From Isoetes taiwanensis (taxonomy: Eukaryota; Streptophyta; Lycopodiopsida; Isoetales; Isoetaceae): a stretch of DNA of 64,000 nt. Positions within the stretch are counted from its first letter, which is position 1. The number at the start of each line of letters is the position of its first letter. Made by a program: the position numbers and the translations under genes. Below, piece by piece: positions 1 through 64,000 of this stretch. The notes beneath the pieces are model-generated. The model worked only from the letters and a program-made list of their open reading frames with translations. It was not told the DNA's origin and made no database searches. The stretch spans positions 21,622,089 to 21,686,088 of the forward strand of contig JAJEKV010000005.1 of assembly GCA_021234155.1 (NCBI GenBank). The letters are read 5' to 3'.

Positions 1-1206
1 AAAATGCCTGTTAGAAATACAGTCTCATGGACTACAATCATTGCAGCAAGTGCACATAAAGGGCACATCAGAATTGCATTTGGTCTCCTCCATCAAATGC
101 AGGACACAAACTTGATTCCTAATAATATTACCTTTCTTACCCTCATTGATGCTTGTGCAAATCATTCTATGCTTCCCCAAGGAAAACTGGTCCATAACTA
201 CATTATTACTTATCAATTTGACTTAGATAATGTTCTTGGAACAGCCCTTATAAGTATGTATGGTAAGTGCAGCAGCATAAAGGATGCCAAATGCGTCTTT
301 GATGTTGTGCCTGAGCATAGTACCAGTTTATGCAATGCCATGATGTCCGCACACATCCTGAATGGAAATGCAAAATCTGCACAATATATATTTGACACTG
401 TACCAAACAGAGACATTGTGTCCTGGAATACAATGTTAAGTGCACATCTAAACAGTGGGAAAATAGATGATGCTTTGATGAATTATGAAAATATGAGATG
501 CCATAATGTGGTCACATGGACTCTAATGGTTTCAGGTTATGCACGGCAAGGGAATCATGAAGATGCTCAGAAAACATTTGATAAAATTCCCCATCCAGAT
601 ATATTCGCAGTGAATGCCTTGATTTCATCTTATGCCCAATATGGGGACCTGAAGAAACTTGTCCTTCTTTTCCAGAAGATGCAGATGCAGGGATTCAAGC
701 CTGACAAACTTACTTGTAAGAGTATTCTTCTTGCATATGCTGCCAAGGCAGCTTTTGCTGAAGGCAAGAGAGTACATAGCCACATCATCCATCACAAAAT
801 TGCTTTAGATGCTACTTTGGGCGGTACGCTCATTAGTATGTATGGAAAATGCAGCTGTATAGAGGATGCTTACAATACTTTTACTTTGATGTCACCCCAT
901 GAGGTGGCCTCATGGAATGCCTTGATTTCTGCATATACTTATTGTGGAACATTGGAGGAAGTAGAGAGGGTTTTTAAAATAATGCCACAGAGGAATGTGG
1001 TTTCTTGGAATTCCATGTTTACAGTTTATGCCCAATACACAAATTTCAAGAAAACATTTGATCTCTTCCACCAAATGAAGGTGCAACATATAGTACCAGA
1101 TGATGTGACCTTCATAATAATGATGGATGCTTGTGCAACTCAAGTAGCCTTAGGGAAAGGGAAGTGGATTCACTGTCAGATTTATTCTAATGGTTTGCAA
1201 ATATAA
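1..1206 (+). CDS. PLS-type pentatricopeptide-repeat protein, 5' end outside window
   Basis: About 400 residues made almost entirely of PPR motifs, the helical hairpins that read organellar RNA one base per repeat. Typical PLS signatures recur: VSWTTIIAA, GTALISMYGKC, DIVSWNTMLSAH, VASWNALISAY, NVVSWNSMFTVYAQ, and L-type blocks ending in GK.VH. Alternating 31-36 residue repeats fit the P, L and S types. The frame is open to base 1 (AAA before the ATG at 4), so the real start probably lies upstream. It stops with TAA just after an L motif (KWIHCQIYSNGLQI), where another GTAL.SMYGKC motif would be expected. No E or DYW domain follows, so it is either truncated or continues in an exon I cannot see. 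Expected role: mitochondrial or plastid RNA processing or editing. The family call is firm; completeness is doubtful. Confidence 0.9.
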   Translation, partial: KMPVRNTVSWTTIIAASAHKGHIRIAFGLLHQMQDTNLIPNNITFLTLIDACANHSMLPQGKLVHNYIITYQFDLDNVLGTALISMYGKCSSIKDAKCVFDVVPEHSTSLCNAMMSAHILNGNAKSAQYIFDTVPNRDIVSWNTMLSAHLNSGKIDDALMNYENMRCHNVVTWTLMVSGYARQGNHEDAQKTFDKIPHPDIFAVNALISSYAQYGDLKKLVLLFQKMQMQGFKPDKLTCKSILLAYAAKAAFAEGKRVHSHIIHHKIALDATLGGTLISMYGKCSCIEDAYNTFTLMSPHEVASWNALISAYTYCGTLEEVERVFKIMPQRNVVSWNSMFTVYAQYTNFKKTFDLFHQMKVQHIVPDDVTFIIMMDACATQVALGKGKWIHCQIYSNGLQI

Positions 1207-1299
1207 GAATATGCATGTGAAGATAAGGAACAAATGCTCACCTTAGGCTTCCTTGATGCAGCAAATCCCGATGCATATCCCCTGAGGAAGATCAAGATT

Positions 1300-1640
1300 A
1301 AAAACAAAATCGAACCTCCAAACCTCTGCAATACTTAGAAATAAAACATACAGAGTTACATCGCTTCAAACAAAAACCCTGCATCTGCATACCATCACGG
1401 ATTTTGGATACAGATGGTCGTAGCTCCTGTACACCCAGCTTCTGAGCTACAGAGCGTTGCTCTAGCCTTTGTAGCCGAGAGGTAAACATCGTATCTACCG
1501 TCGTTGAGGCTGTCACCGCACTGACTCTACCTCGAAGGATCTCCTGCTGTGACTGACTTTCTCTGGCATCTGCCTGGATTATTTTCTAAATGGAGACGAT
1601 CTTCTTTACCATGGGAGATAGCAGCATAAGCAGGAAAAGA
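1300..1640 (-). pseudogene. coding-like fragment, family not recognised
   Basis: On the minus strand a continuous frame runs from about 1,640 down to 1,298 with one early in-frame TAG. It reads as a charged, Gln/Ser-rich segment (KIIQADARESQSQQEILRGR) followed by MFTSRLQRLEQRS, which looks like a short coiled coil. It begins only about 100 bp past the abrupt end of the PPR frame and points towards it. It could be a retroelement gag-like remnant or an exon of a lost gene. I see no diagnostic motif. Confidence 0.3.
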
Positions 1641-1649
1641 AATCTTGGG

Positions 1650-2970
1650 GATGGATAAGGTGGAGTCCCCACCAATGGTGAACTTAAGGATAAATCGACT
1701 GCCAAATTCATATCACAATGTCAAATCCAAAATTTTTTGCACAAACATGTGCTCTAGGACTTGCTGAACCTAAATTTAGTGTTTTTACATTCTAAAATTA
1801 AATCTGCACTTCAGATTTATCGCTCAAAATCAAGGGGTCAAGACTCCCCGATGGTGATAGGTTGGCTGGAATGGTGCATTAAACTCATGTGAGGCAAGGA
1901 GCCTTAATGGCGAAGAAATAATCATGGCATAGTGATGTGCATTGACCAGAATGGTGATTGTAATGTTCCTAAATGGTGACGTAAATTCATACCATGGTAA
2001 TGTAGATCTGCCTTAATAGTGACAATAGAAACCAAAGAATCTTAAAGTATTACCTGAATACTCTAACCTAGAAACAAGTACAACAGCAATCAAAGGGATT
2101 TGAAGCCCTATTGAACATTTTTATGGCCAATTACTGCAAAACAAACAACAAAATGGTATCAGTATGTTATAACACATAAACAATTGTAATAAGAATATAA
2201 TAGTCATGGAATTTATAATAATACATGTTGGAGGGACCCTATCTATTGATTTATATTCAGAACATAACCAAAGATAAGATCCCTCAAATGCCATGATTAA
2301 CATTTTAAAAGCTGCATCCCTCAAATGCCATCACTAACATTTTATAAGATGCAAATCATCTCCAAAGCTTCAAGGCTGAGCACTTAAGTAAAACCAACAT
2401 TCTCACAACCAGATTTCTTCAATTAAAACAATTGCAAAACTATCAAAGAGAGATAGATCAACAAAATAGTTTAGAAACTTGAAGAGAAGCAATTTGCTAC
2501 ATACCTCATTCTAGAGGCCACAACTTGGAATCTTGCTATAAGTACAGCAATAATATTGCAGAAATAATTACAAAACAATTGTGGTCTCAACTCCTGAAAT
2601 GTTGATTTGCTTCATTGTACAAAGCGTCCAAAACCCTTTCAAGTTGATATTCTGAGATCAGAATCTTATCAACTTGAAATGTTTCTAATTTGATTTTTTT
2701 TTCTGCAATGCTCATCCCATAAGCACAAATGAGGGTCCTCAACATATTCAAAAGTTGACTATCTTCAAATGCACCAAGTTGTTTGTGGAAGTACTAATCG
2801 CAGCAGCAGCAGGAGCAGATATTGCTGGAACTCAGAAGCAGCTAAAACACTAGGGATGGGAGATGAGCAACCAAGTCTGCAAGCACAGCAAGTCCATCAA
2901 CTAAGAATAAACGTAATGGAAGAACAAAACAAAGTTAAAGAAATTTGAAAGAATTACACAATTAATTGAC
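1650..2970. other. A+T-rich stretch, no gene recognised
   Basis: Short words such as atggtgat/aatggtga recur at 1,850-2,000. On the minus strand a possible splice acceptor (TGCTTGCAG) lies at about 2,880. Nothing codes for a recognisable product. Confidence 0.3.
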
Positions 2971-2974
2971 CTTA

Positions 2975-3115
2975 CCTTGTATTTTAGCTGATCAAGACGC
3001 TAAAGACATTTACTCTGCTCCTCCCTTTGTAACATCATCTCAGTAGCATAATTTGGAGCTTTATCTCCTCCTTTGGATCCAAATTCATTAGCAAATGGTA
3101 TCCTAACAGTCTTTT
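2975..3115 (-). pseudogene. possible exon remnant
   Basis: The minus strand encodes KTVRIPFANEFGSKGG followed by a Gln/Glu-rich stretch (MMLQREEQSKCL) and, after one in-frame TAG, RLDQLKYK. It ends exactly at a canonical donor (AAG|GTAAGG). The codon-like structure and donor suggest an old exon. The stop codon and lack of neighbours suggest decay. Product unknown. Confidence 0.3.
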
Positions 3116-3119
3116 GGCA

Positions 3120-5125
3120 AAGATTAGGACTCTGAGGACCTATTTTTTGTTAATGGGATGGATTTGCAACTGTTAAAATCTAAGGAAAAAGCAATGGTCC
3201 AATTGTTTTTCAAATTCATTCCTAAAAGCAATGGAAGAGAGGCAGAAACAATGGGATTAAAAATACAGAGGTGAGCTATGGCAAATATAACACGTCTCGC
3301 CTCAAAGTAAATGATGGTAAGATATACACAGGATGCATGGATCATGGAGTAACAGAGGTGAGGCCTTTTCAAAGGTGAGATATATAGCAAAACAATGGAA
3401 TTAAAACAATGGGATCAATGAACTACCAGCAGATCAATGAGCAGATGCCAGTGATAGTGATCAACCCTGATAGCAAAAAAGGAGCATCATCGAAGCGATT
3501 GATTCAAGCCCTAAAATGAAGAACAATCCCGAAAAAAATGACCTCCAGAATAAACTCTAAAACTCACCTACAGAAGCACACATCGCTCACCTCAGTTGGG
3601 TCTATTTATACCCTGCAGGCATACGAAAAACAGCATGAGAATGAAGCCACGGAAGGATGCTAATTAAAATCAAAGGTTTAGGAGATTCCATGTCAATGAT
3701 CCATCCCATTTCTGGCTGGGATCATGCCAAATGGATGCCATCTCATTGATCCTAAAGAACTGCAATTGAAAAAAGCCGCCAAATCGATGAAGAAGCTCCA
3801 AGTTTTTGGAGGGAAGAATGAAAACATGCTGCACAATGGTTTTCTTTGTGAAAAATCCATGCAAAATAGTGCTCTGAACCATTGGATTCCATGGTTTTGC
3901 AAGACTCCAGTGGCTAAAATTGATGCGCCATTAAAGGCGGGCGCAGCGCCATCTTGAGCAACTGCCTAACTGTCATGAAGATTAGGGTTTGCCATTGCAG
4001 GGTTAGGGTTCGCCATCGTGAGGATGCGATTTCGCCAGAGCTGCCGTAATCCACACCATTAAGGGCTGCAGGCGGACCTATAAGGTGACTCCTGCGTGCA
4101 AAAAATAAGGCCCTGGTGACACCACGGAAGGGGGCGTCACCATTGATGGGGACCCCACCTTACCCAAACCACGAAATCCCAAAGCCCCAAAAATCATAAC
4201 GAATTAATTTTCTGCAATTTTTGGATAATCGGAATATTTTCCGGCGTCTAAAAACCCTGAAATCTTAGGAAATCATGCTAAAAAAAATTCCAAAAAAGTT
4301 TTTGGCCAAACCTGAAAATCCCAAATTAACAAGATTGATTTGATCTTGATCTGCCATGGTCACCGGAAAGGGTTGCACCACCGGTTTGCCACTGAAAAGG
4401 ATCGTGGGGCTGGTTGCTGCACAGGGCTTCAGACAACAAGAGAGAACAACGAGATCATTCTTCACAGCTTCTGTTGCTCCCACACAACACAACATGAACC
4501 CTGCAAACTGCCAGAGACACCGCAGCTCTCCAGCATCTGAACTCAAAATCGAATGCCAGAAACATCCTTTTGTTCACTAACCCTAAAAAAGAATTTCGAT
4601 GCTTCCATACGAAGCAAAAAAAAAAGGTAAGAAAATATGACATGCAAAACCATTGAAAACCCTAGATAATATGCCAAATAACTGTGAGAATACATGTGCA
4701 CTCTAGATGTACCGATTAGTATGTCTCATGGAATACGGTGATCAAATCATATAAAAACCTTAGGAAAAAAAGTACAAAAATACAAAAGAAACCCCTTGTT
4801 ATTATGCTATATATTGCTATTATTACAAGCGTCTGCATGGACAAATGCTGTGGCTGATTAGGTATCATCAGATCAACATATCGTGCGCAAATAATCGAAG
4901 CTACATTTTAGTTGCTGGACATATCTCCGCAACCAGAGCTCAGACTAAAGCAGTTTTTACTTCTCTGGAATCGTCTCGGAGTTTAGTTTCCAAATTGGGG
5001 TTCATCCACGTGTGAGGGAGCAATGGCCAAAAGTATGACAAGAGGTCACAGATGACTACTTTATCCCTTAACCATGAAATCTGATTCTAGACAAAGCCAT
5101 TATTTTTCCTAGAGCTTTTTGCTAG
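3120..5125. other. no supported gene
   Basis: Unremarkable non-coding DNA. A 93-codon minus-strand frame at 4,265-4,546 has no family signature and overlaps open frames on the other strand, so I do not call it. The words attagggtttgccat and gttagggttcgccat lie side by side near 3,985-4,015. This may be old repeat sequence or a promoter region; I cannot tell. Confidence 0.3.
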
Positions 5126-5129
5126 TTAC

Positions 5130-6200
5130 CTTTAACATCCAATTCTTAAGCTTGAGTGCAACCTTGTTCGAGCAAATCTAAAAAGAGTGACATTTATCTT
5201 TAATAACTCCCATCTGGCAACATTGGCATATCTTATTTTCTTTCTCCTCACGACCCATCTACTGTGTTTGAGGCACTGTGCGCCAGTACAAATGGACGAA
5301 ATTGTTCTATGCCTCTTTATGGGCAAATGTGACAATAGGTATTGTTGTGGGCCATGGGCAAATGGGGGATTGATCTGGCTTCTGTAGTATGTCGTTTGAT
5401 CTTTTTCAAATAACTGGCATCACAAAGCTTACCGAGGAAGCATATATCGAGACAATGTTTCAAGCTTACCTATATAGATCCCTGCTCCTGGACACTCCAT
5501 CTGTTGAACCAACCTATGTTTCTCCTCCCAACTGGCTTCAAGACACAGCGTGCAGGCTAGATTCAAAAGTCGGGTGTCTGCCGTATTCACCACCTTCTGG
5601 CAATAGAATATATGCTGCTCCAAAAGCATAGAGGCAAGAATCATGTTTCATGGAGGAGAATTGGGTACAAAACCATGCACTTGACTCCGAGAGCTTGAGA
5701 GAGAAAGACCTTTTGGGTCCACTGCAAATCTTTCTAAGTGGCAAGAGTTATCAATGATCCCCATACTTCCACTCCATATAAAAGAACAAGTTTCAACAAA
5801 AACCCTGAACAAGCATGTCTGATGGGACCAATCATAGAGGTTCGCTTTATGGCAATTGTTCTGCATGGCATTGAGTGCCTTCCAATCTGCTATTACCACA
5901 GGTGTCCCAGTATATGGTGGTAGTAAACTCTACTCCAAGAATTTTGTGTGTTTGTACCATCTCTATGCTTTGCCCCTGATTTGAAATGAGGCTGTCTACG
6001 CTGACTAGGAGAAGATGCGAGGACTATCATGGTCTTTGCCAAGTTTACTCAAATTATAATGTATTGATAAAAAGGGCTCAGTGTATCTAGATGTTGTTGC
6101 ATACTTGGTGGGGCGTGAGATAGCAGATCCACACCATTGACATATATCAACTGCCTAATGATACTAGTCCCCTTCTATACAAGGCAAGCCATTCCTCCAA
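5130..6200 (-). mobile_element. decayed LINE (non-LTR retrotransposon), reverse-transcriptase C-terminal part
   Basis: Read on the minus strand, several frames give pieces typical of the end of a plant LINE ORF2. At 5.9-6.05 kb there is a segment ending in MVQTHKILGVEFTTTI, the counterpart of the usual 'YKYLGV.F' after the RT palm. The conserved 'LLYGVEVWG' region is seen only in shifted frames near 5.8 kb. At about 5.2 kb there is a C-terminal Cys/His knuckle of the form C-x2-C...H...C (ICQCCQMGVIKDKCHSF). Multiple stops and shifts show it is dead. A second LINE of similar type lies at 59.3-60.6 kb. RT motifs A-D are not intact here. Confidence 0.6.
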
Positions 6201-6319
6201 TTGATGAATTTAAGACCAAGACTGACTGCAAGGGTGTGTTCGAGACATTCATGGCCTCACATTATTATTTAGGTGTTTTATATTTTAGATGCATTATACT
6301 TAACACTAGAGTGGTCAGG

Positions 6320-9300
6320 TGATGGACCAGAAATGGTCCATTTGCAGTGTTCACTTTAAAATTCATATAAAATCAATGGTACAAAATCTATTCGGACCCT
6401 TCCTAGGAGTTCATATATGGCAGTCATGGTCCACTAGAAAAATACCTAAAAATATATACACCTCCATTCTTGTAAGTTATGCTCTAGCAAACTCAAGGGG
6501 GTCAAGTACCAAAAGCTTCATGTTTACATAAAGTAAAACTGTCTCGACAAAACGATTTTTTCAAATTTTTTGATTACCATGATATTTTTCTACATGAGAT
6601 GAACACAAAAAACCACATGTCAATCCGAATTTTGTGAAGAAAGATAGGGTCATTCAAACATGACAGGGTCAAAATTGCTTTCTGCCTCCTCAGAAGCAAT
6701 TATAGTTCCCAGAAGGTAGTTGTAGTTTAAATATAACAACTTTTACAAGGAAATGCGTTTTGAGATAATATTTGACATATAAGCAATTGACAAGTTTCTT
6801 TATCCCATAAAAATGTTGGCTGGCCTTGAATTTGACGTTTGGACTTTCACTTTTGATCTTAATATTTTAGGTAACTTGCAAAATTTACTCTGTGATGTCC
6901 TCCAAAAAATCATAGTATGAACGCTCTAAATGATATGAAACCAATGCAACAACAAGCTCATTAAAAAAGCAAAAGTCATGGTCACAAGAAATCAAGAAAG
7001 GATTCTGTACCTGAGCCCATTATTGGTCTATAGGTCAATTTAAAATCAATAACTTCCTTATGTTAATTGATCTGAAATTGAATTTTAGGATATGAATAGT
7101 TTCTGATTTACTTTAGTAATGAAAATATTTGTTGATCATAACCTTGAGATTTGGATTAAACTTTATAGCATCAAATTCAAATATGTCTTCTATGTTTATT
7201 CTAGATCTATGCCTCGAGATGTGACTTTGAAAAAACACATTCTCAGAATGTCCCATGTCATGAAATCAATGTAAAAAAATTCAAAGAAAAATATGGAAGT
7301 TTATGACTATAAAAAGTCAAGTTAGACTGCTATGTGCAGCTCCACTTGCAGACCATTATTGGTCCACAGGACTGGGAGTTTAAAAATTAATAGAGGCAAC
7401 ATCGGTCTCAGCTTTAGAATACAGTTTATGCGTACAGTTCTCTATGGGGTAAAATTAATTGGTTGGACAAGCTTGCATAATTTGAGGGCAATGTTTAAGC
7501 ACAAACAACTATGAATTTATGGGGTATTTAATCGCCAATTGAATCTACATGGATTTCCACTTACACCTTTCGAAAATTATGTTGTTAAAGGTAAGAAACC
7601 ACGGTATCATTATGGGGACAAAATGGATAGGGCTAGTGAGAGATATATGCTCTATACAATTGGTCTAGTTATGGACCATAAATAGTTCATGCTTAATTAT
7701 ATTCATATCTTTCAAATAGTATATTATTTCATTATGAAAATCTACTTACTTAAATTGTGTTGGGGGTTGTCCTCCTTTTTCCGGTACTTTGTGTACATGA
7801 AATCCGCCAAAAAGTTTAAATTTTGTGATCCGAAAATCAAAATCCGGCGAAAAAACTAACTTCCCCACTATCGCAAGTTTTTCCATCGCAACTTTTTATT
7901 TCCTCTAAATTCCATTCTTAAACATACGTTTTCTTAAGCATACGTTTTCCTCTAAAAAGTGGCGGGATCGTCCTCCTTTAAATCATGATCATTAGTGCCG
8001 GCTAATTGTCCGGGAAGAATAATTTGCTGTATGTCCGTTCTTACACAGCCTCCTTTCATTATTTTCCCATCCCATTCTTTGAAATAGGTTTAGGTATCAG
8101 CTTCGGCATCCAGCAAACGCCAGATTCTTTGCATTCAGGAAGCAGTTGCCACACCAGATTCTTAGCGCCCAGCAGGCTAGAGAGCTTCGAATTTCATTCA
8201 GGTAGTTTTCTTTCTCTTAATCCATCTTGCATGCATCAATGCAGCTTCATTGAAAAGTTTTGTTCAGATTTGGCTATGTTTCGTCATATTGTGTCTGTTT
8301 CGTTCAAGAGATAAGTAAAATATATGACAGACTTTCTAAGCAGCTTGGTTCACCATGTCCATTCTATGCACCTCTGCTAATTCTGTGCACTCTTTCTAAT
8401 TCTTAATCACTCTGTGCACCTCTTTTAATTCTGTGCATTCTCTATGGAGTTTAAATCCAAAGGAAATCTGAAGAGCAAGTCCCCATTTTGGATCGCCAGT
8501 TTTTCATCAGATATCTTTGATTACGTAGTTCGATTAGGATGGGGAGCCATTATTGGTCGAATATGAAGCTACATTATCGCTATTTTTGGCATATGCATTT
8601 CTTGTTTGTTAGTTAGTTAGTTAGTTTCTTTATTTGTTTGATGGAGTTGGCATTCTAGACTGTACTTGTGTGGGAAGAGTTCAGCTTACGCTCTGAATAG
8701 GCTTTTCTCAAGCAGTTGTAACGAAATTTTTCAATATGGTGGATAGGATGGTAATCGGTGAAGCTTACTGGTTGGTTTGTTGGAATGATCTTGTGGCCTA
8801 GAGTTGTGTAGAATGTAGCTTGCTTTGTGGGAGTGGCTGGTTCAATGGTGTATAAGCACCAATATTGTTTGGTTGTTATGGTGTCCATGTTGGTCAGTCT
8901 TGTTGTGTAGTTGTCTATGGGGTACATGTAAGGAACCAACCAACCATTCATATAAAATGATGAAATGGAGAGCACGCATGACACTATTCATGTATATATT
9001 GTGCCCTTAATTTGTTCTCGATGTAGCAAATGTACGGAGTTAAGATTGGAAGTAAAGATATCATTTCTAAAGGATATAGTCGAATGCAATTATAAAATAA
9101 GCACATGAGAGTGCCCATTATTAGGACTTTGGAAATGTTACGTCTCATTGTGAAGCAAGGAACTTACTAATAGATGTTCCATTTACATTCTAACCATCAT
9201 GTTTAGATGGGGCATTGAGTCACCAAGGTTTAGGAATGCATAATAAAATTTACCGTACGCGCATGTTATATGGCACTGAGTATCTATGCATTCCATTTGG

Positions 9301-10720
9301 TGCTCATAGCTATGGAACAAAATAGGAAATTATCATATATAAACCCTCGTCATACATCCAGTTGCAAACTCGAGCTCCATCCACATGTGGAAATTGCAAA
9401 TGAAAAGTTAACCAGTTGGAATTCAACAATATGATGGACAAGGCAATATGTTTGATATTACTAATAAATTTCTCTGAAGGCAAATGCACATTTTATAATA
9501 AGATATTATGGACTATGCAAGTCATTTACTAAACATTTGCTAGCTGGTTCAGTTATTGGGCCTAGTGGCTTGAACTTGTGCATTCTTTAGGAGATGTTAA
9601 GGGACTTGTGGGCATCCTGCGTAATGTAAGTGGATCAATGTGGGCATGTGGTAGAGACTTGCAGGAAAGCAAGGATATTAGGAAGTCTAATTTGGTTTCA
9701 GTCAGGTTTTACCGAACTGGCTTATCTTTAATGTGGTAGTGCTTAGCAGAGAAAACATAAAACAATTTACTTATAGGGCAAATGTATATATTATTTGTTA
9801 AAGAGGTTCAAGTGTCCCCTCATGATGAATGCCCATTGAGACATTGTATGTCTTCTCTAACAGGTTGAAATTGTTGCTCGGTTTGGAGTCGTGTTTCTTC
9901 TTTTTGCCTTGGTTTTAGAGTTCTCGGCATCCAAGATAATTCTCATAACACTAGAGCAATAGATGGACCACATGATTGACGTACTTGGGACTTTATGTTT
10001 GTTTTAGTCTATACAAGAACCTAAAGATTTGCCAGATCTGCAATTTACTGTGCACTCTTTTCATTACATGCATTGATAAGAACAAGTAGAGTCATACATA
10101 ATATCGAAGGTAAAATAAATACACCATTGGTGATATTTATCTATGATTGTTTTTGGTATTTTTTATAAGCTAGATAGAAACTGCATAACCATTGCTGCTA
10201 TTCAAAAATGAATAGTCAGATATCCTCTAGAAATATGAAGCCAGATATAACTGCATCACTTTCACTCAATTATCTCTATATTCCTTTATTGACATGAAGC
10301 TCAATTCTATGTTGTTGCACCACTCATTTGGATGCTATAGTCAAACCTACATTCAAGACCTTGCTAATAATATCAGTGTTTCTAGAATATCCATATATTG
10401 CCCTCTTGTTTTTATCATGGACGCATATATTAATCAGACATCCTATTGCATTTTCCTAGACTTAAGAATCATCAGAAGTTGTATAGGCAGAGGCTCCTAC
10501 CCTACTGATCATCATTTTGCTCATTTCATCTACTTTAGTAAAAGCCTCAACTTTTCCAGAACCCTCAATTCTAGCACTGGCACGGGCAGTGCCATTAAGG
10601 CTTTGATCTGCACAACTACCTAGGCCATAGTTCGATAAATACTCGTATCTAACCTCTTGTTACCAAAAATACTTCTTGTGTCGTATCTAACGTATTTTAT
10701 GTTAGATACTTGCCAATTTT
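6320..10720. other. long non-coding stretch
   Basis: A+T-rich DNA with only short spurious frames. The phrase cattattggtc recurs at about 7,018, 7,355 and 8,548, and simple repeats occur at 8,610 (gttagttagttag). At about 8,200 a plus-strand CAG|GTAGTTTTC could be a 5'-UTR splice donor, but no downstream coding exon is visible. The 102-codon frame at 8,006 and the 109-codon frame at 10,294 show no family features. Confidence 0.3.
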
Positions 10721-10732
10721 TTTACTTCAAAA

Positions 10733-10755
10733 CAAAAAAAAAAAAAAAAAAAAAA
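10733..10755 (+). repeat. poly(A) tract
   Basis: An almost pure run of A, broken by a single C at its start, follows unique-looking sequence and is followed by cctggtctgaac. It could be the 3' tail of an inserted retrosequence in plus orientation. I could not find a matching target-site duplication by eye. Confidence 0.45.
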
Positions 10756-11761
10756 CCTGGTCTGAACTAGTTAAAGCTAGACTAGACATCTGCCTCAGTC
10801 AACCCCTTGGCAGTATTATCTTCCCATTCCTAGAATGAGCCCTTCAAGCATGGTACCTCATGTCCCATCCATATCAATTAAATATCAGTCAGCATAAGCA
10901 AAAAACATTCTCATAATCTTTATCTTTGAAGCATGTTATAATTTAAATTCATGGAAGATTGTAACACTTGCCACAAAAGACATTTTGATGCATGATCTGC
11001 TGCTAGAAGTTGAAGCCATAGTATTAGAATGTAATAAAGTACGCATTATACAAGCCAATTTGAGAATCCCAAATGACTATTAAGCATTTTTCGGCAATCC
11101 AAATTGTCATTGTAGATCTGCCTATCCTTACAAGCATTTCTAAACTGAACATTTGGTTATGCAACACCAAACTAATGTTTTGATTCAACAGTCTGTATAA
11201 AAAACTAGCATCTCTTCTTGCATGTGTTTCTCACACGACTTGGACATATGCATCTAAGATTTTTGATGGAGATAAACCTAAATAGAGCATTGACAAAACT
11301 CACTTGTTTAATTGTGTTATACTTTAGCTGCTAGGATTGGTCCAGTGATGACTTTATCATCCTCTAGCTGCTTTTAAACTATAGAAATGGTGGCGATTGT
11401 TTCCTATTTTTCCAACATTTTTATAGAAACGAATTTAGTAGAATTGGATGTTTTACCATAAAATTGAGGTTTTTACTATAAAATGTCCATTAATTTGGCG
11501 AATTTACTATAGTTGAGATGCAATATTATCAAATTTTGGCGATTTTATGAAGTTGTTTTAGCGTACGCATCGAATCCAGATTTTCAAAAAATGGTAAAAT
11601 ATAGTAACTTTACGAAGTTTCACACCTTAAAGTCGTCACTGGATTGGTCGTATCCCTAAGACACTCCCCATGATGACAAGGCTATGTATTTTTGTGAACC
11701 ACAACAATAGACAAGTAAAAACAGAGGCAGATGTTGTAGCACATGTTAGGAAAACTGAAAT

Positions 11762-11994
11762 GGCTAGCTAGTCTTACAAAAGATTAGTCTAGTATGGACC
11801 TTAAACAAAGTCTTAAAAAATCAATGGGACTAGGATGGTGGCACTAGGATGGTGAGGCTAAAAAAGCCATGCCCCTAGAGTTGCCCCTAGGACCTAGACT
11901 TCCTAAGGCGGGATTAAATCCTGCCTACAAAGTGTGCATGTACGGCAAAAGTTTTGCTCAACGGATGTGTGGTGAGTTGGTATAGGCTTTTAAG
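11762..11994 (+). repeat. SINE-like repeat, left flank of the CACTA element
   Basis: This stretch is the reverse complement of the repeat clustered at 52.5-54.4 kb. Shared landmarks are tagtatggaccttaaacaaa, the gcccctaggacctagacttcc block, the palindrome ggcaaaagttttgc, and a tRNA-like head (cggatgtgtggtgagttggtataggc). The head is cut off right after its A-box-like segment and joined at tataggc to ttttaagttc, which belongs to the opposite orientation of the same repeat. The CACTA element therefore sits at an inverted junction of two copies. Confidence 0.7.
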
Positions 11995-11997
11995 TTC
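11995..11997. repeat. target-site duplication TTC, left copy
   Basis: TTC directly precedes the element's CAC end and is repeated directly after its GTG end at 52,504-52,506. Three-base duplications are the hallmark of CACTA (CMC) elements. Removing the element and one TTC restores taggcttttaagttctaccacg, which is present uninterrupted at 53,241, 53,350, 53,727 and 54,130. Confidence 0.9.
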
Positions 11998-12026
11998 CAC
12001 AACAAGAAAAGGGTCATTTAGCGACG
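11998..12026 (+). repeat. left terminal inverted repeat of CACTA element
   Basis: Starts CACAACAAGA and runs into ATTTAGCGACG. Compared with the complement of the right end, mismatches fall at positions 11, 14, 17 and 27. The outer ten bases are identical. Confidence 0.9.
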
Positions 12027-12510
12027 CCAATAGCGACGTCTGACGCGCGGCGTGACGGCGTCGGCCGGCGTCGTTCGGGGACGTCGCCAGCGCGTCGTTC
12101 GCGGTCGCCGCATGCGGCGTCGCGTCGACGCTATCGCGGCGTTAGCGGCGTCGCGACGAGGCGTCGCGGACGCGGACGCCGCGTCGCGAGACGTCGTGAT
12201 GGCACGTGACACGTGAAATATACACGTGGAATATACACGTGGAACATCACCAAAATCCACGCGTGCCGTAAAAGCCACGTGTATACGTCGCATGCGACGT
12301 GACACGTGGAATATACACGTGGAATATACACGTGGAAAATACACGTGGAATATACACGTGCGTAAAAGCCACGTGTATACGTCGCATGCGACGTGACACG
12401 TGGAATACACACGTGGAATATACACGTGGAAAATACGAAAATCCGCGTATAGAAAATCCACGTGGCAAAAAAAAAAAGCCACGTGGATACGTCGCATGCG
12501 ACGTGTAGGG
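12020..12510. repeat. left subterminal repeats with nested palindromes
   Basis: First comes a very G+C-rich part built of gcgacg/cgtcgc words (12,020-12,200). Then come three copies of a unit that starts gccacgtg(t/g)atacg at 12,274, 12,368 and 12,478 (spacing 94 and 110). Each contains the palindrome GTCGCATGCGAC next to ACACGTG cores, followed by repeated (aa/ta)tacacgtgga. In En/Spm the subterminal regions bind TNPA at multiple short motifs; by position these are candidates for such sites. Open frames across this block are repeat artefacts. Confidence 0.8.
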
Positions 12511-12570
12511 GAAAAAAATAAAAATAAAAATAAAAAATATATTTATATAAAAAATATAAATATAAAAATA

Positions 12571-12700
12571 TTTTTAAATAATCACAAAAGTGTTTTTATA
12601 TTCATATTTTTAAATAGTCACAAAATTATTTTTATATTTATATTTTTAAATAATCACAAAAGTGAATTGTATTTATATTTTTAAATAATCACAAATGACT
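12571..12700. repeat. four tandem copies of a ~36-bp A+T-rich unit
   Basis: The phrase tttttaaatarTcacaaa starts at 12,571, 12,607, 12,643 and 12,678. It lies between the subterminal repeats and the 3' end of the TNPA-like gene, so it could hold that gene's polyadenylation region. Confidence 0.75.
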
Positions 12701-12794
12701 CGTTAAGAGGAGTATCCACCCTTTTAGCCTAGAGCTACTCTCTCTCAGATTCAGTGGAGTAGTCATCCGAAAGTGCACGTAGTTAGAGGGCGCC

Positions 12795-14536
12795 TCAAAC
12801 CCGTCGCCACCGCGGTTTGCGATTGGATGGCTCTCCAGCGACGTTTGCAGATCCCTCGCCGCCCCCGAGCCGCCCCATGTCATGCTCTAGACCTTCATTC
12901 ATATCCGCCACTGCTTCCTATAAAAACCAAAAGAATATGGCGTTAATGTAGTTCATAGAATTATAATAATTTTCTACAACGCACCCCCGCATTCCCGCGA
13001 AGTGGGAGAGTTCCCTCGTCATTATAAGCGTTGATACAGATAAATGACTCCCGTTAAAGTGGATACTTGTACGTGCTGCTTGTTAGGGGCAAACCCGTAT
13101 AGATGTTCCTATGACAATATAACGAGTATTAGCTAGTGACATTTAAAGTTCTTATTAAAATTAATGTGAACTAATATAGCTCTTACGAATCTATAGAGAA
13201 ACCCTTTTCGACCGCCGGAGCCCAAATGAGACGCCTTTCGGTCACTTTTAGTTGCTTTGTCGGTCCGAGCTCTATGTTTGCTTTCTGGATCCTTTGCACG
13301 TTCGAATGCAATCTGATTGCAAGGCACACAACATTATCACAAGTTAAAGTGAACGAATGACAAAAAAAAATAAGAAATACCTTGATATCTTCCTTGTGGA
13401 GATTAAGTGGTTTAGGGACTTTTGACCAATCGCCTCCTTCTTTTTCGCAAGTCTGCTTCAGTTCCTTGACCACATGGTGCCTTTGACATAAATCGATAGA
13501 TCAACGCCATATCAAAATAATAAAAACAAGACTATGACTAGGTCATGTACCTCCTTTTTCGTATAAGCTCGCCCATCATCGAAGTGAGCTTCTTCCAGTT
13601 AAACGCCTTTGCTTTTTCTATCTCTGGGAAACTCTGTTTCATTTTATTTTTGACGCTCTCTATTTCGCGTTGGTCATAAGCGCCAGGCCACTCCCCTATA
13701 CCGCGGGGAGGCCATAAACGAGAGATATTATTTGTGACCGCGTCCCTCAGTGTAGTATAAAAGACACTTCCCTCATCATCCTTCTTAGGAAGAGCATCCC
13801 TGAAGCATAAATGGTGGGTATATAAAAGCGTGTTTATGTCTACAGAGTCAATATACATATCCCGTCCGATTAAGAACCTTTTGAGCACTTTACAATGTAT
13901 TCTAAGTGAAGAGAATGAACAAAACAACAAATTTAGATGACAAAGTACTAATATTTAAGGTTGATATCTTAAATAATATGTTCACATAACTTACATCAAA
14001 AAATTATTATTAATATGATAGTCGGGTATATTAGGGGCCAAATCACCCTTGAGACTTACGTGTCTAAAACAAAGCGAAATGGACGCTCTTCTTCGGTGAC
14101 ACGTGGGCGTCGTCGGGATCCTTCCCTCTCCAAGTCAGGCGAGCGACCATGTTCTTCGGATCCCGAACCCTGTGATGATCGTCGCGATCTTGAACGTTGT
14201 GAGTCTGTTGCTCCACTACTTCTTGACCTGGGAAGTAATGAGAGAATGAGCATCTTTAACATGCTGCAACCAAAGAAATGTTTGGTACGTAGTGGATATA
14301 TATTTACTGTTGAAATCTTCCTCCAAGTTCCTTGCATTAGAAAAATCTGTTCCCGTCTCTTGCCTAGAACGGGAGTCCATACTACGTCTAGCATTCTCAA
14401 TATTCTCGCGAGAACGTGGAGGTAGATAATCAACACTATGTCGATTTGGGGAATAGGAGCGGGGAGGCTGCCTAACTAGCGTTGGTGTCAAAGAGGCAAA
14501 ATATCTTTGCAATTTGGTCTCTCGGCGGGGAGACAT
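12795..14536 (-). CDS. TNPA-like (Ptta/En/Spm-type) CACTA gene, six exons recognised
   Basis: A spliced minus-strand gene. Exons: 14,536-14,060 (starts MSPRRETKLQRYFASL, Ser/Arg-rich, ends ERPFRFVLDT); 13,901-13,551; 13,480-13,381; 13,312-13,187; 13,108-13,073 (36 nt, EHLYGFAPNKQH); 12,917-12,795 (to TGA). Every junction I checked from 14,060 onward is GT..AG and keeps frame: donors GTAAGT, GTACAT, GTATTT, GTAAGA, GTACAA. The middle exons carry a charged region (IEKAKAFNWKKLTSMMGELI). The fourth recognised exon has an R-x-K...H...GRKGF block that resembles the 'K.NRAKL...H..G.KSF' core of Ptta/En/Spm proteins. The family's role is binding the subterminal repeats and regulating transposition. 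Within the first exon the frame changes near 14,300, which may be a small unrecognised intron or a 1-base shift. Further 5' exons may exist. Family assignment rests on that core and the position next to an end. Confidence 0.65.
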
Positions 14537-14834
14537 GTTTTGCGGAAGGCGGGGAAGGCGGGGAGCTGGCGGATATCATGCAAAAAAACAATTCATTTAT
14601 TTATTATTTTTATAAAAGCTATCTTAATACCCAAACCCTTTGGTGTAGTGATAGGTGGAGGTTGGCGTCTTGGAGGAACATCAAAGACGATTGCCCCTAC
14701 CTCGTGGAGTCCTCCTCCTATTTTCTCTAAACTCGTCCCTTTCCTCTACACAACAAATTAAAACTCCATGCATAAACTCACATACCTAATTAGAGGGTAA
14801 AGCGATAATAAAAACTATATAAATACTTACCTTA

Positions 14835-14895
14835 CGTCTTGCTCATTCTCCGCATGCGATTGCGATTATTACCTCTATTCATCGCCGAGAAAAAG
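14835..14895 (-). CDS. possible 5' exon of the TNPA-like gene
   Basis: Minus strand: acceptor TTTTGATCTAG at about 14,906, then a frame giving MNRGNNRNRMRRMSK (ATG at 14,882-14,880), ending near a donor-like GTAAGGTAAGT at 14,838-14,828. It is very basic, as expected for a DNA-binding N terminus. A TAA lies at the junction if the second GT is used; use of the first GT avoids it. Linkage to the downstream exon is inferred only. Confidence 0.3.
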
Positions 14896-15049
14896 AGCAC
14901 ACCTAGATCAAAAGAAATTGTGAGAGAAACATTTGATAACCATGAATGATATTGGTTGCAATAATAGAATGATACCAAACCATAGAGATGAAAAATAGTA
15001 TTTTTATGGTTCGAAATGTGCCACTAATGAGCCCCGGCAGACTTACTGC

Positions 15050-15165
15050 AGTCTTGACCGTCTTGACCGGGGGCGGAGGGGGAGACGCATAATGCCATGA
15101 ATATTGCATCAGCAGAAAGAGGGCCACAATGAGGAAAACCGCTAAGAATTGAGCCTCCGCCATGA
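15050..15165 (-). CDS. small membrane-anchor exon, function unknown
   Basis: Minus strand ATG opening a 39-codon exon: MAEAQFLAVFLIVALFLLMQ is a single strongly hydrophobic helix. It is followed by a proline run (ASPPPPPVKTVKTA) and then a perfect donor, GTAAGT, at about 15,045. The next good acceptor is at 14,906, before the basic exon described above. It might be the first exon of the TNPA-like transcript or a separate small signal-anchored peptide. I do not recognise it. Confidence 0.35.
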
Positions 15166-15359
15166 CTATATATATTAATTTGAACATAACGAGAATTAGC
15201 GAGAGAAAAGCTTTGAACAAGTGTCTTTGAATAAATACCTAAATTTATATTCTTATCTTCTTATTTATATTAGAAAAGTATCTCGTATATATGTATGGGG
15301 TGCATATCGAACTCTAGGTTGCCATATTATCAGGCCATGTATCATGTCATACACCGAAC

Positions 15360-15600
15360 CCTAAATTATCCCACGTGGCATTTTTAGTGCCACATCATGA
15401 AACCCTACGTCGCGTGTGGCACATCATCAAACCCTAGGTTGTGTCACGTCGCGACTTCCTATTGCCACATCATAGTAAGTGCCATGTCATCAAACCCACA
15501 ACTGCGTGTGCCACATCATCAAACCCTAGATTGTGCCACATGGCATTTACAATCTAGGGTTTGATGATGTAGCACACAAAACCTAGGGTTTGACGTCTGT
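15360..15600. repeat. short repeats (gccacatcatcaaaccctag) with a 25-bp hairpin
   Basis: Four degenerate direct copies of gccacatcatcaaaccctag lie between 15,365 and 15,534. The last copy faces an inverted copy: the arms at 15,510-15,534 and 15,549-15,573 pair in 24 of 25 positions around a 14-nt loop. Another inverted partial copy follows at about 15,577-15,592. It sits upstream of the TNPA-like gene, so it could be regulatory or a small RNA source. Confidence 0.75.
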
Positions 15601-15753
15601 AGCGACACTTTATCTACAAGTTATGATTAATAATTTATTTACCATTAATAATAATTTTTTTGATTAATAAATTACTTTTTTCATTAGTAATTTTGACTAA
15701 AAAACATTTATTGGTTGCAACAAGCCTCAAATAGGAAGACAAAATTATATTAA

Positions 15754-15923
15754 TCACTTCTTGCAAGCATTTAACAGTAGCTTAGCCATCTCAAGTGGAT
15801 CACCACACTTCATATGTCGTCTCTCTCTCACAACTATATCAGAAGAAAGCCCTGCTGTTTTGAACACATCGACGACGCGAGCAAGGTAGCCCTTAAGCTC
15901 GAAATATCGCCAAAAGGCTATTT
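15754..15923 (-). CDS. possible terminal exon of the kinase-like gene
   Basis: After an acceptor-like AAATAG at about 15,920, the minus strand gives an uninterrupted ~54-codon frame (FWRYFELKGYLARVVDVFK ... KLLLNACKK) ending in TGA. It lies downstream of the kinase-like frame in the same orientation, but 0.75 kb separates them and no matching donor was identified. The composition is protein-like; function unknown. Confidence 0.3.
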
Positions 15924-16679
15924 TTTTGGACATTTGCATTTTTTTTCACTATTGTTGAGTAGGATCAATTAGGAGTGGTGCCAATAAGATATCGCCACCT
16001 TGTCTACGAAATTTTCTCCCTCCACTCATAAGTTAGCCTACATTACTAAATGATGGATTCTTGGATTCGCCCCCATGTGAATTTTATTCTTGGTAATTAT
16101 TCTAAAATCGCCCCTTAACCCCCTAAAATCATGTAAAATTAATAGAATTCTATTCTTGGTAAGTCTTTTAGAATTGTCATTTACCTCCAAAAAAAAAAAA
16201 AGGAAAGGGAAAAAACCATGCATGTTATATGGATTTCATGATCCGGTTCCAACATCCAGGTATGCAATCCTGGAGTATTTTTGCTTTTGGTCTGTTGTTT
16301 ATCCAATCTTAAAAAGATGACTGAAATCAAATCGGTTTGTGCTTGTCTACCATAATATGCAATCATGCCTCGGCTAAGTTTGTGTACTTGTTGTTGTTTA
16401 GCCCTTAGTGTGGAGCTATTGAGATTTACAAACATATGCCAATGTCTGATAACATGTATATTTATTATGTGAGCATTACGCTTACAACTGTATACGGACA
16501 TAACAAATATATATTGTACTTGAGAAAAAAGTATATATTCCATTGCTTGATGGATGAAAGATTCGCCAAGGTTGCTACAACTCAAATTGAAGCCTGAAAC
16601 AAAATCGCCAACATAACTAATCGAAAAAAGCTAAGATTCGCCTCACATTCTAAATTACACCTATAAAAATTTGGGCTTA

Positions 16680-18106
16680 AGGGCTACCCTGGACGCGAGC
16701 AATAGATGGGCGATCCATGTGCACCAGCTCTCTATCCATCATCATTTGGACCTTCATATGTTGGATGATGTCCAATGTGCTAGAGTATCGGTCGGTTGGG
16801 TTTATCTCAACACACAACCCCATAAGTCGCATTGCCTGGACAAAATCAAGGAGCATCTCGTAAATGTAGCCCAGGGAATATATGTCAGATATCTCATGCC
16901 CCCATGATGCTTGGTCATCTGATGATGATGTAAAAACTCTCTTCTCCCACCAAGGATATCGCACCGTTCCATCTTGTAGTGTATAACGGCTCTTCAATTT
17001 GGGCATTCGCTCCTTGCAAAAAAAACGGAGGGCCGTGTCCCAATCACCAATAGCCACCCACACATTTGTAAGGGAGTCATCAAAATGGAGTTTGACCCTT
17101 TTGCAATTGAGCTTTGTGTGTGTCCAACCTGGAGCGTGGATGGCATAGACTCCTTCTGCAAGAGCGAGAGCTATTTCTGGGACGTACTTATACACGAGTC
17201 TCATTTTGGCTTTCTACTCCGCACTTATCTTCATATCAGCCCTTCTTGGAGCACTATGCATTGCATTTGACCATCTCCTATAAGAAGAGAATTGGCGGAA
17301 GATGGTCAAGTAATTGCAAAGGTTCCTCCATTCATGAATGGCAGGGACTACCATTGGTCCCCGTGGCTCATCTCCACAAAAGACCCGGGGGGCAAGTCCA
17401 GGGGTGTGGCCAATCTTTGGACTTGGGCTCTTGAAACGGATATACTTGTCGACCAACAACCATGATGCAGCTCTATCTTGGCCTCTCCACACAATGCCGA
17501 TTATAATAATCATCTTGATTAAAGTACAGGTTCCCAAGATCTGGATTTGGTATATCTGGCAGTCTTGTTTACTACCAATGCACTTTACAACTCCAACAGC
17601 ATCCACAGGAATGTTGTCAATAAATGCAGCACATTTATCATGAGCATGTAATGATAATCTAGCCCCCGCACCAATAGAGCTCCCACCATGGATAAGACTA
17701 TCTAACTCCTTCACCGCTCATCATTGAGACCGCCATCGGCCATCTTGTGATCTTTCGCGTGAACCTTTGCACTTCGCCGCGAATTAGCCCATCGTCCCAC
17801 GTATGCCTCGGCATAGGGGCTCATAAGTGGCACTTTATACTTAAGTAGCATCCTCAATTCGGCTCGGGGATTGCAAACCCAAGACTTTAAGTTCTTTCTC
17901 ATCATATCTTCCAACTCGGACTCATGCTCGGCCACCTCCCACATAATTCGGACCGACATTCTTTCTCAACCGATGCTACAAAGCGGTTAATTCGATCATC
18001 GGGTTTGCATATGTCGTTAAGATTCGATGCATGCATATTTGATTGATGAGGATCGCCTAATTTCACTAAGCATCTCTTGTCCCCATCGAGGCCATTTTAT
18101 GCCTAC
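16680..18106 (-). pseudogene. protein-kinase-like gene, broken by one stop and one frameshift
   Basis: Minus strand. After an acceptor (TTTTTTTTGTAG, about 18,107) a frame starts NGLDGDKRCLVKLGDP, shifts once near 17,930, and continues to about 17,715. From 17,714 to 16,677 a single frame runs about 345 codons, interrupted only by one TAG at 17,214-17,216. The second half has C-lobe features: an 'IALALAEGVYAIH' helix; a catalytic-loop-like GWTHTKLN (HTK in place of HRD); VAIGDWDTA at the DFG position; and ISDIYSLGYIYEMLL, matching 'D.YSLG' of subdomain IX. The altered HRD and DFG motifs suggest a pseudokinase even before the stop. No Gly-rich loop is evident. Host-type kinase sequence inside a transposon suggests capture. 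Confidence 0.6.
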
Positions 18107-18299
18107 AAAAAAAAACAAAATAATGAATACAAAAGCCAAGCATGCACAAAGTAAATGCAACATAATCTGACAATATCAAACATGTATGCGAGACCATATA
18201 ATCATTACTTATAACACGCCCTATGGCGACTAATACCTTATCCGATCCCGCCCCAAAAGCAAGAAAAAAAAGAAGAAGAAACAAGAAAAACTAAATAGG

Positions 18300-18740
18300 T
18301 TAGATTAGGGTATTCAGACCCACGGTCAATTTACATTCGTATTACTAGTTAATTAGTTAGCAGATAGTCCCAAAATTTAGTTAACTTTTTTAACCAAAAA
18401 CACTACCTAAACTTATCTTCGCACCTTGTTCGGATTAGTTAGCAAAATTAACTAAAAATTAACTAAATTAGAAATTAGCACTATAGAGGTCACTTTAAGT
18501 TTAGTTAATTGTACATATAATTTTTATGCCTTTGGCTAACTTAACTAGACAAAGAAATAATTTAGTTAATTAGTTAAGTTTTTTTTTACCAACGCTTTTA
18601 GTGCGAATTAGTACTACATTAAGTTAGCCTAACCTATTTTTTTTTAACTAGCACGGGTGTGAAGGGAATCATCCAGTTACTGTTAACTTAACCTAGCCCT
18701 AGCTACCTCTAGCTAAAACTGACAATAAACGTGAACTAAG
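18300..18740. other. taactaa-rich spacer
   Basis: Non-coding DNA with many variants of ttagttaa/ttaactaa on both strands (about 18,345-18,700). This gives a loosely self-complementary character. No gene seen. Confidence 0.4.
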
Positions 18741-19125
18741 GCCCGAACACCTGGTCCTCCCCACTCGCGGTGGAGCCGACCATGTCCTTGCCGTAGCCAC
18801 ATCTACCTAAGAATGAGAAGAAAAGTGGACTTGGACCCGGACACCTAGTCCTCCAGGAATAAAGGTGGAGCCGAAAGAATGCCCTTGAACAAGCCACTAC
18901 AATTTTATTTTAAACCTAAAAAATAACAAGTGGAATCGGAAGTGGACTTGAACCCTGCACGTGGTCCTCTCCACTCTAGGTGGAGCCGAAGCATGCCCTT
19001 GAACAAGCCACTCATTAACCTAGGAAACATTTATGATTGTAGTGAAAGTGGACTTGAAGAGGGTACATGGTCCTCCCCACTCTAGGTGGAGCCGACCCGT
19101 GCCCTTGAACAAGCCACTCCATCAA
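18740..19125 (+). repeat. four ~105-bp tandem repeats, family shared with 47.7-48.0 kb
   Basis: The phrase ggtggagccga occurs at 18,769, 18,864, 18,979 and 19,085 (spacing 95, 115, 106). It is preceded by ggtcctcc.ccactc and followed by atgcccttgaacaagccac. Three diverged copies of the same family in the same orientation lie at 47,768, 47,879 and about 47,990. Confidence 0.8.
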
Positions 19126-19225
19126 TTTTTTTAACCTACTTAAAACTATAAAAATAAAATGCAAGTGCGATCAACTACTTACCAAAATAAGGACGCGTGT
19201 ACAAGATCCTGTCGGGTCCAAATCG

Positions 19226-19820
19226 TAATAGAAAGCTGCAACAGAAGTAACAAAGCATTAGAAGAATAAGAACAAAGAAGAAAAAGATCGAAGAAGAAAG
19301 AAAGGAAAAAAAGGGGGGGGGGATAGAAAACAAGAGATAGAAATAAAACAAGAGAAAGAAATAAGAGAATAGAAGGGAAGAAATAAGGATAGAATAGAGA
19401 AGAAATAAGAGAAGAAACAAGAAAGAATGAAGAAAAATAAGAGGAAATAAGAGAAGGGAAGGGAATAGAATGGAAGGAAGAAATAAGGGAAGGGAAAGAA
19501 AAGGATCGAATGGAAAGTGAGGAAGAAATGTGAAGAATAAGAAACAAATGAAGAATGAAGAAATGAAATTAAAAAGAATGAAGAATAAGAAATGAAAAAA
19601 AATGAAGAATAAGGAAGGGAAGAGAAGAAAGAAATGAGGGAAGGGAGGGGAAAGAATTAGGAATGAGAAAGCATGAGAAAGAATGGAAATGAGAAACAAA
19701 TGAGAAAGCATGAGAAAGCATGAGAAAGAAATGAGAAAGAAATGAGAAAGCATGAGAAAGAAATGAGAAAGCAAGAAATTAGAAAGAATGAGGAAGAATG
19801 AGAAAGAGTGAGGAAAGAGT
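19226..19820 (+). repeat. 0.6-kb purine tract (GAA/GAGAAAG)
   Basis: Nearly all A and G on the plus strand, built of drifting gaagaaataag and gaatgagaaag units. It contains a homopurine subregion with a run of nine G at about 19,313. The apparent Phe/Leu/Ser-rich minus-strand frames (up to 233 codons) are reading-frame artefacts of the pyrimidine strand. Such tracts can form triplexes and stall polymerases. Confidence 0.85.
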
Positions 19821-19947
19821 GTGCATCGAAAAAAGGCGAGTCTTTGACCAGGGGGGCAACAAGGCGGTGCGGACACATTAAAAAAATTTTCACTTGGAAA
19901 CTATGAAGCAATCTTTCATCAAGGTACAATTGTTTCTGAGAAACAAA

Positions 19948-21237
19948 ACCAGTTCATTACAAGTTAGTTATGCCATCCATGACAAATAGCTTTAGGGAGC
20001 AGAAAAACCAAAACAAAAACCCTTCTAGAATCTGGCAAGTCACAGGGTTTACGTCCAATGCAATCTTAGACCAAGTATAACGTCCAGCGAGCCAAGGTCA
20101 ACCCCAAGTACAACGATCCCACAAACTCCATTCCTTTGACCTTAGCTAACCCTTTGACCTAGACCTTCTCCGAAAATTTCGAAAATTGGGCTGTGTGATG
20201 GAGATGGATTAGGAATCCAGCTGGCAAAAAATCAGAATTTATTTTCGTACAATGCATTAATTGCGAATTTATGAATGTCTTGCCACTGCAAAAGCGCCCC
20301 CCGACTTCTACTTGCCACATCGGGAGGAGGACAGGCCCAAACTCCGCTCCGTCTGTTCCCCTTGCTCCGTATTCTCGGCTGCAGCTTCTCGGCCAGGTCC
20401 CAAGTGCAACAGACCAAGTCTCGGCCCCCAAAACGCAAACCCTTCTAGAACCTGGCAACCCACAGGGTTTACGTTTTGGAGGCCCTCTCCTTGTCAGATT
20501 CGGGCGGGACCTTGCGCCGTGACTTGACGTGGAGTGGGGGTGTTGATGCTAGAGCACGGACCCTAAAATCCCCCGAAGCTGCTTGCCCGAATTTCCTCTC
20601 CCAAGGCCCTGGGGGCCGGAGGCGACCTCCCTAGGGGCTGCGATTTGACTCTGCGAGTGGACTCGAGCGTCGGCGTTGCCCTAGGGACCAAGTTACGTGG
20701 CGAAGACCAAACTTCGGCCCCCCAAAACAAAACCCTTCTAGAATGCGGCAAGTCCGCGGGGTTTTACGTTTGGAGGCCCTCTCCTTGTCGATTTGGTGGG
20801 GACCTTGCACCGTATCTTGACATGGAGTGGGGGTGTTGGCCTTGAGAGTCGGGACCCTAAACTCCCAGGAAGTTGCTTGCCCGAACCCAGTTCATTACAA
20901 GTTAATTATGCCATCCATGTCAAATAGCTTTAGGGAGGAGTCCGTTGAACAAGGGCATTCTCTCTATCTATATGCCTTGATCTTTGAAACACAACCATCA
21001 TCACAAGCAACCAAATCTAACCCCCAACCCGCAAGACTAGTCTTTTGCTTTTCTCAGAATCATTTATCTTCATTCTAGTAGTTATGATGCTTTTTCAGTA
21101 ATCATTTATCTTCATTCTAATAGTTATGATGCTTATATTCTCAATGCAATCTTAGACCAAGTATAACGTCCAAATGAGCCAAGGTCAACCCCAAGTACAA
21201 CGATCCCACAAACTCCATTCCTTTGACCTTAGCTAAC
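19948..21237 (+). repeat. divergent leading part of the array
   Basis: The first unit differs from the rest. The ccagttcattacaagtta(g/a)ttatgcc segment occurs at 19,949 and again at 20,887. A segment with gaccaagtataacgtcca and caaccccaagtacaacgatc occurs at about 20,070 and again at about 21,150. The cttctagaa...ggtttacgt segment appears three times (about 20,027; 20,444; 20,733). This edge records rearrangements predating the homogeneous copies, as expected for an array edge that escapes homogenisation. Confidence 0.7.
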
Positions 21238-24200
21238 CCTTTGACCTAGACCTTTCTCGAAAATTTCAAAAAATTGGGTAGTGTCTTTGGAGATGGGTTA
21301 GGAATCCGGTGGCAAAAAATCAGAATTTATTTTCGTACAATGCATTAATTGCGAATTTATGAATGTCTTGCCTTTTGCCAAAAGCCCCGACTTCTACTTG
21401 CCACATCGGGAGGACAGGCCCAAACTCAGCTCCGGGCCCCTTGCCATTTCATTTGCGGCTGCGACTTCGGCCAGGTCCCAAGTGCAACAGACCAAGTCTC
21501 GGCCCCCAAAACGCAAAACCCTTCTAGGACCTGGCAACCCACAGGGTTTACGTTTTGGAGGCCCTCTCCTTGTCGGTCAGCGGGCTGGGACCTTGCGCCT
21601 GGCGTGACTTGACGTGGAGTGGGGGTGTTGGCCTTGAGCCGCGGACCCTAAAATCCCGGGAAGGCGCTTGCCCGAATTTCCCTCTCCCCCAGGCCACGGG
21701 GCCGGGCAGGCGACCTCCCCTCTCCGGAATCGCGATTTGACTCTGCCAATGGACTCAGAACGTCGACGTTGCCCTGGGGACCAAGTTCCGTGGCCAGAAG
21801 ACCACCCGACCTCCAAGAAGCGCCAAAGTAGCTCACTTCCATCACACTCGTAGTCAATTGGCCTAGGATGTGGATGCGGGATACTGTCGTGGAGGGCGTG
21901 AGTGTTTCTTTCTTTTGCAAAACCGACCTTGTAACTTGCTCCCTAGGGTAATTTCGCCATTCCGGACGATTTGACAGGGTCGATTTGCCATTCCGGAGCC
22001 TCCCCGGTGCCCGAACGACAAGACACTGCGGTTTCTACAAGGCCGACCTCAGGACGCCCCGCGGTTTGACAAGTTCTCCCGGACCGATCTGGAATCTTTT
22101 GGGCCTTCCCGAAGAGGGGCCCCTGAACGGAGGATCCAACGGTCGGATAGGGGAACCGGGCTCCGGGAGGGTGGTCATTAGGGGGAGCGCTGCCAAGAAG
22201 GGCTGCCTCGGGAACTTTTTTGGATCCCGCCTCTTGGGGTCCGGACTCTCCCCTGTTGTGAGGGATCCCTGCAAGGGCCTGGCCTCGTTTGACTTGGGGA
22301 AGGGTGCGGCTTCGGTTGCCCCTCAGGAACGGGCTGCCCGACCGCTCTAATGCTAACCCTTTGACCTAGACCTTCTCCGAAAATTTCGAAAATTGGGCGG
22401 TGTGCTGGAAATGGATTAGGATTCCAGCTGGCAAAAAATCAGAATTTATTTTCGTACAATGCATTAATTGCGAATTTATGAATGTCTTGCCACTGCAAAA
22501 GCGCCCCCCGACTTCTACTTGCCACATCGGGAGGAGGACAGGCCCAAACTCCGCTCGCCGGTTCCCCTTGCTCCGTATTCCTGGCCTGCAGCTTCTCGGT
22601 GTCCCAAGTGCAACAGACCAAGTCTCGGCCCCCAAAACGCAAACCCTTCTAGAACCTGGCAACCCACAGGGTTTACGTTTTGGAGGCCCTCTCCTTGTCA
22701 GATTCGGGCGGGACCTTGCGCGTGACTTGACGTGGAGTGGGGGTGTTGGATGCGAGCACGGACCCTAAAATCCCCCTAAGCCTGCTTGCCCTGAATTTCC
22801 TCTCCCCAAGGCCACGGGACCGGACGGGCGACCTCCCTCTCGGGAATCGCTGATTTGACTCGCCAATGGACTTAACGTCAACGTTGCCCCTGGGGACCAA
22901 GTTCCGGGCTTTTAAGACCACCGACATCCAAGAAGCCAAAGTAGCTCACTTCCATCACACTCGTGAGTCAATTGGCCTAGGATGTGGATGCGGGATCTTG
23001 TGGAGGGCGTGAGTGTTTCTTTCTTTTGCAAAACCGACCTTGTAACTTGCTCCCTAGGGTAATTTTGCCATTCCGGACGATTTGGCAGGGGTCGATTTGC
23101 CATTCGAGCCTCCCTGCCCGAACGACAAGACATCTGCGGTTTTACAAGGCCGACCTCCGGGACGCCCCATGGTTTGACAAGTTCTCCCGGACCGATCTGG
23201 AATCTTTTGGGCCTTCCCGAAGAGGGGCCCCTGAACGGAGGATCCAACGGTCGGATAGGGGAACCGGGCTCCGGGAGGGTGGTCATTAGCGTGCAGCCCC
23301 CCGGGGGAGCGCTGCCAGGAAGGGCTGCCTCGGGAACTTTTTTGGATCCCGCCTCTTGGGGTCCGGACTCTCCCCTCTTGTGAGGGATCCCTACAAGGTC
23401 CTAGCCTCGTTTGACTTGGGGAAGGGTGCCAGCTCGGTTGCCCTGCAACGGGCTGCCCCGACCGTTCTAATGCTAACCTTTTGACCTAGACCTTCTCCGA
23501 AAATTTCGAAAATTGGGCTGTGTGCTCGAAATGGATTAGGATTCCAGCTGGCAAAAAATCAGAATTTATTTTCGTACAATGCATTAATTGCGAATTTATG
23601 AATGTCTTGCCACTGCAAAAGCGCCCCCCGACTTCTACTTGCCACATCGGGAGGAGGACAGGCCCAAACTCCGCTCCGTCAGTTCCCCTTGCTCCGTATT
23701 CTCGGCTGCAGCTTCTCGGCCAGGTCCCAAGTGCAACAGACCAAGTCTCGGCCCCCAAAACGCAAACCCTTCTAGAACCTGGCAACCCACAGGGTTTACG
23801 TTTTGGAGGCCCTCTCCTTGTCAGATTCGGCCGGGACCTTGCGCCGTGACTTGACGTGGAGTGGGGGTGTTGACGCCAGAGCGGGGACCCTAAAATCCCC
23901 CCGTAAGCTGCTTGCCCCGATTTCTCTCCCCAAGGCCCAGGGGGACGGACGGGCGACCTCCCCTCCCCGGGACGGATTTGACTCGCCAATGGACTCGAAC
24001 GCCGACGCTTGCCCCGGGGACCAAGTTCCGTGGGCTGTAAGACCACCCCGACCTCCAAGAAGCGCCAAAGTAGCTCACTTCCATCACACTCGTAGTCAAT
24101 TGGCCTAGGATGTGGATGCGGGATACTGTCGTGGAGGGCGTGAGTGTTTCTTTCTTTTGCAAAACCGACCTTGTAACTTGCTCCCTAGGGTAATTTCGCC

Positions 24201-27200
24201 ATTCCGGACGATTTGGCAGGGTCGATTTGCCATTCCGGAGCCTCCCCGGTGCCCGAACGACAAGACACTGCGGTTTCTACAAGGCCGACCTCGGGGCGCC
24301 CGGTTTGACAAGTTCTCGGACCGATCTGGAATCTTTGGGCCTTTCCCCAAGAGGGGCCCCGAAGCGGGAGGATCCAACGGCCGGATAGGGGAACCGGCCC
24401 GGAGGGTGGTCATTAGCAGCCCGGGGAACGCCGCCAGAAGGGCTGCCTCGGGAACTTTTGGATCCCCTCTTGGGGTCCGGACTCTCCCCTCTTGTGAGGG
24501 ATCCTTGCAAGGTCCCCCGGCCTCGCTTGACTTGGGGAAGGGTGCCAGCTCGGTTGTTGCCCGCAACGGGCTGCCCCACCGTTCTAATGCTAACCCTTTG
24601 ACCTAGACCTTCTCCGAAAATTTCGAAAATTGGGCTGTAGGCTGGAAATGGATTAGGATCCCACCGGGCAAAAAAATCAGAATTTATTTTCGCACAATGC
24701 ATTAATTGCTAATTTATGAATGTCTTGCCTTCGCAAAGCCCCGACTTCTACTTGCCACATCGGGAGGAGGACAGGCCCAAACTCCTCCGCTGGTTCCCCT
24801 TGCTCGTATTCTCGGCTGCAGCTTCTCGGCCAGGTCCCAAGTGCAACAAACCAAGTCTCGGCCCCCAAAACGCAAACCCTTCTAGAACCTGGCAACCCAC
24901 AGGGTTTACGTTTTGGAGGCCCTCTCCTTGTCAGATTCGGGCGGGACCTTGCGCCGCGGACTTGACGTGGAGTGGGGTGTTGACCTTGAGCACGGACCCT
25001 AAAAATCCCGGAAGCTGCTTGCCCCGAATTTCCTCTCCCCAAGGCCCTGGGGACGGACGGGCGACCTCCCCTCTCCGGAATCACGTTTTGGCTCTGCCAA
25101 TGGACTCAGAACGTCGACGTTGCCCTGGGGACCAAGTTCCGTGGCCGTAAGACCACCCGACCTCCAAGAAGCCAAAAGTAGCTCACTTCCATCACACTCG
25201 TAGTCAATTGGCCTAGGATGTGGATGCGGGATCTTGTCGTGGGGGGTGGAGTGTTTTTTCTTTGCAAAACCGACCTTTGTAACTTGCTCCCTAGGGTAAT
25301 TTCGCCATTCCGGACGATTTGGTGGTCGATTTGTTATTCCTGAGCCTCCTCCTGCGTCTCTAAACGACAAGACACGCTGGTTTCTACAAGGTCGACCTCG
25401 GGACGCCCAAGGGTTTGACAAGTTCTCCGGACCGACGGAATCTTTTGGGCCTTCCCCAAGAGGGGCCCCCCGAACGGAGGATCCAACGGCCGGATAGGGG
25501 GGAACCGGCCCGGGAGGGTGGTCATAGCGCGCGGCGGCCGGGGAGCCGCCAGAAGGGCTGCCTCGAACTTTTTTGATCCCCCTCTTGGGTCCTGGACTCT
25601 CTCCCCTCTTGTGAGGGATCCCTGCAAGGTCCCGGCCTCGCTTGACTTGGGGAAGGGTGCCAGCTCGGTTGCCCTCGCAACGGGCTGCCCCGACCGCTCT
25701 AATGCTAACCCTTTGACCTAGACCTTCTCCAAAAATTTCAAAATTGGGCTGTAGCCGGAAATGGATTAGGATTCCAGCTGGCAAAAAATCAGAATTTATT
25801 TTCGCACAATGCATTAATTGCGAATTTATGAATGTCTTGCCATCGCAAAGCGCCCCCGACTTCTACTTGCCACATCGGGAGGAGGACAGGCCCAAACTCC
25901 GCCCGTCTAGTTCCCCTTGCTCAGTATTCTCGGCTGGGCTTCTCGCCAGTCCCAAGTGCAGCAGACCTGCCTCGCCCCCAAAATGCAAACCCTTCTAGAA
26001 CACGGCAACCCGCGTGGTTTACGCTTTTTGGAGGCCCTCTCCTTGTCGATTCGGGCGGGACCTTGCTTGCCGTGGACTTGACGCGGGAGTGGGGTGTTGG
26101 CGCCGAGCACGGACCCTAAAATCCCCCTAAGCCGCTTGCCTCGAATTTCCTCTCCCCAAGGCCACAGGGGCCGGACGGGCGACCTCCCCTCTCGAATCGC
26201 GATTTGACTCCGCCAATGGACTCGAACGCCGACTTGCCGGGACCAAGTTCCGCGGGCGGAAGACCACCCGACCTCCAAGAAGCCAAAGTAGCTCACTTCC
26301 ATCACACTCGTAGTCAATTGGCCTAGGATGTGGATGCGGGATACTTGCCGCGGGAGGGCGTGAGTGTTTTTTTCTTTGCAAAACCGACCTTGTAACTTGC
26401 TCCCTAGGGTAATTTCGCCATTCCGACGATTTGGTGGTCGATTTGCCATTCCCGAGCCTCCCTGCGTCTCGAACGACAAGACATCGCGGTTTCTACAAGG
26501 TCGACCTCGGGGACGCCCCATGGTTTGACAAGTTCTCCGGACCGATCCGGAATCTTTTGGGCCTTCCCAAGAGGGGCCCCCCGAACGGAGGAGGATCCAA
26601 CTGGCCGGATAGGGGAACCGGCTCCGGAGGGTGGTCACAGCGTGCAGCCCGGGGAGCCGCCAGAAGGGCTGCCTCGGGAACTTTTTGGATCCCGCCTCTT
26701 GGGGTGGGACTCTCCCCTCTTGTGAGGGATCCCCGCAAGGTCCCGGCCTCGCTTGACTTGGGAAGGGTGCCTGCTGTTCCGCAACGGGCTGCCCCACCGC
26801 TCTAATGCTAACCCTTTGACCTAGACCTTCTCCCGAAAATTTGAAAAATTGGGCTGTGTGCTGGAAATGGATTAGGATTCCAGCCTGGCAAAAATCAGAA
26901 TTTATTTTCGCACAATGCATTAATTGCTTAATTTATGAATGTCTTGCCATCGCAAAAGCCCCCAGACTTCTACTTGCCACATCGGGAGGAGGACAGGCCC
27001 AAACTCCGCCCGCCAGTTCCCTTGTCCGTATTCTCGGCAAGCAGCCTTCTCGGCCAGGTCCCAGTGCAACAGACCAAGTCTCGCCCCAAAACGCAAACCC
27101 TTCTAGAACCTGGCAACCCACGTGGTTTAAGTTTTGAGGCCCTCTCCTTGTCGATTCTCAAGCGGACCTTGCGCCGCGGACTTGACGTGGAGTGGGGGGT

Positions 27201-30200
27201 GTTGACGCCAGAGCACGGACCCTAAAATCCCCCCTAAGCCGCTTGCCGAATTTCCTCTCCCAAGGCCCTGAGGGGCTGGGACGGCTGACCTCCCCTCTCA
27301 GGAATCGCGATTTGACTCTCGCCAATGGACTCGTAACGCCGACGCTGCCACGGGGACCAAGTTCCGCGGGGCGTAAGACCACCCGACCTCCAAGAAGCGC
27401 CAAAGTAGCTCACTTCCATCACACTCGTAGTCAATTGGCCTAGGATGTGGATCACGGGATCTTGCCGTGGAGGCGTGAGTGTTTCTTTCTTTGCAAAACC
27501 GACCTTGTAACTTGCTCCCTAGGGTAATTTCTGTCATTAGGACGATTTGGCAGTGGTCGATTTGCCATTAGGAGCCTCCCTGCGTCTCGAACGACAAGAC
27601 ACTGCGGTTTCTACAAGGCCGACCTCGGGGCTATCCGCCCGGTTTGACAAGTTCTCCGGACCGATCTGAATCTTTTGGGCCTTCCCAAGAAGGGGGCCCC
27701 CGAGCGGAGGATCCAACCTGGCCGGATAGGGGGGAACCGCCCCGAGGGTGGTCATTTAGCAGCGACCCCAGGGGGAGCTGCCGTGAAGGGCTGCCTCGGG
27801 AACTTTTTTGGATCCCGCCTCTTGGGTCCCGGACTCTCCCCTCTTGTGAGGGATCCCCGCAAGGTCCCGGCCTCGCTTTGACTTGGGGAAGGGTGCCGGC
27901 TGGTTGCTCCCCGCAACGGGCTGCCCCACCGTTCTAATGCTAACCCTTTGACCTAGACCTTCTCCAAAAATTTCGAAAATTGGGCTGTGTGTGCTGGAAA
28001 TGGATTAGGATTCCAGCTGGCAAAAATCAGAATTTATTTTCGCACAATGCATTAATTGCGAATTTATGAATGTCTTGCCACACGCAAAAGCCCCGACTTC
28101 TACTTGCCACATCGGGAGGAGGACAGGCCCAAACTCCCGGCCCGCCAGTTCCCCTTGCTCCGTATTCTCGGGCTGCAGCTTCTCGGCCAGTCCCAAGTGC
28201 AACAAACCAAGTCTCGCCCCCAAAACGCAAAACCCTTCTAGAACCTCGCAACCCACGTGGTTTACGCGTTTTGGAGGCCCCTCCTTGTCAAATTCGCAAG
28301 GGACCTTGCGCCGTGACTTGACGTGGAGTGGGGGTGTTGACGCCAGAAGCACGGACCCTAAAATCCCGAAGCTGCTTGCCCCCAATTTCCTCTCCCAAGG
28401 CCCCTGGGGCCTGACGGGCACCTCCCTCTCCGAATCGCGATTTGACTCTCGCCAATGGACTCAGAACGCCGACTTGCCACGGGGACCAAGTTCCGTGGGC
28501 GAAGACCACCCCGACCTCCAAGAAGCGCCAAAGTAGCTCACTTCCATCACACTCGTAGTCAATTGGCCTAGGATGTGGATGCGGGATACTGTCGTGGAGG
28601 GCGTGAGTGTTTCTTTCTTTTGCAAAACCGACCTTGTAACTTGCTCCCTAGGGTAATTTCGCCATTCCGACGATTTGGCAGGGTCGATTTGCCATTCCCG
28701 AGCCTCCCTGCGTGCGAACGACAAGACACTGCGGTTTCTACAAGGTCGGCCTTTCGGGACGCCCGCTGTTTGACAAGTTCTCGGGACCGATTCGGAATCT
28801 TTTGGGCCTTCCCGAAGGGGCCCCCCGAACGGAGGATCCAACGGGTCGGATAGGGGAACCGGCCCCGGAGGGTGGTCATTAGCGCTGCGCCCCGGGAGGG
28901 CCAGAAGGGCTGCCTCGGGAACTTTTTGGATCCCGCCTCTTGGGGTCGGACTCTCCCCTCTTGTGAGGGATCCTTGCAAGGTCCCCGGCCTCGTTTGACT
29001 TGGGGAAGGGTGCGGCTTCGGTTGCCCCTCCCCGCAACGGCTGCCCCGACCGTTCTAATGCTAACCCTTTGACCTAGACCTTCTCCAAAATTTCGAAAAT
29101 TGGGCCGGTGTCTTTGGAAATGGATTAGGATTCCAGCTGGGTAAAAAATCAGAATTTATTTTCGTACAATGCATTAATTGCGAATTTATGAATGTCTTGC
29201 CACTGCAAAAGCGCCCCCCGACTTCTACTTGCCACATCGGGAGGAGGACAGGCCCAAACTCCACTCCGTCAGTTCCCCTTGCTCCGTATTCTCGGCCGCA
29301 GCCTTCCGGCCAGGTCCCAAGTGCAACAAACCAAGTCTCGCCCCCAAAATGCAAACCCTTCTAGAACCTCGGCAACCCACGTGGTTTACGCTTTGGAGGC
29401 CCTCTCCTTGTCGATTCGGCGGGACCTTGCGCCGCGACTTGACGTGGAGTGGGGGTGTTGACGCCAGAGCACGGACCCTAAAATCCCCCCGGAAGCTGCT
29501 TGCCCCGAATTTCCTCTCCCCAAGGCCCTGGGGACGGACGGGCGACCTCCCCTCTCCGGAATCGCGATTTGACTCTGCCAATGGACTCAGGTAACGCCGA
29601 CGTTGCCACGGGGACCAAGTTCCGCGGGCCGTAAGACCACCCGACTTCCAAGAAGCGCCAAAGTAGCTCACTTCCATCACACTCGTAGTCAATTGGCCTA
29701 GGATGTGGATGCGGGATACTGTCGTGGAGGGCGTGAGTGTTTCTTTCTTTTGCAAAACCGACCTTGTAACTTGCTCCCTAGGGTAATTTCGCCATTCCGG
29801 ACGATTTGGCAGGGTCGATTTGCCATTCCGGAGCCTCCCTGCGTCTCTAACGACAAGACAATGCGGTTTCTACAAGGCCGACCTCGGGACGGTTTGACAA
29901 GTTCTCTGACCGACGGAATCTTTTGGGCCTTCGAAGAGGGGCCCCCGAACGAGGATCCAACGGTCGGATAGGGGAACCGGGCCGGGGAGGGTGGTCATTA
30001 GCGCAGCCGGCCGGGGGGAGCCGCCAGAAGGGCTGCCTCGGGAACTTTTTGATCCCGCCTCTTGGGGTCAGGACTCTCCCCTCTTGTGAGGGATCCCCGC
30101 AAGGTCCCTGGCCTCGTTTGACTTGGGGAAGGGTGCGCCCGGTTGTTCCCGCAACGGGCTGCCCCGACCGCTCTAATGCTAACCCTTTGACCTAGACCTT

Positions 30201-33200
30201 CTCCGAAAATTTTTAAAAATTGGGCCGTGTGCTGGAAATGGATTAGGATTCCGGCCGGCAAAAAAATCAGAATTTATTTTCGCACAATGCATTAATTGCT
30301 AATTTATGAATGTCTTGCCATGCAAAAGCGCCCGGACTTCTACTTGCCACATCGGGAGGAGGACAGGCCCAAACTCCGCCTCCGCCGGGTTCCCCTTGCT
30401 CCGTGATTCTCCATTCGCGGCTTCTCGCCAGGTCCCAAGTGCAACAGACCAAGTCTCGCCCCAAAACGCAAAACCCTTCTAGAACCTCGCAACCCACGGG
30501 GTTTACGTTTTTGGAGGCCCTCTCCTTGTCGATTCGGCGGGACCTTTGCTGACTTGACGTGGAGTGGGGGGTGTTGGACATGACCACGGACCCTAAAAAT
30601 CCCGGAAGTCGCTTGCCCTGAATTTCCTCTCCCCAAGGCCTGGGGCCCGGACGCGACCTCCCCTCCTCTCCGGAATCGCGATTTGGCTCGCCAATGGACT
30701 CAAAGCGTCAACGTTGCCGGGGACCAAGTTCCGTGGCCGTAAGACCACCCGACCTCCAAGAAGCGCCAAAGTAGCTCACTTCCATCACACTCGTGAGTCA
30801 ATTGGCCTAGGATGTGGATGCGGGGATACCGTCGTGGAGGGCGTGAGTGTTTCTTTCTTTGCAAAACCGACCTTGTAACTTGCTCCCTAGGGTAATTTCG
30901 CCATTCGGACGATTTGGCGGTGGTCGATTTGCCATTCCGAGCCTCAGCGTCTCGAACGACAAGACATCTGCGGTTTCTACAAGGCCGAGGGGGGCCCGCT
31001 GGGTTTGACAAGTTCTCCGGACCGATCTGGAATCTTTTGGGCCTTCCCAAGAGGGGCCTGAACGGAGGATCCAACGGCCGGATAGGGGAACCGGCCCGGA
31101 GGAGGGTGGTCATTAGCGTGCACCCCCGGGAGCGCCGCCAGGAAGGGCTGCCTCGGGAACTTTTTTTGATCCCGCCTCTTGGGGTGGGGACTCTCCCCTC
31201 TTGTGAGGGATCCCCGCAAGGTCCCTGGCCTCGCTTGACTTGGGAAGGGTGCCAGCTTCGGTTGCAACACCTCCCCCCACGGCCGCTCCCCCGACCGTTC
31301 TAATGCTAACCCTTTGACCTAGACCTTCTCCGAAAATTTAGAAAATTGGGCTGTGTGCTGGAAATGGATTAGGATTCCAGCTGGCAAAAAATCAGAATTT
31401 ATTTTCGTACAATGCATTAATTGCGAATTTATGAATGTCTTGCCACCGCAAGCGCCCCGACTTCTACTTGCCACCGGAGGAGGAGGACAGGCCCAAACTC
31501 CGCCTCCGCCGGTTCCCCTTGTTCCGTATTATTCTCGGCTGCAGCTTCTCGCCAGTCCCAAGTGCAACAAACCAAGTCTCGCCCCCAAAACGCAAACCCT
31601 TCTAGAACCCGCAACCCACGTGGTTTACGTTTTGAGGCCCTCTTGTCGATTCGGGCGGGACCTTGCGCCGTGACTTGACGCGGGAGTGGGGTGTTGACGC
31701 CAGAGCACGGACCCTAAAATCCCCCCGGAAGCTGCTTGCCCCGAATTTCCTCTCCCCAAGGCCCCGGGGCGGACCCGGGCACCTCCCCCTCCTGAACCGC
31801 GATTTGGCTCGCCAATGGACTCCGAACGTCGACGCGTTGCCCTGGGGACCAAGTTCCGCGGGTTTAAGACCACCCGACCTCCAAGAAGCGCCAAAGTAGC
31901 TCACTTCCATCACACTCGTAGTCAATTGGCCTAGGATGTGGATGCGGGATACTGTCGTGGAGGGCGTGAGTGTTTCTTTCTTTTGCAAAACCGACCTTGT
32001 AACTTGCTCCCTAGGGTAATTTCGCCATTCCGGACGATTTGGCAGGGTCGATTTGCCATTCCGAGCCTCCTGCGTGCCGAACGACAAGACACTGCGCGGT
32101 TTCTACAAGGCCGACCTCAGGGCGCCTGGGTGGTTTGACAAGTTCTCGGACCGATCTGGAATCTTTTGGGCCTTCCCAAGAGGGGCCCCCGAACGGAGGA
32201 TCCAACGGGTCGGATAGGGGAACCGGGCCGGGAGGGTGGTCATTATTAGCGTGGCCCGGGAGCGGCCGCCAGAAGGGCTGCCTCGGGGAACTTTTTTTGA
32301 TCCCGCCTCTTGGGGTCCCGGACTCTCCCCCTCTTGTGAGGGATCCCCTGCAAGGTCCCGGCCTCGCTTTGACTTGGGGAAGGGTGCATTTCGGGTTGTT
32401 CCGCAAGGGGCTGCCCCAACCGCTCTAATGCTAACCCTTTGACCTAGACCTTCTCCAAAAATTTCAAAATTGGGCCGTGTCTTTGGAAATGGATTAGGAT
32501 TCCAGCTGGCAAAAATCAGAATTTATTTTCGCACAATGCATTAATTGCTTAATTTATGAATGTCTTGCCATTGCAAAAAGCCCCGACTTCTACTTGCCAC
32601 ATCGGGAGGAGGAGGCCCAAACTCCACTCCGCCGGGCCCCTTGCTCAGTATTCTCGGCTGCAGCTTCTCGGCAGGTCCCAAGTGCAACAAACCAAGTCTC
32701 GCCCCAAAACGCAAACCCTTCTAGAACCCTCGGCAACCCACGTGGTTTACGCTTTTGGAGGCCCCTCCTTGTCGATTCGGGCGGGACCTTGCGCCGTGAC
32801 TTGACGTGGAGTGGGGGTGTTGACGCTAGAGCACGGACCCTAAAATCCCCCCCCGGAAGCCGCTTGCCCGAATTTCCTCTCCCCAAGGCCCTCCCGGGAC
32901 GGACGGGCGACCTCCCCTCTCCCGAATCGCGATTTGACTCGCCAATGGACCTTAACGCCGACGTTGCCCCAGGGGACCAAGTTCGTGGGCTGAAGACCAC
33001 CCGACCTCCAAGAAGCCAAAGTAGCTCACTTCCATCACACTTTCGAGTCAATTGGCCTAGGATGTGGATGCGGGATCTTGCCGTGGAGGGCGTGGAGTGT
33101 TTCTTTCTTTTGCAAAACCGACCTTGTAACTTGCTCCCTAGGGTAATTTCGCCATTAGGACGATTTGGCAGTGGTCGATTTGCCATTCCGAGCCTCCCCG

Positions 33201-36200
33201 TGTTCGAACGACAAGACACTGCGGTTTCTACAAGGCCACCCTCGACGCCTATGCGGTTTGACAAGTTCTTAGGACCGACCGAATCTTTTGGGCCTTCCCA
33301 AGAGGGGCCCCTGAACGGAGCATCCAACGGGCCGGATAGGGGAACCGGGCCCGGGAGGGTGGTCATTAGCTTCTCGGGAGTAGCCGCCAGAAGGCTTTTT
33401 CGGGAACTTTTTTGATCTTTATTCTTGGGGTCCTGGACTCTCCCCCTTGTGAGGGATCCCCCAAGGTCCCGCGCCTCGTTTGACTTGGGAAGGGTGCCGC
33501 CTCAAGTTGCCCCACAAACCGGCTGCCCCGACCGCTCTAATGCTAACCCTTTGACCTAGACCTTCTCCAAAAATTTCAAAATTGGGGTGTCTTTGGAGAT
33601 GGGTTAGGAATCCAGCCGGCAAAAAATCAGGAATTTATTTTCGACAATGCATTAATTATGTAATTTATGAATGTCTTGCCACTGCAAAAGCCCGACTTCT
33701 ACTTGCCACATCGGGAGGAGGACAGGCCCAAACTCCGCTCCGTCAGGCCTCTTGTTCGTATTCTACTGCAGCTTTCGGCCAGTCCCAGTGCAAACCAAGT
33801 CTCGCCCCCAAAACGCAAAACCCTTCTAGAACCGGCAACCCACTGTGGTTTACGCTTTGGAGGCCTCTCCTTGTCGATTCGGGCGGGACCGCCGCGGACT
33901 TGACGCGGAGTGGGGGTGTTGACGCCTTGAGCACGGACCCTAAAATCCCGGAAGCCGCTTGCCCGAATTTCCTCTCCCCAAGGCCCCGGGGATCTGACGC
34001 TTACCTCCCCTCCGGAATCGCGATTTGACTCGCCAATGGACTCGAACGCCGACGCGCCCTCGGGGACCAAGTTCCGTAATGAAGACCACCCGACCTCCAA
34101 GAAGCGCCAAAGTAGCTCACTTCCATCACACTTGTAGTCAATTGGCCTAGGATGTGGATGCGGGATACCGGCCGCGGAGGGCGGAGTGTTTTCTTTCTTT
34201 TGCAAAACCGACATTGTAACTTGCTCCCTAGGTAATTTCGCCATTCCCGACGATTTGGTGTGTGGTCGATTTGCCATTAGGAGCCTCCCCGTGCCCTCGA
34301 ACGACAAGACAATGCGGTTTCTACAAGGCCGACTAATTTTCCGCTACGGTTTGACAAGTTCTCCTGACCGATCTGGAATCTTTTGGGCCTTCCCCAAGAG
34401 GGGCCCTTGAACGGAGGATCCAACGGCCGGATAGGGGAACCGGCCCGGAGGGTGGTCAGCGCACTCCCCTGGGAGCGCCGCCAGAAGGGCTGCCTTCTGA
34501 ACTTTTTGGATCCCGCGCCTGGGGGTCCGGACTCTCCCCTCTTGTGAGGGGATCCCCGCAAGGTCCCCGGGCCTCGCTTGACTTGGGAAGGGTGCCAGCC
34601 GGTTGTCTCCCGCACCCGCTGCCCGACCGCTCTAATGCTAACCCTTTGACCTAGACCTTCTCCTAAAATTTTTCAAAATTGGGCGTGTGGCCGGAAATGG
34701 ATTAGGATTCCAGGTGGCAAAAAATCAGAATTTATTTTCGCACAATGCATTAATTGCGAATTTATGAATGTCTTTACCACGCAAAAGCGCCCCCGACTTC
34801 TACTTGCCACATCGGGAGGAGGACAGGCCCAAACTCCGCCTCCGCCGGTTCCCCTTGTTCGTGATTCTCGAGGTTGCAGCCTTCTCGCCAGTCCCAAGTG
34901 CAACAAACCAAGTCTCGCCCCCAAAACGCAAACCCTTCTAGAACCGGCAACCCACGTGGTTTACGCTTTGGAGGCCCTCTCCTTGTCGGTCCGGAGGCGG
35001 GACCTTGCGCCGCGGACTTGACGTGGAGTGGGGGGTGTTGACGCTGAGAGCACGGACCCCAAAAATCCCCCCGAATTTGCCCTCAATTTCCTCTCCCCAA
35101 GGCCCCGGGACGGGACGGCGACCTCCCCTCCGAGGAATCGCGATTTGACTCTCGCCAATGGACTCGGAGAACGCCGACATTGCCCGGGGACCAAGTTCGC
35201 GGGCTGTAAGACCACCCGACCTCCAAGAAGCCAAAGTAGCTCACTTCCATCACACTCGTAGTCAATTGGCCTAGGATGTGGATGCGGATACCGCCGCGGG
35301 AGGGCGTGAGTGTTTTCTTTTGCAAACCCACCTTGTAACTTGCTCCCTAGGGTAATTTCGCCATTGGGGACGATTTGGCAGGGTCGATTTGCCATTCCGG
35401 AGCCTCCCGGTGCGAACGACAAGACATCATGCCCGGTTTCTACAAGGCCGACGGGCCCTGAGGGTGGACGCTTCCGCCGTTTGACAAGTTCTCCCGACCC
35501 CCCCGGAATCTTTTGGGCCTTCAAGAGGGGCCCCTCGAACGGAGCATCCAACGGCCGGATAGGGGAACCGGGCTCGGGAGGGTGGTCATTGCATTTATCC
35601 CCTGGGAGCCGCCAGGAAGGGCTGCCTCCGGAACTTTTTTGATCCCTCTTGGGGTCCCTGGACTCTCCCCTCTTGTGAGGGATCCCCGCAAGGTCCCCGC
35701 CTCGCTTTGACTTGGGAAGGGTGCCTCGGTTGCTCCCCGCTAAAATCCGCTGCCCCGACCGCTCTAATGCTAACCCTTTGACCTAGACCTTCTCCTAAAA
35801 TTTCAAAATTGGGCTGTGTCTTTGAAATGGATTAGGAATTAAGATTCCGCCAAAAAATCAGAATTTATTTTCGCACAATGCATTAATTTGCGTAATTTAT
35901 GAATGTCTTGCCACACGCAAAAGCCCCCGACTTCTACTTGCCACATCGGGAGGAGGACAGGCCCAAACTCCGCTCCTCCGCCGGGCCCCTTGTTCCGTGA
36001 TTCACCATTTTGCGGCTTCTGAGCCGCCAGTCCAAGTGCCTTCAGACCAAGTCCCCGCCCCAAAACGCAAACCCTTCTAGAACCCGCAACCCACGTGGTT
36101 TACGTTTTGGAGGCCCTCTCCTTGTCCGTTCGGGGGGGACCTTGGCGCCGCGGACTTGACGCGGGAGTGGGGGTGTTGACGCCAGAAAGCACGGACCCTA

Positions 36201-39200
36201 AAATCCCCTCGAAGCCGCTTTGCCCCGAATTTCCTCTCCCCAAGGCCCCCGGGGACGGGACGGGCGACCTCCCTCTCCGAATCGCGATTTGACTCGCCAA
36301 TGGACTCAGAACGCCAACGTTGCCCTCGGGACCAAGTTCGCGGGCGAAAAGACCACCCACCTCCAAGAAGCGCCAAAGTAGCTCACTTCCATCACACTCG
36401 TAGTCAATTGGCCTAGGATGTGGATGCGATACCGTCGTGGGAGGGCGGAGTGTTTCTTTTTTTGCAAAACCGACCTTGTAACTTGCTCCCTAGGGTAATT
36501 TCGCCATTCGGACGATTTGGCAGGGTCGATTTGCCATTCCGAGCCTCCCTGCGCCCGAACGACAAGACATCTGCGGTTTCTACAAGGCCGAGCCTCGGAT
36601 TCCCCAGCGGTTTGACAAGTTCTCCGACCGATCTGGAATCTTTTGGGCCTTCCAAGAGGGCCCCCGAACGGAGGATCCAACGGCCGGGAGGGGAACAGGG
36701 GCTCCGGAGGGTGGTCATTAGCGCAGCCCCCGGGGAGCGCCGCGAAGGAAGGGTCCTGGGAACTTTTTGGATCCCGCCTCTTGGGGTGGGACTCTCCCCT
36801 CTTGTGAGGGATCCCCGCAAGGTCCCCGCCTCGTTTGACTTGGGGAAGGGTGCCAGCTCTGGTTATGTTGCAACGGGCTGCCCCAACCGCTCTAATGCTA
36901 ACCCTTTGACCTAGACCTTCTCCAAAAAATTTCGAAAATTGGGTCGTAGGCCGGAAATGGATTAGATTCCAAATTGGCAAAAATCAGAATTTATTTTCGT
37001 ACAATGCATTAATTGCGAATTTATGAATGTCTTGCCACCGCAAAAAGCCCCGGACTTCTACTTGCCACATCGGGAGGAGGACAGGCCCAAACTCCACTCC
37101 GCCGGTTCCCTTGCTCCCGTATTCTCTGGGCTGCGGCTTCGGCGCCAGTCCCAAGCGCAACAAACCAAGTCTTCGCCCCCAAAACGCCAAACCCTTCTAG
37201 AACCTCGCAACCCACGTGGTTTACGCGTTTTGGAGGCCCTCTCCTTGTCGATTCGGGCGGGACCTTTGCGCCCGTGACTTGACGTGGAGGGGGGGGTGTT
37301 GACGCCGTGAGCACGGACCCTAAAATCCCCCTAAGAAGCTTGCCGAATTTCCTCTCCCCAAGGCCCTCGGGACTCGGGGCGAGGCGACTCCCTCTCCGAA
37401 TCGCGATTTGACTCGCCAATGGACTTTCAACGTCGGCGTTGCCACAGGGACCAAGTTCCGCGGGCCGTAAGACCACCCGACCTCCAAGAAGCGCCAAAGT
37501 AGCTCACTTCCATCACACTTGTAGTCAATTGGCCTAGGATGTGGATGCGGGATACCGTCGTGGAGGGCGTGGAGTGTTTCTTTCTTTTGCAAAACCGACC
37601 TTGTAACTTGCTCCCTAGGGTAATTTCGCCATTCCCGACGATTTGGCGGGGGTCGATTTGCCATTCGAGCCTCCTGGTCTCGAACGACAAGACACCGCGG
37701 TTTCTACAAGGCCGACCTCAGACGCCCGCGGTTTGACAAGTTCTTCGGGACCGACCGGAATCTTTTGGGCCTTCAAGAGGGGCCCCCGAACGGAGCATCC
37801 AACGGCCGGATAGGGGAACCGGCTCCGGAGGGTGGTCATTAGCGCAGCAGACCCTCGGGAGCGCCGCCAGAAGGGCTGCCTCGAACTTTTTTGATCCCGC
37901 CTCTTGGGGTCCTGGACTCTCCCTCTTGTGAGGGATCCCCGCAAGGTCCTGGCCTCGCTTGACTTGGGGAAGGGTGTGCTGTTCGGTTGCAATCCGCTGC
38001 GGGCTGCCCCGACCGCTCTAATGCTAACCCTTTGACCTAGACCTTCTCCCAAAATTTCTGAAAATTGGGTGTGTGCTGGAGATGGGTTAGGAATCCAGCC
38101 GGCAAAAAAATCAGAATTTATTTTCGTACAATGCATTAATTGCGAATTTATGAATGTCTTGCCATCGCAAAAGCCCCGACTTCTACTTGCCACATCGGGG
38201 GAGGAGGACAGGCCCAAACTCCGCTCCGCCAGTTCCCCTTGTCCGTATTCTGGGCCGCGCTTCTCGGCCAGGTCCCAAGTAACAGAGACCAAGTCCCGCC
38301 CCCAAAACGCAAACCCTTCTAGAACCTCGCAACCCACTGTGGTTTACGCTTTTGGAGGCTCTCCTTGTCGAGCCGGGGGACCTTGCGCTCGCGACTTGAC
38401 GCGGGAGTGGGGGTGTTGACGCGAGCACGGACCCTAAAATCCCCCGAAGCCGCTTGCAATTTCCTCTCCCAAGGCCCTGGGGCCTGACGGGCGACCTCCC
38501 CTCTCCGGAATCGCGATTTGACTCTGCCAATGGACTCAGAACGTCGACATTGCCCTCGGGACCAAGTTCCGTGGGCTGAAGACCACCGACCTCCAAGAAG
38601 CCAAAGTAGCTCACTTCCATCACACTCGTAGTCAATTGGCCTAGGATGTGGATGCGGGATACTGTCGTGGAGGGCGTGAGTGTTTCTTTCTTTTGCAAAA
38701 CCGACCTTGTAACTTGCTCCCTAGGGTAATTTCGCCATTCCGGACGATTTGGCAGGGTCGATTGCCATTCGAGCCTGGTCGAACGACAAGACTACTTGCA
38801 GTTTCTACAAGGTTAATTCCTCGTGACGCCGCTGTTTGACAAGTTCTCCCGACCGATCTGGAATCTTTTGGGCCTTCCCCAAGAGGGCCCTTGAACGGAG
38901 GGATCCAAATGGCCGGATAGGGGAACCGGCTCCCGGAGGGTGGTCATTAGCGCAGCCCGGAGAGCGCTGCTGTGAAGGGCTGCCGGGAACTTTTTTTTGG
39001 ATCCCCTGCCTTGGGGTGGGACTCTCCCCTCTTGTGAGGGATCCCTGCAAGGTCCCCGCCTCGCTTTTGACTTGGGAAGGGTGCCAGCCCGTTGCCCCGC
39101 ACCCGGCTGCCCCGACCGCTCTAATGCTAACCCTTTGACCTAGACCTTCTCCCAAAAATTTCAAAATTGGGCTGTGTGCTGAAATGGATTAGGATTCCAG

Positions 39201-41952
39201 CTGGCAAAAATCAGAATTTATTTTCGCACAATGCATTAATTGCGAATTTATGAATGTCTTGCCACCGCAGCGCCCCGACTTCTACTTGCCACATCGGGAG
39301 GAGGACAGGCCCAAACTCCGCTCCGCCAGTTCCCCTTGCTGTTCGTATTTCGCCTGCGGCTTCCGCCGTGTCCCAAGTGCAACAGACCAAGTCCCGGCCC
39401 CCAAAACATAAAACCCTTCTAGAACCACGGCAACCCACATGGTTTACGTTTTTGGAGGCCCTCTCCTTGTCAGTTCGGGCGGGACTTTGCGCCGCGGACT
39501 TGACATGGAGTGGGGGTGTTGACGCCAGAGCACGGACCCTAAAATCTCCAGGAAGCTGCTTGCCCCCGATTTCCTCTCCCCAAGGGCCGAGGGGCGGGAC
39601 GAGGGCGACCTCCCCTCTCCGAATCGCTGATTTGGCTCTGCCAATGGACTCCGGAAACGCCGACGTTGCCACTCGGGACCAAGTTCCGCGGGGTAAGACC
39701 ACCCGACCTCCAAGAAGCGCCAAAGTAGCTCACTTCAATCACACTCGTAGTCAATTGGCCTAGGATGTGGATCGGGATCTTGTCGGGCGGGCGTGAGTGT
39801 TTCTTTCTTTGCAAACCGACCTTGTAACTTGCTTCCTAGGGTAATTTCGCCATTCAGGACGATTTGGCAGGGTCGATTTGCCATTCCGGAGCCTCCCGCG
39901 TCTCGAACGACAAGACATCATGGTTTCTACAAGGCCTCGTGGACCTCGGGGCCGCGGTTTGACAAGTTCTCCCCGACCGATCTGGAATCTTTTGGGCCTC
40001 CCCTGAAGAGGGGCCCCCGAACGGAGGATCCAACGGCCGGATAGGGGAACGGGCTCCGGGAGGGTGGTCATTAGCGTGCGCAGCCCGAGGGGAGCGCCGA
40101 GGGAAGGGCAGCTTCGGGAACTTTTTTGGATCGCCTCTTGGGGTCCGGACTCTCCCCTCTTGTGAGGAATCCCCGCAAGGTCCTGGCCTCGTTTGACTTG
40201 GGGAAGGGTGCCAGCTCGGTTGCCCCAAGCAGGGCTCCTAATAAACCCATTCTAATGCTAACCCTTTGACCCTAGACCTTCTCCTCAGAAAATTTCAAAA
40301 TTGGGTGTGTCTTTGCTGAAATGGATTAGGATTCCAGCTGGCAAAAATCAGAATTTATTTTCGTTACAATGCATTAATTGCGAATTTATGAATGTCTTGC
40401 CACCAAAAGCCCCACTTCTACTTGCCACATCGGGAGGAGGACAGGCCCAAACTCCAGCTCGTCGGTTCCCCTTGCTCCGATTCTCGGGCCCCGGCTTCTC
40501 GGCCAGGTCCCAAGAGCAACATACAAGTCTCTCGCCCCAAAACGCAAACCCTTCTAGAACCCGGGCAACCCACTGTGGTTTACGTTTTGGAGGCCCCTCT
40601 CCTTGTCGGTCCGACCTTGGGCTTGCGGGACTTGACTTGACGTGGAGTGGGGGTGTTGACGCCTTGAGCACGGACCCTAAAATCCCCGAAGCTGCTTGCC
40701 CGAATTTCCTCTCCCCAAGGCCCCGGGACGGGACGGGCGACCTCCCCTCTCCGAATCGCAATTTGGCTCTCCGCCAATGGACTCGAACGTCGACGTTGCC
40801 ACGGGGACCAAGTTCCGCGGGCCAGAAGACCACCCGACCTCCAAGAAGCGCCAAAGTAGCTTCACTTCCATCACACTCGGGGAAGTTAATTGGCATAGGA
40901 TGTGGATGCGGGATCTTGTCGGAGGGCGTGAGTGTTTTCTTTCTTTGCAAAACCGACCTTGTAACTTGCTCCCTAGGGTAATTTCACCATTCCTAATTTG
41001 GCAGTGGTCGATTTGCCATTCCAGAGCCTCCTGCGTGCCCGAATGACAAGACACCTTGCGGTTTCTACAAGGCCGACCTCAGATCGCCTCGCTGCTTGAC
41101 AAGTTCTCCGGACCGTCTGGAATCTTTGGGCCTTCCCGAAGAGGGGGCCCCGAATCGGAGGATCCAACGGGGCCTGATAGGGGAACCGGGCTCGGGATGG
41201 TGGTCATTAGCGCAGCCCCCTGGGAGCCGCCAGAAGGGTCTCGAAACTTTTTGATCCCGCCTCTTGGGGTCCGGACTCCTCCCCTCTTGTGAGGGATCCC
41301 CGCAAGGTCCTGGCCTCGTTTGACTTGGGAAGGGTGCCAGCCCGGTTGCACCCCCGAACGGGCTGCCCCGGACCGCTCTAATGCTAACCCTTTGACCTAG
41401 ACCTTCTCCCAAAAATTTCAAAATTGGGCCGTGGTTTTGAAATGGATTAGGATTCCAGCTAAAAAAAAAATCAGAATTTATTTTCGTGACAATGCATTAA
41501 TTGCGAATTTATGAATGTCTTGCCAACCGCAGTGCCTCGACTTCTACTTTGTACACATCGGGAGGAGGAGGCCCAAACTTCAGCCCGCCGGGTTCCTTGC
41601 CCTCAGATTCTCGGCTGACCTTTCTGGGCCAGGTCCCAAGTGCAACATACCAAGTTCCTCGCCCCCAAAACGAAACCCTTCTAGAACCACACAACCCACG
41701 GGGTTTACGTTTTGAGGCCCTCTCCTTGTCGATCAGGCGGGACCTTTGCTGACTTTGAGTGGATTGGGGTGTTGACAGCGGATCACGGACCCTAAAATCC
41801 CCCGAAGTCGCTTTTTGCCCTAATTTCCTCTCCCCAAGGCCCCGGGACGACGACGCGACCTCCCCTCTCTCGAGCTGCGATTTGGCTCCCGCTTAATGGA
41901 CTCGAACGCCGACGCTAGTTCTAGGGACCAAGTTCGCGGACTGAAGACCACT
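19948..41952 (+). repeat. tandem satellite array, ~1.12-kb unit, about 19.5 copies
   Basis: The landmark cctttgacctagacc starts at 20,151; 21,238; 22,358; 23,477; 24,595; 25,709; 26,813; 27,945; 29,066; 30,184; 31,311; 32,436; 33,548; 34,643; 35,775; 36,903; 38,029; 39,132; 40,263 and 41,389. Unit lengths are 1,087-1,132. Each unit has an A+T-rich head (aatttattttcg, aatgcattaattgc, aatttatgaatgtc) followed by about 1 kb of G+C-rich sequence. That part includes conserved islands such as cccttctagaac, cgtttggaggccctctcc, acttgctccctagggtaat and ctcccctcttgtgaggg. Frames differ between copies, so it is non-coding. The last copy is cut at about 41,952, right after the gaagaccac segment. All copies are head to tail. 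Confidence 0.97.
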
Positions 41953-42490
41953 CATGTTCACCCAACTAAGAAATGAGTTTTAAACGTTGCCAGAACGCCG
42001 TGATGCGCGACAATACGCCGTGATCGCCGCTTAAACTATTTTTATTTTTGTTGTGTACATGTTTGATACTGGGGCATGTTTGAGCCTAGACAATGCTTGA
42101 GCCTAAGAGGCTTGTTTGAACCTAGGTAGCATGTTCGACCCTAAGGGAAATGCAACTACACATTCAACGCCCAGAGGCTCCTCATGCTTCACTCTATGTA
42201 TTTGGACTTGTTCACCCTACAAAATACCATTATTATTATCTGTTTGAAAGGTAGAGCAGTGATCCACAACAGAAAGCTAGTGGATAGCATCAAATTAAGC
42301 AATGATCAGGTTAACTTGGTGGTGGCACTAGTTTAAGGTTAGAGAAAATCGGAAGTAACTAAGATACCATTGAAGACTCTTTGCATGTTCTAGTCTAGAG
42401 GCAATGCTTGAGCCTATGTGGCTTCTTTTTTGAGCCCATGTTCCAGCCGCTCTTATTATTCCTCCGATATAATGTATACCAAAAGGGGGA
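41953..42490. other. spacer with short tgtttgagccta repeats
   Basis: From 42,057 to 42,150, and again at 42,400-42,445, short degenerate copies of (g/c)atg(t/c)ttgagccta occur. A g-rich run (gggggagggagggggaggg) lies at 42,484-42,503, next to the LINE tail. No coding sequence recognised. Confidence 0.5.
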
Positions 42491-42504
42491 GGGAGGGGGA
42501 GGGA

Positions 42505-42570
42505 GAAAAAAGAATTGAATTGAATGGGTTTTTATTGCACACGAAGACCAATAGACATAGCCTATCGTAA
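42505..42570 (-). mobile_element. LINE 3' end
   Basis: On the minus strand this reads ...ggtcttcgtgtgcaataaaaacccattcaattcaattc. The same ending occurs at 59,271-59,330 (ggtcttcgtggatgataaaaacaaattcaatttaattc), just downstream of reverse-transcriptase sequence. The attc-type microsatellite tail is typical of plant LINEs. Here only the 3' tip is present, so it is probably a 5'-truncated insertion into the CACTA element. Confidence 0.6.
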
Positions 42571-42639
42571 GGATTGCACCGAGGATGTGCATAATATTTG
42601 ACATATAGAATTTAATGATCGCCTCCTCTAGGTGCTAAC

Positions 42640-45600
42640 TAGAGTCGCCATTGTTAGCATTGCCAACATTTGTATTAAAATGCCCGAAGTACATCTCAGA
42701 TTTCGTGGAATTGCTCGTGTAAGATGCCGCATGAGAGCCGGTGGTCCAACCTCTTGATGCTCGCTTTCCGGGTGAGTTTGAATGCCTTGATCCGCCGAGG
42801 GCTCTTTCAGACGTTATTGACTCCTCTAGCACAACACCTTGGAATATTGGGCGCCTCCTGTAGTTTGTATGATAAACCACCATGTTGGGTCTTGTCGATC
42901 GGTAAAGAAAAAAATCTGGTCAAAGAAGCCGGACGTGAGATTGATATTGATGGTCTAAATTTTGAAGTGGATATGTATGTGTGTACCGCTCACGCTTGTC
43001 CCGAAGGACAAGCCGCCTCACTACCGTGGTACATCTTGCTAGAGTTGACAAATGAAAAGCCACTTGTTCTATCATACTTTTTATCAGAGGGCCCGCCCCT
43101 TAATTGAAGGTCAAACCAATCGACATCTAATATGAAGGTCTTAAAATTGCCACCAACATCCACCTCCATTATAGTCTTTAACCTCCCGACCCAATCACGT
43201 GTGGCTTCCTCGACGATACGACGGCAACATTTTGATTGAAACTCCATCGTGAATGATGCCATGACTGCGCAGCCACAAGTCTTCCCGCGGTATGTCAAGA
43301 GAACTCACACGATAGTGGGTCCCATGCCACCATATCGGAGGGAGTAAGATATATACCGGCCAAAAGCACCATTAATGTCAATAGATACAATAACATCAAA
43401 AGAAAATACTCGATTTCGACATCAACATAATTTGTTGCAACTACCTTTTCATGACACCTTGTGCGTATGCCCATTCCAGTAGGCGTAATATACTCCCCTT
43501 GTGATATGCATCGGGCCAAAGCCTCAGTAGTACCCATTCTCTTTTCCATCTTGTCCCGATAAGGGTTCATATCCATCGTGGTACGGGGGCTCGCCTATTA
43601 TGTCGCCTCCATTCATGCCTCTTCTCTTCCATTTCTTCCTTTGCGCTTCTCATAACGAGCAATCCATTTTGCCATTGGTGCCGAATTGTAAAGAAGAAAT
43701 TGATTAACCTTAATGATCATATCAAAGCGGAAATGACTTCGTGATACCATTGCCTTCTCGCCACTACCCCCACAATCTTCGCCCCTTCATCACTCCATAA
43801 GCGTAGGTGCATCCGATGTACGGCATGGAAATATATTCTCGTCATATAGAAAAGTGACTCTTTCGCAAGCCATCCTCTCGCCATACTACCTTCGGGACGT
43901 GCTCTTTGACGCACCATATCCTTCAATACCTTCATAAACCTTTCCAAGAAAAACATCCATCCGCATGTACAGCCTTCATGAAGCCCACTTCCTCAATAAG
44001 ATGTACCAAAAGATGGGTTTGATGCCAAGAAAGCTCAGAGGGAAACTCCTTCTCCAACAAGCAACATGCCTCTGCCATTTTCACTTTCATCTCTTCAATT
44101 TCGCTTTTCGGGATAGTTTTTTTACACATCCACCTATGAGGTCCAAACAAAAAACTTAGCCACAAATAAAATAGACGGGGACCACTAAATCAACATGGGT
44201 AACAACCTTATGACCTTTGATAGGGCACTTATTGCCTCCAATGGTCCTTTGTCTAAAACTCCCCTAAAGGTCGTGGGCATGAAGAACCTGCATGATCCAA
44301 ACACCAAATATAAGTTATGGGTTACATTTTATAGTAGTGCATATATATGTGGACTTCAATTGCTTACATGCAAGAACTTATGCTACCATGGGACTTTAAA
44401 CCAGCCAGCCCCCACTACTTGTGAATGCGGTTCAAGAATGATTGCATGTAAACGGGGTTGGTGTTCTAAGGGCCCTTAAATCATCATAAATAGCTCGATG
44501 GTCAGCCCTAGCAATAACCCATTTTGCCGAGGGAAGTGGTTGCCCTTCACCGGATCCATGCCTCTTTCTTTGTATTACTTACCTTAAGGTCCATCCCGGC
44601 ATTTGTTGTGTCTTTTTGACCAAATACATGCTTCCATAAAGAGTTTCCCACGCTCTTGAAGATATGCATCGGGTCTAAAAGGTGTTGAATCAATAGGTCG
44701 GTCCAATATGGTAGTCTATAAAAACACTTCCCTTTTCATATTGGCAAAGAAGACTTCCTCCTCCCCGCTTCCTCGCCACCACTCCTCATCCTCACCGCTT
44801 CCAGGGTCGGCCACGACCTCCTCACCGCAGTGCCCCACGGATTTCCCTTCATGGATTTTCCCCTCTTCCCTTCTTATCCCAACGCCACCCCATTCTCAGA
44901 TGGTAATTTGCTTGGTGGTTCCAGATAGTCTACATTGCCACCGAATTGTGCACGCCAAGGGGTGGGTGGAGCGCAAATACTTCCTAAAACCCTCGTGATA
45001 CTACTTTCTTCAGATGCTTAGAGGACGGTAAGGCAACTTTTCCCCACATATCATGCAAGGGAAGTGCCCCGGATGTCTTAAACCCGTAACACTTAAGAAA
45101 ACCTGTGAAAGTCATGCATAGTCCACAATAGTATACCTCTAAGATTAAAACGCCATTTTTATGGGCATCAGAGACCAATACCGCGGTTCCACAAAGGGAG
45201 TAACTCATCCACAATTATTCTTAGGTACACATCTAAATTACTTGGTTTTTCTTCCCGTGTATCAATAAAGTCATCATAATGTGCCCACTCTTCATCAACA
45301 ACCATGGGGTATGTTGTAGTTCACTATCATCATCGGCCATGTAGACCATGCAACCGATTGTGTACCATATGGGTTTACGCCATCGGTGGCCAGGCCCAAA
45401 CGACGCTACGTGGTTCTTTTCCAAAGTCGCCATGTCGCGATCGACATGCTTCCAAGCTGCGACCGCCGCCGGACTCGTGATCACACCATCACTAGATGCA
45501 TGTGTAGCCGTGGAAGTCCATTAGGCTAGCCAATGTCTTGCAACGAACATCAACTTTAACCTATAGAATAAATTATAGGCAAACATATAAGCACCGAAAA

Positions 45601-45850
45601 AATAAGTGAATTTACAACTATTTGTAAGAAGTGGTGATGCATATACCTTGGGATTATTGGAAAGTGTCAATAACCTTCTCGAGGTACCGCTTTTTCCCTT
45701 TAGGGTCATTCCCTGTTCTGCTTCATTACATACGAGACAATGAGTGGACTTCTCATGCTCTATGGGGATAGAAGATCATACAATCATTTGGACATGCATG
45801 TATGACTTTATATCCAAGGCGGCCGCTTGAATCATTTTCTTAACTTGAGA
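42640..45850 (-). pseudogene. tnp2-like: tnp2 (TNPD-type) CACTA transposase with DUF4218 and DUF4216, decayed
   Basis: Minus strand, N to C. IHACPNDC at about 45.8 kb with a following CLVCNE and KKRYLEKVIDTF, the Cys-rich front of Transposase_21. Then LGLATDGVNPYGTQSVAW (about 45.38 kb), NLDVYLRIIVDELLPLWNRG (45.24-45.18 kb) and LLDPMHIFKSVGNSLW (about 44.67 kb), all core signatures. YDDLRALRTPTPF follows at about 44.47 kb. DUF4218 spans 44.16-43.72 kb (HLLVHLIEEVGF, then RQRARPEGSMARGWLAKE). DUF4216 spans 43.24-43.0 kb (WVGRLKTIMEVD, VDWFDLQLRGG, SGFSFVNSSK). Stops (for example TGA and TAA after WNRG) and several frame changes break it. This is the element's catalytic protein family; as assembled it could not make a full transposase. 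Confidence 0.9.
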
Positions 45851-46049
45851 TCCGGTTCGGTAGGCATATTGTTCTTCTCTCGAAGGATCTTTCGCGGCAA
45901 TAACTCGCGATCTAAGAGTGGTAAGATAAAAGATGGAGATGGTGGTAAGATAGAAAGACTTGATAAGTATGTCACCTCAATAGAGCGTAGACACTTGCAT
46001 TGCTCCAATTTTGAACTTGGTTTGGAGATTGAGAATTAGCAGTGCACGC

Positions 46050-46230
46050 CGACAAACGAGAGGTTCGAGACGCAGAAATAATCGCAAGCTCGCCGATAAC
46101 AATAGGGTCATCGCCAAGACGCACCAATCCTCAAGGGTATCCCACATCTTCTACCATATCCTCTCCACCACCATCCTCGACATCATCTAAATCAATATCA
46201 GGTAATTCTTGAAGAGCTGCAACATATCGA
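46050..46230 (-). other. acidic coding-like segment upstream of tnp2
   Basis: The minus strand gives DIDLDDVEDGGGEDMVEDVGY, an acidic stretch of the kind often found near the N terminus of tnp2-type proteins. It may be the start of the tnp2 gene or the end of a neighbour. Confidence 0.3.
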
Positions 46231-46579
46231 AGCATCGGGCTCGCCACTTAAAGACTTCGCTCGGTTCGCCAATAGTTTCATCCTCTTCATGTTGATCGAT
46301 GCAATATCTTCATATTGGTGCGCCTCGCTTGAAATTCACGATTTATAGGTTTCCCTTTGCCCTGTAACTTAGAACTAATGGATCGGGATGGAGACCGCCT
46401 CAATGAGTTCATTAAACAGAGTAACGATAACCATCATGTCAAATAATGTAATAAGTATAAAATACATACAACCATTTGTATAGACTCAAGAATGACAAAA
46501 CATATTAAAAAAAAAAAAAAACCTCTTTATTCCTTTTTTTTTAGTACAACAATACTATTGTTCCATCTCAAATGGGAGA

Positions 46580-46850
46580 GGTCTATCATAGCTTATAGTT
46601 GATGAATAACTCATCTCCAATGTTTATGCTTTTAATGGCACACACCATGATATATCCGCTTTTTACAGATCTTGTAAAAATCTTCCTCCCTCCTTGACAC
46701 TCTAAAAATTCACAATTGCATCGCTTCACGGTTGTCAATAGAACTGTTGATGAACCCCGCAATATTGCCATGAACCCCGGGCCAACCATCAATAAACTTC
46801 AACTCCTCATCACATGCCCCCACAGCCTATCGACGCAAAGATTGAATTCA
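46580..46850 (-). pseudogene. SET-domain fragment (histone-methyltransferase fold)
   Basis: Minus strand. DEELKFIDGWPGVHGNIAGF runs into INSS, matching the 'N(I/V)ARF(I/L)NHSC' motif of SET domains with the His/Cys replaced. After one 1-base frame change near 46,715 it continues CNCEFLECQGGRKIFTRSVK and then AIKSINIGDELFINY, matching the C-terminal 'I..GEEL..DY' motif that helps form the active site. It ends two residues later at TGA. The upstream part of the domain (to about 47.3 kb) is only faintly visible through stops. SET domains methylate lysines, mostly on histones. This is a fragment and unlikely to be active as read. Confidence 0.65.
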
Positions 46851-47688
46851 TTCCATAAATCCTCATACGCCAAGCATATTTAGTCAAAGTTTGCCAAGTT
46901 TTCCAATCGCATTCTGACCTCGTGATATGGCATTAATGGAATGTGGGTATCTCGCCCACTTCTATACGCTGTAGGGAGATAAGGTCAATCCCAAATTTCC
47001 TCGACAAATGCGGCTCCGCATAATGATGTATCTCCTTCCCCAATAAGGAAATTCTTGATCCATAGGGATAGGTAAGTGCCCATCGCCACAAGCCAAATGT
47101 CTGGGGTGCCTAACAAAGGGTCGGACTAATCTTTGCAATTTTTCAGAATTTCACGCCGGGCAGTGAGGCCAAGCCGCTCTTGGGAAATGTGCGACACATG
47201 CAATGTTCTCTCATGATTGTAGCCCTTCGTGTTCTTTCACGCCAGGGAACACTCAGCGCTGAGCTGCACCCATCCACATTATTGATGAATCGGGTTATCG
47301 CTAGCGGGCCATATGCCTCTATGGACAACATTAAACCAAAATCCACATCTAGTTTGGAGGAGACATCAAGATCATCTACCTACATATTTAGATATCATAA
47401 ACATCTTGAATATATACTTAAACCGGGAGATACTCTTAAAAAAAAAAAACAAATAATAATTGTATACCAACCCGATATCCATGACGAAAGCATCGATCTG
47501 GTGGGTTGTTCAAATGTACCAAATCTTATCGATGGTCTTCAACAACCGCTCTAAGTCGCCTCTTCAGCCCCATACATCTTTTTACAATCGCGAAACTATT
47601 TTGTCCCTCCGCCAATTACAAAAGGTAAGTACTATATAATCGCACAATAGTTTGAACTACTGGTGGATAGATACAATATATGGTAGTA

Positions 47689-47727
47689 TAAACCCTAAAC
47701 CCTAAACCCTAAACCCTAAATCCTAAA
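47689..47727. repeat. interstitial telomere-type repeat (CCCTAAA)n
   Basis: Four perfect units of ccctaaa plus one variant (tcctaaa). It is too short to be a telomere; probably a repair or slippage product. Confidence 0.9.
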
Positions 47728-47734
47728 TGGACAG

Positions 47735-48060
47735 AATTGGGCTGGGACACGTAGTCCTTCCACTCAAGGTGAAGCCGAACCATGCCCTTTCCGAAAGTAC
47801 CCACCTTTATATAAGTTTCAATTTCAATAAAGATCTTTTGAGACGCTAGCCCCGATACATAGAGTCCCTCCACTCAAGGTGAAGTCTACATATGACCTTG
47901 ACTACGACACCTCAATTTTGTAATCTACATTGTACTTAGTAAGGTATGAAGGTGAGTTTGGGCCTGCACACCGGGTCCCTTCCACTCAAGGTGGAGGCGA
48001 CGTGTCCTTGACCAAAACACCTGTTTTTTTACTACTCACAAGACACGCCCTCTCCTAGTT
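47735..48060 (+). repeat. three ~111-bp repeats related to 18.7-19.1 kb
   Basis: ccactcaaggtg(a/g)agncga-type segments lie at about 47,768, 47,879 and 47,990. Each is preceded by a (g/c)tagtcc/ggtccctt word and followed by an at(g)..ccttgac-like word. The spacing is regular (111, 111). Confidence 0.7.
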
Positions 48061-48334
48061 TATATATGTCTAGGGCTACTAAATACAAGAATCAAGAACT
48101 TATATGTGACGGTTCAAGATATCCAGCCTCCCCTCGGTGGTAAGACAACATCAACTTTCTCCCGCCATCTCCAAAGGCCGATCATGCCGATGACCATGGC
48201 GATCCATGTAGGGCAAAAGAACAAGTATAAGATATGGTTAAAAAGAAGAACACCAAAGGCGCTTAGGGCTGGAAGAGGAGCGAAAAGAAAATAACAATGA
48301 AGGCCGAAAAAAAGTTGTTTATATAGAATCTTTA

Positions 48335-48720
48335 AACGTCGCGATGCGACGTGGACGCCGCCGGGCGACGAAGTGTCAACGGCCACATGCCGTCACCCAC
48401 GACTTGGCAAAGACACTGGCAAGTACGCATGACGCGGTCACACGCTCAGATCACGCCGCATGCTTACGTATAGTCAACGGGTCAAAATCCAGGTCACATG
48501 CGACCGGCAAAGACACGCGGGCAAGGCACGCACCGATGTGTCTCTCGGTTCAGACGCCACGCCGCATGCGACGATAGTCAAACGGTCAAATTCCGTGGCA
48601 CATGCTAATCTAGCAAAGTATTACGCGTGGCAAATACGCATCGGTGTGTCTTATGTTCTCAGATCGTCACATGACGCCGCATGCGACGCCCGACATTTGT
48701 CGTGACATTTGTCGGTTATG
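48335..48720. repeat. internal cluster of subterminal-type repeats
   Basis: Three copies of a ~108-bp unit (cacatgc at 48,384, 48,495 and 48,599). Each unit has a ggcaaagac/ggcaaatac segment, a g(a/t)tgtgtct-type segment and a GCCGCATGC(GACG) palindrome. The shared GCATGCGACG word also occurs in both ends of the CACTA element. It lies about 4 kb from the right end, upstream of the SET and tnp2 genes. Confidence 0.65.
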
Positions 48721-49560
48721 AAATTTATGTATACCTATGCCGCTCGAAAGCAACCTAAAAATCCGAAAGCAAGTTTTGTGTAACAACCTAAAATCTGCAT
48801 ACCTCAAAACACTTGAACATAGCTTTTGATTAGATGCATCACAGAGCAAATTGCGGATGACAGGTCGACATTTGCCGACATTTGTCGTGACGATGCCGTG
48901 TGGCATATGGCGCTTTTTAGGCAAATTTTGATCGACGCTTTGACACATGGGACATTAATGCCTTGATTTGCAAGGAGTCGCCAGAAGCAGCTTCTCCCAC
49001 TATGCCGACACCAAGTTCCTCATTCGGGATTGCATTTTGTTGTTTTTCTAAAGATGTTGGATCGAGGATATGGGAGTCCCACTTTTGACTACCCAATCTT
49101 CTCGTTGTAGAAATTCTAGGGTAAATCCATATGTCATTTCTAATTCCTTCTTTTTTTCTTTCTCCTCGATCAACCGTAAGCTAAATTATGAGCTCAAAAA
49201 ATTCGATCAACCATCTCCAACTCCATGTCCATCACTAAATTCATCTACTTTTTTCAAAATACCCATAGCACAAATAGGCCTATATAAATTAAAACAAGCA
49301 ATATTATTGTCATATCCTTATTCATCGGGCATTCATCTTCTTGATATCCATCCCGATCATATTCATCTTCTTCATATTTTTATCTTCAAATTCCATTTGA
49401 AAAACTGATTTCGTAAATCTATATCATATCATATATCCAGTTTTTGTATTCTACATCATGCTTATATACATAAGGCAAGGCTCTCAAAAAATTTCGATCA
49501 ACCATAAGCTAAATTTCGAGCTCAAAAAATTCGATCAACCAGAGCTAATCTCGAGCTCAA
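48720..49560. other. spacer with cgatcaaccataagctaaatt repeats
   Basis: Three degenerate copies of cgatcaacc(g/a)taagctaaatt(.)gagctcaaaaaattcgatcaacc occur at about 49,168, 49,495 and 49,530. Near 48,700 and 48,870 gacatttgtcgtgacatttgtcgg repeats appear. No gene recognised. Confidence 0.5.
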
Positions 49561-49589
49561 ACTACCATATTATAGTTATATCAAAAGAT

Positions 49590-50010
49590 AGAATTTAAGT
49601 TGCTTCAATACCAAATATCGACTCCAAAAAAACCAAAACTTTCTCAAGAAAGGGTGTTGCATCCTCGTGATCAACATCAGAATTTCCAGCACCGCCAGAA
49701 GGATCCCTTCACCGATTGATGTAAAATTTTTTACCTTGGATATCTCTCTCAAACTTAAAACCACATCATTCACCGCAAAATCCTTTGCCTTGACAACTGC
49801 CCAAAATTCTTTTGTGAAGACATAACTTTGGGAACTATCCCAATAACAAGATCTAAATTTCCACATGCATTGATTTTCATCTTTTTTTTTTTTTTCTCCA
49901 CAATTCCATCGCGAAGGCAAATGTGCTTTCGCTGATTTTGGAATGACGAAATAAAACAAAAAATCCAACGCAGACCGCTTATCAAATCTGTTGCCCACTT
50001 GGTTGCACAA
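49590..50010 (-). pseudogene. B3 DNA-binding domain gene fragment (RAV/NGA-like)
   Basis: Minus strand. YFVIPKSAKAHLP matches the first strand of plant B3 domains ('R.VIPK..AE.HLP'). MWKFRSCYWDSSQSYVFTKEFW then AVVKAKDFAVNDVVLSL (quoted in two parts) matches 'W.FRY.YW.SSQSYV.T+GW..FVK.K.L..GD.V.F', closest by eye to the RAV/NGATHA class. After about 49,715 the sense continues in a shifted frame (DPSGGAGNSDVDHEDATPF ... FGIEAT, stop), so one 1-base change separates the domain from its tail. Upstream, at 50.1-50.2 kb, PFDLEPCVPQKFSLEDIMLD may be an earlier exon. B3 proteins are sequence-specific transcription factors. Confidence 0.7.
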
Positions 50011-50029
50011 GCACTAAATGAAATGCCGG

Positions 50030-50690
50030 GCCTCAAGGACTTTCTTATCTAACCAATCTACACTATCTTGAGAGCCAACTCAGATCCACCACGTAAATAT
50101 CCGTGGAGTGTCTAGCATAATATCCTCTAGGCTGAACTTTTGTGGCACGCATGGCTCAAGATCAAACGGAATCCAAGCTCTCAAAAGATGACGCCGCGAT
50201 CATTTTCTATACTCCTTGCCAACCCCGATTGTTTGCACCTTTGATTGTTTGCCCTAAATCGCTTTTAAAAACAATGGGAACATGAATTGAAGGAAAAGTA
50301 GTACCATCCGGTCAAGCCATCGCGGGTACATATACCATGAAGATCGAGAAGAATAAATTGTGTTGAACTTTGTAAGCACTACATTGTGCTTACTACATAT
50401 GGAACCATTTGTTCTCAATTACGTAAGCCATCCGAAGAGGATGAAAGAAGTAGCCCCCGTGCTAAGGGCACAACCGTTTAACATTAGGTGGTTTAGAATT
50501 ATTCCTCGATGAAGCTCAATCCATTAGAAATGCTCACACTAAAAGTTCATGTGCTTGCCGGGCTTAAGGGCACAATGAAGATGGTGCCTTTCGAACATGA
50601 CCTTCTATTTTACACATATGTCACATAATGCCACATATACGAAAAGTTCTAGAATGTTCTAGAAAGTTTTAAAATATAAGAGAATCTTGG
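50030..50690 (-). other. possible upstream part of the B3 gene, otherwise no gene
   Basis: A protein-like minus-strand frame at 50,100-50,200 ends in a stop after FTWWI. It reopens as VGSQDSVDWLDKKVLEARHF in line with the B3 frame. The remainder (50,230-50,690) shows nothing I can name. Confidence 0.3.
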
Positions 50691-50696
50691 GTGAGC

Positions 50697-51590
50697 CTAA
50701 GGAATCCTTCTAGAAAATTGCATCGTTGTAGAAAGTTCTAGAATGAATGTTGCAGAGAATACACTTATTTTCTTCCCAAAGCATTTTGCTAGATGACCAA
50801 TTAAAATATTTTGGTTCAACCAACTCCACAATTCTCTTTGATTTTCGATGAACAAAACTTGTCCAAGAAGGCAAAGCCTCCACAACCTCGTAATGGCCAT
50901 AATGAAGAAATTAAAAAGACAGCTTAAGAGATTTAAAAAAGCGATGATTTTTGTCGCCAGATGTTGTGACTGTTTGATCATACAATCGATGCAAAGAAGA
51001 ACCCATAAAAATCTTGGCGCCAAAACGGAACAAGTTCATGAGTCATGAAGCTAAAACAACTGAAAGCATGGCGTTAAAAACCGCACCAAAGGATCTGATT
51101 TTTGGCATGTAGGAGCGTAAGAGAGGTCTGCTTTTTTGCAGATGGGTGTTCGTGAAGAACCCCCAGCCGATGTCGGGCAAGCTCAACCGCCTTTGTGATC
51201 CCTAAGCTCCGTGCTGAAGCCCATTTTCCTTTGCACCATGACATGCTCTACTTTGAAGACTTCCAAGGTAAACAAACCGGCGCTTTAGATACTTTTATCG
51301 CCATAGCAAATGTGAGCTATGTTCCAATTCCACTTTCCATGTATGGATCTCCAAACAAGGCCATCAACAGTGTGTAGCCACATAGTATCTCGCTTTTCAA
51401 AATCCTCATCAATGGGGTCGGCTTCATATGGAACTTGTGCAATTGAAACGCAAATTCCTCCACCATCATATATCGTAAAATCATCCAGACGCTTGGTGTA
51501 AAGTTGCAAGTTCAAGCATTGCCGCCGATTCCAACCTTGATGTTGATCTTTCAACTTCCATAGTGCCATTAGAATTACTTGTATACCCAA
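50697..51590 (-). pseudogene. unidentified coding-like sequence, multi-part
   Basis: Minus strand. At 51,590-51,285 a 101-codon frame has protein-like composition (DDFTIYDGGGICVSIAQVP, MWLHTVDGLVWRSIHGKW), with Trp and Gly spacing faintly like kelch or F-box-associated repeats. Further shifted pieces continue to about 51,180 (FTLEVFKVEHVMVQRKMGF). A 108-codon frame at 51,023-50,697 may be another part. I do not recognise the family. Confidence 0.35.
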
Positions 51591-51959
51591 AGATGAGATT
51601 TTAGATCATAACCTTCTTCCCCCGTATTGACGTGATCCAAAGCCCCCCAAAGCTCTCAAAGCCCCCAAAACCATTTTTCCGCAGCTCGCTTCAAGAGTCT
51701 AGATGAAGGAGGTAAACCTAGAATCCGGCCATCAGACGCCTGACAAGTTGGGCCGCAAGTCATATTAAACACTATAATGCTTCAAGCGGACAAAAGGTAA
51801 AAGTGTGGGATTTTTCTTGTGTTCTTGCACAAATTTTAAGGCTTTATCCCGTTTTTTCTCAAAGAACAATGATTGACAACAAGCCTATTGTCAAGTTACC
51901 TTCAAGGATTGTAAACTTGAACAACTAGATTTTGACACGCATAACGCTTTATAATGAAC

Positions 51960-52490
51960 AATTTATAGCGTAGCACATCTATCGCGGATGATGCATGCGC
52001 AGTGCAACACGCTTTAAATGAAGTCGCAGTTGGTCGCCGAGTCTTTTCGCATGTGCATCAATCGCATGTATTGAATTTGTAATCCTAAAACCATTAACCT
52101 TCATGTATAAAAAAATATACGCCACATGCACCACCCACGCCACATATACCGCATCGACGCGGTCATATACGCCACATATACATACCGACGCGGTCATATA
52201 CGCCACATGTAATGTATTGACGGTCATATAATGCACACATACGCCACATACCACACATATGTCATATATACGACGCCGCATGCGACGCCACGCCAGAACA
52301 TCCACCGGGCGCGACACCCGCCACCGCCGCCCACCGGGCGCAAGCGCCCACCGGGCGGTGTCGACGTCGCGACTACACGCCGATGCGACGCGGTTCCGCG
52401 ACGCGGACGCCGCTTTGACGCCACACGGGGATTTATTTTGCGACGCCACGCCGCATGCACGCCGCAGAAGCCCACGCCGCTAAATGTCCA
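51960..52490. repeat. right subterminal repeats of the CACTA element
   Basis: Repeats of (gac)gcggtcatatacgccacat(ata) at 52,135-52,265, then a G+C-rich block with gacgccg(c)atgcgacg words, including GCCGCATGCGACG at about 52,272. This mirrors the left end, which is G+C-rich outermost with short repeats inside. The 156-codon minus-strand frame here is an artefact. Confidence 0.75.
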
Positions 52491-52503
52491 TTCTCTTGTT
52501 GTG
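52475..52503 (-). repeat. right terminal inverted repeat of CACTA element
   Basis: Its complement begins CACAACAAGAGAATGG and continues into ACATTTAGCGGCG, pairing with the left end. The last element base is 52,503, just before the second TTC. Confidence 0.9.
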
Positions 52504-52506
52504 TTC
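52504..52506. repeat. target-site duplication TTC, right copy
   Basis: Second copy of the 3-bp duplication. The sequence continues as taccacgcctgtgggatatacccc, matching neighbouring repeat copies. Confidence 0.9.
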
Positions 52507-54375
52507 TACCACGCCTGTGGGATATACCCCCTAGTAACCAACTCCAAAAGATAAGAGACATTGGCGTGTTTGAACCCATGACCAAATGAACACTTATTTT
52601 GGCATTTCTAGGCCTATACCAACTCACCACGTACCGCCGGGCAAAACTTTTGCCGACATGATACTTTGTAGGCGTGGATTTAATCCCGCCTTTAGGAAGT
52701 CTAGGTCCTAGGGTCCTAGTGCCACTATCCTAGTCCCATTGATTTTTAAGACTTTGTTTAAGGTCCATACTTGACTAATCTTGTAATGCATCTAGCTAGT
52801 TTATCCCACGCTTTTGGGCAGCCCAAAGTGGAGGACACGATAGGCTTTTAAGTTCTACCACGATTTTCTGGGATCATCATCAGATACCCCTAGTAACCAA
52901 CTCCCAAAGATGAGAAACATTGGCAAGGTTTGAACCCATGACCAAATGGGCACTTATTTTGGCATTACTAGGCTTATATCAATTCACCACACATCCGTTG
53001 AGCAAAACTTTTGCTGTACATGCACACTTTGTAAGCAGGATTTAATCCCGCCTTAGGAAGTCTAGGTCCTAGGGGCAACTCTAGGGGCATGGCTTTTTTA
53101 GCCTCACCATCCTAGTGCCACCATCCTAGTCCCATTGATTTTTGAAGACGTTGTTTAAGGTCCATACTAGACTAATTTTGTATGCACTAGCTAGCTTATC
53201 CCACTCGCCTTTGGGCACCCAAAGTGAAGGACACGTGATAGGCTTTTAAGTTCTACCACGCTGGGGATATGAGGTCCATACTAGACTAATTTTGTACAGA
53301 CTAGCTAGCTTATCCCACTGACTTGCGGCACCCAAAGTGAAGGACACGTATAGGCTTTTAAGTTCTACCACGTCGGGGATATACCCCTAGTAACCAACTC
53401 CCAAAGATAAGAGACATTGGCAAGATTTGAACCCATGACCAAATGAACACTTATTTTGGCATTATTAGACCTATACCAACTCACCACACATCCGCTGGGC
53501 AAAACTTTTGCCACATGATACTTTGTAGGCGTGGATTTAATCCCGCCTTAGGAAGTCTAGGTCCTAAGGGCAACTCTAGGGGCATGGCTTTTTTAGCCTC
53601 ACCATCCTAGTGCCACCATCCTAGTCCCATTGATTTTTTAAGACTTTGTTTAAGGTCCATACTTGACTAATCGCGGTACGCATTCAAGCTAGCTTATCCA
53701 ACTGCCTTGCGGCAGCCAAAGTGAAGGACACGTATAGGCTTTTAAGTTCTACCACGTCGGGGATATACCCCTAGTAACCAACTTCCAAAGATAAGAGACA
53801 TTGGCAAGGTTTGAACCCATCACCAAATGGACACTTATTTCGGCATTACTAGGCCTATACCAACTCACCACATATCCGCTGGGCAAAACTTTTGCATGCA
53901 TATTTTTACTTTGTAGGCGTGGATTTAATCCCCCCCCTTTAGTGGAAGTCTAGGTCCTAGGGGCAACTCTAGGGGCATGGCTTTTTTAGCCTCACCATCC
54001 TAGTGCCACCATCCTAGTCCCATTGATTTTTTAAGACTTTGTTTAAGGTCCATACTAGACTAATCTTGTATGCATTAGCTAGTTTATACCATCGCCTTTG
54101 CGACATGCCCAAAGTGGAGGACACGTGATAGGCTTTTAAGTTCTACCACGCCGGGATCATCATCAGATACCCCTAGTAACCAACTCCCAAAGATAAGAGA
54201 CATTGGCAAGGTTTGAATCCATGACCAAATGAACACTTATTTTGGCATTACTAAGCCTATACCAACTCACCACACACCCGCTGGGCAAAACTTTTGCCAG
54301 ACATGCACACTTTGTAGGGTGGATTTAATCCCGCCTTTAGGAAGTCTAGGTCCTAAGGGCAACTCTAGGGGCATT
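52507..54375 (-). repeat. cluster of tRNA-like SINE-type repeats, ~380-400 bp each
   Basis: aggcttttaagttctaccacg recurs at 52,845, 53,241, 53,350, 53,727 and 54,130 (the 53,241-53,350 copy is an internal deletion). On the minus strand each unit has a tRNA-like head: an acceptor-like gcggatg/gcgggtg, a box-A-like tggtgagttggtatagg, and about 45 nt later a box-B-like gg(g/a)ttcaaacc. This arrangement is that of a tRNA-derived SINE with an RNA polymerase III promoter. In the last copy box B is at 54,210-54,220 and box A at about 54,256-54,272. The head-to-tail clustering is unusual for SINEs. No poly(A)-type tail is clear. Confidence 0.65.
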
Positions 54376-55330
54376 GCTTTTTCAAGAGCAGAGCTTATTC
54401 TTCCCCTTCTCCTGTTTGCAGCCGCAGAGCATTCGTAGCCTATTTGCACTTTTGTCCGGCGATCCCCTCGCGTTTTTAAGATTTTCGCAAATGAGAACAC
54501 CTAAAGAAGCAGCCTTTGATACCTTTTTTTGTAGGCCTTGCATTGCTTTGTTGTGCTTGCAATACTCTTTCTTTAAAATCCCAATGCAACCCATTGGCCA
54601 TAGTAGGCCATAGCCAAAGCCATAGCAGAGGTCCCTTAGCATGCATGCATGCAAAATCCGAATTGCAGCCATAGCATCGCCCCCTTCCCTCGCCTAAAAA
54701 CCTTTACAAAGAAGTGAGCGTGGGCTGGTGATTTTTCAATAAGACTAAAACCTTTACAAAGAAGTGAGCTGGATCGGTGATTTTTCATCAAGACTCCGAC
54801 AAAGGCGCCGCTAAAAAAAAAACCGTCGAATCCAAAGGACCAAGATAAGTTAAAAAAAATGAACGGGCAGGATTGCGCACAAACTATCCTAAAACTCCTT
54901 TAGTATTATATATAGATGATCACACTCAACTCTTTACCATATCAATTAGACTAACACACTAATATAGAGTCTTGAAAAATAAAGAACATGAAAAAAGTCT
55001 GCAAATCTAATTACAATGTTGCAAAACCAACCCGTTAGGGCATCTCATCGCAAATAGACCCTAACACACTAACATAGAGTCTTGAAAAATAAAAAACATG
55101 AAGAAAGTCTGCAAATTCAGAATTACAATGTTGCAAAAACCAACCCATTAGGGCATCTCATCATTTTTTTGAACATTTACACGTTTAACTTATGCCCAGC
55201 AAAGCAACGCTGGGCATCTTTACTAGTTTGCTAATATCGATAGGTGAAGACCACAATCAAAGACAATGATCCTCTAGCAACATTTTTAAGTTTGATAATC
55301 CCCGGCAGGTAAAGACCAAAATCAAAGAGA
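54376..55330. repeat. spacer with two tandem duplications
   Basis: aaaacctttacaaagaagtgagc occurs at about 54,696 and 54,747 (51-bp duplication). A ~111-bp unit (acacactaa(t/c)atagagtcttg ... gttagggcatctcatc) occurs at 54,954 and 55,065. gaccacaatcaaagacaatg and gaccaaaatcaaagagaact at 55,250 and 55,314 are a third, weaker pair. No gene recognised. Confidence 0.7.
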
Positions 55331-55331
55331 A

Positions 55332-56704
55332 CTACGGTCGAGCCGCCAAATTGTGCAAGAAGGCATAGCAGCATTCAAAATCAAGAAGACATTTTTTCTC
55401 ATCTTGTGGTGCAGGTTGCATTGATGATTTAAGAAAAGAGCACCATGTGGAGGTCTTCAAGTTGTAAGCAAAAGGTGGAAGTGTTCCAAAAGTGTCGCTC
55501 TTGTACCAAGAAGAGAATATGAGCCAATCTCCCACTAATTGCACTTTGAAGTCAGTGTCATCATCAACACACCAATTGTCCCCAAATGCATTCTCCTTGG
55601 TCAAACTTGCCAAGGGATTCCACATTCTATCTTCCACTACCAAACTCCATACTGCAAATCCCAAGTGTTCATCCCAAGTGGGAACAATGAGGCCCATCTT
55701 GTGATGTTTGAACATGCCAAGTAAGCGGACATCTGCGTACCCCATGTGTTCGTCATTGGCAAATTCAACGACATTGGAAACACTAGGAAGGGTAACATGG
55801 TACCAAGCCATGCAGGCCGCGTCATACGCTGCAACTGGGTACCCCGTCATTAGAGGATCAAAAAGGCTACATTTGAACAGCACTCTTGCATCATCAATTA
55901 CAGGCTGGTCATCATAATCAAAGCCTGGTCCAATTTGCCATATATCAAGTTGGGAATCATACTGTGCTACTGCATCGATGCTTCGAGGGCGGTACAACAA
56001 AAGACTATAGCTGCAATTTTTCACGTCATAGTCAAAAGCCATGGGAAGGTAGGCAAGACGAAAATCATCTCCAAAACAGGAGGGCGCCGGAGGCAACGCC
56101 TTCCACCGGGATTTGTGATAGGGTTTCCAACAATGAATGTACAACATTCTCAGATCCCTCTGTAAGTTTAGCAATGCACCAGGCCATTGGAGGAGTAGGC
56201 CCAGAGGGGGCTTAAGGTGGTATCATAAGGGCCAAAATGGCAATGACAAGACAAATACCTCTTTCTCCTTTGTCGCTTAAGACGCCAAAGTTGGGTGTGT
56301 GATGCTTTGGTTAAGTCTATATCTTCATTGGGATTCGCTGGGGCTTGAGTCCTTTCTCGCGACTACACCCCAAGCATCGCTTTTCTTCATCTTCAAGCAA
56401 TTGACTCCAAATTGTTACAAACCGGGCTGAGATAAAACTAGATCATACCACGATTTGCAAACACATCGCCTTTAAACATACTATGCAGATCAAGCTTTGC
56501 TAAGATCAAAAGCACTATATTGGTTCCCACAAAGCACTCAAGGTCTCCACATGCTTCCTCCATCTTTAAACAAGTGCTACCTATCAATACATCCACAAGT
56601 GGTCGCCAGCTATGCAATCTTTTTTTTTGACATGCGCCATTGCAAATTGTTTTTGATATTATTATAGTCGCTACATCATTATCGTGAAAAATTATGCAAT
56701 ACAA
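55332..56704 (-). pseudogene. F-box/kelch-type protein gene, N-terminal half damaged
   Basis: Minus strand. An F-box-like stretch (NIVLLILAKLDLHSMF) lies at about 56.5 kb and ends in TGA. Next, SHTQLWRLKRQRRKRYLS and SPLWAYSSNGLVHC lead in a second frame to about 56,170. TFIVGNPIT reads in a third. From WKALPPAPSCFGDDF onward one frame of about 260 codons runs to the stop at 55,332. Plant F-box-associated kelch features there are 'W..LPPAPSCF', SYSLLLYRPRSIDAVAQYDS and VWSLVVEDRMWNPL. There is no ATG directly before the long frame. F-box proteins recruit substrates to SCF ubiquitin ligases. The long intact 3' half with a shattered 5' half suggests a recent pseudogene or clustered assembly errors. 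Confidence 0.75.
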
Positions 56705-56709
56705 TGCAA

Positions 56710-58800
56710 TAACTTTTTATTGTAAAATTACTTTAGTGGCAAGGACAAAGGAGGAAATGCCAGTTGGTTTGCATCTCTTTTATTCAAAACAAGAACCATA
56801 AGAGAATTCGTTTATCATCAAAGTGTTCACTAAAAAACAGACGGTAGCTTACCAAAGTCACCAAGAGTTTCGTTGAATGATCTGTTTATTGCTTCAGCCT
56901 CTTCAAGTGGGATTTTTTACATAAACATTTCTTCAAAAAGAAATGAGATGTCATCAGACAATTCTATTGCTTTTGACAGGGTTTTGTGAATTGAATGCAC
57001 CTTGGGGTTGCATCATCCTCATCTTCTTGTAAGTCTTATGGTAAGGCTTCAACACGAGATGAAGAAATGTACCAAATAGATGCTAGGATAAAAATTAGAA
57101 TTGTTTAAGAACCCACAAACCTCAAAATTTTGCGGCATAAGATGGAAGCAAAAGGATTCCACCACGAATGGGCTTTCCAAAAGGGTGTGTTTTTAATGCC
57201 AGGTCTTAATGCGATCAAAGCTACCTCACCATGAATGGGCTTTCCAAAAAGGTGTGTTTTTTAAGGTAGGTCTTAATGCAATCAAAGCTACCCCAAAATA
57301 AAAAGCTACAACTACGTCAAAATAAAAAGTTACCTGCACAAAAATCCGCTTTACGCTTATGTGAGAATATCTTGAAACAAAATGCGCCCTCGAGCTCGAT
57401 CAGAGCAATCATGCCAGCTATAAACCAACATGAGAATCCTAAATTGTTCAGGAAGCTAGAAAAGCATGGTATAGAAAACAAAAAAAAAAATACCTGTCAA
57501 AATTTGGAAGAGCAGCCTCAACGCAAAAGTCAAAAACATCCCTGCTCATTGCAAATGATATGTGGCAAAGCATGAGTTAATTCCCGTGCATGTGGTGTAG
57601 ACAGCCAGCTGACCAACTCCACACGTATTGGCAATGTGAAGTAGTGCAGCAAATCTGGAAAAAGGGCATTAGAATGATTGAAGCCCCCCACATTCAATGA
57701 GTATGGCAGTAACAGGGGTTAAGCAAGGATGGCACTGGTGGGACCCTCAATTTCAAATGATAAATAGCCGAATTAGAAAAGCCAATATCATTTGGAACTA
57801 TTGTAGAGCATATATTTTACAGGGGATCTGGAGGATTCACACCAGAAAGAAATATCATGATCAAGAAGACACCCCGATAAACATTATACTTATTGAAATT
57901 TGGACTCACATAATTTCACTGCAGCAACAATGCATGAAAGTCCAGCCTTAAGAAATGAAGATCAAGCTTATGAGTGGACCCAACTTTGGTCTCCAATGTT
58001 CTGCAGCATAAATACAGAGGTAAAATGGAATTGGAGCCCACCAGGATAGTTGTTACAGGAGGAATTAATTTAAGAAAATGGAAGGATTAAATCATTGGTG
58101 ATTGTTAAAAAAAATGAAAGGATTACCTTTTTGGTTGTCTTTATTACAAAGATTCTGGCCGTTTGTTCCCAAGTGGCCTGAGCAAAAAGATGGACCTGAA
58201 TGCTTCAAATGACTAGCCAGATAAAAGGTGATTGAACTACTCCGATCTGCAATGGAAACAGTTAAAAAGCTAGTTGCTTGCGATTTGTGTAAACGTGAGG
58301 AGCCGACCAGTGTCAACGCATGTCTGCTAGGCTTGGGCTGAGATAATTTTCTCCCAGTTGCTACCATTAAAGTTTGCAAAAAAGGGGATAAGTCCTTTTG
58401 ATCAAAGTGCAGTACATACCTGTGCGTCTGAAAAAGCAGGCCGAAGCCCAGATGTGAACGTGGTGCGAAAAAAGTGCTGATAGACCAGATCAGTTAAGAG
58501 GAAAAGGAAGGAAGAAAAAAGCATGTCTTGGAGACTCTGGGCTTGCCGCGAGCTCAGCTGAACAGGGCCGGAAGATCCACATTGGCATACATTGGCATCC
58601 TCTAAGCAGCTAATTTTGCAGCAATGTGAGCTTTGCTTTTTCTGTGTTTTTATGTTATGTTGAACTGATTTCTAGTTTGCTGTGTGTTTCAGAACATTGG
58701 ACGAAGTCTTTTGTGAATTGCATCGTGGACGAATGTGCATCTAATTATTGAATTTGGGAGCAGAGCAGAGGATATGGCATGGGATTAACCCTTCATTCTT
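56710..58800. other. non-coding stretch with a 67-bp tandem duplication
   Basis: gaatgggctttccaaaa(a)gggtgtgttttt... starts at 57,166 and again at 57,233. Elsewhere only spurious short frames (57,276; 57,697; 58,092) without family signs. Confidence 0.6.
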
Positions 58801-59265
58801 TTCTCGGTGGCAATCACAGGAGCAAAACGCAGGAGCAATTTACAGGAGCATAGCCGGCCAAAATAGTTTTTGAAGCTGCTGATCCATTGCCACAAGCATC
58901 AGACGTCTTTTTACAGTGGAATTGCCGGCAAGTTGAACTCGACCTAAACCCTATTTTTTTTTTGTCCTTGGATTTTACAAAAGCTACAAGATATTTTCTT
59001 GGAGCAGAGCAGTTGGGACTCCATACCCATGAAAAGTAGAAAAAAAACTTACTTATGAATAATGCGTGTCCTTTCGGTTGTGCAGTATGGTTGGTTTGGA
59101 TTTCCAGCAAGGACTAACTAACAAGCCAAGGGCCCACCAATAATTGATTTACAAAATACTGTCGTGCATCCCGTTGATCATTAGTTCGCCCATATGCAAT
59201 ACTAAATTGTGAAGCCAACATGAAGCATATGCATTGTTGAATAATTACTTCTATTTACAGTACAA
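58800..59265. other. no supported gene
   Basis: A 98-codon minus-strand frame at 58,814-59,110 has no recognisable features. The short direct repeats caggagcaaaacgcaggagcaatttacaggagc occur at about 58,817-58,850. Confidence 0.3.
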
Positions 59266-59269
59266 TAAT

Positions 59270-60620
59270 GGATTGAATTAAATTGAATTTGTTTTTATCA
59301 TCCACGAAGACCAGTAGGCCTATGGGATTCAAACAAAGAGAGAGCTCAACGGGCATATTACTGCCGAGGATTAAAAAACCCTGCCCCGAAGAGTTTTTGA
59401 GGGAAAACACCTCAGTAGAAATAAGCTTGCTGACAAACGGTACAATGATAAATATCAATTTAAGTCTTGGAGGACACAAGAGGGTGCCATCACTTCCTGG
59501 AGATATGATCCCAGTATTCCCACTGAAGTTGTGTGTAGCATCACATGGAGCAAATGGCCATGCAAGATCAACTCATCATAGCGCCTCTAATAGATTCAAA
59601 TGTTGGGCGCTAAGCAAAGAGTATAGCACTCGCCCTCAATAACTCCCCACCTTGCAACATCGACCCTAATAGATTCAAATGCCGGGCGTTGCTAAAGAGT
59701 ATAGCACTCGCTCTCAATAACTCCCTAACCGGGCAATATCGATCCTCTCGCGGCTTTGGATCCATATAGCTATCTCAATGTGAAGTTTGGCGAAGCACCC
59801 GCGTAATGGACGCAATGAATGCGGCTTTTTTAGATGTAAATGTGTCCGGCAGATACTTTTATAGACCATGCTCAAGCATGGGATTGATTTGGCTCTTGTA
59901 ATGGGAGGCTATAGTATATCGGACCACATTCTCGAAGCATATGAGGCAATGGTCTAGCATCGCCTACTAAGAAATCGGTCCCCCGAAAAAAAGTATCCGA
60001 TAATGCACACCATGGACTTGACTCTAAGTGCCCTGTGCCGTAAAAGCCTTCTCGACCGCCCAAATTATTCTAGGTGGCAAGTGATACCACTGGTCCACCG
60101 AGATCCTGAACAAGTGCGAAGCCGCCCACCGAGATCCCCGAACAAGCGCGAAGACTGGGCCATAAAGCTCTGAGCCAGAGGCTATTGATCCGCATGCATG
60201 AGCTTTCCAACCTATTGTCACTCGTTGCTGGATAAAAGTGTCCCAGACTATGGTAGTATGGAATTCCACTCCTAGGTACTTGTAGGTGGGCACAACAGAA
60301 AGTGTCTAGAGCATCCAATTGCTACTGCATGTCGGCCAGGATATGAGCTAGGAGATCCACAACGTCAGCATAGATGAGATGCCAGACAATATGGTGCATG
60401 AACTAAGCCCCTACACCCTCTTGCTGAATAGGCCAACCCTCTAGTTGTTCAATATATAGGTTAAACAATGTTGGAGAGAGTGGGCATCCTTGGTAGACCC
60501 CAACGCCATTGTTTACAATTTGATCTGTTATTGGTATTAAGCACAATTTCATTAAAATGGGAAATTTCGTGATTCCAATTAGCAACGAAAATCTTTTTTG
60601 GTTCATTTTATGCCAATTTT
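59270..60620 (-). mobile_element. decayed LINE, reverse-transcriptase fragment to 3' tail
   Basis: Minus strand. GVYQGCPLSPTLFNLYIEQL (about 60.47 kb) is the RT region 'G..QG.PLSP.LFNLYI'. HLIYADVVDLLAHI follows at about 60.37 kb at the catalytic YADD position, here YADV, so the second aspartate is lost. TYKYLGVEFHTTIVWDTFI comes at about 60.26 kb, then GWKAHACGSIASGSELYGP. The element ends in the attc-type tail at 59,271. Stops and shifts are present. RT regions upstream of the PLSP block are missing, so it is 5' truncated. Two small duplications lie inside: a ~32-bp one at 60,095/60,127 and a 79-bp one at 59,587/59,666. Confidence 0.8.
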
Positions 60621-60851
60621 TTAAGCAATTATGGCGCCATTAAGAAAAAATATGCCTCTAAAGTGTCATTTATTGGCGCCATCAAAAAGACTAACACTGC
60701 ATATAAAGAAGCTAAAGAAACGTAACATCACAAAATTAGTTAAAATTTCCAAATTCATAGATTTGCAAATCAAAAAATTTTGCCCACAATGTGCAAGGAC
60801 TTGAAGGGAGTCTGCTTTACAAAAGTATTATTGTACAATTTAACATTATAA

Positions 60852-63800
60852 TCACACAAAATTCGTGGGTTCCGGATCGATCAGGTCCTCGTGATCGTGA
60901 TCGTTCCACATCGTGATCGTTCCGTGACGCTGTGGCCATGGCTAGAAGAAGCACCCATAGGATCTACCCGAAAAGCTCTCAAACGTTGTGGCGTTGAAAT
61001 TGGGATCATTAAGCATGTCCAGATCGAACCAGCGTTTGATCGCATCATAGTCCACATCGGGTGGAGCTTCGTGCATCTCTCAGATTTGGTGGATCTACGC
61101 CTTTCTTCAAAGAACATCACCTTTTGTCTCTCAGGAATACCGCAATTATAGATAGGATGAGGCGGTCAAGCCTATCAAGAATCCCCTTAGGCACTCCCCG
61201 CTTAACCGGTCACTTTAACACAATGCAAAATCTTTTATTCAAAGAATGAAGCCCGCCAAAAGAACCAGTGAGAAGTAATCAAACACCCCCGTTCTCGGCG
61301 GTACCATTTTCTCAGACGAGGTAGGAGCATGTAGCAGCCCCACCTGGTTTCTCATGATTAAGTCCCCCGGCAAGCCTTGCCACCAGACTGGACCGGCGTT
61401 GCAGAAGCTTCCCCGCCATAGCCTCGACTCCCCTCTTCGCCTTCTTTCATAGGGCAATGTGAACCGGGTGGCGCTCTTGAGGATGATCGCTGAAGGGGAA
61501 TTTGAGGTCAATTTCATCGAGAGGATGACCCGCAGCGGGCCTAAATTTTTGTGGCACACCAATGCATGGACCTCCCCGAACTCCCCGGGGAGCCTAATTT
61601 TTGTATTGGCCCTCATACATGCCAATAAAAACTCGATCCGAATCCAGATCATCCAACACGCATGAAATCAAGAAGTTGTGCTCGCCTTGCAAAGACCACT
61701 ATCCGTAAAGAATCACCGTGGTGTTCTTTACACCGTATCAAAGAAATTAGAGAGAGTGGTCTTGTCCCACATTGGAGTGATGCCTCTAGTGTCCGTGGCT
61801 ATCAAGGATGCCGGTACAGATTGCAAACAAATTGCCCCCCGCCGCCAAGAAGTTCAACTCGCGAACGGAAGTCTTCAAGATCCTCCCTCCGCAAGACAAA
61901 GATTACAGATATATTTTGCCAAGGGTGTGGCACGCTATCGAAAAACTCCTTCCTTGGTCACGCCCAACTTCAACCCACTTACTATGCGTGGTGGCTATGG
62001 AAATCGTCGCCGTCCTCGGCCCGCCACGGCAAAAGATTTAGATCGCTGAAGGATTTAAACTTCCTCGGAAAATTATCCTTCACATATTCAAAAATCTCCT
62101 TCTTCAAGAACGATATAGATCGTGAGTGTCTTTGCCCTTGTCTTGAAGAAGTGCTTACCTCAGATAATCGAGGTGACCTTCACGTAGGTATTCCCATCCA
62201 AAGACCTCCCCGAACAAAATCCCACGCCTTCATAGTCCATACCCCTCATGCACTCCTCGTAGGTCCGATCAAGTAGTCGACTCTTTTGCCCGCCATGTAA
62301 TAGTCTATTCCTTATTATCCTGTTAGCTTGCAAGATTTCCACAAGTTCCATAGGGACATGAATAGTGAAAAATATCCTCCGCATGAAGGCCCACCGGGCT
62401 GAAATCTTTCGGTGCTTACCACGCGATGGTAACTTCAGCCAAAGCCGATAACGCTGGAAACAACAAGAAGTTAGTATTGAATGCAATGATTATGAAATGG
62501 CGCGGGCTTATTTGTGAGGAAATGGCGGCCATTTGGAGGAAATGGCACCATGGCGCCATTTGCTAATCTAGCAGAAAATTAAAACACGATGTACCTTGTA
62601 TGGTTCTGAGCGAGATTGCCCGCGTCCCGATGGATCAGGCTTCCCGCAAAGAGCATATTGTTGCCGCAGGTGGGTTATTTTATCAATGAAAGGCTCCTTT
62701 GAAGATAGTCTTGGCAAGCGATATCATTGACTTCACAACCGAAGCCGCAGTGCACTCTTGCTCGCCCACCGCGCTGCATAAGACTGCACCCGATACTCAT
62801 AAATCTTTGCCATTTGTTCTTGGGACTTCACGCAGGCCGAAGTCTTTTACATACAAGCCGAAAGGCCATAACGTATCGATTGCCATTCACTATGTAAAAG
62901 TGCATCCCCATGAGGTCATCCTCAGTTTTCCAAGGATGTAGTTTCTTTGTGAGGGGATTGAATGGAATCACGTCCGCAGGAGTGAACACCGGATGTGGAT
63001 CTCTTTGAAAGGATTCCACTAAGGTCTTCACGTTGCGTCCATATTTCTTGGCCTAGATGTCGATTTGCAGTGCCCTTGATATAGGTTGAACACGCTTATT
63101 CGCTTTATAAATGTGATGCCCGTGAGGAAAAAGATGCCGTGGTCAATGATCTTCTCAGAACATGTTCTCACCGCCTTTCCTCTTCCTCGGTCTTTCCACC
63201 TTAAGATTTGCGTGCACCTCGAAAGCAAGTGCCGAGCTATTCTTAAGGTTAGCTTTGGCTCGCTTTTAATGGGGACCCTTTTGGCCGGTGTGCCCGCATC
63301 TTGGATATGTGGTGGGCTTGGAGGAACTTCACCACCACCACTTCCGCCAGACTTGGAGTCCCAGTCTCTCCTCTGCTTTTTAGGTGTCCTCTCCTTCTCG
63401 CAGGTCTCCAAGTGCTTCTTCTTCTTTTTCCCTTCTATTTGCCTCTGGATTCCCTTTCTTCTCCGCCCTTTTCCCGTTCGCCCCGCGTTATTCTTCCTTC
63501 CTCCCTTTCCGCCCTTTCCTTGTCTTTTTCTTTTGTTTTTCTTCTTCCCCTTCCTTCTTTCTTTCTTTTTCCTTTTCTTTCCTTTCCTTCTTTCTTTCTT
63601 TTCCTTATCGATCTTCGCGGATCCTTTTCTTCACTTTCCCTTGTCCCCGATTTTCCTTGCTCACCGGGTCAACTTCCTCAGTAAAGTGATGAGGAGTCTT
63701 TTTCGTGCAGCCGCACCGCCTCCTTAGGTTTTGTCTTCTTCCCTCGCTAACGGATTTCAGCCACGCCGCGGTCCACAATGGCGGTAGTTTCTGGGCTAAT

Positions 63801-64000
63801 GCCTTGACAACTAATCGAAATAGTAGTTCTTCGACTCGCTCAAACGATTGCCTAAGAATCATAAAACCCCTCAAGATTTCTTGTGGATCGATATCGCCTT
63901 CTTCAAAGTCGTTGTATGATGGCAGAGCCCAAATTTTGCTTTGCTTTCGGCGAACTAGCTACATTTGGGATATACTAGCGCATAACATTATTGTGGGATC
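60852..64000 (-). pseudogene. unrecognised multi-exon gene or gene remnants, runs off right edge
   Basis: Minus strand. From the right edge, YNDFEEGDIDPQEILRGFM then SFERVEELLFRLVVKALAQ reads as a helical domain. A Lys/Glu-rich linker follows, coded by the pyrimidine tract at 63,410-63,660. Then come a Gly/Pro linker (SGGSGGGEVPPSPPH) and a block containing SFQRDPHPVFTPADVIPFNP (about 63.0-62.83 kb). One exon ends at a donor (EPYK|GTACAT, 62,595). The next starts at 62,453 after TTTCCAG (RYRLWLKLPSRGKHR) and runs to about 62,160. Downstream, FEYVKDNFPRKFKSFSDL (about 62.08 kb), a 137-codon frame (61,652-61,239) and DYDAIKRWFDLDMLNDPNFN (about 61.03 kb) to a TGA at 60,854-60,852 may belong to the same gene. 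Stops occur between segments. I do not recognise the family; it could be transposon-derived. Confidence 0.4.
63410..63665 (+). repeat. pyrimidine tract (cttctttctttt)
   Basis: Plus-strand C/T-rich tract of about 250 bp. On the minus strand it would encode a Lys/Glu-rich linker within the unrecognised gene. The Phe/Ser-rich plus-strand frames are artefacts. Confidence 0.7.

Follow-up and report, generated by a model that had tools for sequence, protein, structure and literature searches.

Introduction

An internal satellite array has been described in a CACTA transposon of Chenopodium quinoa, a 16,523-bp element that has captured an array of 5,550 bp composed of 32.5 units of 171 bp (PMC8978399). 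Among large members of the class, the soybean element Tgmt* reaches 20.5 kb, and TNPA-type DNA-binding proteins are poorly conserved (PMC2613891). Enzymes that modify chromatin or DNA are known from other transposons, with SET domains in oomycete HarbingerS and MuDR elements and TET/JBP in fungal EnSpm (PMC12730594). A literature search covering titles and abstract openings, with passages of PMC12730594, found no SET-bearing CACTA/EnSpm element, and among titles and abstract openings it found no description of a CACTA element from Isoetes or other lycophytes. The word 'cacta' has no occurrence in the main text of the papers on Isoetes taiwanensis (PMC8566536) and I. sinensis (PMC10541799). Here we describe a CACTA-class element within a 64-kb stretch of I. 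taiwanensis DNA (the window); the element is very probably a member of a large CACTA (EnSpm) family dispersed through this lycophyte genome.

Results

Positions 11998-52503 of the window are a genuine 40.5-kb cut-and-paste transposon of the CACTA class (Table 1), an assignment well supported by both ends and a 3-bp duplication. The CAC...GTG terminal inverted repeats are identical at 23 of 26 bases, and they and the TTC duplication bear out what a sequence-only reading of this DNA had claimed. Both ends start CACAACAAGA, with CACAA instead of CACTA. That reading took CACAA for a variant terminus, which holds with respect to CACTA, but the variant is shared by all seven family copies read. Matching of the ends by chance is ruled out, as a left-end pattern allowing up to three mismatches matched the 1.66-Gb genome 960 times and its backwards control did not match at all. 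Since the right-end variant differs by exactly three bases, these matches include right as well as left ends. Short subterminal repeats are present at both ends, the left words being unlike the right words, and are candidate binding sites. ARAGORN (bacterial setting) found no tRNA in the window and no Rfam family reached the gathering threshold there.

Table 1. Features of the window element and its flanks (positions in the window; strand where assigned)
Feature	Position	Strand	Basis or remark
Left flank, inverted copy of right-hand repeats	11763..11987	-	95% over 226 bp, against 52972-53195
Left target-site duplication TTC	11995..11997		Read directly
Left terminal inverted repeat CACAACAAGAAAAGGGTCATTTAGCG	11998..12023	+	Read directly
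Left subterminal repeats, CACGTGGAATAT-type	12191..12505		Sequence repeats
Nested insertion of ~820 bp, inverted ends GGTAGCCCTTAAGC	15879..16697 (approximate limits)		Missing in C79 and C101
Partial array units with duplicated flank	20145..21888		Left edge of the array
Tandem array, 18 units of ~1.12 kb, last incomplete	21889..41951		First 17 units 83-93% alike
tnp2 C-terminal piece, DUF4216-like	42993..43304	-	Only by likeness to C101
DUF4218, two frames	43720..44189	-	40.1 bits (above cut-off 27) and 26.7 bits (just under 27)
Transposase_21 piece	45236..45520	-	21.2 bits, below cut-off 28.6; intact in C101
Broken SET exon, including frames 46589-46798 and 47146-47379	46589..47379	-	SET 18.3 bits, below cut-off 22.4; whole exon in C101
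Right subterminal repeats, 31-bp unit, CGCCACAT-type	52137..52208		Sequence repeats
Right terminal inverted repeat, reverse complement CACAACAAGAGAATGGACATTTAGCG	52478..52503	-	Right end shared by 6 other copies
Right target-site duplication TTC	52504..52506		Read directly
Right flank, related repeats clustered in tandem, with the uninterrupted site copies among them	52504..54382	+	Sequence match

Six other copies in the same genome were extended from their left ends and, with the window element, make up the family sample of seven copies read. In all six a matching right end lies 5.0-35.7 kb away, confirming that other copies share both ends, and in none do the ends belong to separate elements. 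Perfect 3-bp duplications flank five of the six, C168 being the copy without one, and all six contain the same kind of internal array.

The insertion site is less simple than had been proposed. The claim of an empty site preserved in four uninterrupted copies stands for the final 17 bp of left-flank sequence only (TATAGGCTTTTAAGTTC, up to one mismatch), which match at five places (52839, 53237, 53349, 53733 and 54127), but beyond these the flank is inverted; its last 20 bp have no match elsewhere in the window. This inversion of the left-flank repeat relative to its right-hand counterpart indicates that insertion took place at an inversion junction of repeats rather than into a plain copy. A genome search with the 28-bp rejoined site, allowing up to two mismatches, returned two places, the window's left junction and one two-mismatch site on C963, and hence no clean empty site.

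A tandem array that begins with partial units on its left takes up approximately half of the length of the window element (20145-41951). Long family members owe much of their length to this internal 1.1-kb repeat array, the number of near-complete units ranging from 1 to 18 across the seven copies. The picture of a single 40.5-kb oddity therefore gives way to that of a family member whose length largely reflects an array of variable copy number. Differences between array units are concentrated near CG/CHG contexts (0.197 versus 0.069, gaps included); among them are A within CAG, G-C exchanges and numerous small gaps. CG/CHG-context differences in the window's tnp2 follow suit (17.8% versus 3.65%). 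True deamination would likewise raise C-to-T change at CG/CHG contexts. Owing to this concentration ages taken from this assembly are unsafe, and dating of the array by divergence was rejected on that ground and because changes are present that deamination does not make. It is possible, if not the reading we favour, that nanopore assembly, with base-calling errors at methylated cytosines, accounts for part of the array length or unit divergence, as these biases and an assembly made with R9.4.1 reads, Guppy v3.1, racon and pilon (PMC8566536) would allow. However, the window contains no N and arrays recur in all seven copies, which argues that the array as such is genuine.

The window's own tnp2 is broken and decayed, and its identity as TNP2 comes through the sister copy C101, where Transposase_21 scores 146.2 bits. 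The domain order in C101 is TAD-SET-Transposase_21-DUF4218-DUF4216, in which TAD scores just under its cut-off and is seen in lineage A only, and DUF4216, at 15.4 bits, falls under its cut-off of 30.6. Of the tnp2, TNPA and subterminal repeats claimed earlier, tnp2 (in decayed form) and the repeats are present, but of the window's five left-half ORFs scanned (10 ORFs in all), none matched TNPA or Transposase_24. Pfam matches of left-half ORFs to CTC1, Phage_Coat_A and TPR_2 all lie below their cut-offs and were rejected.

Upstream of the transposase domain lies a SET-domain exon, to which 146 stretches of the genome match. All 13 exons compared, which were selected for open frames and represent three divergent CACTA lineages, match SET (PF00856) at E ≤0.01, and the four for which bit scores were read (27.5, 31.4, 28.0 and 29.2) all exceed its cut-off of 22.4. 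The exon occupies the same place in open frames in all three lineages, at 44-61% identity to the window's lineage, and Transposase_21 follows downstream in each. Two lineage-C frames upstream of SET have no Pfam match. A stop ends the SET frame at nearly the same position in the three lineages, which renders a SET-transposase fusion only putative. PDB sequence searches with the exon found no SET chain, and its structure prediction has a pLDDT of 35. Judged from its sequence, the segment appears to be histone-methyltransferase-like and conserved in the transposase gene region, which is unexpected in a plant CACTA element. CACTA elements commonly capture gene fragments (PMC8978399), many of the 146 stretches contain stops and SET catalysis is putative, all of which would suit an idle captured host fragment. 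That reading is nevertheless unlikely given the shared position and open frames in three lineages and a dN/dS of 0.24-0.29 in the deeper comparisons (four pairs with finite dS), compared with 0.36-0.77 in eight close pairs.

The array is present in all seven copies read, which span two diverged subfamilies; units of the diverged short subfamily are on average only 73-75% like those of the window. A unit word has 6,016 matches in the genome and none in the control, which makes the array probably a component of the family and not a one-off capture. Among the 100 of these places listed there are 33 clusters, the longest among the matches listed being 12.1 kb, and the right array boundary was recovered at 40 scored places. 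Recovery by the unit word was calibrated on 39 known units, of which 32 were found; if this rate holds genome-wide, we estimate ~7,300 units, which would make up about 0.5% of the genome. The sequence-only reading makes no mention of the internal array. Capture of a host satellite once by the window copy would have a precedent in Chenopodium quinoa (PMC8978399), and the 100 places listed leave room for unit copies outside elements, yet the occurrence of the array in every copy read, including the diverged short subfamily, and the clusters among the listed places make this improbable. In four long copies the nearest relative of a unit lies in the same element in 69% of cases versus a shuffled mean of 28%. 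Part of the change in the array has thus occurred within each copy. The earlier proposal that the element moved as one unit is supported in so far as it is one element; movement at its present length is only a possibility.

A composite, in which two elements, or one enlarged by unrelated nested insertions, have outer ends that match by accident, is largely refuted and very improbable, for while left and right subterminal words differ and one nested insertion of ~820 bp is present, the same end pair recurs in all six other copies and C101 and C1027 align to most of the window element end to end.

Discussion

Our results are, with high probability, explained by a dispersed CACTA family with an inherited internal array and a tnp2 region that carries a selected SET exon. 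In the mechanism we propose, a TNP2-type transposase would cut the CACAA...TTGTG ends and insert with a 3-bp stagger, the anatomy being observed and the chemistry that expected of the class. Going from its left end to its right, a full-length member has subterminal repeats, then a left internal region, next the array of 1.1-kb units in a constant location, and finally a minus-strand tnp2 with the SET-domain exon placed upstream of the transposase domain. The array is inherited with the element and changes in copy number within copies, consistent with the range of 1 to 18 units and their partial clustering by element, and unequal exchange may be the cause. Selection on the transposing lineage probably keeps the SET exon, as dN/dS suggests. 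Its product may methylate histones or another protein, which might protect the element from silencing or help it in choosing targets.

A more far-reaching proposal, which we offer tentatively, is that a lycophyte CACTA lineage has held a SET methyltransferase in its transposase gene through several deep splits and sets its own chromatin state, with the constitutive array selected, for example as a chromatin or binding platform, and not mere ballast. Transposon-borne chromatin-modifying enzymes bear on escape from silencing, and a SET exon that selection apparently maintains in three lineages of plant CACTA elements makes the question testable. By residing in a dispersed transposon family, a satellite would also gain a direct way of seeding its arrays across a genome.

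Comparison with known systems places the family beside each of the elements introduced above. Like the Chenopodium quinoa CACTA element, as far as the relevant passages of PMC8978399 describe it, the Isoetes family contains an internal satellite array, although here the units are ~1.12 kb and build a longer array, which occurs in 7/7 copies read across two diverged subfamilies. Large size, imperfect terminal repeats, a 3-bp duplication, asymmetric subterminal repeats and tnp2 are shared with Tgmt* (PMC2613891). In contrast, Tgmt* has 13-bp CACTA ends where the Isoetes element has CACAA, and encodes a DNA-binding product of a kind not found in the five left-half ORFs here. Neither a long internal array nor SET is mentioned for Tgmt* in the corresponding passages of PMC2613891, whereas the Isoetes family has both. 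As with HarbingerS, MuDR and fungal EnSpm, a DNA transposon is coupled to a putative chromatin- or DNA-modifying enzyme; however, in the passages of PMC12730594 the oomycete SET domains belong to other superfamilies and fungal EnSpm carries a dioxygenase, while in Isoetes the SET domain resides in a plant CACTA element.

The element and its insertion site

The sequence-only reading placed a single CACTA element with matched ends here, and its limits proved exact at 11998 to 52503 (40,506 bp), with inverted ends identical at 23/26 bases. The rejoined flanks read TATAGGCTTTTAAGTTC followed by TACCACG. An empty site had also been described as present uninterrupted four times nearby; a 17-bp search of the left flank (at most one mismatch) gives five copies (52839, 53237, 53349, 53733 and 54127), while a left flank of 20 bp has no other match within the window. 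The TTC target duplication on both sides still stands after flank analysis; the empty site is short evidence. Across the genome, the 28-bp rejoined site (at most two mismatches) is found at the window's own junction and as one variant on C963, another place in the assembly. Given the unmatched 20-bp flank and the 95% identity of 11763-11987 to 52972-53195 in reverse, the element is inserted approximately 10 bp from an inversion junction within a repeat cluster. By eye, the flanking repeats contain words resembling tRNA promoter boxes, suggestive of a SINE; ARAGORN found no tRNA in the window.

A family of array-bearing copies

The window element is a member of a family and not alone. The left-end pattern (at most three mismatches) has 960 matches in the source genome (G000; 1,658,258,908 bases, 1,110 contigs) against 0 for a backwards control, a count that includes right ends because exactly three bases separate the right-end variant from the left-end sequence. 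Eight loci were taken around such matches, of which C79, C101, C104, C116 and C168 were extended and L005, L006 and L008 left out; a sixth copy, C1027, was picked via a SET match and its left end. Other copies do share both ends, with a matching right end in 6/6 extended copies, and five carry perfect 3-bp duplications, C168 being the exception. All six contain the internal tandem array, with partial units additional to the near-complete counts tabulated. As the window's units average only 73-75% likeness to those of three short copies, the array is older than the split from them.

Features of the window element, its related copies and their surroundings (L-handles are stretches cut from G000)
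Feature	Location	Size or strand and order	Remarks
Copy	C79	35.7 kb	duplication TCT; 9 near-complete units; length contains nested insertion
Copy	C101	32.6 kb	duplication ATA; 5 near-complete units; length contains nested insertion
Copy	C104	5.0 kb	duplication TAA; 1 near-complete unit
Copy	C116	7.5 kb	duplication TGT; 3 near-complete units
Copy	C168	7.9 kb	3 near-complete units
Copy	C1027	34.2 kb	duplication AGA; 16 near-complete units
TAD	C101	minus, 1st	Pfam 26.7 bits, cut-off 27.7
SET	C101	minus, 2nd	Pfam 27.5 bits, cut-off 22.4
Transposase_21	C101	minus, 3rd	Pfam 146.2 and 40.9 bits, cut-off 28.6
DUF4218	C101	minus, 4th	Pfam 41.3 bits, cut-off 27
DUF4216, weak	C101	minus, 5th	Pfam 15.4 bits, cut-off 30.6
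Partial array units	window, from 20145
Tandem array	window, 21889-41951	18 units of ~1.12 kb	near-complete units
Nested insertion	window, 15879-16697	~820 bp	inverted ends
Nested insertion	C101, L017-L018	~4.4 kb	bordered by CACAATAG
Nested insertion	C79, L009-L014	11.1 kb	direct end repeats ~600 bp
Telomere-like repeat, plant type	window, 47689-47727	5.6 copies of TAAACCC	in element; also in C101
Frame resembling, by eye, piece of SNF2-type helicase	L018:478-810	plus	in ~460-bp stretch of C101 and C79, absent from window
Long open frame	window, 1-1203	plus	by eye, pentatricopeptide-repeat-like protein
Related-repeat cluster	window, 11763-11987 and 52504-54382		borders element; left part inverted
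Differences from sister copies clustered near CG/CHG	window, 42383-47600 and 21889-41951		some beyond deamination
Unit-word spacing ~3.6 and 4.8 kb, not 1.1 kb	G000 C31:312223-324237		perhaps different unit arrangement

The array accounts for much of the window element's length. Units 1-17 share 83-93% mutual likeness and the last, incomplete unit 77-81%, with a GC content of 56-58% across 22-42 kb versus 37-44% over most of both sides. Of 696 candidate places for the right array boundary, 40 were scored, and all 40 carry it. A 28-base unit word, which recovers 32/39 known units, has 6,016 matches in the genome versus 0 in the control. Among 100 listed of these places there are 33 clusters, the longest of 12.1 kb, spacings are multiples of ~1.115 kb in 56/67, and no long free satellite block occurs.

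Across 48 units from four long copies, the nearest relative lies within the same element for 69%, or 73% when columns near CG/CHG are set aside; shuffling gives 28% on average and 50% at most. Array differences concentrate near CG/CHG contexts, at 0.197 versus 0.069 elsewhere (gaps included), and also comprise many small gaps and G-C exchanges. The same bias marks tnp2 when compared with the majority of three copies, at 17.8% against 3.65% in the window, 3.8% against 1.2% in C1027 and 6.0% against 1.0% in C101. The bias resembles errors of base calling at methylated sites, possibly with some true deamination added. Consequently these differences provide no dating, the window's broken frames are no proof of a dead gene, and the pattern is a warning against dating repeats in this assembly.

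A SET exon in the transposase region

Pieces of the C101 domains lie in the window element in the same order. TNPA, which the sequence-only reading had reported alongside tnp2, has no match in the five left-half ORFs scanned. For the SET frame (273 aa), 141 of 1,943 candidates in the genome were scored and gave 146 matched stretches, with two stretches at a few places. Among the matches listed, at least 14 of the 40 right-boundary places have one to SET within 16 kb downstream, in the expected orientation; in eight cases the distance is 4.35-4.70 kb, and a fifteenth place has a match upstream only. Boundary places without a match say little, as the window's own broken copy likewise falls outside those matches.

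Twelve matches selected for open frames, together with C101, were sorted by their identity to C101 and form three lineages: A, to which the window element belongs, at 95-97%, B at 56-61% and C at 44-48%. Transposase_21 lies downstream of SET in A (C101, L039), B (L029) and C (L036). TAD was detected in lineage A only, just under the cut-off, with none in two lineage C frames tested. Identification as SET comes from the Pfam match in 13/13 exons and conserved residues in the alignment, since PDB sequence searches with the exon gave no SET chain and fold prediction was unusable.

The exon's dN/dS is 0.24 for A versus B, 0.28-0.29 in three within-C pairs and 0.36-0.77 in eight close pairs, with dS saturated in four A-C and B-C pairs. 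Selection along the lineage that transposes, combined with decay of individual copies, would give this pattern, with the caveat that the sample was chosen for open frames. AG precedes the frame in 13/13 copies, which is weak support for a candidate splice site because the frame was delimited by stops on both sides and the copies share ancestry. A stop closes the frame at almost the same position across copies, so SET may either be joined to the transposase by splicing or form a protein of its own.

Comparison with known elements

CACTA elements of 20.5 kb and a CACTA with a captured satellite are already known from PMC2613891 and PMC8978399, respectively. No plant CACTA with SET was found in the literature searched, which held few subscription papers. 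In oomycetes, Harbinger and MuDR elements are reported to carry SET genes (PMC12730594), whereas the family described here is a plant CACTA with SET.
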